In this document: positions 1 to 64,000 of the stretch, in pieces
How the letters are laid out: each line of letters opens with the position of its first letter
Numbering within the stretch: the first letter of the stretch is position 1
Origin: a virus
DNA length: 64,000 bases
Direction: 5' to 3' (one strand)
IMG/VR virus record: IMGVR_UViG_3300030329_006583
Coordinates: 186,001-250,000 of that record
Made by a program: the position numbers and the translations under genes
The notes under the pieces: model-generated
What the model saw: only the letters and a program-made list of their open reading frames with translations
What the model was told of the DNA's origin: nothing
The model's database searches: none

Positions 1-92
1 TCCCTGCTATAGGAGCTGTCAAACTCAGTTCCATCATCAAAGGTGCCACGATAGTGCACCGTAACCTTAGTACCATTTTCAATGTTGCTCAT
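1..92 (-). CDS. FKBP-type peptidyl-prolyl isomerase, N-terminal part
   Basis: Only the first 30 codons lie in the window and the gene runs off the left edge. The translation starts MSNIENGTKVTVHYRG and continues TFDDGTEFDSSYSR. The V-x-V-H-Y-x-G and F-D-S-S pattern is the typical beginning of FKBP/SlyD-type prolyl isomerases, which speed proline isomerisation during folding. It fits with the other folding genes in this window. The catalytic part is out of view, so activity cannot be judged. Confidence 0.72.
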   Translation of the reverse strand, partial: MSNIENGTKVTVHYRGTFDDGTEFDSSYSR

Positions 93-147
93 TATTATCC
101 TTTGTTTTAAACGATAGGGTGCCCACCGTGCCCGCACCCCCTAGGGG

Positions 148-633
148 CTATTGTACCGTAAAAGTCAGAGTACCTCTGCCAACTTTTACTTGGGCTTCCC
201 AGCCACTAAAGGCAGCTGAATATTTGTTTTCGTGTTCTAGAACATCACTGGCCAATGCATCCACTTGCGTGGTAAGCGTGGTAAAGCCGCGCTTGTGATC
301 GTACCTCTCCGTGGATTCATCAATCATTTCCAGATCATAAAAATTATCACGCAATTGTTCTTGCACATATGTTTCGAAATCCCCATCACGCGCGTAATCA
401 TTTAATAGATCGTGATCCCGTAATTGCCCCAGAGGATCCCCGACATACGGCATCTGGAGTGGCAGTTGGCGTGTAATTACGTGTGCCAATCGCTCCACCA
501 CGTCAGTTTCTTCCAAAGCGGTTTCTACATGAGTTTCATTAAAATGAAAAACATCTGTCCCTTGCTCGTACACAAAGGTAATACGTGTAGTTTCATCTAA
601 TTTTGCGTTACTAAGATTCTTCAACAAACTCAT
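148..633 (-). CDS. Conserved-style hypothetical protein, 161 aa
   Basis: Acidic soluble protein without a signal peptide or membrane segment. The start at MSLLKNLSNAKL is supported by an AGGAG ribosome site 8 bases upstream. The middle contains a run of charged helices (RLAHVITRQLP, YVQEQLRDNFYDLEMID) and the C-terminus looks like beta strands. I do not recognise the family. It is the next gene upstream of the FKBP-like gene and could share its transcript. Confidence 0.7.
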   Translation of the reverse strand: MSLLKNLSNAKLDETTRITFVYEQGTDVFHFNETHVETALEETDVVERLAHVITRQLPLQMPYVGDPLGQLRDHDLLNDYARDGDFETYVQEQLRDNFYDLEMIDESTERYDHKRGFTTLTTQVDALASDVLEHENKYSAAFSGWEAQVKVGRGTLTFTVQ

Positions 634-654
634 TACCGGCTCCTTTGTCCCTGG

Positions 655-688
655 TTAAAATAAATAAGGCACCTGTTACCCCGTGCCT
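655..688 (-). terminator. Intrinsic terminator, dispersed copy 1
   Basis: On the minus strand AGGCAC, a ten-base loop and GTGCCT are followed by TTATTTATTTT. It lies just after the 67-aa gene. A nearly identical hairpin with the same flank occurs at 27780-27809. Confidence 0.7.
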
Positions 689-705
689 CCCTGCGGGTAT
701 GTCAA

Positions 706-909
706 TTACTTCTTCTGTACGAAATCATACAACTTATCAGCGACGATTAGAACATCTTCTGTTGCATAGGGATTAATAGGATTTCTCTGTCCCTCAGGCT
801 TCAAATGCTCATTCTCGCACTGACGGCTTTGACGATCTTGTAAGATACCAATTGCCATACCTAACAGTTCACTACGGAGTTCATACCCGCTTTTCTTTGA
901 ATCACTCAT
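706..909 (-). CDS. Small phage protein, 67 aa
   Basis: Starts MSDSKKSGYELRSELLGMA and ends in a helix around YATEDVLIVADKLYDFVQ. The GYELRxELLGMAxGIL beginning and the T-E-D-V...A...LYxFVxxK end resemble small hypothetical proteins I associate with T4-like marine phages; this is memory, not a search. Soluble, no known function. Followed directly by a terminator. Confidence 0.75.
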   Translation of the reverse strand: MSDSKKSGYELRSELLGMAIGILQDRQSRQCENEHLKPEGQRNPINPYATEDVLIVADKLYDFVQKK

Positions 910-992
910 TTTACTCTCCTTGTGTGTGTGTGTTCAACTGTTCCTCGGAACAATTCAAGAATATATCAATTGCGTTACATTGTATAACACAG

Positions 993-1027
993 AAAATAAA
1001 AAAGCCCGGTCAAATTTGACCGGGCTT
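993..1027 (-). terminator. Strong intrinsic terminator
   Basis: A perfect 26-base inverted repeat (1002-1027, arms AAGCCCGGTCAAA and its complement) is followed on the minus strand by six T. It closes transcripts coming from the 66-aa gene at 1057. Confidence 0.9.
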
Positions 1028-1056
1028 GATATGAGTATTCAATACCCTTGAAAGAC

Positions 1057-1257
1057 CTAGAGATTCTCGTTAAGGAAGCTCTGCAGCGCTTGCGCTTCAC
1101 GGCAGGTCAGGGTCAGGCTGGACTGACCCACACTGTACTGGCCACCCTGGGGCTGGGTTGCAATGGTAACCACATTGCTACCGGCACGCTTGGCGGTGTC
1201 ATTGCGGTTGATGGTGTAGTTGAAACGCTTGGTTGACTTTGTCTTTGAATAATTCAT
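1057..1257 (-). CDS. Small phage protein, 66 aa
   Basis: Begins MNYSKTKSTKRFNYTINRND and ends with LTCREAQALQSFLNENL. The S-x-T-x-REAQALQ-x-FLNE ending is one I know from small proteins of marine T4-like phages. Soluble. An AAGGAGA ribosome site precedes the ATG. It sits between the fibre-like gene and a strong terminator, so it is probably the last gene of the fibre transcript. Confidence 0.75.
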   Translation of the reverse strand: MNYSKTKSTKRFNYTINRNDTAKRAGSNVVTIATQPQGGQYSVGQSSLTLTCREAQALQSFLNENL

Positions 1258-1364
1258 ATGGAATTGTCTCCTTAAGGTTGTTGCGGGATAGTTAAATGCC
1301 CGTTAAGTTGAAACAATATTACCCTGAGTGACCGGGGTGTATAAAACGTACAAGATTAAATTAT

Positions 1365-3149
1365 TTAATCCTTGGAGATTGTCACGTAACCGCCGTAGAT
1401 TATCTGTGAGGTGGCGGTGTTTCCCACCTTGACCACCAACATGTTGGTGGTGGATGACGACACGTCAGTGATATCAATCTCAGCGCTGCAGTCGCCCGTT
1501 CCTTTTACCTGCTCAGCGGTACCGTCAATGAATGCTTCGTATACACCCACTGCCATGCTGGTGGCACTACTATAAACACGGACATGGGTGGCGGTATAAC
1601 CGGTAGGGATGGGCACATACGCATACACTTCAAGGGTGGCATGCATGACCTGGATCCCCAAGGTTGCATCATCTACGGCGAGGTTGAAATAGCCGTTGTC
1701 GTCATTAGGAACAAAATCACGGGCAATCAGCTTGATCCTCGTCTGTGATCCATGCCACCCGTTGTGGCTAGCCACAGTGACAGCTCCGCCGGCACCGGCA
1801 TCGGTGAGGGTGACGTTGTCTCCGGCGGTCAGCACCCGTTCACCAGAAAGAGTGCCGTCAGTAGCCAAGGTAACATACTGCGCGTCTGTGGGAGCGCCAG
1901 ATCCTCCCCCGGCTGTCAGGTCAGTCTCACTGACGTCATATGAACGCCAGTATATCTTACCATCGGACTTTGCGTACAGGTAACCTTGGCCGTCAGATGG
2001 TTGGGAAGGGGTGGAAGATTCTGCGGTGATGGCGATGCTTCCTGAGACATCCAGTTCAGCAATGGGGGAGGAGGTGCCGATACCGGTTTTTTCATTTCCT
2101 GCATCAACGAAAAACATGTGGGTGTTGCTATCTGACTCCACCCTAAAATCATTCGCCGCGGCACCATCTTCATTTAAAATTACCCCGTCACTATTGATTG
2201 TTATAGCCTCGCCATTTGTGCTATGGATCTTTGTCTTAAACGCTGACTCACCGTGGTTGATGTGAAAAACCTCATTACCGGCATTTAGATAAAGAGCCAA
2301 GGATTCATTGGGAGATCTCACTATAAAATCTACGTCGCCCCGGCCTTCATTGAAGCTAATCTTGTCTTGGGAATCGTCTTCAGTTATGTTGATAAAACTT
2401 ACATTGCCGGCCTTAACGGTTATGTCATCAGTTTGAAACCTAATGAAAGTGTCTGTGTCGCCGTTGTGGTAGATGTATTCATCAACGCCGATATCACCAG
2501 CTACATCTAACGCGTAATCCGGAGACGTAGTTCCAATTCCCACCTTGTTTGTACCGGCATCGGTGTGCAATATCACGTTTCCATCATCGGCCATTATTTG
2601 AACGTCGATATCGGCATTCGAGTTGTTTAACAGGATTTTAGGGCTATCATACTTGATTATTGAGTTGCCACCGGCAACGATGTTGACTGTGTCGTTTGAG
2701 GGAAAATCTAGGTATGTGTTCCCATCCCCCAGGTGTTGTAGTCTTTTGGAGATCGCAATATCCGACGTGTGAGACGAATTGTCGATTCCAACGACGAACG
2801 TTCCGGCACCCATGCTGTCAACGCCATCGGGCCCGAATCCAAAGCGCCCATCAGCTCGTGCCCTAAAGATTATGTCACCATCACCGTCTTCCATTTCTAG
2901 GACCCGGGTACCGGATCCGTTTCCGTCGGTTGTGAGTTTGAGCACGTGTCCAGCGCTAGACTCATCATTATCGATGGTGGCTACGTAGCCGCCTGAGACT
3001 GAACCGGTGACGTTCATCGTTCCGGTCACATATACCAAGCCTTGAAAATTGTGAAGATCATCGGCGGAATTGCCAAACCATGTTGAACCAGTCGATTGCA
3101 GCACGGCGGCCTGGCGTCCGTTGGTTGTATCACCTATATAAATGGGCAC
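1365..3149 (-). CDS. Tail fibre or other virion surface protein, 594 aa
   Basis: Long beta-rich protein starting at a GTG with an AGGAGAG ribosome site. It holds two copies of the K-x-GIGT-x-SP-x-x-x-LDV-x-G element (about residues 203-217 and 355-370), found in many phage fibre and appendage proteins. After the second comes a stretch of the PSDGQGYLYAKSDGKIYWRS type, also typical of fibres. The last 130 residues look like a compact beta domain ending VTISKD. No intramolecular chaperone of the S74 type is obvious. It probably forms part of a trimeric fibre; which fibre cannot be said. Confidence 0.75.
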   Translation of the reverse strand: MPIYIGDTTNGRQAAVLQSTGSTWFGNSADDLHNFQGLVYVTGTMNVTGSVSGGYVATIDNDESSAGHVLKLTTDGNGSGTRVLEMEDGDGDIIFRARADGRFGFGPDGVDSMGAGTFVVGIDNSSHTSDIAISKRLQHLGDGNTYLDFPSNDTVNIVAGGNSIIKYDSPKILLNNSNADIDVQIMADDGNVILHTDAGTNKVGIGTTSPDYALDVAGDIGVDEYIYHNGDTDTFIRFQTDDITVKAGNVSFINITEDDSQDKISFNEGRGDVDFIVRSPNESLALYLNAGNEVFHINHGESAFKTKIHSTNGEAITINSDGVILNEDGAAANDFRVESDSNTHMFFVDAGNEKTGIGTSSPIAELDVSGSIAITAESSTPSQPSDGQGYLYAKSDGKIYWRSYDVSETDLTAGGGSGAPTDAQYVTLATDGTLSGERVLTAGDNVTLTDAGAGGAVTVASHNGWHGSQTRIKLIARDFVPNDDNGYFNLAVDDATLGIQVMHATLEVYAYVPIPTGYTATHVRVYSSATSMAVGVYEAFIDGTAEQVKGTGDCSAEIDITDVSSSTTNMLVVKVGNTATSQIIYGGYVTISKD

Positions 3150-3230
3150 GTAACTCTCCTGTGAATGGCATGGCGGGTCTGACCATGATATAATAGGTAT
3201 GGCGATGGGGCAACAAAACCCCCACCAATC

Positions 3231-3386
3231 TCAGCGCCCTTTAAAGGCAGTGAGGTAAAGCACGCATGCTGCCGTGATCATGACGCAAGTGAGGGCGGCA
3301 TCGTCATGATTTTGGGCCATGAATGCTAACACACCACATGCGCCAATCAAACCGGCAATCAGGAGTTTTGCGATTACTCTAGCCAT
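3231..3386 (-). CDS. Small two-helix membrane protein, 51 aa
   Basis: MARVIAKLLIAGLIGACGVLA is followed by a short polar stretch (MAQNHDDAA) and a second hydrophobic helix ending in LTAFKGR. The ATG lies inside the last codons of the upstream 81-aa gene in another frame, a tight overlap typical of lysis genes. Two helices with a charged tail could be holin-like, but there is no direct evidence. Confidence 0.5.
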   Translation of the reverse strand: MARVIAKLLIAGLIGACGVLAFMAQNHDDAALTCVMITAACVLYLTAFKGR

Positions 3387-3619
3387 TCGGGGGGGATCGG
3401 GCGACACATGCAGACATCGGTTCGATCCGGACAAGTGAGAGTACGGAACTCGGCGGGAACGCAGTGTTCCAGGATGGTTCGGTTGGCCTCTAACAACTCG
3501 GGGGGTGGGGGAGGTTGGTGCCACTGGGACACGGTGCTGCGGGCTACTGTGTAACCCCCTATGGCGCCTAGCCCCAAGGCCAGACCGACGACAATCCAAT
3601 TTCTTAACGTATCATTCAT
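3374..3619 (-). CDS. Membrane-anchored protein, 81 aa
   Basis: One N-terminal membrane helix (about residues 8-26, IVVGLALGLGAIGGYTVA), then a proline run and a Cys-containing tail with C-P-x-x-T-D-V-C-M-C. I start it at MNDTLRNWIVV; the frame is open further upstream but that part looks non-coding and proline-rich. It overlaps the 51-aa membrane gene. The pair could be lysis accessory proteins, which is only an inference from size and overlap. Confidence 0.5.
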   Translation of the reverse strand: MNDTLRNWIVVGLALGLGAIGGYTVARSTVSQWHQPPPPPELLEANRTILEHCVPAEFRTLTCPDRTDVCMCRPIPPEWLE

Positions 3620-3753
3620 ATCAAAAAAATAACGGGTTGTGTGGGATTCGTATACCGCTTTTTTCTCCGGAGGGTGGATTGGAGGAGGGGACAGCGGGCT
3701 GTCGCCCACGCCATACACCATGGAAGGTAAAGCCAACCCCCAAAATCTCACGT

Positions 3754-3774
3754 GAAAAAAGCCCCTTCGGGGCT
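3754..3774 (-). terminator. Intrinsic terminator
   Basis: GCCCC-GAA-GGGGC on the minus strand is followed by TTTTTT. The stop codon of the 38-aa peptide gene lies in the stem. Confidence 0.85.
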
Positions 3775-3889
3775 AAAGCAACTTCATCGCCAAAAAAAGA
3801 AGAAGAATCAAGCCAACATTAAAAGCCAAAACCTTAACCATAAAATCAAAAGAATCAATGCGTGCCATTAACCATTTAAGCCATTTCAC
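3773..3889 (-). CDS. Tiny membrane peptide, 38 aa, GTG start
   Basis: GTG start 6 bases after an excellent GAGGAGG ribosome site. The peptide begins MKWLKWLMARIDSFDFM and ends in one hydrophobic helix (about residues 17-35) with K-L-L at the C-terminus. The start overlaps the end of the esterase-like gene, so the two are probably co-translated. Function unknown. Confidence 0.65.
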   Translation of the reverse strand: MKWLKWLMARIDSFDFMVKVLAFNVGLILLLFLAMKLL

Positions 3890-4430
3890 TAATTACCTCC
3901 TCAATAATCCCAATGAATAGTTGAGGATCCTTCGCCAACGATTCCAACCTGTGATCATCCTGTACCAACCGACACTTTCCATAAGAATCCTGTGCGGCAT
4001 TCAAACTATTTGTCAAAGGAATAACATCATCATAATATCCGTGAACCCACATCAACGGCATGCCGGGTGCAACGGTAACTTTATTAATGCCAAACAGTAG
4101 TTTAGCGGCTGACGCCAAAAATATGCATGGGCCTGACCAATTTCCTTCTACAATCATACGAGCCAATATGGCGCCGCCCATTGAAGAACCAATTATAATA
4201 TCCGGTTTAAATTCTAGAATTGCCTCTCTCGCCTGAGATAGCGGGAGACGAGCAGCTTTCAATATTTCCCCCTTAACCACTGAAGACCAGCTGTCGTTTT
4301 CATTCTTCTTAAGAGCCCTAAGCTCCGTGGTGTCAAGCGCGGGAACATATGCATTATAATGATGCTTAAGAAACGTAGCCTTCGCACCATTAGGGTTACC
4401 TTCCAAACCGTGAAAAAATAGAATTCGCAA
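3876..4430 (-). CDS. Alpha/beta hydrolase, YqiA-like esterase, 184 aa
   Basis: Short single-domain hydrolase. The N-terminal strand and oxyanion region read FFHGLEGNPNGAKA. The nucleophile elbow GSSMGG is near residue 109 and a D (YYDDVIP) and H (QDDHRL) supply the rest of the triad, in the order of the YqiA/UPF0227 esterases. All triad residues are present, so it is probably active; the substrate is unknown. It is the first protein gene after tRNA-Leu and the CGTGTAAA promoter. Confidence 0.75.
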   Translation of the reverse strand: MRILFFHGLEGNPNGAKATFLKHHYNAYVPALDTTELRALKKNENDSWSSVVKGEILKAARLPLSQAREAILEFKPDIIIGSSMGGAILARMIVEGNWSGPCIFLASAAKLLFGINKVTVAPGMPLMWVHGYYDDVIPLTNSLNAAQDSYGKCRLVQDDHRLESLAKDPQLFIGIIEEVISEMA

Positions 4431-4464
4431 GTATCTTTACCTCCTGGATGGTATTCTAAAAATA

Positions 4465-4550
4465 TGGTACCGGAGACGGGACTCGAACCCGTAAGCCTTA
4501 AAGGCGACAGATTTTAAGTCTGTTGTGTATGCCAATTCCACCACTCCGGC
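4465..4550 (-). tRNA. tRNA-Leu (UAA), CCA encoded
   Basis: The complement reads as an 86-base class II tRNA. Acceptor arm is GCCGGAG with CTCCGGT, discriminator A and encoded CCA. The anticodon loop CTTAAAA gives UAA. A long variable arm (CGCC...GGC) and a TTCGAGT T-loop are present. It lies between a putative promoter and the esterase-like gene. Confidence 0.93.
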
Positions 4551-4586
4551 ATTTTAACGTTTCCTCTTTCCTCCTTACGTTACTAA

Positions 4587-4614
4587 TAATACCACAAAGA
4601 AAAGATATTTACAC
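4587..4614 (-). promoter_or_regulatory. Putative promoter TGTAAA-N16-TATTAT
   Basis: Minus-strand CGTGTAAA, 16-base spacer, TATTAT preceded by TGTGG. One member of a recurrent promoter set in this window; points at tRNA-Leu and the esterase-like gene. Confidence 0.5.
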
Positions 4615-4708
4615 GAGAATTAATTCTAAAAGGGGGAAAAGTTTATATTTATATTTGTGACAACCTCACAACCGTACTTTTAAAACACAGGACTAGTTTA
4701 AAGATGTG

Positions 4709-5113
4709 ATGACAACACTGACCATAATAACCTACATTTTTCTCCTTCATTGGTTGGCGGATTATATTTGTCAACCATATTGGATGAAGGTGCAAAAAGT
4801 TAAAAGCCTTCCTATTTTATGTCTTCACGTTATCATATATTCCGGCACCATGTTTTTAGGATTATTGCCACTAGCCCACATTGGAACTATAGCTACTTAC
4901 ATCGGAATTAATGCTGGGCTTCACTTAAGTGTAGATCTTATCACTAGCCGAATCATATCAAGCAATACAACGGAAATTAAATTTGTCAATAAAGATGAAA
5001 AAAAACCTTTTTATGAACGCATCAACATATATACGCCCATTGCATTCTTGGGGTTTGATCAATTGCTGCACCAAGCATGTCTCTTGTTGACCCTATCATA
5101 CCTAGGTTTTTAA
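4709..5113 (+). CDS. DUF3307 family membrane protein, 134 aa
   Basis: One of few plus-strand genes. The N-terminal helix carries HWLADYICQP and later ones carry INAGLHLSVDLITS and LGFDQLLHQ. Conserved histidines and aspartates inside hydrophobic helices are the mark of DUF3307. I count four likely membrane helices. DUF3307 proteins occur in bacteria and phages and their function is unknown. A GTG one codon upstream is an alternative start. It converges exactly, without a gap, on the next minus-strand gene. Confidence 0.8.
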   Translation: MTTLTIITYIFLLHWLADYICQPYWMKVQKVKSLPILCLHVIIYSGTMFLGLLPLAHIGTIATYIGINAGLHLSVDLITSRIISSNTTEIKFVNKDEKKPFYERINIYTPIAFLGFDQLLHQACLLLTLSYLGF

Positions 5114-5464
5114 TTATTTCCAAAAGATCTGCACCCACATAATTACCAATGAGAGCGCAATACATATCATGGTCTTGGTGGTAAGCATAGACTCATTTAA
5201 CAACCACCACGTCATAAAAGGAAAGATCAAATAGCTGGTACCAAACCCAATAAACCTTACACCCCACGCACTATCCTGTAACGCTGTATACCCAAAACGG
5301 GCAGCCCAATATCCACACATCGATATTGGCAACGCTAACGCCAATGTTATCATCAAAGAGCGATCTTGCCATGCTTTATTAATAAATTGCAAATTTGTTG
5401 CTAGCCATACAAACACATGCAAGACCACAAATAAACCGACTGAATATATGAGGTTAAGTGACAA
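5114..5464 (-). CDS. Four-helix membrane protein, 116 aa
   Basis: Four hydrophobic segments with the polar motif ARFGYTALQDSAWGVRFIGFG between helices two and three, and TWWLLNES before the last helix. The T-S-Y-L-x-F-P...L-N-E-S pattern resembles half of a small drug/metabolite transporter-like protein, of a kind seen in phages. No transport function can be shown. Confidence 0.7.
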   Translation of the reverse strand: MSLNLIYSVGLFVVLHVFVWLATNLQFINKAWQDRSLMITLALALPISMCGYWAARFGYTALQDSAWGVRFIGFGTSYLIFPFMTWWLLNESMLTTKTMICIALSLVIMWVQIFWK

Positions 5465-5472
5465 ATTGATAC

Positions 5473-5592
5473 CTAAAATATCATACTAGTAATAACGTAT
5501 AAACCAGAAACCATGGCGGCTGTAGCCATTACCAAGCCTAACACCTGGCCTAAAAAGAAAGCGGCAATGCAATTAAAAATTAATTTCAACAA
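5473..5592 (-). CDS. Tiny membrane peptide, 39 aa, TTG start
   Basis: Two adjacent TTG codons follow an AGGAGGGAGGA ribosome site; the reading frame gives MLKLIFNCIAAFFLGQVLG and a second hydrophobic stretch to a TAG stop. A promoter of the recurrent type (5613-5640) lies just upstream. Two short helices, function unknown. Confidence 0.55.
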   Translation of the reverse strand: MLKLIFNCIAAFFLGQVLGLVMATAAMVSGLYVITSMIF

Positions 5593-5612
5593 TCCTCCCT
5601 CCTGACTAGTGT

Positions 5613-5640
5613 ATTATACCATATGCAACTGGCTTTTGCA
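5613..5640 (-). promoter_or_regulatory. Putative promoter TGCAAA-N16-TATAAT
   Basis: Minus-strand CGTGCAAA, 16-base spacer, perfect TATAAT preceded by ATGG. It reads into the TTG-start peptide gene. Confidence 0.6.
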
Positions 5641-5642
5641 CG

Positions 5643-6068
5643 CTAGCGACTAAAGATACCTCGTAACCCCTTGAGGGCACCCACTTTACCTTCTCCTCCC
5701 TCCCATTCATACCCACCTTGGTACCCCAATACAAGATACTGTTGTTGCTTGTCGGGGTCCATGGTTCTCATTGCAGCCTCTATGGAACGTGACATTAATC
5801 CCACTTTCCCTAAAGTATGTACTAGCGGTTGAATTTCAAGTGCTGTAATGGGCCAAGAATTATCTACCGCAAAATTTTCCAAAGCCTTCATCACATCCAC
5901 TATGGCCGTACGTTTCTCATCATCCATTGTGTCAGTTTCAAAAAGGCGGGGGCGCGGGGCGGGAGAATTCTCCCCTCTAGAGGTTGGGGGAATACGTTGA
6001 TCTCGGCGAGCAATCATTCGATTAGCTTCCTGTTGGGGGTTTTTCTTTTTCATCTTATCTGTTCCCAT
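5643..6068 (-). CDS. Hypothetical protein, 141 aa
   Basis: A basic, disordered-looking first third (Lys, Arg and Pro rich) is followed by a helical region beginning DDEKRTAIVDVMKALENFA and a glycine-rich end (GYQGGYEWEGGEGKVG). A start at the Met of residue 6 is also possible. I do not recognise it. Confidence 0.65.
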   Translation of the reverse strand: MGTDKMKKKNPQQEANRMIARRDQRIPPTSRGENSPAPRPRLFETDTMDDEKRTAIVDVMKALENFAVDNSWPITALEIQPLVHTLGKVGLMSRSIEAAMRTMDPDKQQQYLVLGYQGGYEWEGGEGKVGALKGLRGIFSR

Positions 6069-6080
6069 TAAATACCGATC

Positions 6081-6257
6081 TTAATTATCCTTAATGATCT
6101 TTGGTTTACCTTCTTTCACCACAATATTGTAGCGATAATTCATGCTTCTAGAAATTTCCTCTAGAGTGCGAAAACAGCCCAAGCAATGATCTTCTTCATA
6201 ATCATATACGCAATAACCGGTACAAGGGCTATTTTTTTTGTTTTGTTCCTTTGTCAT
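6081..6257 (-). CDS. DUF1289-like Cys-rich protein, 58 aa
   Basis: Reads MTKEQNKKNSPCTGYCVYD then EEDHCLGCFRTLEEISR. The S-P-C-x-G-x-C...C-x-G-C-x-R-T-x-x-E-I pattern matches DUF1289, a small family with four conserved cysteines that likely bind a metal or Fe-S cluster. The start overlaps the end of the upstream 71-aa membrane gene. Its role is unknown, but it fits the Fe-S theme elsewhere in the window. Confidence 0.8.
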   Translation of the reverse strand: MTKEQNKKNSPCTGYCVYDYEEDHCLGCFRTLEEISRSMNYRYNIVVKEGKPKIIKDN

Positions 6258-6444
6258 CTAATACATCGTATACGCTAGTACGCCCATACAATTGTTCCAC
6301 TTTTTGTTGGCGCATAAAATCAAGGTAGGCATGCATATCTTCCATAAGCTTTTTTTGCTCCCGAACATGTCTACGATGAATGTGCAAAAAGACAATGGAA
6401 ATAAACCCAGCTGCAAGAAAAACATATATCATTATATCTTCCAT
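6229..6444 (-). CDS. Membrane-anchored protein, 71 aa
   Basis: Starts MEDIMIYVFLAAGFISIVFL, a single membrane helix, followed by a basic, coiled-coil-like cytoplasmic tail (RRHVREQKKLMEDMHAYLDF). I chose this ATG, which overlaps the end of the 105-aa gene, because the upstream extension is Gly/Cys rich and unlike coding sequence. Function unknown. Confidence 0.6.
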   Translation of the reverse strand: MEDIMIYVFLAAGFISIVFLHIHRRHVREQKKLMEDMHAYLDFMRQQKVEQLYGRTSVYDVLDDKGTKQKK

Positions 6445-6749
6445 ATGTGAATTGCATCCATATGTATTCCCAATACCCACCCATATACAATTGCCACTCC
6501 AAAAGCAGCCCACTGAACCCACCTACGGTGGCGGTTAACCCACAAACCCAAGGAAGCTATGTATACCACAAAAACTTTTATAAACCAAAATAACAAAGGT
6601 GAATATGATATCAAGAAGGCCATTAAGGGATTTGCTTCATAAGCAATGCCGTTAAAAACCCAATGTAGGGTCAGCGATGCATCCAACATATTTGTAACAA
6701 AAATAAAACACAAAACATATTTTAAAAATTGTTCGCCAACTTTCATCAC
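6432..6749 (-). CDS. DUF5658-like membrane protein, 105 aa
   Basis: Three to four membrane helices. The segment FVTNMLDASLTLHWVFNGI and then AYEANPLMAFLI matches the pattern D-A-x-x-T...G-x-A-x-E-x-NPLM of DUF5658, a family of small bacterial and phage membrane proteins of unknown function. Forms a tight membrane-gene run with its two downstream neighbours. Confidence 0.7.
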   Translation of the reverse strand: MMKVGEQFLKYVLCFIFVTNMLDASLTLHWVFNGIAYEANPLMAFLISYSPLLFWFIKVFVVYIASLGLWVNRHRRWVQWAAFGVAIVYGWVLGIHMDAIHIWKI

Positions 6750-6776
6750 AACCCGATTGCTGAAATACCTTCCTAT

Positions 6777-6995
6777 CTATAGATATTCTGCAACACCGTT
6801 TTCTAACGTATCATAATGAAGCCTCCACCGAATACAGGGATCCATATCTGACGCCATCACATAGGTATCAACATCTGTTTCCACAATAATTCCGCGGATT
6901 GTGCCTTCACGACGGTGGTTATATTTTATTTTTTTCCCAATTAATTCTGGACGACGCTCTTTTCTGGATTTGGCATATACGCTTTTTTTTATCAT
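6777..6995 (-). CDS. Hypothetical basic protein, 72 aa
   Basis: Basic N-terminus (KSVYAKSRKERRPELIGK) then a small beta-rich domain (REGTIRGIIVETDVDTYVM). The shape suggests an SH3-like barrel, but no family is recognised. Spaced 3 bases after the 79-aa gene. Confidence 0.65.
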   Translation of the reverse strand: MIKKSVYAKSRKERRPELIGKKIKYNHRREGTIRGIIVETDVDTYVMASDMDPCIRWRLHYDTLENGVAEYL

Positions 6996-6998
6996 GAA

Positions 6999-7238
6999 TT
7001 ACTTAAGCACCTGTTTATTATCCTGAACTACAAAATGTTTTTCCAACATTGCCAACCCATCTTCGGCTTCTGCCAACTTTTTATTCCAGGCTTTCATTTC
7101 TTGCAGCACATTCGAATGATCGGCCACACCTACCGGATTTGTGAGATAAAGTTTAAGAACAGCCAAAGCTTCTGCTTTTTCACCCTCATAATGAGCAACC
7201 AAGGCCTCGTAAAAATTAAAACCTACGTTTACTGACAT
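6999..7238 (-). CDS. Small phage protein, 79 aa
   Basis: All-helical. The pattern AHYEGEKAEALAVLKLYLTN, PVG and then W-x-x-K-L-A-x-A-E-D is familiar from small hypothetical proteins of marine phages, in my recollection. It may be a virion assembly or early protein; nothing in the sequence decides. Confidence 0.7.
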   Translation of the reverse strand: MSVNVGFNFYEALVAHYEGEKAEALAVLKLYLTNPVGVADHSNVLQEMKAWNKKLAEAEDGLAMLEKHFVVQDNKQVLK

Positions 7239-7280
7239 TTATACACTCCATATATGTGTTTATATAAAATATTATCTTGT

Positions 7281-7514
7281 TTATAACTGTATAACAATAA
7301 TGCGACTACCGTGTGAAAGCTCTTTATTAACATCAGTGTCCGTCAAGGTAGAGAAGTGCCCATCTTCAAACATTCGATACCTATAATATTGCAAATCATT
7401 ACGACACAGGGATTCACCTTCATAACACTCCTCCACCCCTATGCATAGAGCCAATGTGCCATTATTCCTTTGCAACCCATATCCATCCAACATTAAAGGC
7501 CCCTTATTTCTCAT
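7281..7514 (-). CDS. Hypothetical protein, 77 aa
   Basis: Small protein with three cysteines (CIGVEECYEGESLC) and a beta-rich C-terminus ending RIIVIQL. The start at MRNKGPLML is chosen because GGAGG lies 6-7 bases before it, whereas the ATG six codons upstream has no ribosome site. A recurrent-type promoter lies at 7544-7571. Confidence 0.65.
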   Translation of the reverse strand: MRNKGPLMLDGYGLQRNNGTLALCIGVEECYEGESLCRNDLQYYRYRMFEDGHFSTLTDTDVNKELSHGSRIIVIQL

Positions 7515-7543
7515 TACATCCTCCAAAAACATTGATATATTTT

Positions 7544-7571
7544 ATTATACTAACGCCACTCAAAATTTACA
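7544..7571 (-). promoter_or_regulatory. Putative promoter TGTAAA-N16-TATAAT
   Basis: Minus-strand TGTAAA, 16-base spacer, perfect TATAAT, directed at the 77-aa gene. The overlapping plus strand may hold the promoter of the divergent metallopeptidase gene (TTTACA-N17-AATACT). Confidence 0.6.
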
Positions 7572-7621
7572 TTTAGTTTATATTTCCAAATACTAATCCC
7601 CTATTTATTGGCGAGGGAACA

Positions 7622-8431
7622 ATGACAAATTTAATACGAAAATATGTACGGCACCTTTTAAATGAAATTACCCAATTACCAAAAGAGTATTTTACCACCA
7701 TTGATAATGCTATAGCGGACTCCAAATTTTGGACGCTGCCTAATCACGAAGAAGATATTGATGAGCATGGTCTCCAAAACCAAACCCCCGCAGCGGCAAA
7801 ACTCCAGGAAGCCTTGAGTGCTGTGCTCACCAATATTGGATTAAATATGGATGTCATGATAGATAGTTACCCTGCACTGGAGGGAGCCTATCTTACCCCA
7901 AATCATCCTGCATATCCGGATAGATGGTTAATAGATGCCCGTTGGTATGTCTCTCAAACAACAGGTAAAAATACGTTAGATTTAATGATCATGACATTAG
8001 GTGAAGATTTTGATATTAATGATTTAAATCCCAAAGCATTGGTTCGCAATATTGCACAAACCATTCGCCATGAATTAGTGCATTATTCTCAAATGAAAAA
8101 ACAGAAAACCAACAAACAATTAAAAACAGATCGAGAAGCGTTTGAAGCAATGTTGGTAGATCCTAAACAAATTCCTGCCACCGATAATATTGTTGATTAT
8201 CTACGTTCCCATATTGAAATCGATGCACATGCTCATGATGCAGCTGAAGAGTTGTTAGCTGTTTATGGTGAAAAAGGGGCAGAGGATTTGTTGAGAGGTA
8301 AAATCAACCTAGGCGATCCCAAATTACCCAATGCCATTGAACATTATTATACGTACTTACCTAAAAATGATCCCACCTTAAAGCTATTTAGGAAAAAAAT
8401 GTATCAATACATCCAATCTTTCACTGCGTAG
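7622..8431 (+). CDS. Tagged zinc metallopeptidase-like protein, 269 aa
   Basis: Residues 1-15 (MTNLIRKYVRHLLNE) are a copy of the shared amphipathic segment ending L-N-E. The body carries the zinc motif H150-E-L-V-H154 (TIRHELVHYSQ) and a later acidic stretch HIEIDAHAHDAAEELL that could give the third ligand. This layout matches small phage metallopeptidases. It is one of only two tagged-array-style genes on the plus strand that look clearly real. Its substrate is unknown; processing of the other tagged proteins is conceivable but unsupported. Confidence 0.7.
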   Translation: MTNLIRKYVRHLLNEITQLPKEYFTTIDNAIADSKFWTLPNHEEDIDEHGLQNQTPAAAKLQEALSAVLTNIGLNMDVMIDSYPALEGAYLTPNHPAYPDRWLIDARWYVSQTTGKNTLDLMIMTLGEDFDINDLNPKALVRNIAQTIRHELVHYSQMKKQKTNKQLKTDREAFEAMLVDPKQIPATDNIVDYLRSHIEIDAHAHDAAEELLAVYGEKGAEDLLRGKINLGDPKLPNAIEHYYTYLPKNDPTLKLFRKKMYQYIQSFTA

Positions 8432-8648
8432 GTTGGGCCTCTAGTAACCTCTTTATTGATATAACACAATCCCTATAAAGAACATTAATGCTGTCTTCGC
8501 CCTGAAGCTTGTTTAAATGAGGTTTCCAGGCCATATCAATTTCATTTCCATTCACTACAATTGTTTCAATATCACCTTTTTTACGCAGCGCCAATTTATT
8601 TCCTTTAAATTGCTTGCGCAGTGCCGGCATAAAAGCCTTATATTTCAC
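8421..8648 (-). CDS. Hypothetical protein, 75 aa
   Basis: GTG start 6 bases after GGAGA, overlapping the end of the cysteine synthase-like gene. Basic N-terminus (MKYKAFMPALRKQFKGNK) then a small mixed domain. It overlaps the 3' end of the convergent metallopeptidase gene by 11 bases. Family not recognised. Confidence 0.65.
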   Translation of the reverse strand: MKYKAFMPALRKQFKGNKLALRKKGDIETIVVNGNEIDMAWKPHLNKLQGEDSINVLYRDCVISIKRLLEAQPTQ

Positions 8649-9549
8649 TGTTCATCTCCTTGGAAAAGATGTCCAGGTATCTTTCACCCCGATCGCAAAG
8701 AATAGTTACCACCACGCCACCCAACCTAGTTTTGTCAACCCACCTCTCCGCCGCCAAAACATTGGCGCCTGAACTAATTCCCACAAATAACCCATTCTCT
8801 TTGGCTAATCTTAAAGCCCGTTGTTTGGCATCTTGGGTAGATATTTTAATCTCTTCGTGCACAGCTGGGCGATATACTAAAAAATCGGCACCATCATTAA
8901 TCCCCTGTATGCCATGTTCCTTTGCATCCTCCTCGGGGGTAACCAACACCACTTTGGTTTCCATATCATTTGCATCTAGGTAATTTGAAATACCCATGAC
9001 AGTACCCCCGGTACCTGAACCTGCGATAAAGGCATCCCAATAATCAGGTATTTGCCTATCAATCTCTTGCGCTAAATAGGTTTGATGACACAAAATATTG
9101 TTTTCATTTTCAAATTGTCTAGGGGACCAATAATCATCATGTGCCAATAGCAAACCTTCCCGAATTAGAATCGCCGCTTCAAAATCACTAGCCCCCACTT
9201 CAATAATTTCCGCGCCGAAAGTACGCATCATCTGCTTGCGCTCGGCCGACATATTTTCTGGCATTATAATTTTTACCTTATAACCCAGTGCGGTGCCAAT
9301 AGCCGCCAAAGCAATACCTGTATTACCGGAACTGGCCTCTATCAATGTGGCATTATCAGGAATCTCATTATTCTCAAGTGCCTTTCTTAGCATAAAACTA
9401 ATAATTCTATCCTTAATAGAACCGGTAAGATTAAACGTCTCCAATTTTGCCCAGACTTTTTCATTAATCTTTACCAGTGGAGTATTACCTATCATTTTAT
9501 CAATTTCATCAAGCAACAATAGTTTTAAACGATTATCTTCTAACAACAT
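8638..9549 (-). CDS. Cysteine synthase-like PLP enzyme, 303 aa
   Basis: Fold-type II PLP enzyme close to CysK/CysM, which make cysteine from O-acetylserine (or phosphoserine) and sulfide. Visible motifs: IGNTPLV (20-26), the PLP lysine K46 in LTGSIKDR, the substrate loop SSGNTG, the phosphate loop GSGTGGT, GISSGAN and the end motif CDRGERYLD. Length matches the family. It may support Fe-S cluster building together with the IscU and IscA genes of this window, or sulfur supply during infection. Cystathionine beta-synthase-like activity is the main alternative. Confidence 0.88.
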   Translation of the reverse strand: MLLEDNRLKLLLLDEIDKMIGNTPLVKINEKVWAKLETFNLTGSIKDRIISFMLRKALENNEIPDNATLIEASSGNTGIALAAIGTALGYKVKIIMPENMSAERKQMMRTFGAEIIEVGASDFEAAILIREGLLLAHDDYWSPRQFENENNILCHQTYLAQEIDRQIPDYWDAFIAGSGTGGTVMGISNYLDANDMETKVVLVTPEEDAKEHGIQGINDGADFLVYRPAVHEEIKISTQDAKQRALRLAKENGLFVGISSGANVLAAERWVDKTRLGGVVVTILCDRGERYLDIFSKEMNSEI

Positions 9550-9560
9550 ACAAAATTACC

Positions 9561-9809
9561 TTACAGGTAGCATATCCTACCGGTGTTGTCATACACCATT
9601 ACTTTTTCATAATATAGACGCTCACCTAAATGACATATCACTGCGGGTGGAAATAAAAGGTGGGATGAGCTTTCCTCATCATCCGCAAGTTTCATGTAAA
9701 AATTCCCAGTTTGATTATCACCCGACTTTTGAATTTCGGTCATTTCATTCATCACCGGAAATGGGAGGGTAACATCTACCGAGGTTTTGCTAGGTGAATC
9801 TATTATCAA
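9561..9809 (-). CDS. Hypothetical protein, 82 aa, TTG start
   Basis: TTG start 5 bases after AAGGAAAG. Soluble beta-rich protein (TSVDVTLPFPVMNEM, FYMKLADDEESSSHLLF). Next upstream of the cysteine synthase-like gene with an 11-base gap. Not recognised. Confidence 0.55.
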   Translation of the reverse strand: MIIDSPSKTSVDVTLPFPVMNEMTEIQKSGDNQTGNFYMKLADDEESSSHLLFPPAVICHLGERLYYEKVMVYDNTGRICYL

Positions 9810-9967
9810 ATACTTTCCTTAATGTTACTACGGGGAACATGCCGCAGTCCCCCGATTCACTTAAAACTTTAATTAAAGGCCTTTACCCATGTAACGACAT
9901 AAGGCCAAATGTTACCACTCACTTAAATTAATATACCCTTTAATTCCAAAATTTTTAATAAAAATTT
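9810..9967. other. Non-coding stretch with a hairpin
   Basis: No credible gene. Near 9831-9856 a CGGGGGA/TTCCCCG stem with a loop can form on the minus strand; no T run follows, so it may be an RNA structure at the 5' end of the 82-aa mRNA rather than a terminator. Confidence 0.4.
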
Positions 9968-10120
9968 TCACATCAATGAAGACACATATTTCATCACTGT
10001 ACTCATACCCGCCATGCACCATGTCACAAACAAAATATTCATTGCAAACACCCCGCATGCAGCAAACACAAGTAACAACAATACTTTAAAAAAAGTGGCA
10101 ATTAATTTTAATAACATCAT
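9968..10120 (-). CDS. Small membrane protein, 50 aa
   Basis: Starts MMLLKLIATFFKVLLLLVFA after AGAGGA; a second hydrophobic helix follows (NILFVTWCMAG). Two membrane helices joined by a short turn. Its ATG overlaps the stop of the 82-aa gene upstream. Function unknown. Confidence 0.6.
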   Translation of the reverse strand: MMLLKLIATFFKVLLLLVFAACGVFAMNILFVTWCMAGMSTVMKYVSSLM

Positions 10121-10365
10121 TCCTCTGTTAAAATGCCGTCCGGTATCAAAAGATCTTTTGGTACATTCGATCCATCACGCATTCTTACCCATAAATCTTC
10201 GTCATCCCATGATACAAAAATAACTTCCTCACGATACAACTGTATAATTTTCTCTACCATCAGGGTTTCTACGTCATCAGAAGGTAATCCCTTGATTTTT
10301 TGCCGTAGTTTATATTCCACCAGATCATATATTTTTGCATTTTCACCTAAGTCATTGTGTACCAT
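10117..10365 (-). CDS. Hypothetical protein, 82 aa
   Basis: Start at MVHNDLGENAK is supported by GGGAGA 6 bases upstream. Helical N-terminal half (YDLVEYKLRQKIKGLPSD) and a C-terminal strand-rich part with VSWDDEDLWVRM. Soluble and acidic. Family not recognised. Confidence 0.65.
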   Translation of the reverse strand: MVHNDLGENAKIYDLVEYKLRQKIKGLPSDDVETLMVEKIIQLYREEVIFVSWDDEDLWVRMRDGSNVPKDLLIPDGILTEE

Positions 10366-10394
10366 ATATGTCTCCCGAAGATCTGATATAAATA

Positions 10395-11000
10395 TCAATC
10401 CCTCGAAGACCTGCGCTGTTTTCTAATCTTACGATGCCATCTTTTCAAAATCTTGTAATGTTTAACAGTTTCATAACACCGACCACCAGGTTTAGGATAA
10501 CGAACACCTGTTACCCATGCGGCTAACCATATTTTTTTACGTGACTTAAATTTGCATTGACGAGTGACTTTTGGAATACGGGTTATTATGTGTTCCATCC
10601 AACCGGCAACGGCAGAGCTAATGTCCAACCTGTTTGTACCATAAGCCTTTTCATATACAGGCCATTGTTGGAGAATCCCAATGGCACGAGGCCTTTTTTT
10701 GCCGCGTCTTAAACGATAATCACCTTTGGCTGAAGGATTATAACCTGACTCCATACAAGCGGCGGCTAATACCATCCCCCTGAGTGATGGAGGAACATCA
10801 TAGCCTTGTTCCAATTTTATAAGGAGATCAATGACTTCGGTGTCTACATATTGAGGCTTTCTAGAACGACAATCATTAATCGCCCAATAACGAATTTCCG
10901 AATATGTAATATCATTGTTAGAAGGTTTGGCGGTTATTGAAAGAGGGAAAAATACACCCAATATAACACAAACAAATAACCCGCGCAAATATAAATTCAA
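10395..11000 (-). CDS. Secreted lysozyme/transglycosylase-like protein, 201 aa
   Basis: Begins with a hydrophobic signal-like segment (about residues 6-24, ending ITAKPS). The core AACMESGYNPSAKG followed by RAIGILQQWP matches the SLT/goose-lysozyme pattern: a catalytic Glu in ES-x-x-NP-x-A-x-G and a GxLQ element. The C-terminus is very basic (KILKRWHRKIRKQRRSSRD). It probably cuts peptidoglycan, at entry or lysis. The TTG start is uncertain; another TTG four codons in is possible. Confidence 0.65.
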   Translation of the reverse strand: MNLYLRGLFVCVILGVFFPLSITAKPSNNDITYSEIRYWAINDCRSRKPQYVDTEVIDLLIKLEQGYDVPPSLRGMVLAAACMESGYNPSAKGDYRLRRGKKRPRAIGILQQWPVYEKAYGTNRLDISSAVAGWMEHIITRIPKVTRQCKFKSRKKIWLAAWVTGVRYPKPGGRCYETVKHYKILKRWHRKIRKQRRSSRD

Positions 11001-11023
11001 AACCCAAAGCCCTTGTGTAACTT

Positions 11024-11134
11024 TTATTTAAATCTAGGATTTTGTAGGCGACTCAACTGCATATGAGTAAAATGTTGGCATAAAACAAAATGTGACCTTT
11101 TACACGCCCAGTCCCAAATCAATCTCTTAATCAT
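11024..11134 (-). CDS. Possible small protein, 36 aa
   Basis: ATG overlaps the stop of the 65-aa gene. The translation MIKRLIWDWACKRSHFVLCQ followed by HFTHMQLSRLQNPRFK is rich in Trp, Cys and His and does not look random. The ribosome site is weak. Confidence 0.4.
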   Translation of the reverse strand: MIKRLIWDWACKRSHFVLCQHFTHMQLSRLQNPRFK

Positions 11135-11324
11135 CAATCTTCATGAGATCACTGGTGGATTTTGATATAACCTCACCATTATCAAACCGAATCTCTGCAA
11201 TCAGGCTTTTGTTGGCAACGCCGCCAACCAACCATGTTGTGTTTGTCGCTTCTCGAATAGTTAAAATCGTACCTTTTAATCCCATATTCAGAATAGGGCA
11301 CACTCTATCACCAGGTCTAAACAT
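11127..11324 (-). CDS. SH3/KOW-like small protein, 65 aa
   Basis: Starts MFRPGDRVCPILNMGLKGTI, with alternating strands and a glycine turn pattern (R-P-G-D-x-V...G-x-x-G-T-I) as in small SH3-like barrels. Ends in an acidic strand (NGEVISKSTSDLMKIDD). Binding partner unknown. Confidence 0.65.
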   Translation of the reverse strand: MFRPGDRVCPILNMGLKGTILTIREATNTTWLVGGVANKSLIAEIRFDNGEVISKSTSDLMKIDD

Positions 11325-11335
11325 AAACCACCATT

Positions 11336-11611
11336 TTAACGCATGCTAGGATCTTTGGCTGTTTCCATAAGATCATCCATAAAACTTTTCTTGAGTTTTA
11401 ATAACCGTTCAAATTGTACCTTATTTCGTGATTCTGTATAAAGAGCAGTTGGTTTTTTAATTTCACCATCAATTACCTGTTCCCCAAAATCATAAAATTT
11501 GGAACGTTTTGGTTCAGTACCGTGCGCCAGCGATTCCAACGCACATATAAACATCAAGGTTAAACCCAACACAACACCCCAATAGATGATGCCAGTATTT
11601 ATTCGTAACAT
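11336..11611 (-). CDS. Membrane-anchored phage protein, 91 aa
   Basis: Start at MLRINTGIIYWGVVLGLTL follows GGGGGG by a few bases. One N-terminal membrane helix or signal, then a conserved-looking soluble part (SKFYDFGEQVIDGEIKKP, LYTESRNKVQFERLLKLKKS). A TTAACA-N17-TATACT promoter lies directly upstream. I recall similar phage proteins but know no function. Confidence 0.7.
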   Translation of the reverse strand: MLRINTGIIYWGVVLGLTLMFICALESLAHGTEPKRSKFYDFGEQVIDGEIKKPTALYTESRNKVQFERLLKLKKSFMDDLMETAKDPSMR

Positions 11612-11634
11612 AATCCCCCCCCGTGTCGGCATTA

Positions 11635-11663
11635 AGTATAACACAATGTGAAATAGTTGTTAA
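11635..11663 (-). promoter_or_regulatory. Putative sigma70-type promoter
   Basis: Minus-strand TTAACA, 17-base spacer, TATACT, 24 bases before the 91-aa gene. It has a normal -35 box, unlike the CGTGYAAA set. Confidence 0.5.
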
Positions 11664-11703
11664 CCGACTATTCTAAATATAGTTACATTACGTATTTTTA
11701 TTA

Positions 11704-12360
11704 TTAAAGAGAGGGACTGCCTATTAGAATTTTAGTATGTGCAGACCCATCGCCAAAGCGCTTGGTATACCATCCCTTGGCTTTCTTAAAGATATCGGGT
11801 GCATTAGGATCAGGATGATCACCATGCCAATCAAAATCATCACCAGCCAAAAGGGTACGCACAGCCGATTCACTTTCAATGGCCGGGGCACCTCGTCGAA
11901 GAAGTGCATAAGCCGGCTTACCGGAAACCTCCCCCCACCAATTACCTACCCCACCTATTTCTCCGCCGGCGCGTAATTCGGCACCCTTTTCCTTATATGC
12001 TGCAGATGCAGCCTGTGACCCATCATTTGCAGCACCACCTAATTTATTACCAGCAATGTCTGGTTTACCAAATAAGGCAACATCAATCTCAGGATCCTCA
12101 TCCAGATCCTCCACCATCCAATATCGATAACGATCCAAGCTGTCGGGAGAAGTAATCTTTACATGTCCACCAATGGGTTCATAGGTAGCCTGAACGATGT
12201 CATATAATTCTTGTTTAACAAGCTCTCGTCGTTCATCCCCAGTTTGTAACATTACCCACACACCCTTAGGAAGAACACCTTCAGGTGAAACCTCGGTGCC
12301 CGTAGATGCTTGTTCCACTAGGACCTGGCGAATGAATTGTCTCAAAGTCTCTTGGGTCAC
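11704..12360 (-). CDS. Tagged protein, 218 aa
   Basis: Residues 1-16 (MTQETLRQFIRQVLVE) are a shared segment ending L-V-E. The body runs LYDIVQATYEPIGGHVKI, then D-L-D-E-D-P-E-I-D-V-A-L-F and later WHGDHPD near the end. The IVxxTYxxIGGHV pattern is one I associate with conserved phage proteins, perhaps GNAT-like in fold; not certain. It is the last gene of the tagged array's first operon and starts 1 base after the EF-hand gene's stop. Confidence 0.7.
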   Translation of the reverse strand: MTQETLRQFIRQVLVEQASTGTEVSPEGVLPKGVWVMLQTGDERRELVKQELYDIVQATYEPIGGHVKITSPDSLDRYRYWMVEDLDEDPEIDVALFGKPDIAGNKLGGAANDGSQAASAAYKEKGAELRAGGEIGGVGNWWGEVSGKPAYALLRRGAPAIESESAVRTLLAGDDFDWHGDHPDPNAPDIFKKAKGWYTKRFGDGSAHTKILIGSPSL

Positions 12361-12361
12361 G

Positions 12362-12955
12362 TTAATCCTCTTCTACGATGCCTGCTTCTTGTGCAATTTT
12401 TAAAACATCAGCCAGTGCCAAAGCAGCGCTGGCAGGACAATGTGTATCGGTCATTTCCATTACTGGACGAATCATCTCATAAGCTTGTGATGGCTCTAGA
12501 ATAAGGGTGTCTCCGGCACGTTTATAAGAATCTGGGCATATGGCCATTTCGGCATTTTCTTCTTTTATCATCGCAAAATCTGAAAGGATTTCTGGGTTCT
12601 CACAATGCCAATTGACATGTGCAGCATAATCGTCTATTGTAACAATTCCATCCTGATCTAGATCAAAATGGTTATAAAGTTCTTCTGGTGAAAGATTGCC
12701 ATCACCATTCGCGTCGGGTGGCCCATGAGAAGCACCATACGTTTCCGTAATCTCCAGGGTTTCTGGTTCCGGGGTTACTTGTGCGGATCCACCCGCCTCC
12801 GAGTGATCAATGGGTTCCACCAGATCATCTCCACCAGCCCAAGCATTTTCAACAGGTTCAACTTCTGCCGGTGAATCAACATCCCAATATTGGTCGGTTA
12901 AATCTTCAAATTCTTCCTTAATGATTCTTCTAAGTTGTCTTTTTGTAATTTTCAT
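12362..12955 (-). CDS. Tagged EF-hand protein, 197 aa
   Basis: I start at the MKITKRQLRRIIKEE segment; the frame is open 47 codons upstream but that part overlaps the neighbouring gene and is not protein-like. After an acidic linker come two EF-hand loops, DANGDGNLSPEE and DLDQDGIVTIDD (about residues 86-125), each with the D-x-[DN]-x-D-G pattern for calcium. A helical, cysteine-containing C-terminus follows. A calcium-binding, possibly dockerin-like, protein carrying the shared N-terminal segment. Confidence 0.75.
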   Translation of the reverse strand: MKITKRQLRRIIKEEFEDLTDQYWDVDSPAEVEPVENAWAGGDDLVEPIDHSEAGGSAQVTPEPETLEITETYGASHGPPDANGDGNLSPEELYNHFDLDQDGIVTIDDYAAHVNWHCENPEILSDFAMIKEENAEMAICPDSYKRAGDTLILEPSQAYEMIRPVMEMTDTHCPASAALALADVLKIAQEAGIVEED

Positions 12956-12971
12956 TGTATTTTTCTCCGAC

Positions 12972-13280
12972 TCATATCCCAGGTGACATGATATCATCCA
13001 TCCATGTATCGCGCTCCAAGCCCTGGCGTATACCTTCAATGTACACATACAAGGCGAGCGCCTTGTCATCATCGATGCCATCTTTATACGCAGCATACTT
13101 TTCGCGAACTAGTTTGTCTATGACGCCTAGGTTACGCTCGATTTCGCGCCTTTCGCCGCCATCGCTTTTGTCACCGGTAACCGCCCGGGTCTGTGCTTCC
13201 CAATCGGTACCGAGCTGTTCACTGACTCGGGCAACCTCTTCCTTGATGATTCTTCTTAATTGCCTCTTTGTGATTTTCAT
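12972..13280 (-). CDS. Tagged protein, 102 aa
   Basis: MKITKRQLRRIIKEEVARVSEQ, then a helical body with KYAAYKDGIDDDKALALYVYIEG. The segment ends I-K-E. Soluble, charged, no recognised domain. One of the consecutive small tagged genes between 12.3 and 18.4 kb. Confidence 0.72.
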   Translation of the reverse strand: MKITKRQLRRIIKEEVARVSEQLGTDWEAQTRAVTGDKSDGGERREIERNLGVIDKLVREKYAAYKDGIDDDKALALYVYIEGIRQGLERDTWMDDIMSPGI

Positions 13281-13289
13281 TGTTTCTTC

Positions 13290-13586
13290 CTATCGCATGG
13301 GGTCATGCATGTGTACTCGCGTAACAGCCTCACCGACACCACCTTCACTCATATCGATCAAACCAGCCGCGATGGCTTTTACTGTCTCACGCACTGTCGA
13401 GGCCTCTACATCTTTACCGCCCTTCTCCAGGAGCTGCGCCAAAAGTTGCAGATCTTTATGGGCATCGTAAAGGCTCTTGAAAGCATCTTCGTGCACTACC
13501 ACGATGCTACGTGCGTACGCTTCCTTGAGAAACCTCTGCTTCTCTTCCTTGATGATTCTTCTTAACTGTCGTTTTGAAATTTTCAT
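13290..13586 (-). CDS. Tagged protein, 98 aa
   Basis: MKISKRQLRRIIKEEKQRFL segment followed by a helical domain (VVHEDAFKSLYDAHKDLQLL, VRETVKAIAAGLIDM) and a short C-terminus GEAVTRVHMHDPMR. No known family; size and layout match the neighbouring genes. Confidence 0.72.
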   Translation of the reverse strand: MKISKRQLRRIIKEEKQRFLKEAYARSIVVVHEDAFKSLYDAHKDLQLLAQLLEKGGKDVEASTVRETVKAIAAGLIDMSEGGVGEAVTRVHMHDPMR

Positions 13587-13587
13587 A

Positions 13588-13908
13588 TTATATCACCTTG
13601 GCCCATTGACCATCGTGAAGTTTATTCTCTACTTTGTCAAAACTGCCATGAATTGCCTGCATTATTTCTTCCACTAGCACATCATAGGCTGTGTCTATCT
13701 GTAGTATCCATTCCTCCCTTGTTGACGAGCCAGCAAACATGTCCGGCTGCTGATCAAACAAAGCTTCTTGGTCCTCAGCCCAAAGGCCGGCTATATTCTC
13801 AACTGCCTCTTTAACCTTTTCCTGATAGTATGGATCGAGCTCTTCACGGAGGAGTTTGGCCCTCTCTTCTTTGATAATTCTTTTCAGTTGTCTTTTAGTT
13901 ATTTTCAT
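13588..13908 (-). CDS. Tagged protein, 106 aa
   Basis: MKITKRQLKRIIKEERAKLL then a helical acidic body (KVKEAVENIAGLWAEDQEAL, AYDVLVEEIMQAIHGSFDK). Three extra codons (MVT) upstream are possible. No known family. Confidence 0.72.
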   Translation of the reverse strand: MKITKRQLKRIIKEERAKLLREELDPYYQEKVKEAVENIAGLWAEDQEALFDQQPDMFAGSSTREEWILQIDTAYDVLVEEIMQAIHGSFDKVENKLHDGQWAKVI

Positions 13909-13910
13909 TG

Positions 13911-14378
13911 TTACCATTCCTTACACGACCAATACCGTGCTTTTGTTTTTGGTCCTGGGTTATCACAATTGTGCCGAGCATCAAAGCTCTTTTTGGCTTT
14001 TGGATTACTCTTCCTGATCCTGGAATTCGGATCTCCAAACCTGACGACTGTTACATCGTCCTCTTTGGGGCCGTCCTTCACATATACCTTTTTCTGCTTT
14101 TTACCGTATCCGGTTTGTCCTTTACGGATGGCAGTCGGGTTATTAAGCTTTACTTTTCTGCCTTGGTATTCTGCCTCCTTTAAAGGATCACCCTCTACGC
14201 CATCATCTTCTTGTGCAGCCTTCCACGATTTCTCATCGGGATAGTCCTCATCACCTGGCTTCGCCGGCTTTTCTCCGCGCTTTCTCTTGGCATGAATATT
14301 TGCCCAGAGACCCTTCTTTTTTTCTTCTAAAAAGACTTCTCGAATAATTCCCCTGAGTTGTCGCTTGGTGACTTTCAT
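13911..14378 (-). CDS. Tagged protein with a conserved basic Cys-containing phage domain, 155 aa
   Basis: Variant segment MKVTKRQLRGIIREVFLEE, then a basic linker with EKPAKPGDEDYPDEKSWKAA. The C-terminal 70 residues hold KVYVKDGPKEDDVTVVRFGD, then KSFDARHNCDN and ARYWSCKEW at the very end. In my recollection the last part is a conserved domain in large phages, sometimes fused to head-maturation proteins. The two cysteines and the RHNC...YWSCK layout suggest a small metal-binding or disulfide-free knot. Function unproven. Confidence 0.75.
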   Translation of the reverse strand: MKVTKRQLRGIIREVFLEEKKKGLWANIHAKRKRGEKPAKPGDEDYPDEKSWKAAQEDDGVEGDPLKEAEYQGRKVKLNNPTAIRKGQTGYGKKQKKVYVKDGPKEDDVTVVRFGDPNSRIRKSNPKAKKSFDARHNCDNPGPKTKARYWSCKEW

Positions 14379-14677
14379 AGTTCCATTTCCTGCAAGACCT
14401 GCATGACCAGCTGCTTGAAAGATTTCATTGGACCAACCCTTTTCTCATCCTCGATGCGCCAGACGATGCGCCTAACATCATAAAGAGACGCTTGAATCGC
14501 GTCTTTAATTGCACCTTCAATTGACGCTATAGGGTAGTCCGTATTTCCGCTCTCGATATCCAATGCCAGGTGATCTAAATCATCGAGCACAGTTTCCATA
14601 TCGCTAACAGACTCGCGGACAAGCTTGGCCTTTTCTTCTTTGATGATTCTTCTTAATTGGCGTTTGGTGATTTTCAT
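14375..14677 (-). CDS. Tagged protein, 100 aa
   Basis: Start at MKITKRQLRRIIKEEKAKLV; an ATG six codons upstream overlaps the previous gene. Helical body including DLDHLALDIESGNTDYP and IKDAIQASLYDVRRIVWRIE. Overlaps the next gene by 4 bases (ATGA). No known family. Confidence 0.72.
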   Translation of the reverse strand: MKITKRQLRRIIKEEKAKLVRESVSDMETVLDDLDHLALDIESGNTDYPIASIEGAIKDAIQASLYDVRRIVWRIEDEKRVGPMKSFKQLVMQVLQEMEL

Positions 14678-15354
14678 GATTTTATCCCTGTGCACAGTAT
14701 TCCATCATTATCCCACTCTCCCACCGGCCATATTTTCCGCCACTGACCTTCGAGCTCTTGTACACGCCAATCACCACCGGTGTTGTCTATAACAATCTCA
14801 TCATCTATGACGTCGACCAGGATATCGGGCCCAAATATTGGAAGTGCCAAATCGTGCACCTCCTGAGCATCCTGTTCTTGCCATGGTTCAACGTGATGGT
14901 GTGCGATGGCTTCTCTAATAATTCTCTTTAGTTGTCGTTTTGTTATTTTCATTTGTTTTCCCTCAGTTCTTCGACGCATGCCTGAGCGTTTCACCAATTC
15001 TTCCCTGTGTTCCGGATCGGGTTGCATGGCCTTAATTTCTTTATCCCTTGCTGCACGTTCCTCTGCGGCTTTTTCGTATTCTTCCTCTGCTTCCATTGCT
15101 TCATGAGCAGCGTCATATTCTTTGTCGATTTCTTTGGCTATCTGATCAGCTGTCATAGTAGCAAACATATGTTGCATGGTGTCGCCGGATGGCCTCACAC
15201 CCCACCTGTATTTGTATGCATCAGAAAACATACCAAGCAAATCATCCTTCTTTTCGGAATCCTCATCGGTAAAGGGTGCAAGAGGAGAATCAACGCCTAA
15301 CGATCGCTGTGCTTCCCTAATGATTCTTTTTAGTTTCTGTTTTGTGATTTTCAT
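14674..15354 (-). CDS. Double-tagged protein or two in-frame genes, 226 aa
   Basis: MKITKQKLKRIIREAQRSLG opens a first part with a SDAYKYRWGVRPSG element and a coiled, alanine/glutamate-rich helix. At residue 135 (base 14952) a second full segment, MKITKRQLKRIIREA, begins a second part of 92 residues with DVIDDEIVIDNTGGDWRVQE. A GAGGG ribosome site lies 8 bases before the second ATG. A TGA in the +1 frame close by suggests either a fusion by a one-base change or overlapping translation. Confidence 0.7.
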   Translation of the reverse strand: MKITKQKLKRIIREAQRSLGVDSPLAPFTDEDSEKKDDLLGMFSDAYKYRWGVRPSGDTMQHMFATMTADQIAKEIDKEYDAAHEAMEAEEEYEKAAEERAARDKEIKAMQPDPEHREELVKRSGMRRRTEGKQMKITKRQLKRIIREAIAHHHVEPWQEQDAQEVHDLALPIFGPDILVDVIDDEIVIDNTGGDWRVQELEGQWRKIWPVGEWDNDGILCTGIKS

Positions 15355-15713
15355 TACATGTCCTCCAGGATTGATTCCGCCGTATCCAATGGGGCTCGTA
15401 CTTTCTCGCCTGCCAAGCCAAGATCATAGGTGAGATCTTTCAATTTGTCTATCGCCATACGAAGAGCATTGGGATTCTGATCGTAGACTACATCTTCAAA
15501 GTCAACATCAGATTCCAGATCTTCAAATGCCTCCCACCCTTTGATCAGGGCATCCACTTGCTCCTGAACCGCAGTACCTAGACTGGCATACGCCTTGGCA
15601 AAAGCGATAAGGGGATCGGAAGGAGAGTCTCCACCAAACCCAAATTGTTCATTGAGGAGCTTGGCTTTCTCTTCCTTGATGATTCTTTTCAATTGTCGTT
15701 TTGTGATTTTCAT
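15354..15713 (-). CDS. Tagged protein, 119 aa
   Basis: MKITKRQLKRIIKEEKAKLL then a helical, acidic body (LIAFAKAYASLGTAVQEQVD, LRMAIDKLKDLTYDLGL). Stop and next start touch at one base. No recognised family. Confidence 0.72.
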   Translation of the reverse strand: MKITKRQLKRIIKEEKAKLLNEQFGFGGDSPSDPLIAFAKAYASLGTAVQEQVDALIKGWEAFEDLESDVDFEDVVYDQNPNALRMAIDKLKDLTYDLGLAGEKVRAPLDTAESILEDM

Positions 15714-15728
15714 TGTTAATTCCTATAA

Positions 15729-16094
15729 TCAGCTCGTAACATATCTCACAGTAGGCGGTGTAGCCGGAACAGCCGTACTATTTTGGGCCGCGGCAGTTAC
15801 ACACCAATGACTGAAACCTGTACTAAACGCAATCCCCTCGGGAAATGCATAACTTCTTTTTACAGATGCAGGACAAAGGAACACCATAGAAGCAGCAGTT
15901 GTCCCGGCCGTAGCGCTAGTAGCGTCAGCTAGTTTAAAATAGACGGCCGTACTATATCCTGTGTTGTCAATCTCCACCATATACAGTGTACCTGCCGCGC
16001 CTGTTGTGTTTTCTACTGCGGTGGCCGCCGCCGCTGTATCCTGAACCAATTTATTAGCTAATGGATTGCTTTGATTAGTAACTGTAACTGCCAT
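15729..16094 (-). CDS. Virion-like beta protein, 121 aa
   Basis: Untagged gene inside the tagged array. Begins MAVTVTNQSNPLANKLVQDT and is rich in Ala, Thr and Ser with predicted strands (GTLYMVEIDNTGYSTAVYFK). Composition and strand pattern resemble small phage decoration or neck-type proteins. A GGAGGG site precedes the ATG. I infer a structural role with modest confidence. Confidence 0.65.
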   Translation of the reverse strand: MAVTVTNQSNPLANKLVQDTAAAATAVENTTGAAGTLYMVEIDNTGYSTAVYFKLADATSATAGTTAASMVFLCPASVKRSYAFPEGIAFSTGFSHWCVTAAAQNSTAVPATPPTVRYVTS

Positions 16095-16147
16095 AACTTA
16101 ATACCCTCCGCCGATTGTAAATAGAAACATGCTTTTTGTAATTTTCA

Positions 16148-16465
16148 CTACCCTATGCTCCCACCCGGATTTCTGCCCACTAATTCGTCCACTGTCACAA
16201 AATAGGCCTCAAGTTGTTTAAAGAAACTATTTAATCTCTCAACTTGCATCCCAAGATCCACAGCCAGTTCATCCCCCGCTTGCACACCCGGCTCACTAGG
16301 ATCTTGAAGACCATATATGCCATTTGCAATTTCCTCAATAGAAGATGCAATACCATCTAGTTCTGCCATCATTGAACCTTCAGTGGAAGCCATAGACTGT
16401 TCTTTTATCAACTTTGTTTTTTCTTCTTTTATGATTCTTCTAAGCTGTCTTTTTGTGATTTTCAT
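16148..16465 (-). CDS. Tagged protein, 105 aa
   Basis: MKITKRQLRRIIKEEKTKLI (five extra codons upstream are possible but overlap the next gene). Acidic helical body (GMAELDGIASSIEEIANGIY is approximated by residues 28-50), C-terminus DELVGRNPGGSIG. Looks like a small four-helix or coiled-coil protein of unknown role. Confidence 0.7.
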   Translation of the reverse strand: MKITKRQLRRIIKEEKTKLIKEQSMASTEGSMMAELDGIASSIEEIANGIYGLQDPSEPGVQAGDELAVDLGMQVERLNSFFKQLEAYFVTVDELVGRNPGGSIG

Positions 16466-16466
16466 T

Positions 16467-16679
16467 TTATAGCTCGCCATGTTTAAAGTCTTCCAGAGCC
16501 TCTAAGGCATCGGCACCAGTCATCCAATTTCCCACCAGATAATTAACCAGCTGTTCAGCTGAAACGCCCATCATTTCGAGTTCTTCTAAAATTGCAAAAG
16601 CAGCCTGGCGATTCTCGTTTAAGAGCTTCGACTTCTCTTCCTTAATGATTCTTTTCAATTGTCGTTTTGTAATTTTCAT
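16467..16679 (-). CDS. Tagged protein, 70 aa
   Basis: MKITKRQLKRIIKEEKSKLL, then AAFAILEELEMMGVSAEQLV and a short helix WMTGADALEALEDFKHG. The body resembles a small UBA-like or helical hairpin fold. If the segment is removed only about 55 residues remain, as expected for a small packaged peptide. Confidence 0.7.
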   Translation of the reverse strand: MKITKRQLKRIIKEEKSKLLNENRQAAFAILEELEMMGVSAEQLVNYLVGNWMTGADALEALEDFKHGEL

Positions 16680-16703
16680 CTTAGTTTCCTTTATTAATAT
16701 TCA

Positions 16704-17048
16704 TTAATCAGCAGTGTGACGATAATAATCCACTTTTACCGACATCCCATCATCCGTCACTGTGTGAGTGTACACCCCTGAAAGTGCGGCATACGGATCC
16801 TTCTTTTGTTGTATTTCAAGATTATTGAAAACATCAACATCACCTTGAGGGATGGGCTGCCCGTCTTTGCGAACATATACCTGTGTACTCCTCACATCAC
16901 CACGATTACGACCATACGGATAACTTACCGAACCACTACCAACAGTCTCATAATGTTGATCCAATAAATCCCGATGTTGAGACCATATATTTTCCTGCAA
17001 AAGTGCTTCCTTAATTATACCTCGCAACTGAGGGATTGTGATTAACAT
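16704..17048 (-). CDS. Tagged protein, 114 aa
   Basis: Variant segment MLITIPQLRGIIKEALLQE. The body contains DVRSTQVYVRKDGQPIPQGD and ends SGVYTHTVTDDGMSVKVDYY, beta-rich and unlike its helical neighbours. Ten additional upstream codons lie inside the next gene and I exclude them. No known family. Confidence 0.7.
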   Translation of the reverse strand: MLITIPQLRGIIKEALLQENIWSQHRDLLDQHYETVGSGSVSYPYGRNRGDVRSTQVYVRKDGQPIPQGDVDVFNNLEIQQKKDPYAALSGVYTHTVTDDGMSVKVDYYRHTAD

Positions 17049-17050
17049 TA

Positions 17051-17554
17051 TCAGCTCCTGCGATCCCGAGTGCCCCATCTCCCATAGGAATCATCACGCC
17101 TATCACGATAACTCTGTTTTTTGCCTGACTCAGCACCGGTACGCATACCCAATGATTCATCCTCTTTATCATCATATCCCTGGTGGCCTTCTTCCATATC
17201 GTCCTCTGCCAGGTTTTCTTCAACCAATTGGCGAATTCGTTGGCGTAAAGCGGCCTGCTTATTTAATTTCGCTTTTTCTTCTTTTACTATTTGGCGCAGC
17301 TGCCTCCTACCCAAGGCTCGGCCTCGGCGGCGACGAGACTCATGTTTTTCTCTTTCATGTTCCAGCTCTTCTTCGTGAGCGCGCTCCATCTCTTCCCGAT
17401 CATCCTTAATGTCTTTCTCAAGATTATCAATATGATCCTTGTCATCATCAATGTTTTTACGAAGATTATCCAGCTCATCACTGATGCTATCCTCGGCAAG
17501 GCGCCGAACTTCTTCCTTTACGATTTTTCTCAATTGTCTCTTTGTGATTCTCAT
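17051..17554 (-). CDS. Triple-segment coiled-coil protein, 167 aa
   Basis: N-terminal MRITKRQLRKIVKEEVRRL; a long charged coiled coil (residues 24-72); a second segment at 81-96 (LGRRQLRQIVKEEKAK); a third weaker one at 102-116 (ALRQRIRQLVEENLA); then a polar tail rich in Arg, Asp and Gly. Segments end V-K-E, V-K-E and V-E-E. This repeated layout is what a precursor cut at several sites would look like. Function unknown. Confidence 0.72.
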   Translation of the reverse strand: MRITKRQLRKIVKEEVRRLAEDSISDELDNLRKNIDDDKDHIDNLEKDIKDDREEMERAHEEELEHEREKHESRRRRGRALGRRQLRQIVKEEKAKLNKQAALRQRIRQLVEENLAEDDMEEGHQGYDDKEDESLGMRTGAESGKKQSYRDRRDDSYGRWGTRDRRS

Positions 17555-17844
17555 CCTCTCATTCTCCTTGCCATTCCCAGCTGTTGTCCCACATTTTGCG
17601 CATCAACAGTATCCCCTTGATCCAAATCCTGTTGGCGCTGTTGTGTTAATTTCTTAACTTGATCCGCCGAGGCTTGTTCCTCGTCGACATCATCTCCACT
17701 TAATGAAGTATCCATTCCCATGTCACCCACGGCAAGAAAACCTTCATCATCATCACTTTTCTCCTGGGGGGCTGTATAACCCACAACCTGTTCCCGCAGA
17801 ATCTCCCTTATTACATTTCGCAATCTGTACTCTGTAACTCTCAT
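17551..17844 (-). CDS. Tagged protein, 97 aa
   Basis: MRVTEYRLRNVIREILREQ segment (I-R-E and L-R-E), an acidic linker with DEGFLAVGDMGMD, then a polar coiled-coil end containing DQVKKLTQQRQQDLDQGDTV. Overlaps its neighbours by 4 bases on both sides. No known family. Confidence 0.7.
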   Translation of the reverse strand: MRVTEYRLRNVIREILREQVVGYTAPQEKSDDDEGFLAVGDMGMDTSLSGDDVDEEQASADQVKKLTQQRQQDLDQGDTVDAQNVGQQLGMARRMRG

Positions 17845-18134
17845 GCAGTTGTCACCCTACCTATTAACATCATACTGTCACCCTCCGTATCGCCACCTAT
17901 AATTACGGAGCGTATCTTTTGGCACAATCCCTTTACCCATTCTTTCAAACCCAATCGTTTTGTGGGTACCGGAATTTGCATACATTGTTTGGTATAGGCT
18001 TTCATAATAAAACGGGCGGCCAAACGAGAACCATATTTTTTAGCAATTACATGAACAATTTGTTGGGTTTTTGGGTTTAACTCAACAAACATCTCACGTA
18101 ATTCTGACCTGGTTGGCAATTGCCTGTTTTTCAT
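17841..18134 (-). CDS. Hypothetical basic protein, 97 aa
   Basis: I start at MKNRQLPTRSELREMFVELN, 1 base after the previous stop with GGTGA nearby. The body is helical and basic (IVHVIAKKYGSRLAARFIMK) with a Cys pair in KQCMQIPV...KGLCQK. The first residues only loosely resemble the shared segment (SELREMFVE). Could bind nucleic acid; unproven. Confidence 0.65.
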   Translation of the reverse strand: MKNRQLPTRSELREMFVELNPKTQQIVHVIAKKYGSRLAARFIMKAYTKQCMQIPVPTKRLGLKEWVKGLCQKIRSVIIGGDTEGDSMMLIGRVTTA

Positions 18135-18135
18135 T

Positions 18136-18384
18136 TTATTCACCGTAATCACTTATCAACTCGCTGGCATTTTGTTTGCGGGCCCTATCTGCTGCGGCTT
18201 GTAAAAAATCAGCCATAGTAATACCAGCTAACGCCGGTGCTTGTTCCACCGAGATGTCATCGCGTACTAGTCGAATGGCCTCATCTAAATACATGTGGAA
18301 AATATCGGTAACATGATCCCGAGCTGCCTCAGTGTTAAATTGTTCATGAATTATTTTTTGAAGTTGTTTACGAGTAATTTTCAT
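18136..18384 (-). CDS. Tagged protein, 82 aa
   Basis: MKITRKQLQKIIHEQ segment ending I-H-E, then a helical body (FHMYLDEAIRLVRDDISVEQ, LAGITMADFLQAAADRARKQ). First gene of the array's small-gene run on this transcript. No known family. Confidence 0.72.
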   Translation of the reverse strand: MKITRKQLQKIIHEQFNTEAARDHVTDIFHMYLDEAIRLVRDDISVEQAPALAGITMADFLQAAADRARKQNASELISDYGE

Positions 18385-18509
18385 CATTTTAACCTCAGTT
18401 TTTCACGCTACATGTGACCGGCTAAAACGATATTCAGGTATGCCAGTCTCATTTTATTTTAACGTGGGCGCAGACTCACTATCCCACCGGTTTAATACCA
18501 CCAATTTAA

Positions 18510-18543
18510 ATATAACAAAAGGTGACATTAATGCCACCCTTTA
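18510..18543 (-). terminator. Intrinsic terminator
   Basis: Minus-strand GGTGGCATTAATGTCACC palindromic stem followed by TTTTGTTAT, after the 35-aa peptide gene. It separates the 18.6-24 kb genes from the small tagged-gene array. Confidence 0.75.
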
Positions 18544-18554
18544 TTCAATAAAAA

Positions 18555-18662
18555 TTATTGCCCTGTAATCTTCTTAAGCTGGGCCATACACCATTTTAGG
18601 CCAACCCATGCAAAAGGGGCCACCACGGAACCCACAAGGGCACCCCACATAAACTCTGTCAT
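18555..18662 (-). CDS. Tiny membrane peptide, 35 aa
   Basis: AGGAGG lies 6 bases before the ATG. Translation MTEFMWGALVGSVVAPFAWV followed by GLKWCMAQLKKITGQ: one membrane helix with a basic tail. Strong ribosome site and the adjacent terminator argue that it is real. Function unknown. Confidence 0.6.
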   Translation of the reverse strand: MTEFMWGALVGSVVAPFAWVGLKWCMAQLKKITGQ

Positions 18663-18728
18663 AATACACCTCCTACCTAATATTACAAATAATATTTAAA
18701 ACATAAATATCAAAATTACAATTCTTTA

Positions 18729-19559
18729 TTACGCCGGCTTACCAAACCCATCTTCACTTGCATTAACAATGTGGTGATTGAGTTCATAGGCATGATTTAA
18801 TATTTCATCCGCATATCTCTCTATGCGGTTCACCAAAGATACGGGAACACCGCGTTCAAATAATCCGGTTTTCCCCAATCTCTCTACCACCGCATCTGTT
18901 ACATCATTGACCCGACGTGAATGTAACATATCGGATTCTAAATTTTCCTTTAATAAACCCTTTATGACACTTCGCAATAAGGATTCATTTTGACTATCTT
19001 CTACAACCTCCAATATAGCCCTCCAGTGACTTGGGCTAATACCGGAAGGTATTCCACCACTTGCAGATTGTAAAGCCATGAGTGCATCCCCGTATTTCTT
19101 TATTTGCCGTGGACTGGGATTGCTGAGAAGGTTGTGCAACATATCTGCCAATTTTACCTTTAGCGATGCCGAATCTCCCAATAAGGACAATACATAATCC
19201 TGATACGGCACATTCTTTTCATGGGTCAATTGACGTACCACACGTAATGCCTCCCGCCCGGATTGCACATCCCCGAATGAAGCGGTGATCATTGAGCTCA
19301 GATCCTCTGAGGATTTTATATTCCCTAATTCAATTGCATCTTCGAGGGTATCATGTAAAAGAGCAATTGCGCATAGTGTTTGATCCTCTGGGTAGTATTT
19401 TTCTATTATCTTAGCAACGGCCATGGGATGCTCAATATAGGGTTCCCCACTGCGCCTAGTTTGTCCTAGGTGTGCTAGCTGTGCCGTTGCCATGGCATCA
19501 TCAACATCGGCGCTAGCCATACCACAAATTTCACTAATATATTGGCGCAATAGTTTCAT
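18729..19559 (-). CDS. Tagged HD-domain ppGpp hydrolase-like protein, 276 aa
   Basis: MKLLRQYISEI opens the protein (a short form of the segment). Residues 18-150 form a RelA/SpoT-type HD domain: H30, the GEPYIEHP box with H44, the HD pair H69-D70 in ALLHDTLED and D139 in VKLADMLHNL. These are the metal ligands of MESH1-like (p)ppGpp hydrolases, and no synthetase domain is present. A second segment, NESLLRSVIKGLLKE (191-205), separates a C-terminal helical domain of 70 residues. It could lower alarmone levels in the infected cell. Confidence 0.8.
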   Translation of the reverse strand: MKLLRQYISEICGMASADVDDAMATAQLAHLGQTRRSGEPYIEHPMAVAKIIEKYYPEDQTLCAIALLHDTLEDAIELGNIKSSEDLSSMITASFGDVQSGREALRVVRQLTHEKNVPYQDYVLSLLGDSASLKVKLADMLHNLLSNPSPRQIKKYGDALMALQSASGGIPSGISPSHWRAILEVVEDSQNESLLRSVIKGLLKENLESDMLHSRRVNDVTDAVVERLGKTGLFERGVPVSLVNRIERYADEILNHAYELNHHIVNASEDGFGKPA

Positions 19560-20581
19560 CCTTCAATCTCCGGTATACCTGTTATCCTGTGACCGGGTCG
19601 GACCCCATTCCTTTTAAACCAACCGCGGTTCATCTCCAATGCGCATCGGGCAGGGCCATTCGAATAAGTATGTTCCTCCGTGAAGGGTTCCATGTCCTCA
19701 ATGTTTAAAATATACCCATCATCATCCGTATACGCAATAGACAAGGGGAGAGGTGTGTTCCTCATCCAGAAAGATCTTTGATTAGAATCTGGAAAAACAA
19801 ACAGCATCCCGCTATCTTCCCCCATCCCGCGACGGAACATTAGGCCCTGTTGACGAGTGGCAGGGGTTGAAGCAATCTCAGTATCGACCTGTATGCCATT
19901 TACCATCACCCCCTCAGACAATGTTGTAGTTGTTTTGGTTGCGTACCTGACCTCACCCTCATAGATGAACTCATCAACCTGATTAAACCCCAACCCCTGC
20001 GCTTCTCCCAATATCTCAACTTCAGCCATGCACTCATTTCGAGCACCACCCACCAAATCAGCGCCATTCCACTTTGGTAATTCATCTTCTAAATCGGGAA
20101 CCCAAAAACCATAGTCTTCAAGCTCGTCAAACAGAAGCTCGCTAACACCAATCGCTTCTACGTCTTCTTCTTCCAGCTCCTGGATATCTCGGATGTCTTT
20201 ATCAATCATGTACTTAACAATCTCTACAATCGATGATCGATCAAAACACACACTTGAATCCATCACGTCTCGAAAGAAACCGTAGCCCTTATCGAAGAAA
20301 GTTGATTTTGATAGCAATTCATCGTATGTCTCTTCATCCCAATCCAACTTTTCAAAGTAAAAGTCTTTCAAGGCAGACTCTGATATCATACCGAGCGTGT
20401 CTTCACCGTTATAAAGAAATAGCACACGGGAATAATTCTCTGCTGCCTCACGAAGCATATCACCGATATCAAAAGGAGTGTTGCTTTCGTACTCAGGCTG
20501 GATATCTACTACGACAAGACTGCCTTTCGATCCCTGCTCTTGCTCTAGCAATACCCTTATGTATTCGCGGAGTAGTTTCAT
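19556..20581 (-). CDS. Tagged two-domain protein with C-terminal DUF192, 341 aa
   Basis: MKLLREYIRVLLEQE segment, then a first domain opening SLVVVDIQPEYESN and continuing RVLFLYNGEDTLG, with the look of an alpha/beta fold; it is acidic. Residues about 225-335 are a DUF192 domain: TPATRQQGLMFRRGM, GMLFVFP, SFWMRNTPLPLSIAY and a GPARCALEMNRGW end. DUF192 proteins are small, often exported or cell-surface associated, of unclear role. Overlaps the next gene by ATGA. Confidence 0.8.
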   Translation of the reverse strand: MKLLREYIRVLLEQEQGSKGSLVVVDIQPEYESNTPFDIGDMLREAAENYSRVLFLYNGEDTLGMISESALKDFYFEKLDWDEETYDELLSKSTFFDKGYGFFRDVMDSSVCFDRSSIVEIVKYMIDKDIRDIQELEEEDVEAIGVSELLFDELEDYGFWVPDLEDELPKWNGADLVGGARNECMAEVEILGEAQGLGFNQVDEFIYEGEVRYATKTTTTLSEGVMVNGIQVDTEIASTPATRQQGLMFRRGMGEDSGMLFVFPDSNQRSFWMRNTPLPLSIAYTDDDGYILNIEDMEPFTEEHTYSNGPARCALEMNRGWFKRNGVRPGHRITGIPEIEG

Positions 20582-21021
20582 TTTTCTGGAACCCCCAATA
20601 GCTTTTCACATTCATCAGCCAAAATACTCAATTTTAGGGCGGTCAACCTGACATGTTCAATGAAACCCCTTTGGTGAAATGTTTTCCATGCCTGGTGATT
20701 ATCTGATTTCATGCGGTCAAAAATCTTATCGATACCAAGGGCATTACACAAAGAAAAGGAAAACTGAAATGCTGCCTCGCTGTAATCTTCATCCCTAAGT
20801 GCCAACAGACCTTTCTCTGCCGATCTTTTTACTTCACCATATAAAAGTGATACACATTCTGGATTATTTTTAATTTCGCAGGTAAGATTAGGCGAACATG
20901 CCCTGTACTCTAGTTCTCCAAAATACTCGATGGTTACCTGCGTATTGCCTTCCAGGTAATTAGTTTTGGGAGTGCAGGAACAAAAAAGTAGCAACAGCGT
21001 TATTAGTAAAGCCCTTATCAT
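20578..21021 (-). CDS. Putative lipoprotein, 147 aa
   Basis: MIRALLITLLLLFCSC is a short signal followed by a possible lipobox; the box is atypical because of the residue pair C-S before the cysteine. The mature part has several cysteines (RACSPNLTCEIKNNPECVS) and a helical tail that ends DECEKLLGVPEK. Likely exported to the host envelope, where it could act in superinfection exclusion; this is inference from location only. Confidence 0.6.
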   Translation of the reverse strand: MIRALLITLLLLFCSCTPKTNYLEGNTQVTIEYFGELEYRACSPNLTCEIKNNPECVSLLYGEVKRSAEKGLLALRDEDYSEAAFQFSFSLCNALGIDKIFDRMKSDNHQAWKTFHQRGFIEHVRLTALKLSILADECEKLLGVPEK

Positions 21022-21048
21022 CTATTAATCCTCCCTGCCAGTGGGTTT

Positions 21049-21402
21049 TCACCATGGCCCGTGTTGACCCGTCTTCAAACAGTTAACCACCGTTTCCTCG
21101 GCAGTATATTCCCGTCGGATTTCGGGCTGGAACATGTCATAATAAATATCACGTGGAATTCCTTCTGGCTTGGTATAACTTGACTGCCAGTCAAACACAG
21201 TGTCACCTTTCTCCACCCACGCATGATCCACAGTTTCCCCAGAGAACTTATCAGTGACCTGCCCATGCACCACCTTAAACTTGGAAAGATCGCTGAATTC
21301 TTCATCTGTGGTACCCTGGGCCATCTTTATTGCGTGTGGATAGCATTGGCCGATTGCTTTTTCCACTAGTAAGGCTCTTATGTACTCACGCAATAGATTC
21401 AC
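21049..21402 (-). CDS. Tagged protein, 117 aa, Cys/His pattern
   Basis: GTG start; MNLLREYIRALLVE segment ends L-V-E. The body shows GQCYPHAIKMA near the start, VDHAWVEKGDTVFDWQS in the middle and IPRDIYYDMFQPE later. A cysteine followed by H-A-W-V-E and an acidic residue recalls papain/transglutaminase-like folds, but this is only a pattern. The layout C...H...D would make a small cysteine protease possible. Confidence 0.7.
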   Translation of the reverse strand: MNLLREYIRALLVEKAIGQCYPHAIKMAQGTTDEEFSDLSKFKVVHGQVTDKFSGETVDHAWVEKGDTVFDWQSSYTKPEGIPRDIYYDMFQPEIRREYTAEETVVNCLKTGQHGPW

Positions 21403-22007
21403 TTTATCACCCCGGCCGAAGCAAAATCTACAATGTTAATCCCCAGCCCTTCGGTTTCTTCAGACACAACAGACATCAAGTTATCCGGAACCATTATCTC
21501 CTTAATTGACCAATTGTCAACCAAGGCTTCGTTAGCAGAACCAGGAATAAAATCTTTGGAATCAAGAACAAGAAAACCGGGTGACAACAACTCATCCATG
21601 TCATGATAGGTACCTTTGTTTACCCCAGAAGACTGTGCCCTATGTTCTCCTCCTACCCTAGCCGCCGTGGACCCATATCCCGTATTTAGATCCTCATTTG
21701 ATAATAGGGTTATCCTTCCATCGATAACCAACCCGACCATAGAAAGCTCATAGCTTTCTGGGTTTATCTGCCCTGGCAAATAAGCTCGAACACTCAATTC
21801 ATTTCTGGAACCTACGTTAATTGTTTGCATTAATTTTTGTGGCCTAACCCAATGAACTGTTACTAGCGAGTCAAGAAACTGTTGGTCAGCATTCTTTGCG
21901 TAATACTGCTTTATTTCCCGACCGGTTTTTAGAGCTAACAAATCACGCTCATCTGCTTCGGCAGTTTCGACCAACAATTCCCTTATATATTCACGTAGTA
22001 ATTTCAT
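21399..22007 (-). CDS. Tagged protein, 202 aa
   Basis: MKLLREYIRELLVE segment ending L-V-E. The body reads VTVHWVRPQKLMQTINVGSR, later GLVIDGRITLLSNEDLNTGY, and GTYHDMDELLSPGFLVLDS. Mixed alpha/beta, soluble. It may be a toxin-like or ADP-ribosyltransferase-like fold but I see no decisive catalytic motif. Confidence 0.7.
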   Translation of the reverse strand: MKLLREYIRELLVETAEADERDLLALKTGREIKQYYAKNADQQFLDSLVTVHWVRPQKLMQTINVGSRNELSVRAYLPGQINPESYELSMVGLVIDGRITLLSNEDLNTGYGSTAARVGGEHRAQSSGVNKGTYHDMDELLSPGFLVLDSKDFIPGSANEALVDNWSIKEIMVPDNLMSVVSEETEGLGINIVDFASAGVIK

Positions 22008-22291
22008 TTCTTGCCCCTGATCTTAACCCATGTGCCCCACATTAACGGAACAGCTAACCAATGCAAGCATAATAACCATGCTGCAGGAGCACCGGCATAA
22101 AAAGATGGATGAACTGTCTTTCCCAAGAATATGAAGAGAGCGGGAAACCCAACGTCTTCAATAATTTCCCACAACAAGAATATGACAACGAATGCCAGAC
22201 CGTTCTCTTTGAGAAAGCCTTTTAATTTCTCAATAGAAAAATGCTCAAATTTATGAACTAGGCGATCTTTTGTCCACTGAAATAACTTCAT
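22004..22291 (-). CDS. Membrane protein, 95 aa
   Basis: Amphipathic N-terminus (MKLFQWTKDRLVHKFEHFS) and two membrane helices (FVVIFLLWEIIEDVGFPALF, AWLLCLHWLAVPLMWGTW). Starts MKLF like the tagged neighbours but does not carry the L-x-E ending. ATGA overlaps on the downstream side, 1-base touch upstream. Confidence 0.68.
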   Translation of the reverse strand: MKLFQWTKDRLVHKFEHFSIEKLKGFLKENGLAFVVIFLLWEIIEDVGFPALFIFLGKTVHPSFYAGAPAAWLLCLHWLAVPLMWGTWVKIRGKK

Positions 22292-23139
22292 TAATAATAT
22301 TTTGCCCCCATAACATTAACATCAGGATACTGCTTTTCCATCTTTTCTTTCAGATGGCCTATCGCGGGGGTCATCATCTTCCCAAAGTCAATAATGCTAG
22401 CAGGCTTTGCATACATGCTGAAAAACTTGTCAACAAGCCGGGTCGCTACTTTTTGGCCACCTTTATCTCCCCGGGTTTTCATATAATCAATATACCAGTA
22501 ATCCGGCCCTCGTTGGTGATAATCTAAAAACCCGATGATGCAAACGTCGCTCACCCCTGGGATTATCTCATCTAGCACTGGTTTTTTAAGTTTTCTTCTG
22601 CCACCCTTTGTACGTTTTCGCCACCTTTCAATTTCTGCGAAATAGTGATCATGAGGCCTCGGGGGATCTGTGACAGAAGAATCACATAAGGCCAAACGTT
22701 TCACATTGCCAGAACTGTGATATTGGAGCGGAGAATCAACTTCACGGAACTCAATTCCCTCTGTCAAAATTCCCCTGACAACTTGACGTACAGACTCTTT
22801 CGCATGGGGTGTATCGTTAATCGTTTTAAGCTTGGCCATGTCAACACCAGAAATGCCGGTCAGATCAGCAATCAGATCATCTATGGTATAACCATCACCT
22901 CGCTCAAACCGAACCACCAGATCGGCCATCTGCTTTCCTTCAGGTGCAGGACGAAGCGAAGCATCCTGGCGCACCGTTATCACATCCGGCAGTCCCCGAA
23001 TCTTTGTGAGAATGTGTTCCATGGTAGGCTTATCAGGAGAATCAATGCTGACTCGCACTGTTACGGAGAGATCATCTAACACTGGTTCAGCAGCCGTTTG
23101 TTCCAATAAGCCCCTTATGTACTCGCGTAGTAGTTTCAT
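22291..23139 (-). CDS. Tagged GNAT-like acetyltransferase, 282 aa
   Basis: MKLLREYIRGLLEQ segment; a first domain (VTVRVSIDSPDKPTMEHILT) resembles a ferredoxin-like fold seen in phage structural fusions; a second internal segment ESVRQVVRGILTE (about 116-128) follows. The C-terminal domain has the GNAT pattern: CIIGFLDYHQRGPDYWYI then MKTRGDKGGQKVATRLVDK, the acetyl-CoA phosphate loop. TAATG overlap with the upstream stop. Acceptor substrate unknown. Confidence 0.75.
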   Translation of the reverse strand: MKLLREYIRGLLEQTAAEPVLDDLSVTVRVSIDSPDKPTMEHILTKIRGLPDVITVRQDASLRPAPEGKQMADLVVRFERGDGYTIDDLIADLTGISGVDMAKLKTINDTPHAKESVRQVVRGILTEGIEFREVDSPLQYHSSGNVKRLALCDSSVTDPPRPHDHYFAEIERWRKRTKGGRRKLKKPVLDEIIPGVSDVCIIGFLDYHQRGPDYWYIDYMKTRGDKGGQKVATRLVDKFFSMYAKPASIIDFGKMMTPAIGHLKEKMEKQYPDVNVMGAKYY

Positions 23140-24218
23140 TACCATTCCCCCGCTTGTTTGGCCCTGGTACGCATGTGTTCCGGAGTCAATGTGTTAGGAA
23201 ATGTCTTAACTACATCGACTGCACCCTTCGATAAAAAGATCGCCTGCTGTGGTTCATTTTTGTGAATCAAGCCGGTACTGCGATCATAAAAGGCGTCCAT
23301 ACCGATCCCTCTCAATATGGCGTTCCACTTTCCAATAGGGGCAGCTGCCTTATCACCGGCACCTGGACTCCCACCTGCTATCATCTTTGTCAATAGCCAT
23401 ATGAGATCAATAGGCCTCTTTCGGGCTTTCTTTTGTGCCTCTTCATATATGGCAGAATTTCTCATGATCGCCGTTATGGGATTAATTCCTTGGGCCACAG
23501 CCTCCTCTACCTTCTGCACCTCATCTTCAAATGAGGTACCTGATAAACCAAATCTCTCCACGGTTTCCTGTGTATACAATTGTTTCATCGCATCATATTG
23601 CTCTGAAAGTGTGAACTCAGGTGACGTCACCAAATTTGCTCCTGCGCTGGTTTTTAATATTGAAATGAAAGGTTGTTGTGTAGCAAAAGGCAATCGTTCA
23701 GAACCTTTAGGCGAAGTAAGTTGTTGAACTGTTTTGGGAAAGAGGGGGTAAGCATAAATTCCGGCGGGTGTGTTATAATCAGAGCCGGGGTTGACACCCA
23801 CCTTATTAATGGCTGTGAAAGTAATATAATATTCCGGCTTTTCCGATGAATTCCCATCGGCATATGATTGCAATTCATTTTCAAGGGTAGGAAGTTCCAC
23901 ACCTTCTTTATCGGCACGACGGGCCTCAGCCAATGTCATTTGTATATACTTGCGCAAGAGCTTCTCATTCATCTTTCCTGTCATCCTCTCCAACATGTCC
24001 ATGGCCTCTTCCCTGGTTACAAAGTAATCACCCTCAATGGTGTAGGGTTTCTCTGAGCCATCAGGTAGAATATAACCTGTACCCACATAAAACCCGTTGG
24101 AATTTTGCATCACCTGTAATTCTGTGGGACCAAATCCTGGCCGGTGCGGCTTGGGCGACCCTGCCTTTTGAAGTAAAGAATTTCTAAACCACTTAATTTG
24201 AAAACCCTTTGGCCACAT
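23139..24218 (-). CDS. Tagged protein with internal segment, 359 aa
   Basis: The first 80 residues contain FYVGTGYILPDGSEKPYTIE and a DYFVTREEAMDMLERM helix, a small domain I recall from phages. At about residue 83 the segment MNEKLLRKYIQMTLAE starts, with AGGAAAG before its ATG, so translation may begin there too. The following domain has YYITFTAINKVGVNPGSD then NTPAGIYAYPL, a pattern known from large-phage proteins, and a C-terminus including PIDLIWLLTKMIAGG. Possibly an enzyme such as an ADP-ribosyltransferase; not established. Confidence 0.7.
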   Translation of the reverse strand: MWPKGFQIKWFRNSLLQKAGSPKPHRPGFGPTELQVMQNSNGFYVGTGYILPDGSEKPYTIEGDYFVTREEAMDMLERMTGKMNEKLLRKYIQMTLAEARRADKEGVELPTLENELQSYADGNSSEKPEYYITFTAINKVGVNPGSDYNTPAGIYAYPLFPKTVQQLTSPKGSERLPFATQQPFISILKTSAGANLVTSPEFTLSEQYDAMKQLYTQETVERFGLSGTSFEDEVQKVEEAVAQGINPITAIMRNSAIYEEAQKKARKRPIDLIWLLTKMIAGGSPGAGDKAAAPIGKWNAILRGIGMDAFYDRSTGLIHKNEPQQAIFLSKGAVDVVKTFPNTLTPEHMRTRAKQAGEW

Positions 24219-24231
24219 AACCTATCCTTCC

Positions 24232-24567
24232 TTACGCAGAAAAAGACGTTCCACACCCACATGTGGAAGTAGCATTGGGGTTACTAAATTCAAACCCGCT
24301 TCCGTTCAGCCCACCTGACCAATCCAGAACGGTGCCAATCAAAAATAAGTAGCTCTTTTTGTCTACATATAACTTAATTCCGCTCTCAGACGTGTATACC
24401 TTATCACCTTCTTGAATCTCAGTTTCCAATTCCAAGTTATAAGACAAACCTGCACAACCCCCACCTTGTACACCCACCCTTATTCCGTTAGCAGTAGAAT
24501 TTTCACGTTCCATGATCTTACGAATCTGTGTTTCTGCATCCGGTGTTATCTCAATGGTTGGTTTCAT
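24232..24567 (-). CDS. iscA: A-type Fe-S carrier, IscA/ErpA-like, 111 aa
   Basis: Short protein starting MKPTIEITPDAETQIRKIM. The three conserved cysteines are C38 in GGGCAGLSY and C103/C105 in TCGCGTSF, the ligands that hold a cluster in IscA, SufA and ErpA. GGAGAG lies before the ATG. It overlaps the IscU gene by 17 bases, so the two are co-translated. It likely delivers clusters to target proteins; which A-type subgroup it belongs to is unclear. Confidence 0.9.
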   Translation of the reverse strand: MKPTIEITPDAETQIRKIMERENSTANGIRVGVQGGGCAGLSYNLELETEIQEGDKVYTSESGIKLYVDKKSYLFLIGTVLDWSGGLNGSGFEFSNPNATSTCGCGTSFSA

Positions 24568-24940
24568 TCTTTTCTCTCCAATCTTTGATTGCAGCCTTGA
24601 TGGCATCCTCCGCCAACACGGAACAATGAATCTTGATGGGTGGCAAATTCAATTCCTCGACAATCTCCACGTTTCTTATCTTTTCGGCATTGTCAACTGT
24701 CATTCCCTTTACCCACTCGGTCGCCAGTGAACTAGCGGCAATCGCACTCCCACAACCAAAAGTCTTGAATTTGGCATCTTCAACAATGCCTTCATCATTT
24801 ACCTTGATTTGCAATTTCATAACATCACCACATTCAGGAGCACCGACCAAACCGGTGCCCACTGTAGTGTCTGTTTTATCCATTGATCCAACGTTCCTGG
24901 GATTTTTGTAATGTTCAAGCACTTTATCTGAGTATGCCAT
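24551..24940 (-). CDS. iscU: Fe-S scaffold protein IscU, 129 aa
   Basis: Standard length and motifs of IscU, the scaffold on which Fe-S clusters form. Cluster ligands C37 (GAPECGD), C63 (TFGCGSA) and C106 (KIHCSVLAED) and D39 are all present. The chaperone-binding box LPPIK (99-103) is nearly the E. coli LPPVK recognised by HscA, an Hsp70. No cysteine desulfurase (IscS) is in view, so sulfur would come from the host or another part of the genome. Confidence 0.95.
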   Translation of the reverse strand: MAYSDKVLEHYKNPRNVGSMDKTDTTVGTGLVGAPECGDVMKLQIKVNDEGIVEDAKFKTFGCGSAIAASSLATEWVKGMTVDNAEKIRNVEIVEELNLPPIKIHCSVLAEDAIKAAIKDWREKNETNH

Positions 24941-24942
24941 TT

Positions 24943-25302
24943 TTAGCTCTTGAGTTTTCTACCTGGTCTTGTTGCATGCTCATGTGTTTTTGATGCTGCC
25001 GCTTCAACCATTCTGGCGGGCACGTTCTTGAGCGTTTTCTTGCCGAACACAATATCATAATGGCCAATGGCACCGTTCCTGTCAAGACTATGCCACACAA
25101 TTTTACCCACCCTTTTAGCCGGGATCCCATATGCCTCCTGCAAAGCTGAAGACTTCAGCTTACCATGTGTCAGTCACGTGTGCCCGATCAATTCTTCCTC
25201 TTCGGGATCCAACTCCGCTTGTTCCATACCTGACCCGAATGGTGCAGCTTTCTTCAATTCTTCTTTAATAATTTGCCTAAGTTGTCTCTTCGTAATTTTC
25301 AT
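24943..25302 (-). CDS. Tagged protein interrupted by an in-frame TGA
   Basis: MKITKRQLRQIIKEELKKAA opens at 25302 and runs 42 codons to TGA (25174-25176). The same frame then continues without a stop to 24943, giving ALQEAYGIPAKRVGKIVWHS, GHYDIVFGKKTLKNVPARM and a basic end. The second part (66 residues from a TTG at 25143) has clear protein-like composition. A nonsense mutation, a sequencing error, readthrough or separate initiation are all possible. Its ATG overlaps the upstream gene by ATGA. Confidence 0.6.
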
Positions 25303-25643
25303 AACTTATATTTTCTCCATGCATATGCAGGGCGATATTTTAAATAATGTTCATCATATTGGTTGGTGTATGCCTCTCGTTCAAATCTTATGGATTTATA
25401 TGCATCAATAAAATTTTTATATTTCCATAGTGATATTATAAAATCAAAAAGATATATCAAATAAAAACCAACGATGGCAGTCTCAAATTGTTGACGAATA
25501 TGGATCATTTCATGTCGTAATATTGTTTTATTACCTTCCCCTCTCACAAAGATAAATGGAAAAAGTGCAATTGCTTCGACATTAAATGCCCAACTAAATA
25601 GGCGCGGAATGCGACTGTGTTTAAAAATAAATGGTATCACCAT
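25299..25643 (-). CDS. Putative membrane metallopeptidase-like protein, 114 aa
   Basis: Contains RHEMIHIRQQFE (H-E-x-x-H) followed by a hydrophobic helix (FYLIYLFDFIISL) and a later IRFEREAYTNQ element, the third-ligand-like E. The layout resembles minimal membrane zinc peptidases of phages and M56-type fragments. The N-terminus is hydrophobic. Whether it is active is unknown. Confidence 0.62.
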   Translation of the reverse strand: MVIPFIFKHSRIPRLFSWAFNVEAIALFPFIFVRGEGNKTILRHEMIHIRQQFETAIVGFYLIYLFDFIISLWKYKNFIDAYKSIRFEREAYTNQYDEHYLKYRPAYAWRKYKL

Positions 25644-25704
25644 TTTTCTCCCATACCAAATCTATAGATTTAATTATGGTTGTAATGGTAATCTATATCA
25701 GAAA

Positions 25705-26742
25705 TCACTTAGAATAATTAATGTGAGTAGAACTTTCAATTGCACCATTAGGTGTCTGGCGAATGAATTGGGCCCGGGCATGAAGATGTGAAATGGAATT
25801 AGCACCGGTATAAGAAAGACCTGAACGAATACCCACGGAAATTGTTTGTACAATATCGGCCAAAGGACCTTTCATTGGGATTATTGTGGCTACCCCTTCA
25901 ATAGAATTAGCGCGTCCCCGCCAATCATATTGTGCCTCGACAGACGCCATACCCCGATAGGCTTTATATGCAGTGCGCACCGAATGACCATCCACTACCT
26001 CAGATTTCTCAATAACAGCGCCCGGAGATTCAGGGGTACCGGCCAACATAGAGCCTAACATCACACAATCAGCTCCGGCAGCCAAGGCCTTCACAATATC
26101 GCCACTATTCCTAATACCTCCGTCAGCAATAAGCAGGACATTAGCATCAGCGCTAGCACAATCCATAACTGATTGCAAAGTTGGCATGCCGTGACCGGTT
26201 TGAATACGAGTGCTACATATCGATCCTCCGCCAATGCCAATCCTGACGCTATCTGCACCCCAATCGGCCAAATCCTCTACCGCTGTGCGGCTAGCCACAT
26301 TTCCTGCCATGATGTGCACCTTAGATCCTAAAACCTCCCTCAATTTAAGGAGGGCACGTTTCATGCGCACATGATGACCGTGAGCAACATCAACACAAAT
26401 CACCTTAGCACCATAGCTAACGAGAGCCCCAGCACGAGAAACATAATCTCCTGTTACCCCTACCGCAGCCCCACATATTGCCCCACTAGCCACAATTTTT
26501 TTCACCATATCAAATTGTGTTTGTGGGCTATTATATCGATGTACAATACCGAGTCCCCCCAACCTACTGATTTCGACTGCCGTATCCACACCTGTTACAG
26601 TGTCCATGGGGCTTGAAATAATAGGTAATTTCAAAACGCCAACCTTGGGAATTTCTACACTAAGATCCACCTCTGTCCGGCTCTCAATAGCTGAATACTG
26701 GGGGGCTAAAAGAACATCGTCAAAACAAACTGTTTCCCTCAT
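25705..26742 (-). CDS. IMP dehydrogenase/GMP reductase family enzyme, 345 aa
   Basis: TIM-barrel enzyme lacking the CBS domains of full IMPDHs. Motifs: [11 protein letters not shown] near the N-terminus, SSPMDTVT, the catalytic loop [11 protein letters not shown] with C176, [11 protein letters not shown] for substrate phosphate, and a flap region with YRGMAS and [11 protein letters not shown]. It would act in guanine nucleotide synthesis (IMP to XMP) or salvage (GMP to IMP); the flap looks more like IMPDH. Lies between two genes and the CAU tRNA. Phage-encoded versions could raise GTP supply. Confidence 0.9.
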
Positions 26743-26758
26743 TATATAACCTCATGTT

Positions 26759-26836
26759 TGGTGGGCCCTCTGGGATTCGAACCCAGAACTGACGGTTTAT
26801 GAGACCGGCGCTCTAACCTGATTGAGCTAAGGGCCC
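26759..26836 (-). tRNA. tRNA with CAU anticodon, candidate tRNA-Ile2
   Basis: The complement folds as a 78-base tRNA with CCA encoded, acceptor GGGCCCT/AGGGCCC, T-loop TTCGAAT and anticodon loop CTCATAA (CAU). The loop alone fits elongator tRNA-Met or tRNA-Ile2. Two things favour Ile2: tilS lies 11 bases away, and the acceptor stem has C4-G69 and C5-G68 pairs, which TilS uses to recognise tRNA-Ile2. I mark the identity as probable, not proven. Confidence 0.85.
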
Positions 26837-26847
26837 GCATTACAAAT

Positions 26848-27477
26848 CTAAACAGCAACTGCCTCTTTTATAAAAAAAACAGAATTTTCTTCCATTATTT
26901 TTTTTGCCAATACCTTCCGCATACCCGGATTAACATGTAATGCGTGGGGCATCATATTGTGTCGAATAAAATTTCTCATGTATCGCGTATCATCATTGGA
27001 CACATCTTCCACATAAGGAACCCCTTTACGATCACACCAAGCATGCAACACACTCTTCGGGGTGGTCAAAAAAGGGCGAATAACATTTTGATTAGAATAA
27101 GGGGTGAGTGCCGGTTTGCCATGAAGGGATGAAAACAACCACCATTCACACACATCATCCAGGTGATGGGCTGTTACCACAGGGGTTTTCAACCCATGCA
27201 AAAATGCATATCTTTCATCCCGCCAATATTCTTCCCAGCTTTGCGATCCCACCTTCTTCATGGAAGTAGATCCTGTAATCAGCTTGAGGTTATGCGATTC
27301 ACAATAATCTTGTACAAAACTTTGGGCGTAGCCAGAATGGGGGGTATTATGATTAAAATAGGCCACTTCAATTTCACGGCCGCCGCGGCGGAGAAAATCC
27401 AGTGCCGCCATCGAATCCACCCCGCCTGAACAGGCCATTACGATCTTTTTAGGTACCTGGTTTAACAGCCTAATCAT
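26848..27477 (-). CDS. tilS: tRNA(Ile)-lysidine synthase-like, short TilS, 209 aa
   Basis: N-type PP-loop ATP pyrophosphatase: SGGVDS at 17-22, then TAHHLDDVCEWWLF and the TilS signature around RPFLTTPKSVLHAW and DVSNDDTRYMRNFIRHNMMP. TilS changes the CAU anticodon C34 to lysidine so that the tRNA reads AUA as Ile. It is much shorter than typical TilS (about 430 aa) and lacks the C-terminal tRNA-binding domains, as some minimal versions do. Adjacent to a CAU tRNA. Confidence 0.85.
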   Translation of the reverse strand: MIRLLNQVPKKIVMACSGGVDSMAALDFLRRGGREIEVAYFNHNTPHSGYAQSFVQDYCESHNLKLITGSTSMKKVGSQSWEEYWRDERYAFLHGLKTPVVTAHHLDDVCEWWLFSSLHGKPALTPYSNQNVIRPFLTTPKSVLHAWCDRKGVPYVEDVSNDDTRYMRNFIRHNMMPHALHVNPGMRKVLAKKIMEENSVFFIKEAVAV

Positions 27478-27540
27478 GACAAATCAATTATATTCACATT
27501 TTTGATTGAGTACAACGATTTAATAAAAATACTTATATGC

Positions 27541-27780
27541 ATGGACCCAACGTTAATTATACTCACCTTCGGAAGCATTGTGGGATGTTTTTCCCTAGGG
27601 TTTAGTTTGGGAACCTACCTCGAAAGAAAACGCATAATTTCTCAGTATGAATGGGATTTAAATATTATGGAACGCCTAAGCAGAATTGAGGATACAGTAT
27701 CCGAATTTGAAGAATACGAAGAAAACGAATTAGATGGAATCAAATTAATTCGCATTCAATTTAATCGAACCGAAGATTAA
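27541..27780 (+). CDS. Membrane-anchored protein, 79 aa
   Basis: Plus-strand gene. MDPTLIILTFGSIVGCFSLG is a membrane helix, followed by an ER-rich helix (MERLSRIEDTVSEFEEYEEN) and a short end. The ribosome site is weak and a TTG 13 codons upstream is an alternative start. Function unknown. Confidence 0.5.
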   Translation: MDPTLIILTFGSIVGCFSLGFSLGTYLERKRIISQYEWDLNIMERLSRIEDTVSEFEEYEENELDGIKLIRIQFNRTED

Positions 27781-27809
27781 AAAATTAAGGCACCTCTAAC
27801 CCCGTGCCT
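27780..27809 (-). terminator. Intrinsic terminator, dispersed copy 2
   Basis: AGGCAC-loop-GTGCCT on the minus strand followed by TTAATTTTTT. Shares about 30 of 34 bases with the terminator near 668-700. Placed between convergent genes. Confidence 0.75.
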
Positions 27810-27826
27810 TCCTGCGGTTATATCAC

Positions 27827-28189
27827 CTATTCAGAATCAACAGCGGGTGTAGTCTCACTGTTCTTGTTCTCAATAGCCTTAATAGTACTGTCATCACCAG
27901 TAACGTCACTAGTACCAGGTGTGCCTTCTTTGATGGTATTAACCTGAGGCGTGGTGGTGCCCGTTGTAGGTGTAGTCTCACCAGTAACCTGGGGTGTTGT
28001 AGTGGTGGGGGGTGTCGTTGGTGTAGTCGTTGTTGTCTCCGTTACCGTATCCGTGGTGGTTGTAGCCGCCGCAGAAGGTTCAGGGGCTTTGTTCACCAAA
28101 CCGTCAAAAGCACCAAAAAAATACAAAGCAACCAAAGACGCCCCAATTAAAATAAGCGTCAATTTATTTTCTTTAATAAAGTTTTTCAT
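27827..28189 (-). CDS. Membrane protein with a Thr/Pro-rich tail, 120 aa
   Basis: One membrane helix (about residues 8-26, LTLILIGASLVALYFFGAF) then about 60 residues nearly made of Thr, Pro, Glu and Ser (TTTTDTVTETTTTTPTTPP). This is the composition of a stalk, possibly glycosylated. It lies directly after the acidic lipoprotein gene and probably forms a pair with it at the host surface. Confidence 0.65.
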   Translation of the reverse strand: MKNFIKENKLTLILIGASLVALYFFGAFDGLVNKAPEPSAAATTTTDTVTETTTTTPTTPPTTTTPQVTGETTPTTGTTTPQVNTIKEGTPGTSDVTGDDSTIKAIENKNSETTPAVDSE

Positions 28190-28549
28190 TTATTCTTCCT
28201 CCTCTTCTTCATCAGATTCATCTCCATCCTCAGAAGCTTCATTTTCGTCAATATCGCCGGATTCCTGATCGTCACCTGCTGCATCAACTGCCTCTTCTTC
28301 CTCGGTTGATTCCTCGGAATCAACTTCCTCTTCAGCAGATTCCTCCGCAACGTCTCCTTCCGTTTCCATCACATCTCCGGAATCATCCGCCACGTCACCG
28401 GTGGCATCTTCATCCTCAACTTGTGGGGTGATAGATTCCTCAACAGAAACAGTCTCCTCATCACACTCACAACCAATAGTCGTGAATACAAGACCAAGCG
28501 CAAATACGCTAATTAACATGCACATTAGTGCGAATAAACGATTCATCAA
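28190..28549 (-). CDS. Extremely acidic putative lipoprotein, 119 aa
   Basis: Signal with a lipobox-like end (FALGLVFTTIGCE), then about 85 residues dominated by Asp and Glu (ESTEEEEAVDAAGDDQESGD, DESDEEEEEE). An acidic stretch of this kind could bind cations or mimic DNA. It may shield the infected cell surface or act as a DNA mimic if it stays inside; the signal argues for export. Function unknown. Confidence 0.62.
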   Translation of the reverse strand: MMNRLFALMCMLISVFALGLVFTTIGCECDEETVSVEESITPQVEDEDATGDVADDSGDVMETEGDVAEESAEEEVDSEESTEEEEAVDAAGDDQESGDIDENEASEDGDESDEEEEEE

Positions 28550-28606
28550 AAACCTCCTTACAGATTCTATTGTATTTTTGAATCTAGAGATTATATATCA
28601 CATCCC

Positions 28607-29221
28607 TTATTTGTTTAAATCCAATTCCATACCTTCGGAAGCCAATTGGTGTGAATGAAACGTAAGGATTGTTTCTTCCCGGGTTTTAAATTCCTCTATG
28701 CGATTAATCGCCTCTTTTGCGCGGGTTTTTTCAGCTTTTATCTTATTACGTAATTCTTCTACAAATTGTGAATTATAAGAGTGCAACAAGATTATATCAC
28801 CATATGCACAAAATTTAACTTGAAGGGATGATTTATGATAAGAGGCATTGAGTGATGGGAAAAGAAAGAGTTCACCTAACTGTTTGGCTTCTGGTGTGCT
28901 GTTAGCATATACATAACCCAACCTTAAATACCCCCAACTAACCGTTATTTCATATATCCCCTCCCCTCCGTTCCGTACCAAATTGGTAACCGGTTCCTCC
29001 AACCGCCCCCACAAGCGCGTTAAGCGCCGGGTCAGTGTGGCTTTACGTCGGCCAAGAGAATACCGGGATTTCCCATCAAAAAAACGATGCAAAAGATAAG
29101 ATTGAACCTGAATCTCTGAATGGAGATTTAAACCAAAGAGGGTTTTGGCATCATACTCATGACGCGGCGCCTTCCGAAGAAGATCATCAACTATTCGATC
29201 TCGCTCTTTATCCCTCAGCAT
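28607..29221 (-). CDS. Hypothetical protein, 204 aa
   Basis: Basic N-terminal half (RRKATLTRRLTRLWGRLEEP) and a beta-rich middle (GIYEITVSWGYLRLGYVYAN), then a long helical coiled coil (FVEELRNKIKAEKTRAKEAI). Soluble. May bind nucleic acid because of the Arg-rich patch; not recognised. Confidence 0.68.
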   Translation of the reverse strand: MLRDKERDRIVDDLLRKAPRHEYDAKTLFGLNLHSEIQVQSYLLHRFFDGKSRYSLGRRKATLTRRLTRLWGRLEEPVTNLVRNGGEGIYEITVSWGYLRLGYVYANSTPEAKQLGELFLFPSLNASYHKSSLQVKFCAYGDIILLHSYNSQFVEELRNKIKAEKTRAKEAINRIEEFKTREETILTFHSHQLASEGMELDLNK

Positions 29222-29232
29222 TCATTTGCACG

Positions 29233-30072
29233 CTACCTTCTCTTGCGAATGTCCTTAACATTCACCTCTTCCACATCTCCATTTACCAACAGATCTTGCA
29301 CCACTGCGCCGTTCTTTTCATTCACACGTGGTTCCGAAACCACAATGGCAGCTGGACGATTACCTGCCCAAATATTCCTGTAACGCATAGAACCGACTGG
29401 ATGTTTTCCGTCTGTAAGTTCTCGCAAAGGCCCCTTGGCACCCTCCAAGACCTTGTTGCAAGACCATTCATCAATTCGCGGCTCATCAGGCAACGGATAA
29501 TCAGATGGGTTTGGTGCACCCGCTTCAGCCATCACCAATTGATGTGCCTCATTACGAACACTCCATTCCAGCCATGTCGATACAGTTCGTAGAGCCTTTG
29601 CCGTTCCCCCACGGTGAGCAAAATAATAGGCCCCCTTGTGAGAAAGAATAGAAGCTGCGGCTTGAAGAAGCGGGATATCCGACGGGCGGAACTTACCATT
29701 CTGCCTGATATGTTCCGCCTCCTTCAGCATCGCATCGAGAAAGTCCTTTTGTTTCCCTGAAAGTTCATTGCCACGAACAACATTCCCTGCAAAATCTTGG
29801 AGAACTGAAACTCGATGTTGCATACCATCCAGGGCAGCTGCATCTTGAATTTCCTTAAGGAGTTTAGGATCACCTTGCGGTTGAGGGGCCCCGTCTTCGA
29901 TGAGGTTATCCAGCCAGTTGCGCTGTTTCTTGCTAAGGCCTTTGCCTCTTTCAAGGCGAGAAATCATATCACGGACAAAGCGCATACGATAATCATTAGC
30001 CAATCCAACACTAGAACATGCCTCTAAAAGCTGAACTGATTGTGAAAGCCTAAGTTCTCTAGATTTCCTCAT
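29233..30072 (-). CDS. Phage protein with a KQRxWLD repeat, 279 aa
   Basis: Contains two related elements, GLSKKQRNWLDNLIEDGAP and ELSGKQKDFLDAMLKEAE, separated by about 50 residues, followed by a long helical and mixed region. The G-x-x-L-S-x-K-Q-x-x-[WF]-L-D pattern occurs in small DNA-metabolism proteins of phages, in my recollection. A recurrent-type promoter is at 30105-30132. The role may be nucleic acid binding. Confidence 0.68.
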   Translation of the reverse strand: MRKSRELRLSQSVQLLEACSSVGLANDYRMRFVRDMISRLERGKGLSKKQRNWLDNLIEDGAPQPQGDPKLLKEIQDAAALDGMQHRVSVLQDFAGNVVRGNELSGKQKDFLDAMLKEAEHIRQNGKFRPSDIPLLQAAASILSHKGAYYFAHRGGTAKALRTVSTWLEWSVRNEAHQLVMAEAGAPNPSDYPLPDEPRIDEWSCNKVLEGAKGPLRELTDGKHPVGSMRYRNIWAGNRPAAIVVSEPRVNEKNGAVVQDLLVNGDVEEVNVKDIRKRR

Positions 30073-30104
30073 AGAATCGCCTCCTTTTCCTTCCTGACAA
30101 TTCT

Positions 30105-30132
30105 ATTATAACTATATCTCGAACTTTTTGCA
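30105..30132 (-). promoter_or_regulatory. Putative promoter TGCAAA-N16-TATAAT
   Basis: Minus-strand CGTGCAAA, 16-base spacer, perfect TATAAT; drives the 279-aa gene. Confidence 0.6.
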
Positions 30133-30145
30133 CGCCATCAAGCGT

Positions 30146-30373
30146 TTATTTTGTTTTTTGTTTGAGCTTTTTTTTATTCTTTTTTGATGGTTTTGGGTTA
30201 GTCGGGGGTTTGCGAACCTTGATATTGAAATCACCGTCGGCGGTTTTTTTCACCTTCACTTCCCACGTTGGGTTTTGCTCTATTAATGAATTACGAGCAG
30301 CATCAGCCTTGGCATAATTTGTGAATGTTTTTACAACGTCCCATGGTTTTCCATGAATCATATTTTCACTCAT
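30146..30373 (-). CDS. Small basic protein, 75 aa
   Basis: N-terminal mixed domain (PWDVVKTFTNYAKADAARNS, NPTWEVKVKKTADGDFNI) and a lysine-rich tail (KPSKKNKKKLKQKTK). Looks like a small nucleic-acid-binding protein. 2 bases after the basic 56-aa gene. Not recognised. Confidence 0.68.
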   Translation of the reverse strand: MSENMIHGKPWDVVKTFTNYAKADAARNSLIEQNPTWEVKVKKTADGDFNIKVRKPPTNPKPSKKNKKKLKQKTK

Positions 30374-30375
30374 TA

Positions 30376-30546
30376 CTATCTCCTCCCTTGACCACGTCGT
30401 TTTTTACGATAAGTCCCCGAAGGACGTGATCCACCAGGGCCACCACCCTTGTGACCATGTTTACTAAATTTTCCGTTACCAATACGGGTTTTTTTAGGAC
30501 CATTACTATTAAGCTTGTTTTTATTGGATGATACTTTTCTTGCCAC
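30376..30546 (-). CDS. Small very basic protein, 56 aa, GTG start
   Basis: GTG with GGAGGAATAAG before it. The sequence is rich in Lys, Arg, Gly and Asn: VARKVSSNKNKLNSNGPKKT, then FSKHGHKGGGPGGSRPS and a KKRRGQGRR end. It contains a KTRIGNGKxSKHG element. Disordered and positively charged, so it could bind RNA or DNA or the capsid. I recall similar small phage proteins. Function unknown. Confidence 0.7.
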   Translation of the reverse strand: MARKVSSNKNKLNSNGPKKTRIGNGKFSKHGHKGGGPGGSRPSGTYRKKRRGQGRR

Positions 30547-30547
30547 C

Positions 30548-30790
30548 TTATTCCTCCATGGTGGGTGTTAGTAAGGGTGATTCACTTACCAGGTTTCTCA
30601 AAAATTTGTTCTCATTCATCAATTCTTCATTACGTTGATAAAGACTCTTTATTCGTATTTTGTATTCTATTTCATCTCGCACAATTTCTGTCAATTCACG
30701 TGTACGTTCATCCATCAACGTTTTTAATCTTTCATTTTCACGAATTAATGCCTCAAGTTTTTCTTCCATCTTTTCAAAGGGCGCTGACAT
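30548..30790 (-). CDS. Coiled-coil protein, 80 aa
   Basis: Almost entirely one charged coiled coil (KMEEKLEALIRENERLKTLM, RIKSLYQRNEELMNENKFL). Adjacent to dnaJ. It may be a small scaffold or spacer, but the role is unknown. Confidence 0.7.
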   Translation of the reverse strand: MSAPFEKMEEKLEALIRENERLKTLMDERTRELTEIVRDEIEYKIRIKSLYQRNEELMNENKFLRNLVSESPLLTPTMEE

Positions 30791-30804
30791 ATAAACCTCC
30801 TACA

Positions 30805-31839
30805 TTATACACTTTGTTGATACAACCGTAAAGCCTCAATTTGACGTTCATTTAAATTTTGAGGAATAACAATTTCCACCTTTGTTAAGTGATCGCCTCG
30901 CCTTCCTTTGTGATCCTCTATCCCTTTACCTTTCATTCTCAAAATGGAATTAGGTTGAGTGCCGGCCGGAACATTAATATCCGTCAGGCCATGTACTGTC
31001 TTCACCTTAGTCATTCCCCCTAGGGTTGCAGTAACCATATCTACATGTAATACATTAAGCACATTAAGACCATCCCTACCATAATACGGTGATTGTTGAA
31101 TTCTGACGTATACGTTCAAATCACCAGGTGGCATTACGGATTGGGTGCTTTCGCCTTTTCCTTTAATTTGAACCACATCACCATCATCAATCCCCTTCGG
31201 AATTTGAATCTCAATGCCTTCCTTATTTACAACCTTCCCTTTACCGGTACAACTTTGGCACTTTTCTTTTATTGTTTTCCCATGCCCGCCACAAGATGGA
31301 CATGTGGTAGTAACACTAAAAAACCCTTGCTGCCCAATCACCTGCCCTCGGCCTCCGCATGTAATGCATGTTTGCGGCAATGTACCAGGTTTACAGCCGG
31401 AACCAGAACAAGTAACACAATTAACATAACGTTCAAGTTCTAGAGTGCGTACACAACCTTTAACCGCCTCATCAAAAGACAACGGAATTTCTACGTCAAT
31501 ATTGCGATTGCGCTGGACGCGATGAGTTTGTCTTCCAAAGAAATCACCGAAAATACTACCAAATTGATCAAAGATATCCCCAAATCCCGCAGAGGTGGCC
31601 CCAAATCCATCAAAATTAAACGCATCATGTCCACCAGCGTCATATTGTGCACGTTTCTCCGGATCACTTAATACCGCATATGCTTCACTAATTTCCTTAA
31701 ACTTTTCTTCTGCCTTAATATTATCTGGGTTTTTATCTGGATGATATGTAACGGCAAGTTTACGATAAGCTTTTTTGATTTCTGCCCCGGTGGCATTTTC
31801 ACTTACCCCTAACAAGGTGTAATAATCTTTTTTTGACAT
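30805..31839 (-). CDS. dnaJ: Co-chaperone DnaJ, 344 aa
   Basis: Full DnaJ layout. J-domain with HPD at 33-35 in YHPDKNPDN, a Gly/Phe linker ([20 protein letters not shown]), four zinc repeats ([36 protein letters not shown]) and the C-terminal substrate domains. Slightly shorter than bacterial DnaJ. It delivers substrates to DnaK and triggers its ATPase. The genome has its own DnaK about 8 kb away; a second J-domain protein is next to that dnaK. Confidence 0.95.
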
Positions 31840-31842
31840 GGA

Positions 31843-33312
31843 TTATTCCGATCTTCTCTTAAACTCTTTCATTAATTTTTCCGCCTGCTCCTCATATTCT
31901 GCGAGATTTGCCCAAGATTTATCAGGGGAAAGCATACTTTCATCAATTCCATTAAATTTTACCGGAATTTTCAAACCTGTATAAGGATGAAGTTGATAAT
32001 CTGCTTTTTTTAATGTTCCATCATGAATACCGGCTATTATCTTTCGAGTTACATCGATGGGCATACGATGGCCTATCCCATACCCGCCACCGGTCCACCC
32101 TGTATTAACAAGCCAACAATCTACTTTATGCTTCTCAATTTTTCCCTTTAATAAGTGTGCATATTCCTGAGGAAACCGGGGCATAAATGGTGCGCCGTAA
32201 CAATAGGAAAAAGTTGCCTCCGGTTCTTTCACCCCTGCCTCGGTGCCAGCCACCTTGGCCGTATACCCCAGAAGAAAGTGTTGTACAGCTTCCTCGGGAG
32301 TAAGCTTGGAAACCGGGGGTAGAATCCCAAAGGCATCACATGTTAACATTACAACATTGGCTGGATGTCCAGCGGCACCAGTTTTACTGGAATTACTAAT
32401 ATATTCAATTGGGTAAGATGCACGTGTGTTCTCTGTGAGTGTTGCATCATTAAAATCTGGGGTTCTATCATCATGAAGGATAACGTTCTCTAGAATGGCA
32501 CCGTGCCTTTGGCAGGCATTCCAGATTTGTGGTTCAGCTTTCGCGTCAAGCCGAATCACCTTGGCATAACAACCGCCTTCAAAATTATAAAGACCTGTGT
32601 CCGACCAAGAGTGTTCATCATCCCCAATCAATACCCGATCTTCCTCCGACGAAAGTGTTGTCTTACCTGTCCCAGACAGTCCAAAAAATATTGCCGGAGC
32701 CCCTCCATCCTCTGCGGTGTTCACAGAACAATGCATGGGCAGAATTCCTTTTGCCGGCAGAAGAAAATTCAGAACAGTGAATACGCTTTTCTTAATTTCC
32801 CCGGCATAATAAGTACCGCTAATCAATATTTCTTGTTCTTGAAATGAAATGAGAACCATAGGATCTGAGGTAAAGGTCGGTGCGGCATAAATCGTCCATT
32901 CATCTTCTTGCCCTGTTAACATGTGTTCAATCAATTCGGGCCTAACAAACATATTCCTTGCAAATATACTGTGCCACAATAATGTTGTATTGACTTTAAG
33001 CCTCAAAGTGTTTGCAGGATCACGATTGGCGTAAAGCGTTTGTGTATATATTCCGGTTTCCCCCGCTTTTGCAAGGTGCTCTTTCATCCTATCACGGGTA
33101 TACAGAAATTCGTGATGGGTAATACTTTGATTGGCATCCCAATTAATTTTTCCTTGCGTAATGGAATCACACACAATAGATTTTGCCTTAGGTGAACGAC
33201 CCGTGCAATCGCCGGTAGCGGTGACCAAGGCACCACCCCCAGATTCATTAGCTTCCCCCAATTGGAGGGACATCCGTGTTAATTCTTTTAATGAAAATTC
33301 ATCTAATAACAT
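31843..33312 (-). CDS. pckA: ATP-dependent phosphoenolpyruvate carboxykinase, 489 aa
   Basis: PckA of the ATP type, converting oxaloacetate and ATP to PEP, CO2 and ADP. Motifs: GRSPKAK (38-44), YYAGEIKKS (168-175), MHCSVN (193-198), the kinase loop GLSGTGKTTL (211-220) and DDEHSW (231-236). About 40 residues shorter than bacterial PckA. Its neighbours are DnaJ and a UV endonuclease. A metabolic gene of this kind is rare in phages. Confidence 0.92.
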   Translation of the reverse strand: MLLDEFSLKELTRMSLQLGEANESGGGALVTATGDCTGRSPKAKSIVCDSITQGKINWDANQSITHHEFLYTRDRMKEHLAKAGETGIYTQTLYANRDPANTLRLKVNTTLLWHSIFARNMFVRPELIEHMLTGQEDEWTIYAAPTFTSDPMVLISFQEQEILISGTYYAGEIKKSVFTVLNFLLPAKGILPMHCSVNTAEDGGAPAIFFGLSGTGKTTLSSEEDRVLIGDDEHSWSDTGLYNFEGGCYAKVIRLDAKAEPQIWNACQRHGAILENVILHDDRTPDFNDATLTENTRASYPIEYISNSSKTGAAGHPANVVMLTCDAFGILPPVSKLTPEEAVQHFLLGYTAKVAGTEAGVKEPEATFSYCYGAPFMPRFPQEYAHLLKGKIEKHKVDCWLVNTGWTGGGYGIGHRMPIDVTRKIIAGIHDGTLKKADYQLHPYTGLKIPVKFNGIDESMLSPDKSWANLAEYEEQAEKLMKEFKRRSE

Positions 33313-33323
33313 TTATACTTCCT

Positions 33324-34247
33324 TTAAGCGGCGGCAATTAAGTGTTTAAAATCTTCAAGGTATTTAAACAACGCCTGTTCTTTGGCTTTACATTCTAACA
33401 CCACATCCAAATCTAACCCCAAATCTTGAAAAGGTTCATAATAATATGTAGAATGTGTACATGCAGGAACTTTGGGATCCTCGTATTTTTTCTTGGAATT
33501 AGAATGATGACATGTAGGTGTCACATCCCCCCAAGTTGAAGCCGCCATATGAAGAGCCTCAGAATAAGACTGATCTTGTGGACCTAATTGAAAGTGGTGT
33601 GAATCAAATACAATAGGAATGCCGACTCGGCGGTATACGCCATCATATAATTGTTTAGTAGAAAACATGTTTCGTTTGTCATCATTCTCAACGGTTAACC
33701 TCCTTTGAGTTGTGGGTTGTAGCAATTCAAAATTTTTGCAAAAGCGAGCCAAAGCAGAGGCACGATCTCCATAGGCACCACCAACATGAATGTTAATCTT
33801 GGAATTATGATCAGCAGGCATGCCTAACATGTCCATAATAATAGCATGATTGTCTAATTCCCTAAGGGCATTATCTACCACGTGTTTTTTAGGGCTGGCG
33901 AGGACACAAAATTGACCGGGGTGAAAAGACAATCGCTGACCACTATGATGAGCCATGCGGCCGGTGGATGCCAACACTTTACGGATCTCCGATATATCCG
34001 GTAAATCATCGAAGCGATATTCTGACATCCACGGAAAGAGGCACGAACTAATGCGAAATACGCCTACGTTGTGTTCATTATTCCATTCCACAATTCGCTG
34101 AAGTGATTTTACATTGCTTAATGCAATTTCACTAGCGTAAGGCAAACCCTTGGCCAACCATGTCCTTTTAATCATTCCGCGGTTGGCGCTAATCTTTTCT
34201 TTTTTTTGTAGGGTCATATTAATACAGGCATATCCGAATCGGGTCAT
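33324..34247 (-). CDS. uvdE: UV damage endonuclease UvdE-like, 307 aa
   Basis: TIM-barrel repair nuclease that cuts next to UV dimers and other lesions. Visible signatures: FGYACINMTL at the N-terminus, FRISSCLFPWMSEY, QRLSFHPGQFCVLAS, NIHVGGAYGD, VENDDKRN and FDSHHFQ, with the metal-binding His, Glu and Asp residues in place. Length matches the family. It could repair incoming or replicated phage DNA. A recurrent-type promoter lies at 34272-34300. Confidence 0.9.
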   Translation of the reverse strand: MTRFGYACINMTLQKKEKISANRGMIKRTWLAKGLPYASEIALSNVKSLQRIVEWNNEHNVGVFRISSCLFPWMSEYRFDDLPDISEIRKVLASTGRMAHHSGQRLSFHPGQFCVLASPKKHVVDNALRELDNHAIIMDMLGMPADHNSKINIHVGGAYGDRASALARFCKNFELLQPTTQRRLTVENDDKRNMFSTKQLYDGVYRRVGIPIVFDSHHFQLGPQDQSYSEALHMAASTWGDVTPTCHHSNSKKKYEDPKVPACTHSTYYYEPFQDLGLDLDVVLECKAKEQALFKYLEDFKHLIAAA

Positions 34248-34271
34248 ACATCACTCCTAAAGTTTTGTATA

Positions 34272-34300
34272 ATTCTATAATAGAAATGCCAAAATTTACA
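34272..34300 (-). promoter_or_regulatory. Putative promoter TGTAAA-N17-TAGAAT
   Basis: Minus-strand CGTGTAAA, 17-base spacer, TAGAAT (5 of 6); a weaker member of the set, upstream of the UV endonuclease gene. Confidence 0.45.
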
Positions 34301-34320
34301 CGCAAATTATGAAATTAATT

Positions 34321-34797
34321 TTAACCCAGGCCCTGGAATCCATTGGAACCTGTGAGCATCTGCCGTATGGGATTTGACGGAACGGTTGTTAAACCCGCTA
34401 TAACGTGAATCGTCGCCGCACCACCATAACCTCCGTCACGGAAAAAAACCCCGCTGGCCTTTACCTCATACGGGCCGGCATAGGTACCTCCCTCAAACAC
34501 CTTTATGTAATTACGATTAGAACCGGTGAGATTGTAGCCTGGGTTGGGGGTTGTGACCCCGGCGGTGGCACTTGAACCATGTGTACCATTTGCGGTAAAA
34601 CCCATCAAAATAGGCGCAGTTCCACCAACTCCATGCTGTGCCACGTAGATCCATCGCGATACAAAAGGGAAGTGAAAATGGATGAAAGGATTAGAACCAT
34701 CGAGCTCACCAGTAAGCGAGGAACTCACGTATGGAATCCCGGATAACTGGTACTCTTGCACGTTGTTGTGATCATTTGCAGGCCAATTTAAACTCAT
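34321..34797 (-). CDS. Virion-like protein, paralogue 1, 158 aa
   Basis: Starts MSLNWPANDHNNVQEYQLSG and shares nearly its whole framework with the next gene: the Q-x-SGIP-[YF]-V-[TS]-SSL motif, [FV]-P-F-V-[ST]-RWI strands and a LTGSNGFQG end. Beta-rich, no signal. I associate this pattern with decoration or neck/tail virion proteins of large phages. The two genes are tandem duplicates. Confidence 0.75.
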   Translation of the reverse strand: MSLNWPANDHNNVQEYQLSGIPYVSSSLTGELDGSNPFIHFHFPFVSRWIYVAQHGVGGTAPILMGFTANGTHGSSATAGVTTPNPGYNLTGSNRNYIKVFEGGTYAGPYEVKASGVFFRDGGYGGAATIHVIAGLTTVPSNPIRQMLTGSNGFQGLG

Positions 34798-34801
34798 TTA
34801 A

Positions 34802-35242
34802 TCACCCAATTCCCTGGAAACCGTTTGAGCCCGTAAGCAATCGCCTCAAAGGATCGGCTGGAACATTTGTTAAGCCCGCTATTACCTGAACGGTGCTGGC
34901 GCCGCCTTCACCTTGGAAATAAAGATCTGTGCAACGTACCTCTATGGGTCCCAAGGATTTCCCGGCATCGACCACCGCGTAATTCATGTTTGAACCCGTG
35001 GGACTGTAAGCGCCTAGGTTTGCAGCCAGAATACCGTTTGCGGTAAACGACATTTTAAACCCATTACCTTGTTCAGTACATACCACTTGAATCCAGCGTG
35101 TAACAAATGGGAATCTTATATGAACCAAATCACCGGCACCGGCAGTCACCTCATTATCTAGCGATGAGGTAACAAACGGAATTCCTGACTGTTGATATGC
35201 TGGCACATAATTATGATTGTTTCCAGCCCAATTTAAACTCAT
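34802..35242 (-). CDS. Virion-like protein, paralogue 2, 146 aa
   Basis: Partner of the previous gene: MSLNWAGNNHNYVPAYQQSG, IRFPFVTRWIQVVCTEQ and RLLTGSNGFQGIG align along the length. Shorter by 12 residues. The pair most likely arose by a local duplication, and both keep the C-terminal SNGFQG element, which suggests it contacts another virion part. Confidence 0.75.
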   Translation of the reverse strand: MSLNWAGNNHNYVPAYQQSGIPFVTSSLDNEVTAGAGDLVHIRFPFVTRWIQVVCTEQGNGFKMSFTANGILAANLGAYSPTGSNMNYAVVDAGKSLGPIEVRCTDLYFQGEGGASTVQVIAGLTNVPADPLRRLLTGSNGFQGIG

Positions 35243-35292
35243 CTTTATCTCTCCATGGAAGCATTATCAGGTTATAATTAGTACCCTACTTA

Positions 35293-35457
35293 TTATTTTA
35301 TCATTCCTAACTTTCGTAAATAGTCTCTTATTTTATTACGATACTTTTCTTCCATTCCGGGTTGGTCTAACATGAGATTATTTTCATCAGCCTGTTCATA
35401 AGGGGAACTTAATTCATGACGTACCGATTCCCTGACAAAACGGCGTAAATGTTTCAT
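35293..35457 (-). CDS. Tagged small protein, 54 aa
   Basis: I start at MKHLRRFVRESVRHELSS, a short variant segment ending V-R-E; an upstream ATG overlaps the 713-aa gene. The body ends with a helix EEKYRNKIRDYLRKLGMIK. It sits directly after the large lipoprotein gene on the minus strand. Function unknown. Confidence 0.6.
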   Translation of the reverse strand: MKHLRRFVRESVRHELSSPYEQADENNLMLDQPGMEEKYRNKIRDYLRKLGMIK

Positions 35458-35473
35458 TTTTAATCGTATTTTT

Positions 35474-37615
35474 TTATTCGGCACAGGCATTCTCATCCAA
35501 AATTTCTAGAAGATTTTCATACATGGTGGCCGCAGATTGTGTTAATTCATACCACTTACCACCAAACTGTGTTAAAGGTTCCCACCCTGTCAATTCACCA
35601 TTCCACTTTTGGGCATTTTTTAATGTTTCCGGAGTGAAGGTATAAATTTTAAGATCAACTGTACCCTGAATGGTTTGCAGTATCTCTGATTGAGTTAACC
35701 CATATCCCATGTTAACACCGCCCAAATCCTTGTACAAATAACTTTGTCCCTCTTCGTCTGTAAAAACAATAACTACCCTTTTTGCATCATCTCGCCAATT
35801 AATGATAAATTGATCAAGCGGAGGCTGAGAATCCACGGTTTGCATGGTGCTGTTCCATGTCAAAGACGATAAAGGCCACGGTAATGAAGCAGCGGAACAC
35901 AAATTATGAATTGCTAAGTAAACAGCATCATACAACATTTCCACACCACCGTTCAAAGAATTGGGATCAAGCACCGACAATTGTGCCATAAATTGTGAAA
36001 ATTCTGTAAGTGGACTGATCAACTGAAGATATTCAATTGGGCTCCACGCGCCTTGTTGCGGTGGCACCGTTGGCCCAACCACTAACCCCCATTTAATTAC
36101 TTCTTCATCGCTATAATTTGTAGCAAACATGTTTAGTGCGGTCATGACAGCTTCAATCTCAATATTCATTGAACCAGACCAATCGATAATAAAAAGAATA
36201 TCGGTATCCTCCATTTCCTTTCCATCATCTATAATGCCGTCACAATTATCATCAGTGCCATTACATGCATCCTGATCTGCCGGCACAACCTCATCTAAAC
36301 AGAGGTTTGGTACAAAAAGTTCCTCCCCCGCCTCAGTCGTATAATTATTGCCCCACTCACCTTGATGACATATGAGATGACCCGGTTCACATATTCCCAC
36401 AAACAATGTCTCAGGAGGACCGGTATAACAGGCTTCTATAAGATCTTCATCAACCAATTGATTGCAATTATCGTCGTGATTATTGCACATTTCATCTTCA
36501 ACAAACCCCTTAAACGGATCACAATTTGGGGCCGGGGGTTTTTCCCAATAACATTGGGCGTAACACTGGGTCTGTATTATTTCCACACAATCTTCATCTA
36601 CACATTCACATGTTTTATACCCACCCCCGCATTCTAAGGGTGATTCAAAACACGGAAAAAGAACGCCAACAAGATCAATCGTACATAAACAATCCAAGCC
36701 TTCATCAATCAATCCATCACAATTATCATCAAACCCATTGCAAATTTCTTCAAAAGGTTGTTTGGCGGAACACCCAATCCAGTTACCATTGACACAAAAT
36801 TCCAGACCATCCCCACATACAGTGGAACAAGGTTGTATGAGATCTTCATCAATCAGCCCATCGCAGTCATCATCAAATCCATTACAAACATCTTCTGGCA
36901 CCGGACCACATTGACCACATACGTTAAGTTGATCTTCATCCACTAAACCGTCGCAGTCGTTGTCTTTGTAATCACAAATTTCCTCTTCCGGATCAGGCCC
37001 TATGCAGATTTCCATGCCATCAACACAAATCAAGTCACCTAACCCACACGGAGTTTCACAAGGAACAATTAAAATATCTTCATCAATTTCCCCATCACAA
37101 TCATTGTCTAGGTTGTCACATATTTCATCAAAACATGGATTACAATCTGAATATTTCCAAACCCCTTTTTCACACCACTTCTGCTGGCTCCCTTGTTGAT
37201 CATCCACCAAACACTCAATAATTTCCACAGTATCATTTGAAGGATCACATTCTAATTTTTCCTCGCAAGGACCTAACTCAATAATTTGAGGAGGATCCTT
37301 ACAAATATCTGTAACCAATTTAAATTGCCATACTGCGTCTAAAGGTGGGCAGAAATACCATTCCTCCTGATAACAATCTTGCATATATTGAAACTCTAAA
37401 TTAGGTATAGTTGCAGAATTAGCCAAGGGGGGTAAATCCTTTATCTTTTCAGCAATTTCTTCAAATGTATATACAGGAGTTTCATCACCAGTATCATTCA
37501 CAAATTCACCATAACCGGGGGATTTATCTGAGCAGGCGACAAAAAATAAAAGAATCAGCAATAAGCATAATGTGCTAACAAGAAAGGTTATAATTGAATT
37601 GAAGATATGTTCCAT
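35474..37615 (-). CDS. Lipoprotein with MopE-like repeats and VWA domain, 713 aa
   Basis: Lipoprotein signal with LFFVACS. After an N-terminal domain come six repeats of the type C-[ND]-x-x-D-[DN]-[DN]-C-[DN]-x-x-[IV]-D-[ED] (for example FDDDCDGLIDEDLIQPC), the metal-binding motif known from MopE and many large proteins of Myxococcota. From about residue 473 a VWA domain starts with DILFIIDWSGSMN, the MIDAS D-x-S-G-S. It is the largest gene in the window and probably sits on the host envelope, a very unusual phage product. Possibly acquired from a bacterium. Confidence 0.85.
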   Translation of the reverse strand: MEHIFNSIITFLVSTLCLLLILLFFVACSDKSPGYGEFVNDTGDETPVYTFEEIAEKIKDLPPLANSATIPNLEFQYMQDCYQEEWYFCPPLDAVWQFKLVTDICKDPPQIIELGPCEEKLECDPSNDTVEIIECLVDDQQGSQQKWCEKGVWKYSDCNPCFDEICDNLDNDCDGEIDEDILIVPCETPCGLGDLICVDGMEICIGPDPEEEICDYKDNDCDGLVDEDQLNVCGQCGPVPEDVCNGFDDDCDGLIDEDLIQPCSTVCGDGLEFCVNGNWIGCSAKQPFEEICNGFDDNCDGLIDEGLDCLCTIDLVGVLFPCFESPLECGGGYKTCECVDEDCVEIIQTQCYAQCYWEKPPAPNCDPFKGFVEDEMCNNHDDNCNQLVDEDLIEACYTGPPETLFVGICEPGHLICHQGEWGNNYTTEAGEELFVPNLCLDEVVPADQDACNGTDDNCDGIIDDGKEMEDTDILFIIDWSGSMNIEIEAVMTALNMFATNYSDEEVIKWGLVVGPTVPPQQGAWSPIEYLQLISPLTEFSQFMAQLSVLDPNSLNGGVEMLYDAVYLAIHNLCSAASLPWPLSSLTWNSTMQTVDSQPPLDQFIINWRDDAKRVVIVFTDEEGQSYLYKDLGGVNMGYGLTQSEILQTIQGTVDLKIYTFTPETLKNAQKWNGELTGWEPLTQFGGKWYELTQSAATMYENLLEILDENACAE

Positions 37616-37699
37616 TTCCCCACATTAGATTGCTATGTTCATAAACATAACTATAGCAGTTGCTGGGGTACTTTTCAAATTTAATTTAGAACATTAAGA

Positions 37700-37945
37700 T
37701 TAATCGGTAATTATTTCTAGCTTGGAGCACTTGGCGGGACCAAAAAAACAACACTTTCCACAATTCACACAATAATTGCCTATCTCTTCCATGGTGTTAA
37801 TTTGTAATTGTTCCTCCATGGTGCGAAGGCGTTCTTTTTTAGTGTCAATAAAAATACAATCTACAAAAAGTTGATTGGCGCCATTCCACGGATATTGGCG
37901 GCATGTCTCCGGTCTTTCTTTGTAAATAGAACAAATAAATTTCAT
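37700..37945 (-). CDS. YkgJ-like cysteine cluster protein, 81 aa
   Basis: Begins MKFICSIYKERPETCRQYPW and ends YCVNCGKCCFFGPAKCSKLE, with two related Cys boxes: R-P-x-x-C-R-x-Y-P and C-x-x-C-G-x-C-C. Such boxes bind Fe or Zn in YkgJ/UPF0153 proteins; here the order of the two boxes is reversed from the usual one. Its ATG overlaps the upstream gene's TAA (TAATG). Role unknown. Confidence 0.7.
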   Translation of the reverse strand: MKFICSIYKERPETCRQYPWNGANQLFVDCIFIDTKKERLRTMEEQLQINTMEEIGNYCVNCGKCCFFGPAKCSKLEIITD

Positions 37946-38295
37946 TAGCAAAGTTTGGCTAGCTCTTCACGAATCAATTTCCTCAATTCTTTAGTGTTGA
38001 GCTTTTTATTCTCCATCAAACCAGGTGAACCTGGGCGAACTCCCATGGGATCCCACTCACCTTCTCGTTGATAAAGGTACTGATCCGTAATTCTATTTCT
38101 CTCGTTTTTCATCCAATACGCGATCTTATTGGCTTGATCATAATCCAAATCATGCTCAATTACCAGATCCCCAAATGTCATTGTGTTTAAAATCTCGTAT
38201 TCTTCCTTAGTTAAAGGTGCAGATGATAGTGACTTTTGGATTGCTGCAGCCAGCAATTCTTCGTCTGTCGCCTCTGTTAATATACGCTTGCTCAT
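37945..38295 (-). CDS. Protein with a C-terminal segment, 116 aa
   Basis: I start at MSKRILTEATDEELLAAAIQ with CAGGAG upstream. The last 17 residues, LNTKELRKLIREELAKL, are the shared amphipathic segment at the C-terminus. The body is helical and polar (DLDYDQANKIAYWMKNERNR). A tag at the end, not the start, supports a transferable module. Overlaps the next gene. Confidence 0.68.
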   Translation of the reverse strand: MSKRILTEATDEELLAAAIQKSLSSAPLTKEEYEILNTMTFGDLVIEHDLDYDQANKIAYWMKNERNRITDQYLYQREGEWDPMGVRPGSPGLMENKKLNTKELRKLIREELAKLC

Positions 38296-38334
38296 ATTAC
38301 GCTCCTGATAGTGACGTACCAATAAATATACATA

Positions 38335-38363
38335 TGCCCCGCAATATTATATACCACGGGGCA
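38335..38363 (-). other. 7-bp stem hairpin
   Basis: TGCCCCG...CGGGGCA with a 15-base AT loop containing TATAAT. No T run, so the role is unclear: it could sit in a 5' leader or be a weak terminator. Confidence 0.4.
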
Positions 38364-38386
38364 ACTCAACGTTAATTAAGCATTTA

Positions 38387-38689
38387 TTAATTGGTCAAAT
38401 CCAACATATCATAAACCAATTTAGCCCGATGTAGGTAATGAGAGTACCTCAGATCATCTTTTGATAAACCAACCCCGCACTGGCGACTCAGGTTTTCGAA
38501 AACCTCCGGGGAACTTGAGTGATAGCGCAATGCCTTTCTCCATAATTTTCGAAATTTACGACGAACTCGATTCAGGTCTTCCGGAGGTAAACTCTCAAAT
38601 CCGGCGTCCAGAACATCACGGGGCCAGCCGTAAGGAACGATTCCTTTCTCAATCATTTTTATCAAAATTAGAGTTTCATTGGTTCGCAA
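38387..38689 (-). CDS. Hypothetical helical protein, 100 aa
   Basis: Arg-rich helical protein: VRRKFRKLWRKALRYHS and a C-terminus RYSHYLHRAKLVYDMLDLTN. It resembles small phage regulators in charge and size only. A recurrent-type promoter lies upstream at 38711-38739. Confidence 0.68.
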   Translation of the reverse strand: MRTNETLILIKMIEKGIVPYGWPRDVLDAGFESLPPEDLNRVRRKFRKLWRKALRYHSSSPEVFENLSRQCGVGLSKDDLRYSHYLHRAKLVYDMLDLTN

Positions 38690-38710
38690 TTTTCCCTCCC
38701 TGGAGTGTAT

Positions 38711-38739
38711 ATTATATTATTCCTGTGATGGCTTTTGCA
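38711..38739 (-). promoter_or_regulatory. Putative promoter TGCAAA-N17-TATAAT
   Basis: Minus-strand CGTGCAAA, 17-base spacer, perfect TATAAT; between tRNA-Arg and the 100-aa gene. Confidence 0.55.
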
Positions 38740-38765
38740 CGTATGATTATTGATAAAGCAAACAT

Positions 38766-38843
<78 letters not shown>

Positions 38844-38848
38844 GGACA

Positions 38849-39151
38849 TTATTGGGAAAATTTTAAAACACGATAACAAGTATCTAATTGATTTTTTAAC
38901 TGGCGAGAATGATCCACAACATGTTCACGATTAACTGCGCGGACATCATAGAAAATCCCTTTAGTAGGGGTAATATAATTCGGCAACAAATCCTCTACCG
39001 CCTCCTTGCTCTCTGCCAACAAATACCGAATATGACTATGGTAACGACGGTTGTGAGGGTAAACAGCTGAATCTAATTTATAGATCTCATAAATGCCAAC
39101 ACCCTCATTTGTATCCGGATTCATGAACGAAAAAGATAACTGTTGAGCCAT
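38849..39151 (-). CDS. Hypothetical protein, 100 aa
   Basis: Starts MAQQLSFSFMNPDTNEGVGI. A central element IYEIYKLDSAVYPHNRRYHS and a helical tail. Soluble, basic. Lies directly beside tRNA-Arg, 6 bases upstream on the same strand. Not recognised. Confidence 0.65.
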   Translation of the reverse strand: MAQQLSFSFMNPDTNEGVGIYEIYKLDSAVYPHNRRYHSHIRYLLAESKEAVEDLLPNYITPTKGIFYDVRAVNREHVVDHSRQLKNQLDTCYRVLKFSQ

Positions 39152-39202
39152 GACGCCCTCCTTTACTTTAATTTATCCACCAAAATCATTAATTGTATAA
39201 CC

Positions 39203-39949
39203 TCATTCTTCATCACCTAAATATTCCGCTAGAGTTTGATCAACTATATCCTGCGTAACACCTGCAATTTTTAAGGACAAAGCATGGGTCTTCAGTGCAC
39301 TAGCCATTAATTCACGATCACCTTTGGCGCGCCCCCATATCCATAACGTTGTGTGTTGTGCATTCATAATCTCCAACCGCAACTCCTCGGTGTTTTGTCT
39401 AATATAATCTATTACGCCTTGCGTCTCTGAAGCTTCAAACCTATTTAATTCAATGTCTAAATCTACCGCCATATCCAAAAGGGCGGCTGTATTTTTTTCT
39501 TTATAAAAAGATTTAGCGTCCACAAACCTTTGGGTTACCTCCTCTTCACTCAATGGGTGTTGCATTGAGCCGCTGGTGTATAACAGTTTATCCGGATGGG
39601 TTTTTACAGCGATATCGCGATAGAGTTGTTTCATCCATTTAGGGAATTCTTCCATAGAATCTGCAAGTTCTTTCTCTTCACTTTCGCTGGATTCTGTTTC
39701 TGCTTCATGGGTAGTGGGAGGACAATGTGGTTTTTCTTGTGATTCAGGTATACCTTCGTGCTCTTCGGGCGGAGATGATGATGTCGCCTCTTTACAACGG
39801 CGCAAAAGAATCTCTAGGGCACCTCGGATGTCATCATTATACATCTTTAAAAGATTGTATGAATCCTCCTTTTCATCCCTATAATATCTCCACGCCCTCA
39901 AAGAGCGGCGTAAATCTATCTGTAATTCCAACTCTTCATTACGTGACAT
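39203..39949 (-). CDS. Unusual J-domain protein, 248 aa
   Basis: Central J-like domain: KQLYRDIAVKTHPDKLLYTS with HPD near residue 134, preceded by a long acidic linker rich in Ser, Pro and Glu and followed by a FVDAKSFYKEKNTAALLDMA helix and a C-terminal helical domain. Start at MSRNEEL is supported by GGTGGAG. It is right beside dnaK and separate from the full DnaJ, so it may steer DnaK to a specific phage substrate. Confidence 0.7.
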   Translation of the reverse strand: MSRNEELELQIDLRRSLRAWRYYRDEKEDSYNLLKMYNDDIRGALEILLRRCKEATSSSPPEEHEGIPESQEKPHCPPTTHEAETESSESEEKELADSMEEFPKWMKQLYRDIAVKTHPDKLLYTSGSMQHPLSEEEVTQRFVDAKSFYKEKNTAALLDMAVDLDIELNRFEASETQGVIDYIRQNTEELRLEIMNAQHTTLWIWGRAKGDRELMASALKTHALSLKIAGVTQDIVDQTLAEYLGDEE

Positions 39950-40001
39950 GCATGGCTCCACCTTATGGTATATCTAAATAGGTGGTAAAGCCGAGAGTAG
40001 A

Positions 40002-40025
40002 TCGGCCGGCCCGAAGGCCGGCCGA
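40002..40025 (-). other. Very stable UUCG-loop hairpin after dnaK
   Basis: The minus strand reads a 10-bp perfect stem TCGGCCGGCC / GGCCGGCCGA closed by TTCG. It lies between dnaK and the J-domain gene. No T run follows. It could be an RNA stabiliser for the dnaK transcript, a processing site or a terminator that needs Rho. Confidence 0.6.
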
Positions 40026-40029
40026 ATAA

Positions 40030-41910
40030 TTAAACATCAGTAATTTCTGGCTCAGGGGAACCCGGGTTTGGATCCGTGGGATTAACGTCTTCCGGACTGA
40101 CGGGGGCTGATGCCGCCATTTTTTCATAAGCAATTTTTGCCACATTCTGAACACATGCATTTAACGCATTATAAGCATCATCAACCTCTTGGCGTGTTTC
40201 AGATGTTAAAGCGCTTTTGGCACTTTCAGCGGCAGTTACCAACGCCTCAATATCAGCTTCATCCAAACTTTCCGCCATGTTTTCCTTCATTTTAAAAGCC
40301 TGGTGAACTAGGGAATCTAATTTATTTCTAGATTCAATCATCTCACGTTTTTTCTGATCTTCAGCTTCGTATTTGGTGGCCTCCTTGATTTTTTCTTCAA
40401 TCTCCTCGGGGTTTAGGCCCGTAGAATCTGTAATAACAATACTTTGATCCTTACCGGTGGCCTTGTCGCTGGCAGACACTGTCAAAATACCATTAGCATC
40501 AATATCAAAGGTTACTTCAATTTGTGGTACACCTCTCGGTGCAGGTGGAATTCCATCCAATGTAAATTTGCCCAGTGTACGATTATCACCCGCCATCTGC
40601 CTTTCACCCTGAAGTACATGTACCTCGACTGTTGATTGACCATCTGCTGCGGTAGAAAATATTTCCTGCTTTTTAGCCGGAATTGTAGTATTACGCTCAA
40701 TGAGCCGAGTACACACACCGCCCATCGTTTCAATCCCCAAAGATAAAGGGGTAACATCCAACAACAGGATGTCTTTTACATCCCCACTCAGCACGCCTCC
40801 CTGAACCGCGGCGCCCAAAGCAACTACCTCATCCGGATTAACACCTTGTGACGGAGACTTTCCAAAAAATTCCTCCACCTTTTTAACCACCAAGGGAATC
40901 CGTGTAGAACCACCAACCAACAAAATCTGATCAATATCTGTTGATTTCTTACCGGCGTCCTTAAGTGCCTGCTTACAAGATTTAAAAGTCTTATCAATCA
41001 CGCCCTCAATCAATTGTTCGAATTTAGAACGCGTCAAATTCATCACCAAGTGTTTGGGCCCATTAGCGTCAGCAGTCAAAAATGGCAAATTAATATCAGC
41101 TGTCATAGCCGAGCTTAATTCCACCTTTGCCTTTTCGGCAGTTTCACGAATACGTTGCAAAGCCATTTTATCCTCTGCAACATCTACCCCTGTTTCCTTC
41201 TTAAATTCCGCAATCATATAATCAATGAGAGCCTCATCAACGTTATCACCGCCTAGGTATGTATCCCCTGAAGTTGACAGTACTTCCACGACATCTCCGG
41301 AAACATCCAAAACTGACACATCAAAAGTACCACCACCAAAATCATAAACCACTACCACTTGTTCTGTATTGGTGCCGAGACCATAAGCCAAAGCAGCGGC
41401 AGTGGGTTCATTAATAATTCTCTTGACATCTAGGCCCGCAATCGTACCTGCATCCTTGGTCGCCTGTCGTTGGGAATCATTAAAATAGGCAGGAACTGTA
41501 ATTACGGCTTCTGTAATTTTCTCCCCCAGGTAATTCTCAGCAGATCGCTTTAATTTTTGTAGCACTTTGGCTGAAATTTCTGGTGGTGTGAACGCCTTGT
41601 CTCCCACGGTGATGTTAACGCCACCCTTCTTACCTGCACTAACATTATACGCAACCTTGCCGGCAACGTCTGATACTTCATTGAATTTAGATCCAATGAA
41701 TCTTTTCGCAGAATAAATCGTCTGTTCCGGTTTGACAACAGCTTGTCGGCGTGCGGTGACACCAACCAAAATATCGTCATCATTAAAAGATACCACAGAA
41801 GGTGTTGTGCGAGAACCTTCCTCGTTCACCATCACAACAGGTTGTTCTCCTTCCATAACCGCCACGCAGCTGTTAGTAGTCCCCAAATCAATACCAATAA
41901 TTTTACCCAT
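40030..41910 (-). CDS. dnaK: Chaperone DnaK (Hsp70), 626 aa
   Basis: Full-length Hsp70: [20 protein letters not shown], the phosphate loops [16 protein letters not shown] and [12 protein letters not shown], the substrate domain [16 protein letters not shown], and an acidic C-terminus ([13 protein letters not shown]) that lacks the bacterial end. It folds or refolds proteins with ATP, DnaJ and a nucleotide exchange factor (GrpE is not in view). Flanked by a J-domain gene and peptide deformylase. Confidence 0.96.
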
Positions 41911-42006
41911 GATCTCTTCCTCCATTCATTTCCACGGTAAAGTTTTTTCTTACAATGTCAATATAGTCATCGATGTGTCGTTGAACACCCTTGCAATGCA
42001 TTTTTT

Positions 42007-42639
42007 TCATTTTTTTCTTTTTTTTCTTTTTTTCTTACGTTTACCCGGGCCATGTGTTAGGCGGGTATCCATTGGTTCTCGTTCAATTTTTGGCCTTGCG
42101 ATCTTACGCAATGGCGGCCTTAATGTCCTATAAATTTTTTTCTTTAATTCTTGTCTGGCACGTTTTCCCAACCTATCAATGAACACATAACCATCTAGAT
42201 GATCACACTCATGTTGTAAGGCACCGCTAAAAGGCCAACCCACCAACATTTCGTGTGAAGTGCCTCCCATGTCGCAATACCTTAATTTTACATGACTCTT
42301 ACGACGGACTGTGCCACTATACCTTGGTACTGATAGGCAGCTTTCTCGCCACATCATATCATCACCGTTCAGTTCCAATTCCGGATTAATCAACACAAAA
42401 ATATTTTCATCTCTTTCATAAGGTGATGGGTTGGCAAAAGAAAACGAAGAACAATTAAGAATTATTACGCGTTCTAGAACACCAATCTGTGGTGCTGCTA
42501 ACCCAGCACCATTAACTACGTTAAGGGTATCATACATGTCACCCACTAATTTCACCAAGGTTTCATCAAAACAAACCACCGGTTTGCTTTTCTCCTTAAG
42601 CCCGGGATGAGGCCATTGTAGTATTTTACGATATGCCAT
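42007..42639 (-). CDS. def: Peptide deformylase, 210 aa
   Basis: Removes the formyl group from new proteins. All three motifs are present: GAGLAAPQIG (44-53), ESCLSVP with metal cysteine C101 (S replaces the usual G before it), and HECDHLDG with two metal histidines (143, 147). The C-terminus is a run of Lys and Arg (GKRKKKRKKRKK), unusual for the family, from the long T/C tract at 42000-42040. Phage-encoded deformylases occur in marine phages. Confidence 0.94.
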   Translation of the reverse strand: MAYRKILQWPHPGLKEKSKPVVCFDETLVKLVGDMYDTLNVVNGAGLAAPQIGVLERVIILNCSSFSFANPSPYERDENIFVLINPELELNGDDMMWRESCLSVPRYSGTVRRKSHVKLRYCDMGGTSHEMLVGWPFSGALQHECDHLDGYVFIDRLGKRARQELKKKIYRTLRPPLRKIARPKIEREPMDTRLTHGPGKRKKKRKKRKK

Positions 42640-42648
42640 GAATGATTA

Positions 42649-42879
42649 TTAAGAAATTGTGATTTTAGCAGAAACTGCTTCAAACATTTGATCCAACTGG
42701 TATTCTGAATCACCTAATTTGGATCTGATTTTAGCAATTTGAACAGCGGCCTTAAATGCCTTAATATCCAACCTCTCCTTATATTCATCAAATAAATTCT
42801 TCTTATCATCTTGAAGGGTTTTCATTTCATTCTCAAGAACAACGAGCCTCTCTATTAATTCTTTTACATTGTTATCCAT
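42649..42879 (-). CDS. GapR-like nucleoid protein (DUF2312), 76 aa
   Basis: Coiled-coil protein: LIERLVVLENEMKTLQDDKK followed by LDIKAFKAAVQIAKIRSKL, matching the pattern of GapR/DUF2312, which binds overtwisted DNA in front of replication and transcription. Start MDNNV follows the upstream gene's stop. It may help DNA topology in the infected cell; the assignment is based on pattern. Confidence 0.55.
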   Translation of the reverse strand: MDNNVKELIERLVVLENEMKTLQDDKKNLFDEYKERLDIKAFKAAVQIAKIRSKLGDSEYQLDQMFEAVSAKITIS

Positions 42880-43129
42880 CGTTTGTATTCCCTGTTTTTG
42901 CAAATTGATCCTGCCATGCGAGTAAAAGATTGTCCTTTACCAAGACCGACCAACACTCCAATTCACGCACCTGGTCCACCCCTTGCCGTTCCACCAACAC
43001 CCCACGTAATTCATCACCAACATTTACATATGGTGAATCATTAATAGAACTGGTTTTGACTTTCAGATATTTACCTGGAATTAGCTTTACTAAATTCCCT
43101 GCCACTGCATCATGATTTTGATTTTTCAT
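42872..43129 (-). CDS. Hypothetical protein, 85 aa
   Basis: I start at MKNQNHDAVAGNLVKLIPGK; the frame is open upstream but that part overlaps the lysine-rich gene. Beta-rich (KVKTSSINDSPYVNVGDELR, RELECWSVLVKDNLLLAW). Not recognised; overlaps both neighbours. Confidence 0.62.
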   Translation of the reverse strand: MKNQNHDAVAGNLVKLIPGKYLKVKTSSINDSPYVNVGDELRGVLVERQGVDQVRELECWSVLVKDNLLLAWQDQFAKTGNTNDG

Positions 43130-43427
43130 TTTTCTTTGCAGCACTCTTTTTACGAGAAGATTTCTTTTTAGTTGCAACAGATTTCTTGGGCTTGGAACTG
43201 TCGCCCTTTGATTCCTGAACCCCTGTGGAATTTGGAGCAACATTTTTTTTATCATCCGGAGACATGCCAAGCTTATTCAAGGCATCATTAAACTCATCTT
43301 CTGAAGGTGGGTTAACACCCTTTATTTTCAAAAATTTTACAAAATTTTCAAATTCAAACATAGAATTTTTTAAAATAACCCGAGATAATGGCATTCCTAT
43401 TCTACGCAACCATGATTGTAGATCCAT
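43110..43427 (-). CDS. Protein with a Lys-rich tail, 105 aa
   Basis: Start at MDLQSWLRRIGMPL follows AAGGAGG. Helical N-terminal part (FVKFLKIKGVNPPSEDEFND) and a tail of Lys, Ser and Ala (KKSSRKKSAAKKNEKSKS), like a histone-type tail that would bind DNA or RNA. Overlaps neighbours on both sides. Function unknown. Confidence 0.65.
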   Translation of the reverse strand: MDLQSWLRRIGMPLSRVILKNSMFEFENFVKFLKIKGVNPPSEDEFNDALNKLGMSPDDKKNVAPNSTGVQESKGDSSKPKKSVATKKKSSRKKSAAKKNEKSKS

Positions 43428-43728
43428 CACTATCCTCCTTATGTGGTCCCGCATTCATATCATTAAACATTTCAATCATACTTTCTTGAAACCTGGGATC
43501 ACGTGCTGTTTTGTCTATTTGATTAATATCGGTGACGCCATATAATTCACATAATGGACTTGCCAGTTTTTTCATAGCTCGCAGAAAAACATTTCTTGCA
43601 GTTGCATGATTCATTTTATGACCGCGCTCTGTCATGATTTCTGCGATTGTACGGTAATCATTACCATCATACTCAGAAGAAACTGTGGCATAACCACCTT
43701 CACTCTTAAATCCTTTAGGCATGCTCAT
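43402..43728 (-). CDS. HTH protein, possible detached sigma region 4, 108 aa
   Basis: Starts MSMPKGFKSEGGYATVSSEY. The segment RTIAEIMTERGHKMNHATAR followed by NVFLRAMKKLA has the helix-turn-helix spacing of sigma region 4.2 (x-T-x-x-E-x-x...N-x-x-T-x-R-x-x-x-x-R-A-x-x-K-L). It overlaps the end of the sigma factor gene by ATGA. Known phage proteins of this type are described in memory as HTH small proteins. Whether it acts with the sigma factor is a hypothesis. Confidence 0.65.
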   Translation of the reverse strand: MSMPKGFKSEGGYATVSSEYDGNDYRTIAEIMTERGHKMNHATARNVFLRAMKKLASPLCELYGVTDINQIDKTARDPRFQESMIEMFNDMNAGPHKEDSDGSTIMVA

Positions 43729-44507
43729 TGAATCATCTCCTTGGTTTGTTGATTTAATTTTAGAAAATCCTTTTCATTCACCACAAAATCCGAACGAGAC
43801 TCAGGGGTTGAAATACCAAACCTTAAACGAATCACCTGTTCTTCCCTGTGACTCAAGCTTTTTAAGGCCTCCTTGAGCAATCGTGATACCTTTTCTCCGT
43901 CCAGCAAAGACTCAACGTTAGGCGTATCCAAATCTGGAATCACCTCCCGCAAAGTCCTGCTACCGGAATCACCGCTGTTTTTATAATTGATCGGTCGATC
44001 AAGGGAAACGGGGGATGTTGCACATGTAGAAATATTTTTAAGCATTTTCAATGTAACGCCAACCAAATCGGCAACTTCTTCTTGGGATGGTTGTACACCG
44101 AATTCCTTATAATATTCTTCCTGCGCTTGCTTTATTTTCCACAACAGATTACGCGTATATGAAGGTAGTTTTACAGAAGTCGATTGTGAAGTGACATGAC
44201 GCCGAACAGCCTGCTTTATCCACCAACAGGCATATGTTGAAAACTTAAAACCCCTTCGCCAATCGTAACGATCAACCGCTTTCATCAATCCAATGTTAGA
44301 CTCCTGAATTAAATCTTCTAAATCACAACCTTTGTCTTGATATTTTTTAGCAATACTGATGGCCAATCGAATATTAGCCCTCACCATATGATCACGCGCC
44401 CGAGTATCCCCTTTTTCAATGCGCTGAGATAATTCAATTTCTTGTTCACGGGTCAATAGGGATGTTTTTGACACATCTTTGAAAAAACTTTCCAAACTAT
44501 TTTGCAT
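43725..44507 (-). CDS. RNA polymerase sigma factor lacking region 4.2, 260 aa
   Basis: Sigma70-family factor. Region 1.2/2: LLTREQEIELSQRIEKGDTR, DLEDLIQESNIGLMKAVDRYDW, KFSTYACWWIKQAVRRH. Region 3 and linker follow. At the end the sequence reads KSLSHREEQVIRLRFGISTP (region 4.1) but then continues DFVVNEKDFLKLNQQTKEMIQ and stops. The usual T-L-E-E-V-G...V-T-R-E-R-I-R-Q-I-E helix-turn-helix is absent. The -10 reading part is intact, the -35 reading part is not. Confidence 0.9.
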   Translation of the reverse strand: MQNSLESFFKDVSKTSLLTREQEIELSQRIEKGDTRARDHMVRANIRLAISIAKKYQDKGCDLEDLIQESNIGLMKAVDRYDWRRGFKFSTYACWWIKQAVRRHVTSQSTSVKLPSYTRNLLWKIKQAQEEYYKEFGVQPSQEEVADLVGVTLKMLKNISTCATSPVSLDRPINYKNSGDSGSRTLREVIPDLDTPNVESLLDGEKVSRLLKEALKSLSHREEQVIRLRFGISTPESRSDFVVNEKDFLKLNQQTKEMIQ

Positions 44508-44546
44508 TTACTATCCTTTGATTAGTTGATTGATGTACCAAAAACG

Positions 44547-44744
44547 TTATCTTGCTCGCGACTGCCTCAATTGCCATTCACGTTGAAGATAACAATAATC
44601 CATCTCCAGAGCCTTATTTTCATTATTTTTCCGCCCACCTTCAACAATCTGAGTTTTATAACTCATCATAAGCTGTTTTACCTCTGAATCGCTCAAGGCA
44701 TTAATTACATCACGAGAAAGACAACGATTATATGACTTAGACAT
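44547..44744 (-). CDS. Small phage protein, 65 aa
   Basis: Starts MSKSYNRCLSRDVINALSDS and carries a helix EVKQLMMSYKTQIVEGGRKN and a polar end with LQREWQLRQSRAR. It follows the groEL-like gene and precedes the sigma factor. A TTGTAC/TATAAT candidate promoter lies just upstream near 44772-44800. Not recognised beyond phage-like size. Confidence 0.65.
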   Translation of the reverse strand: MSKSYNRCLSRDVINALSDSEVKQLMMSYKTQIVEGGRKNNENKALEMDYCYLQREWQLRQSRAR

Positions 44745-44813
44745 TTAAACTCTCCTATTAAAGTATGATAATTGCCTTACAAAAATTATACACCCACTCA
44801 AAAAAGTACAAAA

Positions 44814-46424
44814 TTATGTTAAAATTTCTTCATCATCCACAATGGCACAACCCACAGAAAGTAACATCCTCGCAACTGATGATGCATTTTCCAAGGCTGT
44901 TCTCACAACCTTTACGGGATCAATGATTCCTGTTTCAAACATATTTACCCACTCCCCGGTGGCCGCATTATATCCACTATTATAACTTGTTTTTATTGCC
45001 TTTTGCACGACAATTTCTGAACTTCCTCCAGAATTATCTACAATTTGTTTAAGCGGGGCGCAACATGCTTTGGAAACAATGTCAATGCCTACTTTAAAAT
45101 CCTCTGATTCCTTAACAGATTTGCGATTTTTTTTCAAACTGGATGATGCACGAACTAACGCCATACCACCCCCTGATACCACGCCTTCTTCGGAGGCAGC
45201 CTGGGTGGCGTGTAACGCATCTTCTACGCGATCTTTTCTCTCCAGCAATTCTACCTCGGTAGGTGCACCCACACGAAGAACAGCAACCCCACCTGCCAAG
45301 CGTTGAATTCTTCTCGCCAAAGCCTCTCTTTCACCCGGGTCAAGGGTCATATCCTCTAAAATAGATTTTACCTCACACAATGCCTGTTTCCGAGATTCTT
45401 CACTGCCCCCTACGCCCACAAACACAGTGCGATGTTTATAACACAAAACCTTCTTACATTTTCCTAAATCATTTAATTCGATTTTCTGTAATGACTCAGG
45501 ATCAGCTGTCACCACTGGCTCACAATCCAACATTACCCCCATATCACGTATAGCAGCAACTCGAGATTCACCAAATTCCGGAGCTCGAATAGCACATACA
45601 TTCAAAGTACCTTTCATTCGATTTAAAACCAGGCCTTGCAATGCCTCCCCATCCACATCATCTGCCACAATGAGTAGAGAACGCTGTTGGCGACTTACTT
45701 TTTCTAATATAGGCAGAATCTCCTGTAAGGATGTAAGTTTCTTATTGATAAGCAAAACGGCGGGATTTTCCAAAACTGCTGCCATTTTATCCTGATCAGT
45801 CACAAAATAAGGGGAAAGAAAACCGCGATCTAATTCTAAACCCTCCACCACATCCAAGCTAGTTTGAAACCCCTTGGCTTCCTCCACAGTAATAATACCA
45901 TCTTTCCCAACCTGTTTCATGGCCGAAGCGATTAATTCACCAATGGAATCCTCTCCATTTGCTGAGATTGTACCTACCTGCGCAATTTCTTCCATGCTGG
46001 TAATGGGATTTGCCATTTCATGCAATTCACTAATAACATACTTTACCCCATATTCCATTCCCTTTTGAAGCTCTGCCGAAGAATAACCTGCAGCTAGCAT
46101 CTTTAAACCTTCGGAAAACATAGTCTGGGCAAGGACGGTAGCAGTTGTGGTACCATCCCCGGCAACATCCGCAGTGCGAGAAGAAGCTTCCTTCACCATC
46201 TGCACCCCTAAATTCCTAAACTTATCACGCAAATTAATGGATTTAGCAACTGTTACCCCATCCTTGGTCAAATGCGGCATCATTCCGGGGCGTTCAATAA
46301 TAACATTCTGCCCTTTTGGCCCCATGGTAACCTTAACAGCATTGGCCAAAATATTGACCCCGTCAACCAATTCTGACCGGGCTGTTTCATCAAATTTTAA
46401 AGTTTTAAATTCTGTATCGTGCAT
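44814..46424 (-). CDS. groEL: Chaperonin GroEL, 536 aa
   Basis: Complete GroEL: KVTMGPKGQNVIIER, AGDGTTTATVLAQ (88-99), VVSGGGMALVRA and a typical apical domain. It lacks the Gly-Gly-Met tail; the last residues are VDDEEILT. It would form a ring that folds capsid and other proteins, as in phages with their own GroEL-like proteins. No GroES gene is visible; the next gene upstream is a 61-aa protein that does not match GroES. Confidence 0.96.
   Translation of the reverse strand: MHDTEFKTLKFDETARSELVDGVNILANAVKVTMGPKGQNVIIERPGMMPHLTKDGVTVAKSINLRDKFRNLGVQMVKEASSRTADVAGDGTTTATVLAQTMFSEGLKMLAAGYSSAELQKGMEYGVKYVISELHEMANPITSMEEIAQVGTISANGEDSIGELIASAMKQVGKDGIITVEEAKGFQTSLDVVEGLELDRGFLSPYFVTDQDKMAAVLENPAVLLINKKLTSLQEILPILEKVSRQQRSLLIVADDVDGEALQGLVLNRMKGTLNVCAIRAPEFGESRVAAIRDMGVMLDCEPVVTADPESLQKIELNDLGKCKKVLCYKHRTVFVGVGGSEESRKQALCEVKSILEDMTLDPGEREALARRIQRLAGGVAVLRVGAPTEVELLERKDRVEDALHATQAASEEGVVSGGGMALVRASSSLKKNRKSVKESEDFKVGIDIVSKACCAPLKQIVDNSGGSSEIVVQKAIKTSYNSGYNAATGEWVNMFETGIIDPVKVVRTALENASSVARMLLSVGCAIVDDEEILT
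44979..45007 (-). promoter_or_regulatory. Candidate promoter inside groEL
   Basis: Minus-strand CGTGCAAA, 17-base spacer, perfect TATAAT within the groEL coding sequence. It might give a transcript for the last part of groEL, the 65-aa gene and the sigma factor, or it could be chance. Confidence 0.35.
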
Positions 46425-46609
46425 TATCCCTTCAACACCCTTTTATTTCCTTCGCTTAATAACCCACGAGTATCTAAAACCCTGCGTTCTTTTGTCACAA
46501 CATTTTCAGCTACCACAAGATCACCCGATCTCAAAGCCACTTCATCCTGTTGCAACACACCCGCATTTCTCAATTTTATTAACTCATCACTAGTTAAAAC
46601 ATTTTCCAT
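46424..46609 (-). CDS. Small phage protein, 61 aa
   Basis: MENVLTSDELIKLRNAGVLQ, then EVALRSGDLVVAENVVTKER. The pattern L-T-x-[DE]-E-L...L-R-x-A-G-V-[IL], then D-[LV]-V-A-E-N-V is familiar from short conserved phage proteins. It is in the place where groES often is, but has none of the GroES motifs. Confidence 0.72.
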   Translation of the reverse strand: MENVLTSDELIKLRNAGVLQQDEVALRSGDLVVAENVVTKERRVLDTRGLLSEGNKRVLKG

Positions 46610-46610
46610 A

Positions 46611-47423
46611 TTAAACTCCCGCAGACTGTTCTAATCTTAGAAATGTCTGGTAAAATTTTACCCAAGATTTATCATTTGTAATTGAATCAAATCCAAAATC
46701 CTCAAATTTGCCCTTAAGAGATTCCCACTGCACCATAGGGGTTGAAACCTCAAATCCCCCCAACTCCTCACGCAAATCTGCAAAACCAATCAACGCCTGA
46801 TTTCTCTCAAATATAAGGCGATTTTCGCCTTTTGCAAGTAGTTCCTGTAACTTTTCAGGCTCTTTCATCAATGCTTGGGCACGTTTATCACCAATCCCCT
46901 TAATCCCCTTGATGTTATCGGCCCCGTCACCACGCAATGATTTCCATGTTACATAATCATACCCAGGATGATCTAATACCTTTTTTCGCACAGGATTGTA
47001 AATCTTGACATTGGCGTGAGTATTATATAGTTGTAGAAAATCTGTATCGCTAGAAACGACTATACAATTATCATTAGCATGTGTATATCTCACCAAATGA
47101 CCCAAAACATCATCACATTCATAATCGGGATGGCGTATTGTGGTAATTGGAAAATATTCTTCCATAAGGTTGATAATTGTTTTTTTCTGGCGTTGAAATG
47201 AATCGTCGTAAGTCCTGTCACGAGTGCCTTTATAATCGGGTGCCATTTCATATCTGTGTTTGGGATATCCTTCCAACACAAAATATGCTTTATCGGGATT
47301 AAATTTTTCAATCAAAGGCCGAAGGGAACGAAAAAAACCAAAGACAGTAGCATTATCCCCTTTCATAAACCCATAACGAGCACGATGAATGAGATTATAC
47401 CCATCCAAAAACAAGACTTGCAT
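46611..47423 (-). CDS. 5'-3' exonuclease / RNase H-like, 270 aa
   Basis: FEN-family nuclease: MQVLFLDGYNLIHRARY, YECDDVLGHLVRYTHAN, VSSDTDFLQLYN and LRGDGADNIKGIKGIGDKRA, with the acidic metal ligands and a helix-hairpin-helix. It would remove RNA primers or flaps. Similar to the T4 RNase H and the exonuclease domain of DNA polymerase I. Lies between groEL and a 149-aa gene. Confidence 0.92.
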   Translation of the reverse strand: MQVLFLDGYNLIHRARYGFMKGDNATVFGFFRSLRPLIEKFNPDKAYFVLEGYPKHRYEMAPDYKGTRDRTYDDSFQRQKKTIINLMEEYFPITTIRHPDYECDDVLGHLVRYTHANDNCIVVSSDTDFLQLYNTHANVKIYNPVRKKVLDHPGYDYVTWKSLRGDGADNIKGIKGIGDKRAQALMKEPEKLQELLAKGENRLIFERNQALIGFADLREELGGFEVSTPMVQWESLKGKFEDFGFDSITNDKSWVKFYQTFLRLEQSAGV

Positions 47424-47431
47424 TGACTCTC

Positions 47432-47881
47432 CTAATTCGTCACTTTTTTTTTATTTATAAAAACATTTTCACCAACTGAAACACCGTCCCCAATTTTAAC
47501 ATTTGCAACAGTGCCATCATCCAATACAACTTTCACGGCTGTATCGTCACCTGATATTAACGGAGTTAGCTCTTCTGGGGTAGGGATGGGGTGTTCTGTT
47601 GGAAAATGTGTATGAGCCAACTCCACCGCTTGTTGGGTCATTTCGGTAATGGCGATATCGGCATTTTGGCGCAATTGTGCCTGAACTTCGTCAATAGTGG
47701 AATATATTTCGGAACCCAATCTACCCAAATCTATAGATTCATCCCTTCCTGGAACATTTACCAGATATTGAATAGACTCACCATCAACAGATCTGCGAAC
47801 AATTTGCTCTACTATTTTAACCGGTATGACGCGTTGTTTTTTAGTAAAAATAACGTAAACGACTTGCCCAACTTGATACAT
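47432..47881 (-). CDS. SH3-like protein, 149 aa
   Basis: Start at MYQVGQVVYVIFTKKQRVIP with GGTGAG upstream. N-terminal SH3-like beta barrel (V-G-Q-x-V-Y-V), a central helical region and a C-terminal second beta part (DDGTVANVKIGDGVSVGENV). No enzyme motif. Possibly a nucleic-acid or protein-binding adaptor. Confidence 0.68.
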   Translation of the reverse strand: MYQVGQVVYVIFTKKQRVIPVKIVEQIVRRSVDGESIQYLVNVPGRDESIDLGRLGSEIYSTIDEVQAQLRQNADIAITEMTQQAVELAHTHFPTEHPIPTPEELTPLISGDDTAVKVVLDDGTVANVKIGDGVSVGENVFINKKKVTN

Positions 47882-47937
47882 AAATCTCACCTTCCTGGAT
47901 AATATTATCTAGAAAGACGAACATTTATAAAATAATA

Positions 47938-48270
47938 TTACATAAACCCGGGACCGGCAAAGCCTAATGTAGGTTGCCATTTTTTAGATGGGGTTTGGGT
48001 TGCCTGTGGCTGAGAGGGCCTCTGGAATCCAGGACCGGCAAAACCCATCGTGGTCGACAGATTGCCGTTAGCGAAACCGGTGTTAATTTGCTGCGCCTTT
48101 TGTTCGCGCAAATAAGCCGCTATTTCCTCCCGGATGATGCGCCGGATCTTCTCCTCAGCCAACAGGTCTTGAGTGGACTCAGTTACAACTTGCGGGGTGG
48201 ATTCCACCATGACGTCATTCTGAGATTTAATTCCTGACAAGACTTGCATACGTTCAACATTATATTTCAT
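47938..48270 (-). CDS. Protein with segment and FAGPGF repeats, 110 aa
   Basis: MKYNVERMQVLSGIKSQNDV contains an R-M-x-x-L-x-G-I motif, then a segment EKIRRIIREEIAAYLREQ at 42-57, then two copies of T-[TL]-x-GFAGPGF (one at the C-terminus). The polar linker is rich in Gln and Pro. The repeats may bind a partner. Role unknown, but it combines both recurrent motifs seen in this window. Confidence 0.7.
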   Translation of the reverse strand: MKYNVERMQVLSGIKSQNDVMVESTPQVVTESTQDLLAEEKIRRIIREEIAAYLREQKAQQINTGFANGNLSTTMGFAGPGFQRPSQPQATQTPSKKWQPTLGFAGPGFM

Positions 48271-48306
48271 GTCGTTTCTCCTTACAAACCATATATATCA
48301 CGTTCT

Positions 48307-48960
48307 TTAAGAAATTGATTCCAATTCAAAACTATATTTTGTTGGAGAATGCACCCAATATTGGATACGTTCCCTGAGCTTTTGTTTTTGTTTCTCTGTT
48401 TTGGCATGTTGCAACTTAATCCTTAGCTTATTCAGGTTAATATCATTGATATTAATTGCCTCCCCCACCAAAACACTGCATTTCTGCATACCCCTGTGCT
48501 TAGCCATGGCTACTTTCCCCCGGGAACCATTGGATACCTCCCGAAAATCCTCGGTTGTGAGATCCTTAAAATGAAGCACGGCAAACTTCATGAAATCTAT
48601 GTCAGCAATAATATAAAGATAATCCAGCGAACCTTTTTGATGAAGGGTTTGATAATCAGATTGAAAACTAATTGCCCCACCTTTATGACGACTAGTTAAC
48701 TTACATTCCAATTCTTTATCAATAGAAGGGATTACAATATCAGGTTGTCCGGTTCTCCCATCCTCATGTGCATCCGGATAGTGTTCCTTAAGAGCCTGGG
48801 CAAAGAATGCCTCCTGAGCCTGTGACATTACAATATTACGCCTGCCAAGATTATCCAAAAGATCCATGTTGTGACGTTCATATAACGACACCGCCTCTTG
48901 GTGAAAATTTTTCATTTTAGTCAAAGCTGATAGTGCCATTTCCCGTGTAACATAACCCAT
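48307..48960 (-). CDS. PD-(D/E)XK-like nuclease, 217 aa
   Basis: The core reads GRTGQPDIVIPSIDKELECKLTS: P-D followed by E-x-K (ELECK), the active-site layout of restriction-endonuclease folds. Preceded by a helical domain and followed by LYIIADIDFMKFAVLHFKD, another strand of the fold. It may cut host or phage DNA. A recurrent-type promoter lies at 48986-49013. Confidence 0.72.
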   Translation of the reverse strand: MGYVTREMALSALTKMKNFHQEAVSLYERHNMDLLDNLGRRNIVMSQAQEAFFAQALKEHYPDAHEDGRTGQPDIVIPSIDKELECKLTSRHKGGAISFQSDYQTLHQKGSLDYLYIIADIDFMKFAVLHFKDLTTEDFREVSNGSRGKVAMAKHRGMQKCSVLVGEAININDINLNKLRIKLQHAKTEKQKQKLRERIQYWVHSPTKYSFELESIS

Positions 48961-48985
48961 CTAGACCTCCGTTGTAGACCTAAAA

Positions 48986-49013
48986 ATTATACCACATATG
49001 GGGCATAATTACA
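48986..49013 (-). promoter_or_regulatory. Putative promoter TGTAAT-N16-TATAAT
   Basis: Minus-strand CGTGTAAT, 16-base spacer, perfect TATAAT, directed at the PD-(D/E)XK-like gene. Confidence 0.55.
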
Positions 49014-49026
49014 CGGGAATAACGAA

Positions 49027-49383
49027 TTATTTTTGAGGATTATAACCTAGCTTTTCTCGAACAGATTGGGTAATTTCTTTACCTTTTGCAGCTGCTTCAG
49101 CAAAGGGACCTAGGCCTAGAACCCACCGAACATTATCGTATTCTATCGGTGTCAGCCCCTTTTTTAAGGCATCCATATCACAATATTGATGCAAGGTAAT
49201 TTCGGTGACAGGAAGATCTTCGCCTTGGGGGCCGGGTTCAATCTCACCTGTTTCCCTAGATTCAAAAACATATAAAACCTTTGGCATTTTCTCAGTATCA
49301 GGTACATTAATAAAAGGGATCTTTGAAGTCAATCCCTCTTCCGACTCTTCATATAATATTTCCGGAACCCATTGTTCACTCAT
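49027..49383 (-). CDS. Hypothetical phage protein, 118 aa
   Basis: Contains MPKVLYVFESRETGEIEPGP, TLHQYCDMDALKKGLTPIEY and REKLGYNPQK. The ESRETGEIEPG element is familiar to me from large-phage proteins. Soluble, acidic. No enzyme motif visible. Confidence 0.65.
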   Translation of the reverse strand: MSEQWVPEILYEESEEGLTSKIPFINVPDTEKMPKVLYVFESRETGEIEPGPQGEDLPVTEITLHQYCDMDALKKGLTPIEYDNVRWVLGLGPFAEAAAKGKEITQSVREKLGYNPQK

Positions 49384-49444
49384 AGATTAAATCCTCCTTA
49401 CAACCTATTATTTTAAAATTATCTTTTAATGTAAAAATTTTAAT

Positions 49445-49636
49445 TTAGTCGTGAAAATCTTCCGTATAAATGAAGGCAACCTTATTAATGACATAATGAA
49501 TATCTCCCCGTGGGCCCCACTTAAAAAATGGTATCATTCCACGTAACATCACACATATTCCGCTACCCATTAAAAACAGTCCCACCTTACAATGCAGTTT
49601 TAACTTTTTATAATATTCATTCATGGGGATGCTCAT
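49445..49636 (-). CDS. Small membrane protein, 63 aa
   Basis: Basic start MSIPMNEYYKKLKLHCK, a membrane helix (VGLFLMGSGICVMLRGMIPF) and a short polar tail. Overlaps the 3' end of the 407-aa gene by 4 bases (ATGA). Function unknown. Confidence 0.62.
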   Translation of the reverse strand: MSIPMNEYYKKLKLHCKVGLFLMGSGICVMLRGMIPFFKWGPRGDIHYVINKVAFIYTEDFHD

Positions 49637-50856
49637 TTTTTCTTGAGATCATATGAATTTCTGAAATCATTTAAAACATCTAACAATGTTTTGCCTTGTG
49701 CTGTTTTGGCCAATGATCCCTCGTCAATCCCAAATTCTGCCTGTAAAGCCGCTAATTCTTCCTGTAACGATGATTGTAAATTCATCAGGGAATCCTGAAG
49801 TTGTTGACGCGTAGTATCTGTCGATTGTTGAAAGATTTTTTCAGCAGCGGATTTAAGTAATTCATCCTCATTAACATCGGGTAATGCCTCGTCGGGATTA
49901 AGTTTTTTACCTTCTTCTTGTGCTAGCGCCCTAATTAATTCATCTCGTTGTTCCGGATTACTTAAAAATTCCTTAGCGGATTTTTCCAGTGAAGAACGTA
50001 ATGTATTTGGGTTTGCGCCCCCCAGATCCATGCCTGCCTTGGAAGCCTTTTGGAGCCCTTCTATATATTCATCCAGAGTTTTGCTATTCATCATTTCACC
50101 TATAAGTTGCCTTGAAGGCATATAAATTTCATCTAAATTTTCCAATGCATCCCTAAAACCCTCAAGGAGCTGATCAGAAGCATCCTTGAATTCGTCCAGG
50201 ATACCCATTTCTTCCATCACATCGATGATGTCAGATTGCGATATTGCACCCCCTTGTTCCAGCAAGAGATCGTTGGTTGGATAATAAGATTCTGCCACCC
50301 CAAAAAAGAACACTTTTTTTAGTGCATTAAATGCAGTTCCTATTAAACCGGTTGGATCCTTTATTTTATCTCCGCTCTCCGCGGATTCTTTTTCAGAAGG
50401 TTTACCAAATCCAGCCTCACCAAAAAAATCTCTCACAGCATCTTTGGAATCCCAGCCTTGTTGAAGTGCCGACGCCGCCAAATACCCACCTGGATTCAAT
50501 AAAAACGCTGCTAATTTAAGATCCTCTGTATCAGCGCCTAATTTTTGGCGCAAATCAGCATGTTCCTGTTTAAGGGTTTTCACCCTTTCCTTGTAATTGG
50601 TTCTTAATTCCTTTAATTTTTTAGGATCAATAGTAACCAAAACATCAAATAAAAATTTAGTGGAAGTTAGTACATCCTTAAACCCCAGCTTAGCTGCCTT
50701 GAATACATCGCTAAAAGGTTCAACAAAAATTTTACTAAATTCGCTGGTTGACATTGCAGCAAATTCATCTTCCCTCAACAGAACCTTGGCATCTGTTTCG
50801 TGTAAGATATTGCGAATATATTTTCTTACCAACTTTTCCTGGGTAATTGCTTTCAT
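49633..50856 (-). CDS. Large tagged protein, 407 aa
   Basis: MKAITQEKLVRKYIRNILHE segment ending L-H-E. The body is mostly helical and polar, with KDVLTSTKFLFDVLVTIDPK, a short FLLNPGGYLAAS hydrophobic part and long coiled coils (SLMNLQSSLQEELAALQAEF). No known domain. Its length and helical nature recall scaffold or core proteins of heads. Confidence 0.68.
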   Translation of the reverse strand: MKAITQEKLVRKYIRNILHETDAKVLLREDEFAAMSTSEFSKIFVEPFSDVFKAAKLGFKDVLTSTKFLFDVLVTIDPKKLKELRTNYKERVKTLKQEHADLRQKLGADTEDLKLAAFLLNPGGYLAASALQQGWDSKDAVRDFFGEAGFGKPSEKESAESGDKIKDPTGLIGTAFNALKKVFFFGVAESYYPTNDLLLEQGGAISQSDIIDVMEEMGILDEFKDASDQLLEGFRDALENLDEIYMPSRQLIGEMMNSKTLDEYIEGLQKASKAGMDLGGANPNTLRSSLEKSAKEFLSNPEQRDELIRALAQEEGKKLNPDEALPDVNEDELLKSAAEKIFQQSTDTTRQQLQDSLMNLQSSLQEELAALQAEFGIDEGSLAKTAQGKTLLDVLNDFRNSYDLKKK

Positions 50857-51089
50857 TCAGGTAACCTCAATTTTTTCTTGGCTTCATTTTCATAATATTG
50901 TATCACCTCTCTTTCAAACGCATTCAACACCTGCTTTTTTGTATAGGGATCGCGCGTTGAAAACAAGGTCCTCAATTTAGGTGACAATGATTTTAATAAA
51001 TATTTCTTTACCATCATCCAATCATCAAAAAATAGTCGATGGGATATCATTATATCCAATTCTTTGATAACTTGTGATGGAATATCCAT
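50853..51089 (-). CDS. Hypothetical helical protein, 78 aa
   Basis: MDIPSQVIKELDIMISHRLF and FEREVIQYYENEAKKKLRLP: a small charged helical protein, overlapping the next gene by ATGA. Not recognised. Confidence 0.62.
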   Translation of the reverse strand: MDIPSQVIKELDIMISHRLFFDDWMMVKKYLLKSLSPKLRTLFSTRDPYTKKQVLNAFEREVIQYYENEAKKKLRLPE

Positions 51090-51128
51090 AATAAATCCTT
51101 TCTCTAATAATATCTATGTTATAAGAAA

Positions 51129-51146
51129 TTGAAAAACGTTTTTCAA
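51129..51146. promoter_or_regulatory. Perfect 18-bp palindrome, candidate operator
   Basis: TTGAAAAACGTTTTTCAA between divergent genes. The minus-strand reading also contains a TTGAAA-N17-TATAAC promoter candidate that overlaps it, so a dimeric regulator could block that promoter. The RHH protein at 61117 is a possible binder, untested. Confidence 0.45.
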
Positions 51147-51191
51147 CGTTCATTTAAATAAGACGTAAATACACTTCTTAAAGGGGGAAAC

Positions 51192-51617
51192 ATGAGTGTA
51201 GGAGCAGTAGGAGCAGTATCCAGTGGAGGCGGTGCAGCCGCAGCAGGGGCAGGACGCGTGTCTCATGGTGGTGGGGTTAGTAAAGCCGGGGCCAGTGCCG
51301 GGGTAACACCAGCAGGAAATTCTGGTGGCAATAAATCCATATCAATGGGTGATGGAAACATGGTTGGGAATTCCCAAACACAAAACATTACCACACATAA
51401 TCATTTCAACATGGGTTCTCAAGACTTTTGTGCCCTGCACAATATGTCCAATGGCAGTCAGGCCGGCGGTGTACAGGCCATGCAAGGTGGAGAGCAAATG
51501 TCAATGGAAGACATGATGAAGCTTATGATGATGATGATCATGATGAAGCTTATGGAAAAAATGATGGAAGCATTGGGCGGTGGCCAAGGCGGTGGAGCTG
51601 CAATGGCGGGTGGTTAG
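51192..51617 (+). CDS. Gly/Ala/Met-rich low-complexity protein, 141 aa
   Basis: Plus-strand gene with AAAGGGGG ribosome site. A Gly/Ala/Ser-rich first half (MSVGAVGAVSSGGGAAAAGA), a Gly/Asn/His middle and a striking Met helix near residues 100-120 (MSMEDMMKLMMMMIMMKLME) ending GGGQGGGAAMAGG. It could be an amyloid-like, metal-binding or membrane-active protein. No family recognised. Confidence 0.7.
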   Translation: MSVGAVGAVSSGGGAAAAGAGRVSHGGGVSKAGASAGVTPAGNSGGNKSISMGDGNMVGNSQTQNITTHNHFNMGSQDFCALHNMSNGSQAGGVQAMQGGEQMSMEDMMKLMMMMIMMKLMEKMMEALGGGQGGGAAMAGG

Positions 51618-51619
51618 AA

Positions 51620-52225
51620 TTAACCCATTATGATTTGCCGTACATAAGTTCTTAACATATTTTCTTGCATTCCGGGGCAAAGGATGTCACGCACATTCTT
51701 CACATCAACTCCGGCCGGCATTCCTTTCTGAAACGTATCTAGATCACAGATCTCTAAGGCATGGCGCATGGCAGTCCCCGAAATATCTGGGGTTCCCACC
51801 CCACGGGTGACGCTATCCGGATCGTCTTCTGCGACAAATATCACCTTGCCACTCTCATATAAATCTGGAAAATACCTTAGGCGATTAGAGGTAGGGTAGT
51901 TCAAGGCAGTGTCTTCCGGATCCGAATAGACCCTATAGACATCATCACCCAGGGCCTCGTTTGCCCTCTCTAGGGCACTGTAGACCTTTCGAACAGGGGA
52001 ACCACCATACTCTATGGAAACATTACTCGGCATGATTGGCTCTAGCTCTTCTTTCCACACCTGTTCCATAGCGGAGCCTAGGATAGGAAGCTGGCCTTTG
52101 CGCTTACGATCTGAAATGGAAACGTATAGGATCACCTGATCATTTTCTTCTGCGGCCTTAACAACCAGCGCATGGTGACCGGCGTGATAGGGTTTCGCAG
52201 ATACAGGAACCAATCCAATTTTCAT
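51620..52225 (-). CDS. Nucleotidyltransferase, NMNAT-like, with C-terminal segment, 201 aa
   Basis: HxGH-type nucleotidyltransferase: MKIGLVPVSAKPYHAGHHAL with H14-A-G-H17, and ISGTAMRHALEICD, the I-S-x-T-x-[LI]-R motif. Such enzymes make NAD (NMNAT) or similar. Its last 13 residues, ENMLRTYVRQIIMG, are the shared segment at the C-terminus. It is the promoter-distal gene of a four-gene tagged cluster with a nuclease and a ligase-like protein. Confidence 0.75.
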   Translation of the reverse strand: MKIGLVPVSAKPYHAGHHALVVKAAEENDQVILYVSISDRKRKGQLPILGSAMEQVWKEELEPIMPSNVSIEYGGSPVRKVYSALERANEALGDDVYRVYSDPEDTALNYPTSNRLRYFPDLYESGKVIFVAEDDPDSVTRGVGTPDISGTAMRHALEICDLDTFQKGMPAGVDVKNVRDILCPGMQENMLRTYVRQIIMG

Positions 52226-52242
52226 TTAATTTTTCCTTTCAA

Positions 52243-52596
52243 TTAAAATGTATTCAATACCACATGCGCAAACAGGGTCTCAGTTTGAGGATCCCAATAA
52301 AATTGCTTAGGCCCACCGGGCATGCCGGGAGTCAATGATGAAAAGAAATGATCGGCTTGCTCTTGCGGCGGGAGACCTTTCTTAGACGACCACACCTCAT
52401 GCTGATCCGGCTTATAACTTGCCCGCGGGATATTCTGGGTCATTGCCCTAACCTCTTCCACTGTCCCAATCTTAACATCCATCTCTCTTCCGGATGGAGT
52501 TACAATCACAGTGGGGGCGCCCATGAGTTCTGCACTCTGCTCTCGCAAGAGTACTTCACCAATAATTTTCCTGAGTCGATTCTTTGTAATTTTCAC
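52243..52596 (-). CDS. Tagged protein, 117 aa
   Basis: GTG start; MKITKNRLRKIIGEVLLRE segment ends I-G-E and L-R-E. The body has TVIVTPSGREMDVKIGTVEE, a polar middle and a FYWDPQTETLFAHVVLNTF end. Located between NMNAT-like and nuclease-like genes. No known family. Confidence 0.68.
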   Translation of the reverse strand: MKITKNRLRKIIGEVLLREQSAELMGAPTVIVTPSGREMDVKIGTVEEVRAMTQNIPRASYKPDQHEVWSSKKGLPPQEQADHFFSSLTPGMPGGPKQFYWDPQTETLFAHVVLNTF

Positions 52597-52599
52597 TTA

Positions 52600-53754
52600 T
52601 TACACCTTGATTCTATCAATAATTTGGGGGGAGCTCATAGCGAGATCCTTGTATAATTTTTTCATGACAGCCTTGGAGATGTCTCCAATCTCTTGTTTGG
52701 TCGCCTTGTCCTTTAAGATCTTCTTCACTTCATCCTGGATTGTCTTCACAAAGTTGGTACCCACCACCTTGTCAATCTCTTTTTTTGCTTGCTTACGGGC
52801 GATTTTCTCGATCTCTTTCTTATCGGTTTTGGTGAGCTCTTCAAATAATAAGGATTCACGTACTAATGCACCTATAATATCCTTAATCTCACTTATTTCA
52901 GGTGACGAAGTTGAAGATAAAAATTGATACAAGCAAGCAAATGGATTGATCTTCCCAGCGCCCTCCATGGATTCCCCGGCCAAGGCTGAAAAAGAAGAAT
53001 TAGGGGGATTAAAAGTTGTTATTTTTAATTCAGGTTGAATTTCATAAAACTGACTACGAGTCGAGACCCTGATCTTAAAATTTCCCGAACCAGCCACCAT
53101 GGGAATGCTGGAATTTAAACCACAGAATTCCAAGGCACCTTTAAGGCCCAAAGGATCTTGATCGCCAATTGTATAAAAATCATCCCCGGCCTGAAGATAG
53201 TGGGCAGCGGCCGCCTTACCGATAAGATAATGCTGGGTTATAAGATTACCTACATCCACATTTTCTTCGTTAACAAAATAACGGCTCCCTCTTTCGTTAA
53301 CGAAATTTCTCATCACCTCTAGAGGAACCGCCGCCGGATCCTTTAAGCCACCTTTGGTTGTGGGAATCTTGATAATGGTGTCCGGAGATACACCCATATA
53401 TACCTTGAGGTCATCAATAAATTGTGATGCAGTAGATGAATTATTCGCTAAATCCACAGCGGCATCTGCCACGGGTGATGTAGCATTAGAAGCCCAGGTC
53501 GAACCGTCATAATAAATTCGAGGATTGGCTAAGTTGTCTTTGTGGCCCATTTTAACTTCTACGTAAGTGGATCCCACTCCAGGAACCTCTACCAAAACAT
53601 CCGGATATCTTACATCTCCGCCAGCTGCAGAAGCCTTAAATATTTCACGACCTGCATTATTAATTGCGCCGGCGACCTCGGCCTCAAAAGCATCAGAGGC
53701 TTTAGATTCCATTAATAGCACTTGAACCCATTTACGCAATAAACGATCATTCAT
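52600..53754 (-). CDS. Tagged nuclease-like protein, 384 aa
   Basis: MNDRLLRKWVQVLLMES segment ends L-M-E. The first domain has PDVLVEVPGVGSTYVEVKMG, the D...E-x-K pattern of a PD-(D/E)XK nuclease. A second domain has a GLKGALEFCGLNSSIPMVAG element and the C-terminus is a long helical coil with DKKEIEKIARKQAKKEID. A weak segment, LVRESLLFEE, occurs near residue 298. Likely a DNA-processing protein packed with its neighbours. Confidence 0.7.
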   Translation of the reverse strand: MNDRLLRKWVQVLLMESKASDAFEAEVAGAINNAGREIFKASAAGGDVRYPDVLVEVPGVGSTYVEVKMGHKDNLANPRIYYDGSTWASNATSPVADAAVDLANNSSTASQFIDDLKVYMGVSPDTIIKIPTTKGGLKDPAAVPLEVMRNFVNERGSRYFVNEENVDVGNLITQHYLIGKAAAAHYLQAGDDFYTIGDQDPLGLKGALEFCGLNSSIPMVAGSGNFKIRVSTRSQFYEIQPELKITTFNPPNSSFSALAGESMEGAGKINPFACLYQFLSSTSSPEISEIKDIIGALVRESLLFEELTKTDKKEIEKIARKQAKKEIDKVVGTNFVKTIQDEVKKILKDKATKQEIGDISKAVMKKLYKDLAMSSPQIIDRIKV

Positions 53755-55040
53755 CCCATTCCACCCACAAATTCCCTTACATAATTACGGAGGAGCGACT
53801 CATTTTGACTCTTGGGAATGCGCATTGCAGCACCGATGATCTGGTTGAGGGGTGCAAAGGCCCCTGTGAGCTTGTAAAGTGCCTTGCTTCCAGGAGGATG
53901 TTCGAACACGATCCCCTCCATGCTGGAAGTGATGTTCTCGGATGATCCCAATTTGCCCAACTGTTTCTCCAACATCTTGCGTCTATCATCAGCCTTGGCA
54001 TCCCGCGCAGATGCAATCGCTTTCTTGGCGGATTCCAGCTCATCCTTAAGCCGATTCAATTCCTCGTCATGGCCACCGGTTAACGCCGAAGCCAATCCTG
54101 CCAACACCTCAACAGACATATCATGAATAATTATCTCCACCGGAGACAAAATGGTACCCAAGGCTTTCATCGCATTGGCCTGAGTACCGAGGGCACTAAT
54201 GCTTTTCTGCACGTCCTTCGGAAGATCTTTCTTGATATCAGCGATGGGAGGTAGGTCTTTGGATTCCATCCCTTGCCCAATCCCCATGATTCTCTTGATC
54301 AGCGTCTCTTGTTTGTGAACCGGAATTGGCAGGTCTCCGACCAAACCCGTTCGTAGTTTTTCCTCAGCATAATCGCCCAGCGTCATGTTATCTGTAACGC
54401 CTAACCCATCAAGTCGACTCGCAAGAGTATCATATAGCTCGGTACCGCTTAGGTCCTGCAGTTCTATCACCTGCGGACCAATCATCTTCCAGGTCTCATC
54501 ATCCAGATCTACCTGGGAATCATCAATGGCCTGCACAAGCTTACCGAACTCACCACCGTTCAATTGGACGTCAGCCAGTTTACCAGCTTCATCAAACTCC
54601 TGAAGGTTGTGCATGACGATGTAGTCACCACCGTAATTGATGACATTGGGCTTACCCGTATAGATAATCTCAGCGTTGATGAAACGTTGACCGCCGGACT
54701 CAAAGATCTCTTCCAGCTCCATGGGACTCAGTCGACCCAATCCCCGTTCAATAGCTGCAAACCCATTCATAAAAGCGCCTTTTGCGGGATGACCTTCCCA
54801 TTTGGCAGTGAACTCAGCGGGGTTCATCCCACCCTTGAGTAGATCACCCTTATTCCGAGCTGTTCGAATATTGCCTGTTTTGGGATCAATCTTAAACGCA
54901 AAGAAGATGTTTTGGCCATCAACCTTTTCAACCACCGGCATATCACCCCTAATCACCTTTTGGAGCACACCTTTCAATTCCCCAAAGGTAATATCCAGGT
55001 TTTCTTGTAAATGATTTAGATGACCTGCTAGCGCTCCCAT
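53751..55040 (-). CDS. Nucleic acid ligase/nucleotidyltransferase-like with C-terminal segment, 429 aa
   Basis: The N-terminal part has VEKVDGQNIFFAFK: K39-V-D-G42, motif I of covalent nucleotidyltransferases (the lysine takes AMP). Further motifs: FINAEIIYTG, SMEGIVFE and YKLTGAFAPLN resemble motifs III, IV and V. A coiled coil separates them. It may join nucleic acids or cap ends. The C-terminus carries SQNESLLRNYVREFVGGMG, a segment. A recurrent-type promoter is at 55064-55091. Confidence 0.75.
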   Translation of the reverse strand: MGALAGHLNHLQENLDITFGELKGVLQKVIRGDMPVVEKVDGQNIFFAFKIDPKTGNIRTARNKGDLLKGGMNPAEFTAKWEGHPAKGAFMNGFAAIERGLGRLSPMELEEIFESGGQRFINAEIIYTGKPNVINYGGDYIVMHNLQEFDEAGKLADVQLNGGEFGKLVQAIDDSQVDLDDETWKMIGPQVIELQDLSGTELYDTLASRLDGLGVTDNMTLGDYAEEKLRTGLVGDLPIPVHKQETLIKRIMGIGQGMESKDLPPIADIKKDLPKDVQKSISALGTQANAMKALGTILSPVEIIIHDMSVEVLAGLASALTGGHDEELNRLKDELESAKKAIASARDAKADDRRKMLEKQLGKLGSSENITSSMEGIVFEHPPGSKALYKLTGAFAPLNQIIGAAMRIPKSQNESLLRNYVREFVGGMG

Positions 55041-55063
55041 GTAACCTCCTATATTACATAGAT

Positions 55064-55091
55064 ATTATACCATATCTCATGTAATTTTGCA
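55064..55091 (-). promoter_or_regulatory. Putative promoter TGCAAA-N16-TATAAT
   Basis: Minus-strand TGCAAA, 16-base spacer, perfect TATAAT, 24 bases before the ligase-like gene and therefore before the ligase, nuclease, 117-aa and NMNAT cluster. Confidence 0.6.
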
Positions 55092-55364
55092 TTAAGGTTG
55101 TTCTATTTTTCTAGAAGCACGTAATTGGCGCCGAAGGATTTTTAAAAGGCCATTATAATGTTCACGGGCGTCGGTCCTACCGGGGCAACAATCACGGTGG
55201 TGTTTGGCGTCTTCAATCCGGTGTTCCAAATCCAAGGTACATGCCTTAGTGCCAAAAGACACCATTTTGCCCGACATTGTAAGGTGTTTATCGGGGACCG
55301 CTAGTTTGGTAGGGGATTCCTGAAGAATTTGACGAATCATATGTCGCAATCTGATATTATCCAT
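55092..55364 (-). CDS. Tagged small protein, 90 aa
   Basis: MDNIRLRHMIRQILQESP segment ends L-Q-E; the ATG overlaps the upstream TAA (TAATG). The body includes MVSFGTKACTLDLEHRIEDA, a KHHRDCCPGR element (CC with His nearby, maybe metal binding) and LLKILRRQLRASRKIEQP. Not recognised. Confidence 0.7.
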   Translation of the reverse strand: MDNIRLRHMIRQILQESPTKLAVPDKHLTMSGKMVSFGTKACTLDLEHRIEDAKHHRDCCPGRTDAREHYNGLLKILRRQLRASRKIEQP

Positions 55365-56008
55365 TATTTCCATAACTCCCGAATTTTCATACGAACCCCG
55401 GATTTATCTGCTGCTTCGCCCACCACGATGGGCATATCTTCGTCCCCTTCTTCTTCCTTTGTTTTTACAGTGGTTACCTTAATTTCCTCTGTCTCTTCTT
55501 CCCTTGAAGGTTTCTCGGTTGGTTTCATTTCAATGCCGGCCTTCCCGGGATCAAGGGCTAGTGTCCCAGGTTCACCATCTACCATCATATCTGCCAACCC
55601 GGCCAGGAAAACATATAGCGATTGTTTCTCGGCTGTCGTCAATTGCTCGATGTAGGTAGTAAGAGCCTTTTTCACCTTGGCATCCTTAACTGATTTACCT
55701 GAGCGCATTAGATTTAACATTTTAAAAATATCGCCGGTTTGAGGATCTGCAATTTTTTCCTGGCCCGGTTTTGCGACGTCTGTAGTGGTGATTGTCTCCT
55801 CAGAGGTTTCTTCCTCCGTTTCTTCTTCAGCTTCATCGACATTTTTTTTCTGCGAATTATCATCTTGCTCGGCTGTTTGCTGTGCCAATTGTTTTTGACG
55901 AAGGCGTTCCAATGTGCCGGTATCTTCCATTGCTGCGTCCACAGCCTCACGTACAATATTACCCAAAAAATGTTCTAGATCTTTCACATTATTAAATACC
56001 CTAGACAT
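55364..56008 (-). CDS. Acidic protein, possible head core or scaffold, 214 aa
   Basis: Start MSRVFNNVKDLEHFLGNIVRE has a loose segment (I-V-R-E). A Lys/Glu-rich disordered middle (EAEEETEEETSEETITTTD), a helical part with IFKMLNLMRSGKSVKDAKVK and a second acidic tail. Composition resembles phage head core proteins. Overlaps both neighbours by TAATG. Confidence 0.68.
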   Translation of the reverse strand: MSRVFNNVKDLEHFLGNIVREAVDAAMEDTGTLERLRQKQLAQQTAEQDDNSQKKNVDEAEEETEEETSEETITTTDVAKPGQEKIADPQTGDIFKMLNLMRSGKSVKDAKVKKALTTYIEQLTTAEKQSLYVFLAGLADMMVDGEPGTLALDPGKAGIEMKPTEKPSREEETEEIKVTTVKTKEEEGDEDMPIVVGEAADKSGVRMKIRELWK

Positions 56009-56187
56009 TATTTGCCCCCTCGCAACCACTTAATCCTATTCTGCCACCGCTCTGCATAAAGGCGGCGGTACTTTCTTTGCGGGGATTCTGTTGGTTCATT
56101 GGGTTGACGTGTATTTTTATGACGTGATTCATTCTCTTTTTGAAGAATAGAATCCATAAATTTATCAAACTGAGATTTTTTACTCAC
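56008..56187 (-). CDS. Small basic phage protein, 59 aa, GTG start
   Basis: GTG with AGGAG before it. MSKKSQFDKFMDSILQKENE, a polar middle and RRLYAERWQNRIKWLRGG, whose A-E-R-W-Q-N-R part I have seen in small phage proteins. Basic and helical, so nucleic acid or capsid contact is possible. TAATG overlap with the downstream gene. Confidence 0.72.
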   Translation of the reverse strand: MSKKSQFDKFMDSILQKENESRHKNTRQPNEPTESPQRKYRRLYAERWQNRIKWLRGGK

Positions 56188-56205
56188 TTGCTTCTCCTAT
56201 TAATA

Positions 56206-56652
56206 TTACTTATCAATTTCGTGAGGAATTATCACCGAAACTTCAGCACAATGATTTTCATCATCAAACGATATTGTATAACCTATATCTGTATCCACCT
56301 GGCGAGAATCAACAACATCATCATAAATGGTTTTGCAAACATACCCAGTTAACTTACCCGCTGATATCATTTTAATTGCCTGATCATCAGAGGCAACAAT
56401 TGTAATAATTTGTTCTTTTGAATCCTTAATTAAGCCTTTAAGTGCACCAGCAATGACAACATCCCCAAACGTAAAATGACAGGTAAAATTAGAAACACCC
56501 CATACGTCGGGATCTTCCGCTAAATCAAAATCCACCATTCCTTCAAGGGAATCGCTGATTATTAAATTATCAGGATTTGATAATACCCTATCAAATTCTT
56601 GATCAATATTCTGTGTAGTGTCCTTCGAATTCAAAATTTTGCTCCGTAACAA
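56206..56652 (-). CDS. Hypothetical protein, 148 aa
   Basis: The frame starts with a TTG and overlaps the previous gene by 50 bases, so the real start may be later, within the first 18 codons. Body is beta-rich: FTCHFTFGDVVIAGALKGLI, GYTISFDDENHCAEVSVIIP. Not recognised. Confidence 0.58.
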   Translation of the reverse strand: MLRSKILNSKDTTQNIDQEFDRVLSNPDNLIISDSLEGMVDFDLAEDPDVWGVSNFTCHFTFGDVVIAGALKGLIKDSKEQIITIVASDDQAIKMISAGKLTGYVCKTIYDDVVDSRQVDTDIGYTISFDDENHCAEVSVIIPHEIDK

Positions 56653-57028
56653 TATTTTTCTTTATAGCATCAGCAGTTTGTGCATATTCCTTATCCAGCT
56701 CAGTAATGTCATCCACCTCGTGTGTATAAACTTCAATAATTACATCGGGATAATTAATGGTTATTTTTGCATGATGATTAAACTCTTCCTGGAAATCTAG
56801 GATATCACCAACAAATAAAGCCAATTCGCGCTGTGAATCGAAAACATATGTTTTCATTAAACGCCTGGGTGATTCTACTACACGCCAAGTAGCCTTATGT
56901 GGAATAACAGGCGATTTGTGATCCATATTTTTTAACTGGGGTAAAAGATCCACTAAACATGAATCATCGGAACCTTTTTCTTCCACGTCAAAATATTCAC
57001 ACATTAATTTTCGCAAATTGGATTCCAT
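56603..57028 (-). CDS. DCoH/pterin dehydratase-like protein, 141 aa
   Basis: The C-terminal half matches pterin-4a-carbinolamine dehydratase (DCoH): RRLMKTYVFDSQRELALFVG, FQEEFNHHAKITINYPDVII and EVYTHEVDDITELDKEYAQT. The active-site H-H is present but followed by A instead of P. DCoH recycles pterin cofactors; it may also have a non-enzymatic role. The N-terminal 50 residues are unrelated. A start SNLRKLMCEYF resembles the segment only weakly. Confidence 0.72.
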   Translation of the reverse strand: MESNLRKLMCEYFDVEEKGSDDSCLVDLLPQLKNMDHKSPVIPHKATWRVVESPRRLMKTYVFDSQRELALFVGDILDFQEEFNHHAKITINYPDVIIEVYTHEVDDITELDKEYAQTADAIKKNIVTEQNFEFEGHYTEY

Positions 57029-58264
57029 TTATTCTTTCCCAAATTCATCCTGATGGGTTGCGGTTGCCTGTAATGCTTGTGCCAACACCTTCTTTCTTTT
57101 ACTAGCCCCTGCTTTATTCCAGGCATCGTAAGCAGTTGAAATTAAATCACCTTCAACCTTTGCTAAATTTGAAAGTTTAGAAAAAGCCTGCAAAGCATTT
57201 TTTACAGCTTTTTCAGTTTGATTAACATCCATTTTTTCTGAAGCTGCATCTTTCATAATCTTATTTTTTAATTTTTCCGGATTTTTTGGTGTATCCCCAA
57301 AAACCTGGTGGAGTAGGGTTTGTTTGCTTCTTTTGGGCAGGCCCAATTTTTCAATTTCACTCTCCACACGTTTGCGTGTCGTTCTCAAAATATTTTGATA
57401 TGCGGGTAATAAAAATCCTCCCACCAAAAAAAACCTAAATGAATCCAAAGCCTCAACCTCACCAGGCGCAGCCAAGAGGTCTGCCATATCATTTTTATCA
57501 ATATACCCCTCGCCTTCTAGCATTTCAACAAACTCACTAATCGCAGTCTGCTTAATTGCATCCAACTCTGACTCATCAACATTTTCCATGGTAAAATTCA
57601 ATCGACCAAGGATTCTCTCCAGGCTTTGTCTAACTCCACTAGCGGCGCTATAACCAAATTTGGTAGCAAGATCCTCTAGGCCCATCCCCTCTATTTGTTC
57701 CACCTGATCCAGTGTTAAGGATTCTTCTTCCTCCTCTTCCGGATCGAAGGTTTGATACCCTTTGCGAAATTCTTCGTATTCATTTTCATCAAAATCAATA
57801 TCCATTTGTTCCAGAAGAATTTTAAGGCTTTTTCTTAATTTCTCAATCTTGTGACTTTCATTGGTTTCCAATTCAACTACCTCTGCGTCGGTGACATCAT
57901 CTGCAATTTCGGGATTTTCATGTTTTTCCACCGCGGAATCCAGTAAATCCTGCAAACGATTATAAAAATATTCAACCTGATCATTAGGAACACGCTGCCC
58001 GAGAGCGTCTGCAGCCAAACCTAATTCAACCGGATTTGCCGGTATATATGTATCATCATCTACAGGTGGGAGATTAGCCGATAATTGTACCGCCATTTGT
58101 TCAGAAGGCAACACCGGGGTTTCGGGCGGTGAAGGTATATCAGCGGGCTCAAATTGTGTACCGGCACGTGAATTATCCACGTCGGTATAAGTGTTATACA
58201 CGTCTTCAAATAAAACCCTTTTGAGATAATTCTCCAAAACGGCCTTCGTAATCTTAATACTCAT
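57029..58264 (-). CDS. Tagged helical protein, 411 aa
   Basis: Start chosen at MSIKITKAVLENYLKRVLFE (segment ends L-F-E); the 29 codons upstream overlap the neighbouring gene and look non-coding. Acidic linker, then helical parts including KIEKLRKSLKILLEQMDIDF, a central helix domain (VEQIEGMGLEDLATKFGYSA) and a second helical domain with ALQAFSKLSNLAKVEGDLIS. No enzymatic motif. Confidence 0.68.
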   Translation of the reverse strand: MSIKITKAVLENYLKRVLFEDVYNTYTDVDNSRAGTQFEPADIPSPPETPVLPSEQMAVQLSANLPPVDDDTYIPANPVELGLAADALGQRVPNDQVEYFYNRLQDLLDSAVEKHENPEIADDVTDAEVVELETNESHKIEKLRKSLKILLEQMDIDFDENEYEEFRKGYQTFDPEEEEEESLTLDQVEQIEGMGLEDLATKFGYSAASGVRQSLERILGRLNFTMENVDESELDAIKQTAISEFVEMLEGEGYIDKNDMADLLAAPGEVEALDSFRFFLVGGFLLPAYQNILRTTRKRVESEIEKLGLPKRSKQTLLHQVFGDTPKNPEKLKNKIMKDAASEKMDVNQTEKAVKNALQAFSKLSNLAKVEGDLISTAYDAWNKAGASKRKKVLAQALQATATHQDEFGKE

Positions 58265-58272
58265 CTCAACTC

Positions 58273-58755
58273 CTAATCTGCAACCTGCCCCAAGGCATAA
58301 CCCGTGGCTATGGTCACTACTATCCCACCAATCAACCCAACAGAAAACCAAAATTCACCAGATTCATACCATGGTGTAGGTTGAAATTTACTCTCCAAAA
58401 AACCAATTTGATCTTCCTTGATTTCCAGGATTTGATCATGTTTAAACTTTAGGGCATCCAGCTCCGCAATTTTTAGATCTAATTGCAATTTATGCTGAAT
58501 AGATAATACCTCTAAAGCCTTATCCTTTTCAATCTTGCACTGTTTGTCTTTGTTTTCTAATTCAACCGCAAGATTGGCGGCTGCCTCAGTACTGAAAAGT
58601 GTACCTGCAAATGGGGCTTTTGCACCCTTTTGAATTGTAATTATTTTTTCACCCGGGGAATCTGCAAAAGCGGAAATGGGATAAATACATACAAAACCAA
58701 TGAAAAAAAGGTTAGTGAAAAATGCTATCCATTTTATCATGATTATCTTTAACAT
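58273..58755 (-). CDS. Exported coiled-coil membrane protein, 160 aa
   Basis: Signal (IGFVCIYPISAFADSPG), a short periplasmic part with KAPFAGTLFSTEAAANLAVE, a coiled coil (LKIAELDALKFKHDQILEIK) and a C-terminal membrane helix (FSVGLIGGIVVTIATGYALG). The topology fits a virion or lysis-accessory protein; spanin is possible. TAATG with the upstream tagged gene. Confidence 0.68.
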   Translation of the reverse strand: MLKIIMIKWIAFFTNLFFIGFVCIYPISAFADSPGEKIITIQKGAKAPFAGTLFSTEAAANLAVELENKDKQCKIEKDKALEVLSIQHKLQLDLKIAELDALKFKHDQILEIKEDQIGFLESKFQPTPWYESGEFWFSVGLIGGIVVTIATGYALGQVAD

Positions 58756-59843
58756 TAGTCATTTAACCCTGCCAGCCTGTGCCACCTTTCCAAAACAAGA
58801 TCGTCGCGATTTTCCCGACTTTCCTTTTGGGGATTGCCCAAAGCGTTTCCAATAGACGTCAGCATCGGGATTAACTCGTCGGCATTGCCGTCCACAATAT
58901 GAACATTGTCATGTGTTAATCCACCGCCGGTCCCAATATAGGCGCCTGACCATCGATGGTGACCGTCTAAAATTTCCCCAGCAGAGGTCACGAATGCACC
59001 ACCCATATCACTCAAATCAGTATTACCCGTCCCCTGCAGAAATGCAAATAGCAATGACTTGCCAGCAAGAATATTACTTTGGGTAGGAATCATGGCAGAA
59101 TTTGCAAGGGAACCTCCCACTTTAACATCAATATTATCGTCCCCTTGATCACCGTCATATTTTCCTTTTGTCAAAAACGCAAGAGCCTTCCCTACCGGAT
59201 CTGCACCGCCGCCGGGCATTGCATTCATTCCATGCCGAGGATATTTATCTTCTCTTACTAATCCCTCTTCTTTCGGCTCGGGTTGTTTTCCTGCTTCAAA
59301 TTCCTTCTTTTTTTCATCAGAAAGGGTATCCAACCAAGCATCCAAACCTTCTTTGTCGGCGGCATAACTTGCCTCAATATCCACGTTGAATTTACCCCCG
59401 GGCGTCAATGCATCCTTCACCGCAGCGGCATCCTCACCCTCCAGGGCTGGCATATCTTTTTTTGCAGGCGCAGTGTTGGGCAGGGCAGCACCAACTTTTT
59501 CTATCCTATTTGTCAATGATTCCTTGCCTACTGACTCTGCCCATTTCTTAATGGCATCAGCGCCGCCGGCTTTTGCAATCGCGCCATTAGCCCAACCTGT
59601 TGCATTCATCATCGCTTGAATCAACGGGGCATTCTCGTCTCCCGACACCAATTGTTCATATGCATCTGCACCACCAAGATCGGCAATATTTGTCTTCGTG
59701 GTAACATCAATAAATGCGGCGTCGTCGGTGGTATCCCCTTGTTCAAACAACAAGGTCGCCAGGTTTGGTGAATTGGTAGTTTTTAAATCTTTGGTTTCTT
59801 GCAAAATTAAATATCGTAATTGAGCCGGTGTTAACTTTTTCAT
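58755..59843 (-). CDS. Tagged ParB/DGHHR-type protein, 362 aa
   Basis: Start at MKKLTPAQLRYLILQE (segment ends L-Q-E). Later: SAMIPTQSNILAGKSLLFAF and AGEILDGHHRWSGAYIG, the pattern of ParB-like nuclease/CTPase folds in phages (D-G-H-H-R-W). The last residues LERWHRLAGLND carry an R-W-x-x-L-A-G-L end motif also seen in the last gene of the window. Function unknown, but it may bind or cut DNA. Confidence 0.7.
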   Translation of the reverse strand: MKKLTPAQLRYLILQETKDLKTTNSPNLATLLFEQGDTTDDAAFIDVTTKTNIADLGGADAYEQLVSGDENAPLIQAMMNATGWANGAIAKAGGADAIKKWAESVGKESLTNRIEKVGAALPNTAPAKKDMPALEGEDAAAVKDALTPGGKFNVDIEASYAADKEGLDAWLDTLSDEKKKEFEAGKQPEPKEEGLVREDKYPRHGMNAMPGGGADPVGKALAFLTKGKYDGDQGDDNIDVKVGGSLANSAMIPTQSNILAGKSLLFAFLQGTGNTDLSDMGGAFVTSAGEILDGHHRWSGAYIGTGGGLTHDNVHIVDGNADELIPMLTSIGNALGNPQKESRENRDDLVLERWHRLAGLND

Positions 59844-59872
59844 TCTTTTCTTCTGCTCCACTTTGGGGAAAT

Positions 59873-60283
59873 TTATCCCTCTCCTGTATATATATCAAAT
59901 CCGGTCAGTTCCGACAATTTGTTTGTTATCTCATCTGGGTTGTCTAAATTTTTTTCTATTATTTTTTTGACTTCCTGCTTTTTCTTTTCGGACAATTGTT
60001 TTTCCAAATCATCGTATTTCTTTTCTATCGCTGCGATCGCTTCCTGGTATTTTCTCTCTGCTTCTTCTTTCTTTTGTATCTCCATACGGTGGGCTTCCTC
60101 TATTATCCCTATCTCTTTTTCATAATCTTTTTTAATTCTATCTGTGATTTCGGAATAGTTAAAGTCGCGTCGAGCCACCAACCAAATCATTACAGGTATG
60201 GCTATCCCTAGAAATAATTTCCAGTTTCTTTTACACCACGCCCAACATTTTTTACCTAATGAACTCAACGCTACCCAGGTCAT
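59873..60283 (-). CDS. Membrane coiled-coil protein, 136 aa
   Basis: I start at MTWVALSSLGKKCWAWCKRN; the upstream part lies in the neighbouring gene. Short polar region, one membrane helix (LFLGIAIPVMIWLVARR) and a long coiled coil (KEEAERKYQEAIAAIEKKYD). This inner-membrane plus coiled-coil layout matches i-spanins. Follows two small membrane genes. Confidence 0.65.
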   Translation of the reverse strand: MTWVALSSLGKKCWAWCKRNWKLFLGIAIPVMIWLVARRDFNYSEITDRIKKDYEKEIGIIEEAHRMEIQKKEEAERKYQEAIAAIEKKYDDLEKQLSEKKKQEVKKIIEKNLDNPDEITNKLSELTGFDIYTGEG

Positions 60284-60285
60284 CC

Positions 60286-60471
60286 TTATGCTCCATGTTT
60301 CCAGGCCATCACAGCATCGATGACACTTTGGCCACCAATATATACCACTGCAATCATACCCCATGTCTCAGAATCTAGATTGGAATAAGCCATCAAACCG
60401 GTGGCTGTCAGGAAGACCAAAAGCTTCCTGGAGATTAATTTTGCTAGCACCTTATCTAAAGCTGCCCTCAT
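60286..60471 (-). CDS. Holin-like membrane protein, 61 aa
   Basis: Two membrane helices: KLLVFLTATGLMAYSNLD and TWGMIAVVYIGGQSVIDAV, with an N-terminal basic helix (LDKVLAKLISRK). This shape and its place beside a second small membrane protein and a coiled-coil membrane protein suggest a holin. Confidence 0.65.
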   Translation of the reverse strand: MRAALDKVLAKLISRKLLVFLTATGLMAYSNLDSETWGMIAVVYIGGQSVIDAVMAWKHGA

Positions 60472-60496
60472 ATCATTACTCCTTTAGTGAAAGCGA

Positions 60497-60742
60497 TTAC
60501 GCCTTACCGGCTAACCCTCGGCTAAAAATGCCGTGAAGAACACCCAAAGCAACCAGGCCGACAAGGCCCTCGCTACCGAGCGACTTTGTCAGCGCCACGA
60601 TGCCACCGACCACGTCTACTGGGAAAAATGGAACCGCAGCCCCAAAAAGAATTTGCAAAACCACCGCGAGGGCCAAAAGGCACACGCTAAGTTCCGTAAA
60701 TGCTTTAACGCCATTTGTTACTTTTTCTAATGCACTCATCAC
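60497..60742 (-). CDS. Holin-like membrane protein, 81 aa
   Basis: Two to three helices: FTELSVCLLALAVVLQILFG, FPVDVVGGIVALTKSLG, LVGLVALGVLHGIFSR. A polar N-terminus (MMSALEKVTNGVKA) and a short basic end. Likely the first holin or anti-holin of the cluster. Confidence 0.65.
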   Translation of the reverse strand: MMSALEKVTNGVKAFTELSVCLLALAVVLQILFGAAVPFFPVDVVGGIVALTKSLGSEGLVGLVALGVLHGIFSRGLAGKA

Positions 60743-60819
60743 TTTTCTCCTATGTTAACCTCCCATAATGGGAAGCGCAACTTACGTTGCAAGCGATGTT
60801 TATAATTATTAGGCACAGA

Positions 60820-61074
60820 TTAGTTTGGCAAGTTCTCATCCGGATCATCGTCACCCCTTATAAAATAGTCGTAAGGATCCGGTTCGGTAAGGCTTTTTAA
60901 CACCTTATAAATTTCTGACATGTCTGTGGTAAGCTCTGCGTTAGTAATTGCAAGATATCCCAAAACTGTATTTACTTCCTCTAATTTCTTTTCCAACAGC
61001 TCTACGCGCCTACCTATTTTGGTATAATCATGACTAACTGATTGCGATAAATGTGTAATTGCCTTTTCCTTCAT
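60820..61074 (-). CDS. Coiled-coil protein, 84 aa
   Basis: Helical: TKIGRRVELLEKKLEEVNTV and LTTDMSEIYKVLKSLTEPD; the C-terminal end is acidic (RGDDDPDENLPN). Possibly a small regulator or structural adaptor. Confidence 0.65.
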   Translation of the reverse strand: MKEKAITHLSQSVSHDYTKIGRRVELLEKKLEEVNTVLGYLAITNAELTTDMSEIYKVLKSLTEPDPYDYFIRGDDDPDENLPN

Positions 61075-61116
61075 ATTTCAAATATAACCAATAAAATATT
61101 ATTTTTTAAGTTTTAA

Positions 61117-61398
61117 TTATTCACCTGTTATCGGATTGGAATCCTCAATTACGCGAAATATAGATTCAGCGTCCGTCTGGGAAAATTTACGACCTGCTTT
61201 GGTTCTCTTGCGAAGCTGCATTTCTTCCAATGTTTTTTGCATGTGAGAATCACCCTCCACTATTTGTCGTGCCAATTCCTCAAATATCTCTTGCATCGAT
61301 AGACCATGCCGAAAAGCAGTTATCTTGATTTCTGTATGTGTTTCTTTGGTTAGATTTATGTGAAGTGATTTTTTGGTCTCGAAATCACGATATGACAT
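61117..61398 (-). CDS. Ribbon-helix-helix regulator, 93 aa
   Basis: KKSLHINLTKETHTEIKITA followed by FRHGLSMQEIFEELARQIVE: the strand, helix, helix pattern of Arc/MetJ-type DNA-binding proteins. The C-terminal part is basic (LRKRTKAGRKFSQTD). It likely binds operator DNA as a dimer of dimers. Confidence 0.78.
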   Translation of the reverse strand: MSYRDFETKKSLHINLTKETHTEIKITAFRHGLSMQEIFEELARQIVEGDSHMQKTLEEMQLRKRTKAGRKFSQTDAESIFRVIEDSNPITGE

Positions 61399-61406
61399 TT
61401 AGTGTC

Positions 61407-62015
61407 CTATATCCCGCCTTCAGCTGCGATTGGGCTAGCCCCTACACCCATCGGATCCACTAAATCCTGAGGGATGTCTAGACTAATATCGTACCTGAGA
61501 TCTAAAATATCCAACATCGCGGCTGCCTGCTCGGGCCCGTATTTGTCGGTGATATAATCTTCTGCTTTTTTTACAATTAACGCCTTCATATCCAGAAGTG
61601 AATCATAATTCTTGGCTAACCTTGCTACGTCACCTGCAAATGTTTCCATATCAATTACCGGAATTTCCTCCTGTTCGTAAAGCACACGAACTATTGAGTA
61701 TTTGTTGGCCTCATTTTGTGCCTGACCTTTGGCGGCATTGATAGCATCTGTCTCAAAATCCACAAAAAGGGCATTAAGTTCATCATCAACTGATTTACCC
61801 AAAGGTTCCACTTCATCCACCCCTGGTTCTATTTGGGCCTCTTCCGCCTCAGCTTCAACTTCCGCTTCTGGGCCTTCTTCATCACCAGGTGTTTCTTCCG
61901 CATCTTCCTCAGTGGCTTCTTCAGTATCAGCCATATCGGCTTCTTCTTCTTGTTCCACAAGGAGCCTGAACTCTTCGTTTATTAGCTTTTTTAAATACTT
62001 TTTTGTCAATTTCAT
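61407..62015 (-). CDS. Tagged acidic protein, 202 aa
   Basis: MKLTKKYLKKLINEEFRLLVEQ segment (I-N-E, L-V-E). An Asp/Glu stretch follows (EATEEDAEETPGDEEGPEAE), then a helical core (KSVDDELNALFVDFETDAIN, DMKALIVKKAEDYITDKYGP). Composition resembles the acidic core proteins of T4-like heads. ATGA overlap with the downstream neighbour. Confidence 0.7.
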   Translation of the reverse strand: MKLTKKYLKKLINEEFRLLVEQEEEADMADTEEATEEDAEETPGDEEGPEAEVEAEAEEAQIEPGVDEVEPLGKSVDDELNALFVDFETDAINAAKGQAQNEANKYSIVRVLYEQEEIPVIDMETFAGDVARLAKNYDSLLDMKALIVKKAEDYITDKYGPEQAAAMLDILDLRYDISLDIPQDLVDPMGVGASPIAAEGGI

Positions 62016-62710
62016 TTGATTGCCTTCCCGATTTTTTCAGCCTTTTTAACCCTTTTCTCAATTACATCCCAATCTAATTCTTTCATCATAGCAAAAACAT
62101 ACGTCTTTCTGTCATTCAAATAATCACGATAATAAGAATTTTCCGAACAATCTAAAACAACAATTGGAAACGATGCAAAAGGAACATTAATATTATGCAG
62201 ATCTACACACACATTAATATAACGTTGAAGAAAGGTATTATAGACAGTGACTGCCCACCCATTTCTAGATGACATAGCGCATGCAATAAAATCCTTTTGC
62301 CACGCATCAAAAGAACCAAAATCCCTCTCCAACCTTATAAAAGTAAGAGAATCCATTACTAATTGACTTTTGAGATCACTAATATTTTCAAAAAACAAAG
62401 CATTCAAAAATGAAGCATTAAGATTGTAGGTTTCATCAATCTTCAAAGAACGAAATTCTGAATTATTGGCATTTGCATCTTCACGATTAACAACATCCAA
62501 TTCAATACTAATACGATTAAGGGTATCTATGTATCCTTCAAGCAATTCAAAATGAGCACGTTTATTTTTTTCACTTAAAAATTCTGTAGCTAAATTATAT
62601 CGTTTGGCTTGGGTAACATATGCCTCCTTAATGGTGGCGTGTCCTTCTTTTTCTTCCAACCCCAACGTTTCCCTGATCGTTCTTTTTATTTCATCATCAG
62701 ATATGCTCAT
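62012..62710 (-). CDS. Tagged protein, 232 aa
   Basis: MSISDDEIKRTIRETLGLEE is a variant segment (I-R-E). Body with a helical start (ATIKEAYVTQAKRYNLATEF) that looks J-domain-like in layout but lacks HPD, and an alpha/beta part with ACAMSSRNGWAVTVYN and INVPFASFPIVVLDCSENSY. Start chosen at this Met; the 23 codons upstream belong to the neighbour region. Confidence 0.65.
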   Translation of the reverse strand: MSISDDEIKRTIRETLGLEEKEGHATIKEAYVTQAKRYNLATEFLSEKNKRAHFELLEGYIDTLNRISIELDVVNREDANANNSEFRSLKIDETYNLNASFLNALFFENISDLKSQLVMDSLTFIRLERDFGSFDAWQKDFIACAMSSRNGWAVTVYNTFLQRYINVCVDLHNINVPFASFPIVVLDCSENSYYRDYLNDRKTYVFAMMKELDWDVIEKRVKKAEKIGKAIK

Positions 62711-62711
62711 T

Positions 62712-63137
62712 TTATTTAACCTCATATTCTTTTTCAAATTCTTCTTGATCCACCACAAACACCTCTTCATCAGGATCATCGGGTATTAATTCTGTTTGTA
62801 TTTTATCTAAATTAATTAATTCATCTTCACCTAATATTGCCGCAATTTTTTTATCACTGATCAAAGTATCCTCTTGATCGGGTGGGGGATCAAAACGGGG
62901 TTCATCAGGCAATCTTAAAACAATGTCAATTTTACCGGTCTCCGGATCTTCCAAAACATCATCCACAGTGTATTCATATTGAGAATCTTTATGCCTCACC
63001 TTTAAATCACGCGTTATAAGAATATTACCGTCGTCATCTATCACGTCAGATTCCCAAAGGGCTTCGTTTAAACGATCCTCGTAATAATTACGCAATAAAT
63101 CAATTATAACATTTTCTGATAAAATTTTATTTTTCAT
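62712..63137 (-). CDS. Protein with segment-like N-terminus, 141 aa
   Basis: MKNKILSENVIIDLLRNYYED, then RLNEALWESD, a segment-like start ending L-N-E. The body has ILITRDLKVRHKDSQYEYTV then DDVLEDPETGKIDIVLRLPD, an SH3/beta element known from large-phage proteins, and an acidic tail. Overlaps the next gene. Confidence 0.68.
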   Translation of the reverse strand: MKNKILSENVIIDLLRNYYEDRLNEALWESDVIDDDGNILITRDLKVRHKDSQYEYTVDDVLEDPETGKIDIVLRLPDEPRFDPPPDQEDTLISDKKIAAILGEDELINLDKIQTELIPDDPDEEVFVVDQEEFEKEYEVK

Positions 63138-64000
63138 CCTTTAGTCCCGCCATTTTTAACCAACGACTATGCATGGTGTTATTATTGGAAATTAATGATT
63201 CTCTTAACACCCCTTTAATCTCTGTGTAAGTATAAAATACCCCTTCAGAAAATACTGGTTTTCCAATAATCTGATTTAGTGCCCCGCCTAGGGCGCGCGT
63301 TTGGCTCTTCTTTTTAGATTTAGCCTGATCCATTGCACCTTTGATATCTTTAAGGTTTTGACGAGTTAATGATATGCCGTCTCCCCCTGGGGGCGCTTCG
63401 GTAGCACCAGGTGAAGTTTCTGTGGCAATGTCTTTCATTTCATTGTCCAAACCGGCATCAGTAACAATGGCATCAATTGCTTGTACTGGATCGTCGTCGC
63501 CAGGCTGCGCGGCGTCATCTAAATCTGTGGCTGCACTTTTCAAAAATGAATCTAATTCATCAGGTGTTAAAGTAAGCATTTCCTCCACAAACTGTTGCTG
63601 TTGTAATCCAAAACCAATATCACGGGTGGAGCCCAATCCCAGGCTACCTAACATGTTGGAAAAACCTTGTCCCAACCCACCGAAGACCCCTTTCGGTGCT
63701 TTCAGTTGTGCAATAATAGCCTTTTCAAAATCAGTCCTACTAGGGATTCCTGCAATATCTGCCGAGTATAGATCCAATAAGCCACCCAATGTTTTGTCAC
63801 GATCTTCTTCATTGGTTGCAATTTTGGCACCAAGATCCCCTAATGCGCCTTGCACAGTTTGAAAGGCATTCGCAATCGAACCCTGTAAAATCTGCACATT
63901 TGCAAATAACTTCGAAAGTTGCTTCATGGGATCACCCAACAGGTTGGAAAGACTTATCCCCGTCTTTAATCGGTTTGCCGCAACTTCTTTTTTGGCGTTA
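63127..64000 (-). CDS. Large helical protein, partial at right edge
   Basis: The frame stays open to the window end, reading upstream of the first ATG as NAKKEVAANRLKTGISLSNL, so the gene probably starts outside. Helical, with GDPMKQLSKLFANVQILQGS, a glycine-rich GFSNMLGSLGLGSTRDIGFG and a C-terminal segment YTEIKGVLRESLISNN followed by MHSRWLKMAGLKDEK. Probably a virion or head-associated protein. Confidence 0.68.
   Translation of the reverse strand, partial: NAKKEVAANRLKTGISLSNLLGDPMKQLSKLFANVQILQGSIANAFQTVQGALGDLGAKIATNEEDRDKTLGGLLDLYSADIAGIPSRTDFEKAIIAQLKAPKGVFGGLGQGFSNMLGSLGLGSTRDIGFGLQQQQFVEEMLTLTPDELDSFLKSAATDLDDAAQPGDDDPVQAIDAIVTDAGLDNEMKDIATETSPGATEAPPGGDGISLTRQNLKDIKGAMDQAKSKKKSQTRALGGALNQIIGKPVFSEGVFYTYTEIKGVLRESLISNNNTMHSRWLKMAGLKDEK

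Follow-up and report, generated by a model that had tools for sequence, protein, structure and literature searches.

The window, the whole 64,000-nucleotide stretch analysed here, belongs to a 267,118-bp virus record in which the genes bearing a recurrent short tag lie mostly on the minus strand, which is the coding strand. The tag takes the form of an amphipathic helix with the pattern [hydrophobic]-x-x-[hydrophobic]-[I/L]-x-E; MKITKRQLRRIIKE and MKLLREYIRE are its usual versions, and in many copies another L-x-E comes after it. Between 11704 and 25302 about 20 genes begin with it, and these borders, drawn by an earlier sequence-only reading, proved exact: 11704-12360 begins (V/M)TQETLRQFIRQVLVEQ and 25174-25302 encodes MKITKRQLRQIIKEELKKAAP... 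Untagged genes lie among them at 15729-16094, 17841-18152, 20578-21021 and 22004-22291, together with those at 24.2-25.1 kb. The features of this region are as follows (basis in brackets; a slash marks the predicted cut):

11704-12360, minus: tagged protein of 218 aa, MTQETLRQFIRQVLVE/Q, fold not assigned (60%-identical homologues with other tag versions)
12362-12955, minus: tagged protein of 197 aa, MKITKRQLRRIIKEEF; matches EF-hand weakly, under the Pfam cut-off (profile scan)
12972-13280, minus: tagged protein of 102 aa, MKITKRQLRRIIKEEVARVSEQ (profile scan)
13290-13586, minus: tagged protein of 98 aa, MKISKRQLRRIIKEEKQRFLKEA (profile scan)
13588-13908, minus: tagged protein of 106 aa, MKITKRQLKRIIKEERAKLLREE; cargo family with 16 members in 13 loci (profile scan)
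13911-14378, minus: tagged protein of 155 aa, MKVTKRQLRGIIREVFLEE (profile scan)
14375-14677, minus: tagged protein of 100 aa, MKITKRQLRRIIKEEKAKLVRES (profile scan)
14674-15354, minus: two-tag protein of 226 aa, one tag at the N-terminus, MKITKQKLKRIIREAQ, the other internal at residue 135, MKITKRQLKRIIREAI (profile scan)
15354-15713, minus: tagged protein of 119 aa, MKITKRQLKRIIKEEKAKLLNEQ (profile scan)
16148-16465, minus: tagged protein of 105 aa, MKITKRQLRRIIKEEKTKLIKEQ (profile scan)
16467-16679, minus: tagged protein of 70 aa, MKITKRQLKRIIKEEKSKLLNEN (profile scan)
16704-17048, minus: tagged protein of 114 aa, MLITIPQLRGIIKEALLQE (profile scan)
17051-17554, minus: two-tag protein of 167 aa, MRITKRQLRKIVKEEVRRLAE/DSI and internal RALGRRQLRQIVKEEKAKL (profile scan)
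17551-17844, minus: tagged protein of 97 aa, MRVTEYRLRNVIREILREQ (profile scan)
18136-18384, minus: tagged protein of 82 aa, MKITRKQLQKIIHEQ (profile scan)
18729-19559, minus: tagged HD-domain protein of 276 aa, MKLLRQYISE, with internal tag-like SLLRSVIKGLLKE after the HD domain (Pfam HD_4, 6.5e-8)
19556-20581, minus: tagged protein of 341 aa, MKLLREYIRVLLEQ, whose C-terminal domain is DUF192 (1.7e-31)
21049-21402, minus: tagged protein of 117 aa, (V/M)NLLREYIRALLVE (profile scan)
21399-22007, minus: tagged protein of 202 aa, MKLLREYIRELLVE (profile scan)
22291-23139, minus: two-tag protein of 282 aa, MKLLREYIRGLLEQ and internal ESVRQVVRGILTE/G
23139-24218, minus: 359-aa protein carrying tag-like NEKLLRKYIQMTLAEA internally, near residue 83
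25174-25302, minus: tagged small protein of 42 aa, MKITKRQLRQIIKEEL (strict DNA pattern)

Further tagged genes are found elsewhere in the window:

7622-8431, plus: tagged protein encoded on the other strand, MTNLIRKYVRHLLNE (in homologue L124 the tag is C-terminal)
35293-35496, minus: tagged small protein, MKHLRRFVRESVRHE
37945-38322, minus: protein with C-terminal tag ...KKLNTKELRKLIREELAKLC (profile scan)
47938-48270, minus: protein with internal tag LLAEEKIRRIIREEIAAYLRE (core pattern)
49633-50856, minus: tagged protein of 407 aa, MKAITQEKLVRKYIRNILHE
51620-52225, minus: nucleotidyltransferase-like protein with C-terminal tag ...QENMLRTYVRQIIMG, kept in homologues
52243-52596, minus: tagged protein of 117 aa, (V/M)KITKNRLRKIIGEVLLRE (profile scan)
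52600-53754, minus: tagged protein of 384 aa, MNDRLLRKWVQVLLME (core pattern)
53751-55040, minus: protein with C-terminal tag ...NESLLRNYVREFVGGMG
55092-55373, minus: tagged small protein, MDNIRLRHMIRQILQE (core pattern)
57029-58264, minus: probable tagged protein, MSIKITKAVLENYLKRVLFE
58755-59843, minus: tagged protein of 362 aa, MKKLTPAQLRYLILQE
61407-62015, minus: tagged acidic protein, MKLTKKYLKKLINEEFRLLVEQ (profile scan)

A superoxide dismutase at 62012-62779 (Sod_Fe_C, 3.8e-17) was considered as cargo and dropped, its N-terminus being a weak match and its relatives having no clear tag.

We counted the tag with a position-weight profile run over all stop-to-stop frames of the record. At a cut-off of at least 13 bits, 33 places were recovered, all on the minus strand, and none on the plus strand or in reversed proteins. 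A strict degenerate DNA pattern gave 13 matches in the record (reversed pattern, 0), while a looser core pattern gave 33 minus-strand and 3 plus-strand matches in the window, a few of them due to chance. The initial count of about 35 tagged proteins in the window is confirmed when weaker, internal and C-terminal copies are included. Several of these had been missed: the C-terminal copies in 37945-38322, 51620-52225 and 53751-55040 and the internal second copies in 14674-15354, 17051-17554, 18729-19559 and 22291-23139. Given these copies, the segment would be more than an N-terminal propeptide.

The cargo is highly diverse. The related loci analysed contain 731 tagged places and 387 cargo groups, with one pooled family of 110 over-merged by internal tags. 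Among the activities first attributed to the cargo, the HD hydrolase is borne out by Pfam and the EF-hand stays weak, whereas the GNAT, ligase, nuclease and metallopeptidase assignments were not confirmed. Acetyltransferases were the best fold matches of the 11704-12360 cargo, at E 0.2 and TM below 0.4, and we therefore assign it no function; a search with a defence library returned marginal matches only. Tag and cargo also behave as modules in relatives, where HD, DUF192, 11704-type and 7622-type cargo carry other tag versions, C-terminal tags or none. There, the DSIxDELDNL module of the 17051-17554 protein stands behind internal tags, the domain behind the internal tag of the 22291-23139 protein has an N-terminal tag of its own (L311), and a short relative of the 23139-24218 protein ends at that point in a C-terminal tag, KESLLRAYVREMLG.

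The [L/I/V]-x-E ending noticed at the outset is real. In 246 tags, chosen with no part played by positions 13-20, Glu occupies position 14 in 92-93% (229 E, 0 D and 17 other), and about 8 D would be expected there because other positions of the same helix hold 198 E vs 7 D. [LIVMF]-x-E with its E at 13-23 occurs in 244 of the 246 (148 +/- 7 after shuffling), and a second L-x-E near residue 18-22, which the earlier reading had not pointed out, in 150 of 244 (84 +/- 7 shuffled). Some tags, such as MKLLREYIRGLLEQ, show Gln or Met at the expected Glu place, and 15 of the 17 tags without Glu14 hold another L-x-E nearby.

The gp21-like prohead protease that a capsid-targeting role calls for was found in the rest of the genome, as a Peptidase_S77 match at record positions 45238-45660 (E 1.8e-27), the protease itself spanning 45139-45747. 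Among solved structures it matches T4 gp21 alone (5jbl, 9.8e-16); its His motif GE-x-x-HP and Ser motif G-[IV]-SSRG align with that protein, the catalytic His and Ser being conserved. It sits in a head module of T4-like order: terminase, portal, protease, two small genes, a scaffold-like protein (record positions 40545-42233) and a gp23-like capsid protein. The two small genes directly after the protease have tag-like N-termini in about 10 relatives, for example MAKITKRMLKGIVKECLVEILSE, and the capsid protein propeptide ends, at a cut site predicted from alignment, in [VIL]-[LIV]-[RKS]-E/[AQS] where T4 gp23 has FLTE/A. L-x-E sites are enriched in the scaffold-like protein (32 vs 22 +/- 4) and likewise in T4 gp22 (23 vs 13 +/- 3). 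S77 is present in all 12 tagged records of at least 140 kb and in 14 of 15 of at least 100 kb, vs 3 of 23 random contigs of at least 43 kb, an association that partly reflects shared ancestry and includes a few near-duplicate records. T4-like late promoters were not enriched upstream of tagged genes, which gives no promoter link to the T4 late genes.

In T4, a capsid-targeting sequence is described on internal proteins IPI, IPII and IPIII (Mullaney and Black, 1996, as summarised in PMC9026906 and PMC5694885). In IPIII, the residues important for targeting are 4 and 7 and those for processing 8 and 10, and Asp at the equivalent Glu place permits targeting and blocks processing (PMC9026906). The tag has the IPIII spacing: positions 8 and 11 are hydrophobic, 12 is Ile and 14 is Glu (4, 7, 8 and 10 in MKLLREYIRE). 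Positions 8, 11 and 12 were partly used in tag selection and 14 was not. As in T4, a short N-terminal segment with an L/I-x-E site stands on unrelated proteins, and the phage has an S77 prohead protease and T4-like head genes. Unlike T4, whose IPIII starts MKTYQEFIAE, the sequences here are MKITKRQLRRIIKEE and MKLLREYIRELLVE, longer and in many cases with L-x-E occurring twice; tags stand on about 35 proteins, against 3-4 in T4, C-terminal and internal copies occur, and packaging is a prediction. Matches to the strict T4 form, MKx[FY]xx[FY][LIV]xE, number 3 in T4 and 4 in Synechococcus phage DSL-LC03, with none in the record or in five tagged relatives; we therefore do not file the tag in the T4 sequence family, though it appears T4-like in working. 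The start of T4 gp24, MAKINELLRE/S, a short N-terminal propeptide (PMC5694885), resembles the L-L-R-E tag, but gp24 and Alt are single proteins with no repeated tag. In SPN3US, paralogues gp53 and gp54 share an N-terminus that holds two candidate sites and has been compared with a T4 tag (PMC5694885). SPN3US and phiKZ also cut many head proteins after a short Glu-ending motif and carry a large protein cargo, yet their propeptides are mostly 100-250 residues with A-x-E or S/A-x-E motifs (nine cleaved substrates in SPN3US) and their head genes are not T4-like in sequence; the short tags, L/I-x-E sites and T4-like head genes found here do not fit that type of processing. Bacterial microcompartments and encapsulins load unrelated enzymes into protein shells by a short helix or peptide and a linker, without a protease step and with unrelated shells.

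The phage is a large, T4-related virus which, like its uncultured relatives, places the same short helical label on dozens of unrelated proteins. The capsid-targeting reading came through all the sequence tests run: the tag with its L/I-x-E site and modularity, the S77 protease with its catalytic residues, the T4-like head module, the tag-like N-termini beside the protease, the IPIII register and the association with S77 viruses all point the same way. They suggest that the label sends proteins into the assembling head, where the phage's own head protease would trim it. The segment is probably a capsid-targeting sequence like the T4 internal-protein propeptide, in another sequence version, on about ten times more proteins and cut by the S77 protease, and we regard the system as a candidate novel, greatly enlarged variant of T4 capsid targeting, by which its heads may be loaded with an exceptionally large set of proteins.

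An encapsulation helix that binds scaffold or capsid for prohead entry and stays uncut, its Glu14 kept for helix or binding, is unlikely, although it has points in its favour: a clean L-x-E is often missing from the C-terminal copies, many SPN3US head proteins remain uncut (PMC10052503), and the tag is amphipathic, residues 3-18 of the 11704-12360 protein being modelled by AlphaFold2, at low confidence, as a separate helix before a flexible linker. Against it stand the E without D at position 14, the near-universal L-x-E with its back-up where Glu14 is absent, and the likeness of the tag to the capsid protein's predicted cut site. Short basic amphipathic helices can also bind membranes or nucleic acid, and much of the cargo has no known head link; a helix for head-unrelated interaction or localisation (membrane, host RNA polymerase, replication compartment) is nevertheless quite improbable given the tag-like N-termini on two genes beside the protease, the S77-virus association, the T4 register and the L-x-E rule. 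The genes are tightly packed and their diversity recalls a hypervariable cassette array, which would suit repeated 5' ends acting as a recombination device or translation-initiation feature, with cassettes exchanging through common DNA and no protein function. We consider this very improbable: third positions of the tag codons differ in 42% of cases where the residue is identical, so that the protein and not the DNA is conserved, and a start-site role is ruled out because internal and C-terminal copies exist. Basic helical N-termini are common, but chance likeness is scarcely credible against the strand and reversal counts, the 731 places in related loci and the strict pattern's 4 matches in 84,980 bacterial and archaeal genome records, all 4 metagenome-assembled and one with S77 on the same contig.

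For the capsid-targeting reading we infer a path of binding, packaging, cutting and ejection, in which the amphipathic helix would bind the prohead scaffold core and tagged proteins would be enclosed as the shell forms. The S77 protease would then cut after L/I-x-E, at Glu14 and/or a second site near residue 18-22, releasing cargo that would stay alongside the DNA inside the head and probably be ejected into the host.

A direct DNA search of phage records gave no match, and tblastn of these records with short tag queries gave one weak match each, to a 484-kb uncultured phage that is unannotated. This search, which is weak for 22-residue queries, recovered no isolate carrying the MKITKRQL version. 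The literal tag string was likewise absent from the papers searched, and no published isolate or paper with the exact tag was found. A bolder possibility, which we hold tentatively, is that a large T4-related lineage, so far without an isolate bearing the exact tag, uses a general packaging code: an exchangeable helical tag working at either end of, or within, proteins of hundreds of cargo families, with multi-tag genes acting as polyproteins separated by the prohead protease in the head. The cargo delivered would then greatly exceed that of any T4-like phage studied, both in size and in speed of evolution.

T4 itself carries Alt and three internal proteins, one of which, IPI, overcomes a restriction system. 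If the capsid-targeting reading is true, this lineage would bring a roughly tenfold greater variety of proteins into the cell, an HD-domain and a DUF192 protein included, and the tag would let injected effectors and counter-defence proteins be read from sequence alone, also in metagenomes. The targeting sequence was suggested in T4 as an evolutionary route to packaging varied proteins (PMC9026906), an idea that this lineage would open to direct testing on a large scale. Another use of the tag could be as a tool to load proteins into large phage heads.

The C-terminal and internal copies are at odds with a simple N-terminal propeptide, though T4 Alt, which gp21 cuts at both ends (PMC9026906), offers a precedent for the C-terminal tags. 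A mirrored cut site, L-x-E upstream of C-terminal tags, was present in 5 of 18 vs a 12% background, which is not convincing. Several C-terminal tags are preceded by N/K-E-S, which may be a mere helix cap.

The remainder of the virus record was also read, its genes were listed and the tag was sought by position-weight matrix. Across its 267,118 bases, of which 186001-250000 form the window, 33 strong copies were detected on the coding strand, versus none on the opposite strand and none in reversed proteins, so the repetition reported by the sequence-only reading is real. A strict DNA pattern of the tag matched 13 times in the record, and not once when reversed. The borders first drawn around the tagged stretch (11704-25302) are also correct, as its final gene encodes a tagged protein:

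25174-25302, tagged protein of 42 residues, last gene in the stretch

Where tag residues are identical, 42% of third codon positions differ, indicating selection on the protein. There are two main versions of the tag, MKITKRQLRRIIKEE and MKLLREYIRELLVE, and in one AlphaFold2 model (mean pLDDT 66) the tag forms a separate helix followed by a flexible linker.

The proposed L-x-E ending of the tag was borne out in a set of 246 tags selected by positions 1-12 only, thus leaving later positions outside the selection. Of these tags, 93% have Glu at position 14 and ~90% have Glu, Ala, Ser or Thr at position 15. Position 14 holds 229 Glu and no Asp, when ~8 Asp would be expected from the Glu:Asp ratio in the rest of the helix (198 vs 7). 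An L-x-E with its Glu at 13-23 occurs in 244/246 tags (148 ± 7 when shuffled), a second one near residue 18-22 in 150/244 (84 ± 7 when shuffled). An alternative L-x-E is present in 15 of the 17 that lack Glu14. This motif can be set, like with like, against mutational data for the T4 internal head protein IPIII (N-terminus MKTYQEFIAE), in which targeting depends on residues 4 and 7 and processing on residues 8 and 10, Asp at 10 permitting targeting and blocking processing (PMC9026906). The MKLLREYIRE version has the same register as IPIII, and the MKITKRQLRRIIKE version has that register displaced by four residues; only Glu14 confirms it without bias, because positions 8, 11 and 12 belonged to the search pattern. 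The N-terminus of T4 gp24 is similar (MAKINELLRE|S). A T4 frame opening MKTFKEFIKE (AF158101, 19101-19130, minus strand) also shows the IPIII tag pattern. The T4-version pattern MKx[FY]xx[FY][LIV]xE occurs three times in T4 and four times in Synechococcus phage DSL-LC03, and is absent from this record and from five tagged relatives; related phages thus seem to use their own version, on few proteins as against dozens here.

A search of the rest of the genome for a prohead protease, as the sequence-only reading had named, found a gp21-like Peptidase_S77 (S77; E 1.8e-27). T4 gp21 is its sole match among solved structures (5jbl, 9.8e-16), and its His and Ser motifs align with those of gp21. It lies in a T4-like gene order with a terminase, a portal, an acidic scaffold-like protein and a gp23-like capsid protein whose second half is ~50% identical to the annotated Gp23 of Flavobacterium phage immuto. 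In this phage and relatives, the capsid protein has an N-terminal propeptide of ~60 residues ending in [VIL]-[LIV]-[RKS]-E|[AQS], which aligns with FLTE|A of T4 gp23 and would, judging from this alignment, be cut at E|[AQS]. Tag-like N-termini are present on both genes directly 3' of S77 in this phage and ~10 relatives (most clearly MAKITKRMLKGIVKECLVEILSE); in T4, the small core genes 67 and 68 adjoin gene 21. In two relatives, the gp23-like capsid gene is present as a tandem pair (L170:14511-18366 and L171:14570-18451). Tandemly duplicated small proteins lie at 34321-34797 and 34802-35242 in the window and at 36870-38407 and 157523-158859 in record coordinates; they are possibly capsid decoration proteins.

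In IMG/VR, the strict tag pattern was found in more than 100 stretches among the matches listed. S77 was present in 12/12 tested tagged records of at least 140 kb and in 14/15 of at least 100 kb. In a comparison sample drawn by an arbitrary 14-mer, S77 was present in 3/23 records of at least 43 kb and the tag in none of them. The association gives Fisher p = 0.0017 (at least 100 kb) and 0.0009 (at least 43 kb), values that are rough because a few records are near-duplicates. Only 4 of 84,980 bacterial and archaeal genomes contain the tag pattern, all metagenome-assembled; one 306-kb contig (NHDW01000006.1) carries 15 tags together with S77, which points to mis-binned phage contigs, and both it and PBIO01000025.1, a tagged contig from another of these genomes, are probably phage. 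Two related large phages in IMG/VR (G042 and G057, 214 and 222 kb) each have 4-5 T4-like tags (for example MKNFIEFINE and MKKYIEFITE) and no Peptidase_S77 match; their prohead protease may have diverged.

The tags are modular. The related loci examined contain 731 tagged places; their cargo falls into 387 groups, of which 302 have a single member. In relatives, the family of 11704-12360 bears TQETLRQFIRQVLVE|Q, KITKRQLRRIIRESLIE|A or MQLVRKYVRALLIE|Q, and also an internal tag, VTGNDLRRLIRDVLLE|K. HD-domain and DUF192 proteins carry the tag N-terminally, C-terminally or not at all, depending on the relative, and the cargo of 7622-8431 is tagged N-terminally here and C-terminally in a relative (L124). 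C-terminal copies exceed chance in this record (3 vs 0.2) and in relatives (8 vs 0.9). Such exchange and end-switching on the same cargo is the behaviour expected of an address label. Several proteins have two tags, and a module found behind an internal tag in one phage exists elsewhere as a protein with a tag of its own, suggesting that some multi-tag genes encode polyproteins, whose parts the prohead protease would separate. Most cargo has no Pfam match. Among the cargo identities first proposed, HD hydrolase is sound, EF-hand is weak, and GNAT, ligase-like, nuclease-like and metallopeptidase found no confirmation; the DUF192 identification is also sound and a nucleotidyltransferase-like assignment of one cargo protein weak.

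Altogether, capsid targeting, as originally proposed, is the best available reading, and we consider targeting plus processing by the tag quite probable. By analogy with T4, the tagged proteins would be present in the head, cut and ejected. We file the system as a version of T4 capsid targeting with another tag sequence, many more cargo proteins and a freer position than in T4.

Tag-like ends also occur in cultured phages. The immuto hypothetical protein QQO92108.1 (L152:4526-5284) starts with MKKSQLRQIIKEALDAS and, coming from a cultured phage, is testable in virions. WWT39336.1 of the isolate Microcystis phage Mel-JY01 (L175:15394-16692) has a T4-tag-like start (MQFKQYILGE) and a tag-like C-terminal end, MKITREQLKEKIRIIVKRVLNEAMK, and may thus be tagged at both ends.

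A second repeated family, unrelated to the tag, lies at 150-176 kb of the record, outside the window: at least ~20 small proteins, encoded on the same strand, begin with M-K-[VI]-G-D-L-[VI]. The window also contains an apparently host-like gene set, large for a phage, whose members resemble, on inspection by eye:

8638-9549, cysteine synthase
24232-24940, IscA/IscU iron-sulphur proteins
25705-26742, IMP dehydrogenase
30805-31839, DnaJ
40030-41925, DnaK
42007-42639, peptide deformylase
43725-44507, sigma factor
44814-46424, GroEL

An extended gene run at record 94464-120988 resembles sugar transferases and sugar-nucleotide enzymes.

Follow-up and report, generated by a model that had tools for sequence, protein, structure and literature searches.

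A tagged cluster of ligase-like, nucleotidyltransferase and nuclease-like genes as candidate head cargo of a T4-type phage

We describe a cluster of four genes at positions 51620-55040, on the minus strand, of a 64,000-nucleotide stretch of phage DNA (the window; bases 186001-250000 of a 267,118-base IMG/VR phage record), which, we propose, encodes cargo packaged in the head of a T4-type phage. This cargo would be a conserved trio: an RNA-ligase-type nucleotidyltransferase-domain enzyme, an NMNAT-like HxGH nucleotidyltransferase (NTase) and a PD-(D/E)XK-like protein. That such enzymes are packaged in T4-type heads appears well supported by homology, by terminal tags and by one experimental detection in a homologous system; for the phage of the window itself we infer packaging, tag cleavage, injection, substrates and a function in repair. 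We put at about an even chance the fuller reading, in which the trio is delivered with the DNA, the ligase seals breaks in RNA rather than DNA and the HxGH enzyme makes a cofactor.

The gene cluster and its ligase-like protein

All four open reading frames named in an earlier note on this DNA were present on the minus strand, encoding the ligase-like protein (53751..55040; 429 aa), the nuclease-like protein (52600..53754; 384 aa), a 117-aa tagged protein with a GTG start (52243..52596) and the NTase (51620..52225; 201 aa). The ligase-like and nuclease-like genes overlap by 4 bases and the later intergenic gaps are 3 and then 17 bases, which makes co-transcription plausible. The single promoter assumed in the earlier note did not hold up. 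A sigma-70 scan gave 8 sites against 7.8 expected, with no excess and no promoter standing out, and the NTase gene lies on the opposite strand in three relatives (L013, L103 and L104), so that a single operon is not general. Upstream lies a 93-aa gene (55092..55373, minus strand) with an N-terminal tag, IRLRHMIRQILQE, of the same type as those of the cluster; this gene also adjoins the ligase gene in relatives.

The K-V-D-G and E-G-I-V-F motifs that had been read in the ligase-like protein are present, and their core residues do not vary among 51 aligned relatives. In motif I (E38-K39-V-D-G-Q-N44; 54909..54929, minus strand) residues E38, K39, D41, G42 and N44 are invariant, as are R62 and E124, residues E375 and G376 of motif IV (E375-G-I-V-F379; 53904..53918, minus strand; V378 and F379 over 90%) and K390, T392 and G393 of motif V (K390-L-T-G393; 53862..53873, minus strand). 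Such invariance across 51 relatives is more than chance would give; IMG/VR holds at least 580 relatives of the protein. K39 is the predicted adenylated lysine.

The AlphaFold model (pLDDT 89.4, pTM 0.87) has the nucleotidyltransferase fold expected from the earlier note. A large helical insertion separates motif III from motif IV, and the chain has no domain past motif V. Together with the KxDG motif I and motifs III, IV (EGxV) and V (K), the fold places the protein in the covalent nucleotidyltransferase superfamily. Nearly all of its top 19 PDB matches were ligases of that superfamily, and most of the top matches were RNA ligases (T4 Rnl2, Rnl1, Naegleria) at modest scores (E 0.016-0.1, probability at most 0.92; every E above 0.001). 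Against BFVD, the first annotated enzymes after the protein's own family were RNA ligases (E 8e-4 to 4e-3). Comparison by hhalign with the T4 Rnl2 family brought motifs I, Ia and III into register (P 0.0023, against 0.01 and 0.1 for two unrelated control profiles), motif I aligning with EKIHGTN of the Rnl2 profile, whereas the match to T4 DNA ligase was poor. An RNA ligase therefore seems, from the model, a better fold match than a DNA ligase.

Sequence searches of the ligase-like protein against Pfam, PHROGs and the PDB gave nothing usable. The Pfam RNA_ligase model (PF09414) did not match it, scored 13.9 bits against a cut-off of 27 in one relative, and found no member in the genome; the adenylation domain of NAD-dependent DNA ligases (PF01653) was found neither in this protein nor in the record; and the DUF6267 model (PF19782), which scores cyanophage proteins at 374-417 bits, did not match it. 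The protein departs from the Rnl2 type in having only some 36 residues, tag included, after motif V, and in a motif V that reads KLTG, without the second lysine that RNA ligases usually have there. A resemblance of its N-terminus to domain Ia of NAD-dependent ligases, noticed by eye, was dropped because a comparable LEN element stands at an equal distance from the lysine in T4 Rnl2.

Partner proteins and relatives in other phages

The NTase (AlphaFold pLDDT 95) carries the nucleotide-binding motif H14-A-G-H17 (52175..52186, minus strand), with H17 invariant in 48 relatives, and S149-G-T-x-x-R154 (51764..51781, minus strand), with R154 over 90% conserved; in some family members GxHH replaces HxGH. 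HxGH and (S)xTxxR motifs within a HIGH fold are features of NMNATs, and the top fold match of the model was an archaeal NMNAT (with NAD(P); E 3e-4), followed by NadD, PPAT and ATP sulfurylase. The description of the enzyme as NMNAT-like is thereby confirmed, and the model makes NMN its likely, but not certain, substrate. That it supplies NAD, as the earlier note went on to suggest, was a guess: PPAT, cytidylyltransferases and further enzymes also carry HxGH, so a substrate cannot be read from the fold, and a search of the phage genome for NadV found none. Nor were KptA, other known RNA ligases or known DNA ligases found in the genome, so that no complete repair pathway is visible around the cluster.

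The nuclease-like protein consists of an N-terminal tag, a PD-(D/E)XK-like core (YPDVLVEV..YVEVKMG) and a conserved C-terminal helical domain. Its core motif recurs in relatives and in the gene that adjoins the ligase gene in other phages: the window protein and L104 have D and ExK and others have SxK, the forms seen in relatives being D..ISLK, D..VSMK and D..IEAK. The middle parts diverge strongly, and the tag and the C-terminal domain of approximately 90 residues are kept (70% identity to L013). The protein matched no Pfam family and no solved structure, and the core motif no profile or PDB entry, so the PD-(D/E)XK assignment, which agrees with the earlier suggestion of a nuclease, is made at the level of the motif. 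An upstream protein of P-HM2 (P0006) was set aside as a nuclease-like candidate; it contains ISLKK, but the pattern match was spurious. The 117-aa protein had no Pfam or PHROG match.

Among about 90 ligase loci, some of which overlap or repeat, the NTase is fused to 67 ligase ORFs, lies nearby as a separate gene in 21 cases and is missing in 6, at least 3 of which are truncated where a contig ends. Most fusions run ligase-NTase, and those of Mel-JY01 and LR756508 run NTase-ligase; fusion in both orders argues strongly for joint action of the two enzymes. A tblastn search with the NTase against cultured phages found no match, and the link of the trio to cyanophages came only through a fold search in BFVD, which tied the window ligase to a protein of cyanophage S-PM2 (E 2e-5). 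The ligase of S-PM2, P-HM2, S-SM1, S-CAM1, the Methylophilales phage Melnitz-3 and Vibrio phage EniLVp02 belongs to Pfam DUF6267 or is related to it, and the NTase is usually its neighbour or its fusion partner. Three of these phages (S-SM1, Melnitz-3 and EniLVp02) encode a protein with a D..[ES]xK motif immediately upstream, which places the trio in cultured T4-like phages. The P-HM2 DUF6267 protein has matches in 466 phage records. The window NTase is clearly homologous to the cyanophage NTases (hhalign probability 97.5 with the P-HM2 member).

Terminal tags and the phage head

Among the head genes of the phage, one encodes a capsid protein of the T4 gp23 type (E 1e-64), whose closest counterparts are those of LR756508, the Flavobacterium immuto phages, Mel-JY01 and RM378; another encodes an S77 prohead protease of T4 type (E 2e-27). 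The N-terminus of the capsid protein contains VLRE/QSS, a proposed cleavage site (slash) of the same kind as LLRE/QSA in the 117-aa protein. By a first tag profile, about 39 ORFs of the genome, clustered at 179-182, 197-209 and 233-248 kb, carry tags of this class, mostly N-terminal. Within the cluster the nuclease-like protein (DRLLRKWVQVLLME; 53707..53748, minus strand; identified by the tag profile and ending in LxE, a site of T4 prohead-protease type) and the 117-aa protein (MKITKNRLRKIIGEVLLRE; 52540..52596, minus strand; ending in LLRE/QS) are tagged at the N-terminus, and the ligase (ESLLRNYVREFVGGMG; 53754..53801, minus strand) and NTase (ENMLRTYVRQIIMG; 51623..51664, minus strand) at the C-terminus. 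Helices at the N-terminus that end in a prohead-protease site, encoded alongside an S77 protease, correspond to a T4-type capsid targeting sequence (CTS). The [LI]xE that follows the helix occurs in 38 of 39 N-terminal tags and 60 of 306 untagged genes, a contrast that is partly built into the definition of the tag.

The proposal that the segment works at both ends was examined with a 12-column profile trained on N-terminal tags only and used to score the 341 C-termini of the phage. The NTase ranked first (20.9) and the ligase second (18.1), against a 99.9% point of 10.3 for shuffled C-termini, and the ligase or NTase C-termini of relatives (L021, L012, L104, L039, L013, L038) also scored near the top; the ligase tag is kept in L012, L013, L021 and L104. 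Use of one tag at either protein end is thus supported statistically, and the same test counts against a chance origin of the tags, which is disfavoured. In L015, ligase and NTase form one chain with the tag between the domains. The C-terminal tags do not end in [LI]xE; if they serve in targeting, they are probably not removed in the same way as the N-terminal ones, and we know of no experimental precedent for tags in this position as targeting signals. A C-terminal helix of one fused subgroup, EVNEALNYLLQKLGV, was rejected as another shared tag, as no other gene in those loci has it, and a full-text literature search for the KRQLRRII tag found no paper.

Relatives of the cluster provide further evidence of packaging. 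In Melnitz-3 all three proteins begin with T4-style leaders (MQGFKTFLSE/A on the nuclease-like protein, MINFSKYITE/D on the ligase and MKKFSEIIE/A on the NTase), and ligases of metagenomic phages carry the leaders MISFDKFFVLNE/GG, MSSLLLE/GG and MKFLKSYEEFLNE. In S-SM1, mass spectrometry of purified virions revealed the NTase (T4-GC190), according to the published report (PMC3037559); this protein starts MKKFSAFLNE/A, and its gene and the DUF6267 gene (T4-GC71) overlap. This homologue gives good support to the idea of encapsidation raised in the earlier note. Many cyanophage DUF6267 proteins (MSKNTHLEHLED...) lack an obvious leader, which makes packaging of the ligase less sure than that of the NTase.

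Proposed function, alternatives and known systems

These data allow us to propose a mechanism. The tag would be a capsid-targeting helix, with a role like that of the T4 CTS, that binds the prohead core during assembly; N-terminal tags ending in (L/I)xE would probably be removed by the S77 protease, and C-terminal tags, which have no protease site, may stay on the cargo. The trio most likely enters with the DNA and would be active at once in the new host, where the ligase may seal nucleic-acid breaks, RNA such as cleaved tRNA being a likelier substrate than DNA, and the HxGH enzyme would make or restore a nucleotide cofactor, most likely NAD. A more specific version would have the ligase take AMP from NAD and the linked NMNAT domain use ATP to convert the NMN set free into NAD again; the packaged enzymes, carrying a targeting helix that works at either cargo end, could then seal nucleic acids on arrival even where immune NADases have destroyed NAD. 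This cycle we regard as speculative and very doubtful.

The same packaged trio might instead act on DNA, trimming and sealing the genome at nicks or ends when it enters the cell or has just been packaged. The earlier note had guessed at DNA ends as substrate, and a nuclease-like partner, the adjoining gp41 helicase and primase genes of the cyanophage copies and the lack of any ATP- or NAD-dependent DNA ligase of known Pfam type in the record, itself possibly incomplete, fit such a role; but the model lies nearest to RNA ligases and ends without an OB domain after motif V, and the T4 DNA ligase profile matches poorly. Position 44 of motif I is Asn in RNA ligases and Arg in DNA ligases, and the Asn found here also counts against DNA, which we consider an unlikely substrate. 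Equally unlikely, in our judgement, is a role in NAD metabolism rather than joining, with the NTase restoring NAD destroyed by defence and the ligase-like domain consuming AMP or transferring it to protein, RNA or a small molecule. In favour of this role, both NAD-depleting defences and the salvage of NAD by phages are established (PMC9503650), the NTase model comes closest to archaeal NMNAT and an HxGH partner is nearly obligatory in ligase loci; the lack of NadV in the phage, the GxHH variants and the varied substrates of HxGH enzymes weigh against it.

Packaging itself could be read otherwise. The tag might be a helix that docks the proteins onto an intracellular or core complex of the producing cell; they would then not be delivered, and any presence in virions would be passive. 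Tags at C-termini without a protease site and between fused domains would suit a docking helix, but T4-style leaders on the same enzymes elsewhere and the detection in purified S-SM1 virions speak against it, and we think it quite improbable. That short amphipathic helices occur at these protein ends by chance, with no common function, is scarcely credible: the tags are short and leucine, isoleucine and charged residues are common, but the scores lie far outside those of shuffled controls and the tags are kept in relatives at 40-70% identity.

We propose as new a function for DUF6267, the ligase-NTase-nuclease module and the use of a tag at either end. A full-text literature search for DUF6267 found no paper. 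T4-type tagged head cargo is of a known kind and the ligase-like family would be previously unrecognised. Head-packaged sealing and cofactor synthesis would give DUF6267/phrog_455, found in hundreds of cultured cyanophage records, a testable function that extends to its relatives, present on several hundred or more contigs of uncultured phages, and would connect the family to a virion protein already detected by mass spectrometry. By this reading, enzymes for nucleic-acid or NAD repair may be common head contents of marine and jumbo phages of the T4 type, and for loading cargo into phage heads a helix that may target proteins from the N- or the C-terminus would be useful.

Compared with T4 Rnl2, Rnl1 and the Naegleria RNA ligase, the window ligase shares the nucleotidyltransferase fold, and its motifs I, Ia and III line up with those of Rnl2, but it has about 150 extra helical residues between motifs III and IV, lacks a C-terminal domain and has KLTG in place of KxK as motif V. 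DUF6267 (PF19782; phrog_455; cyanophage T4-GC 71) has the HLxHLE N-terminal motif, KxDG, EG[IFY]V and K[LI]xx..F[AS]xxN as in the window ligase, adjoins or is fused with an HxGH NTase and has a nuclease-like gene upstream; sequence similarity is weak (hhalign P 0.024) and the link rests on fold and context. The window NTase shares HxGH, SGTxxR and a Rossmann-like fold with the archaeal NMN adenylyltransferase (MTH150) or NadM, at 19-20% identity and a TM of about 0.5. The cytidylyltransferase-like S-SM1 virion protein T4-GC190 belongs to a homologous family and its gene adjoins a ligase gene, but its T4-style leader is N-terminal whereas the tag of the window NTase is C-terminal.

The proposed functional parallel is the T4 CTS (PMC9026906, PMC3012670). 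In T4 IPIII the first ten residues suffice for packaging and are removed by gp21, and Alt and gp21 carry C-terminal propeptides as well (PMC9026906; PMC5694885). Like the CTS of IPI-III and Alt, the N-terminal window tags are short helical leaders ending in (L/I)xE, in a genome with a T4-type prohead protease and with diverse cargo behind a shared tag; unlike it, the window tag is of another sequence (LLRxYIRxLL) and occurs also at C-termini and, apparently, between domains.

Tags across the phage genome

N-terminal tags, short helices resembling capsid-targeting signals, were found on approximately 39 ORFs and fall into two flavours, LLRxYIRxLLxE and MKITKRQLRRIIKEE, the latter of which had no match in the literature searched. 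The genes carrying these tags are small and grouped in clusters, at 11704-23145 and 49027-62015 of the window and at 179590-182675 of the full phage record (G000).

Tag-like segments were also observed at other positions. The 125-aa gene at window 37945-38322 ends at its C-terminus in KKLNTKELRKLIREELAKLC, which is probably a third C-terminal tag. In the 276-aa protein (window 18729-19559) the N-terminal tag is degenerate and an internal tag, ESLLRSVIKGLLKEN, lies at residue 192; two tagged proteins may be fused here. The gene at G000:44716-45129, which adjoins the prohead protease gene, has an N-terminal tag-like helix, MAKLSRKMLKSLVKECLVE, and may encode a core or scaffold protein.

The nuclease-like protein and a convergent neighbour

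The C-terminal helical domain of the nuclease-like protein (ELTKTDKKEIEKIARKQ...IDRIKV; window 52600-52870) shares 70% identity with its counterpart in L013, a related phage locus; the middle parts of the two proteins are unlike in both sequence and length. Next to the HxGH nucleotidyltransferase (NTase) gene lies a convergent plus-strand gene (window 51192-51617), whose product is rich in Gly and Ala at its start and contains a Met-rich run, MMKLMMMMIMMK. In the related locus L012, too, a gene resembling this one (10286-10687) adjoins the NTase gene.

Cargo-like proteins and leaders in related phages

Further cargo-like proteins are encoded near the ligase in relatives (L013:4765-5943; L017:8480-11227; L012:582-2252). 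One of them is tagged and contains DGHHRW, a ParB-like motif; another, in L012, is a tagged P-loop protein; and in LR756508 the NTase-ligase is fused to a ParB-like domain. In Methylophilales phage Melnitz-3 (L224:1881-6544), T4-style leaders occur on three enzymes encoded almost consecutively; this phage is in culture and offers a test system.
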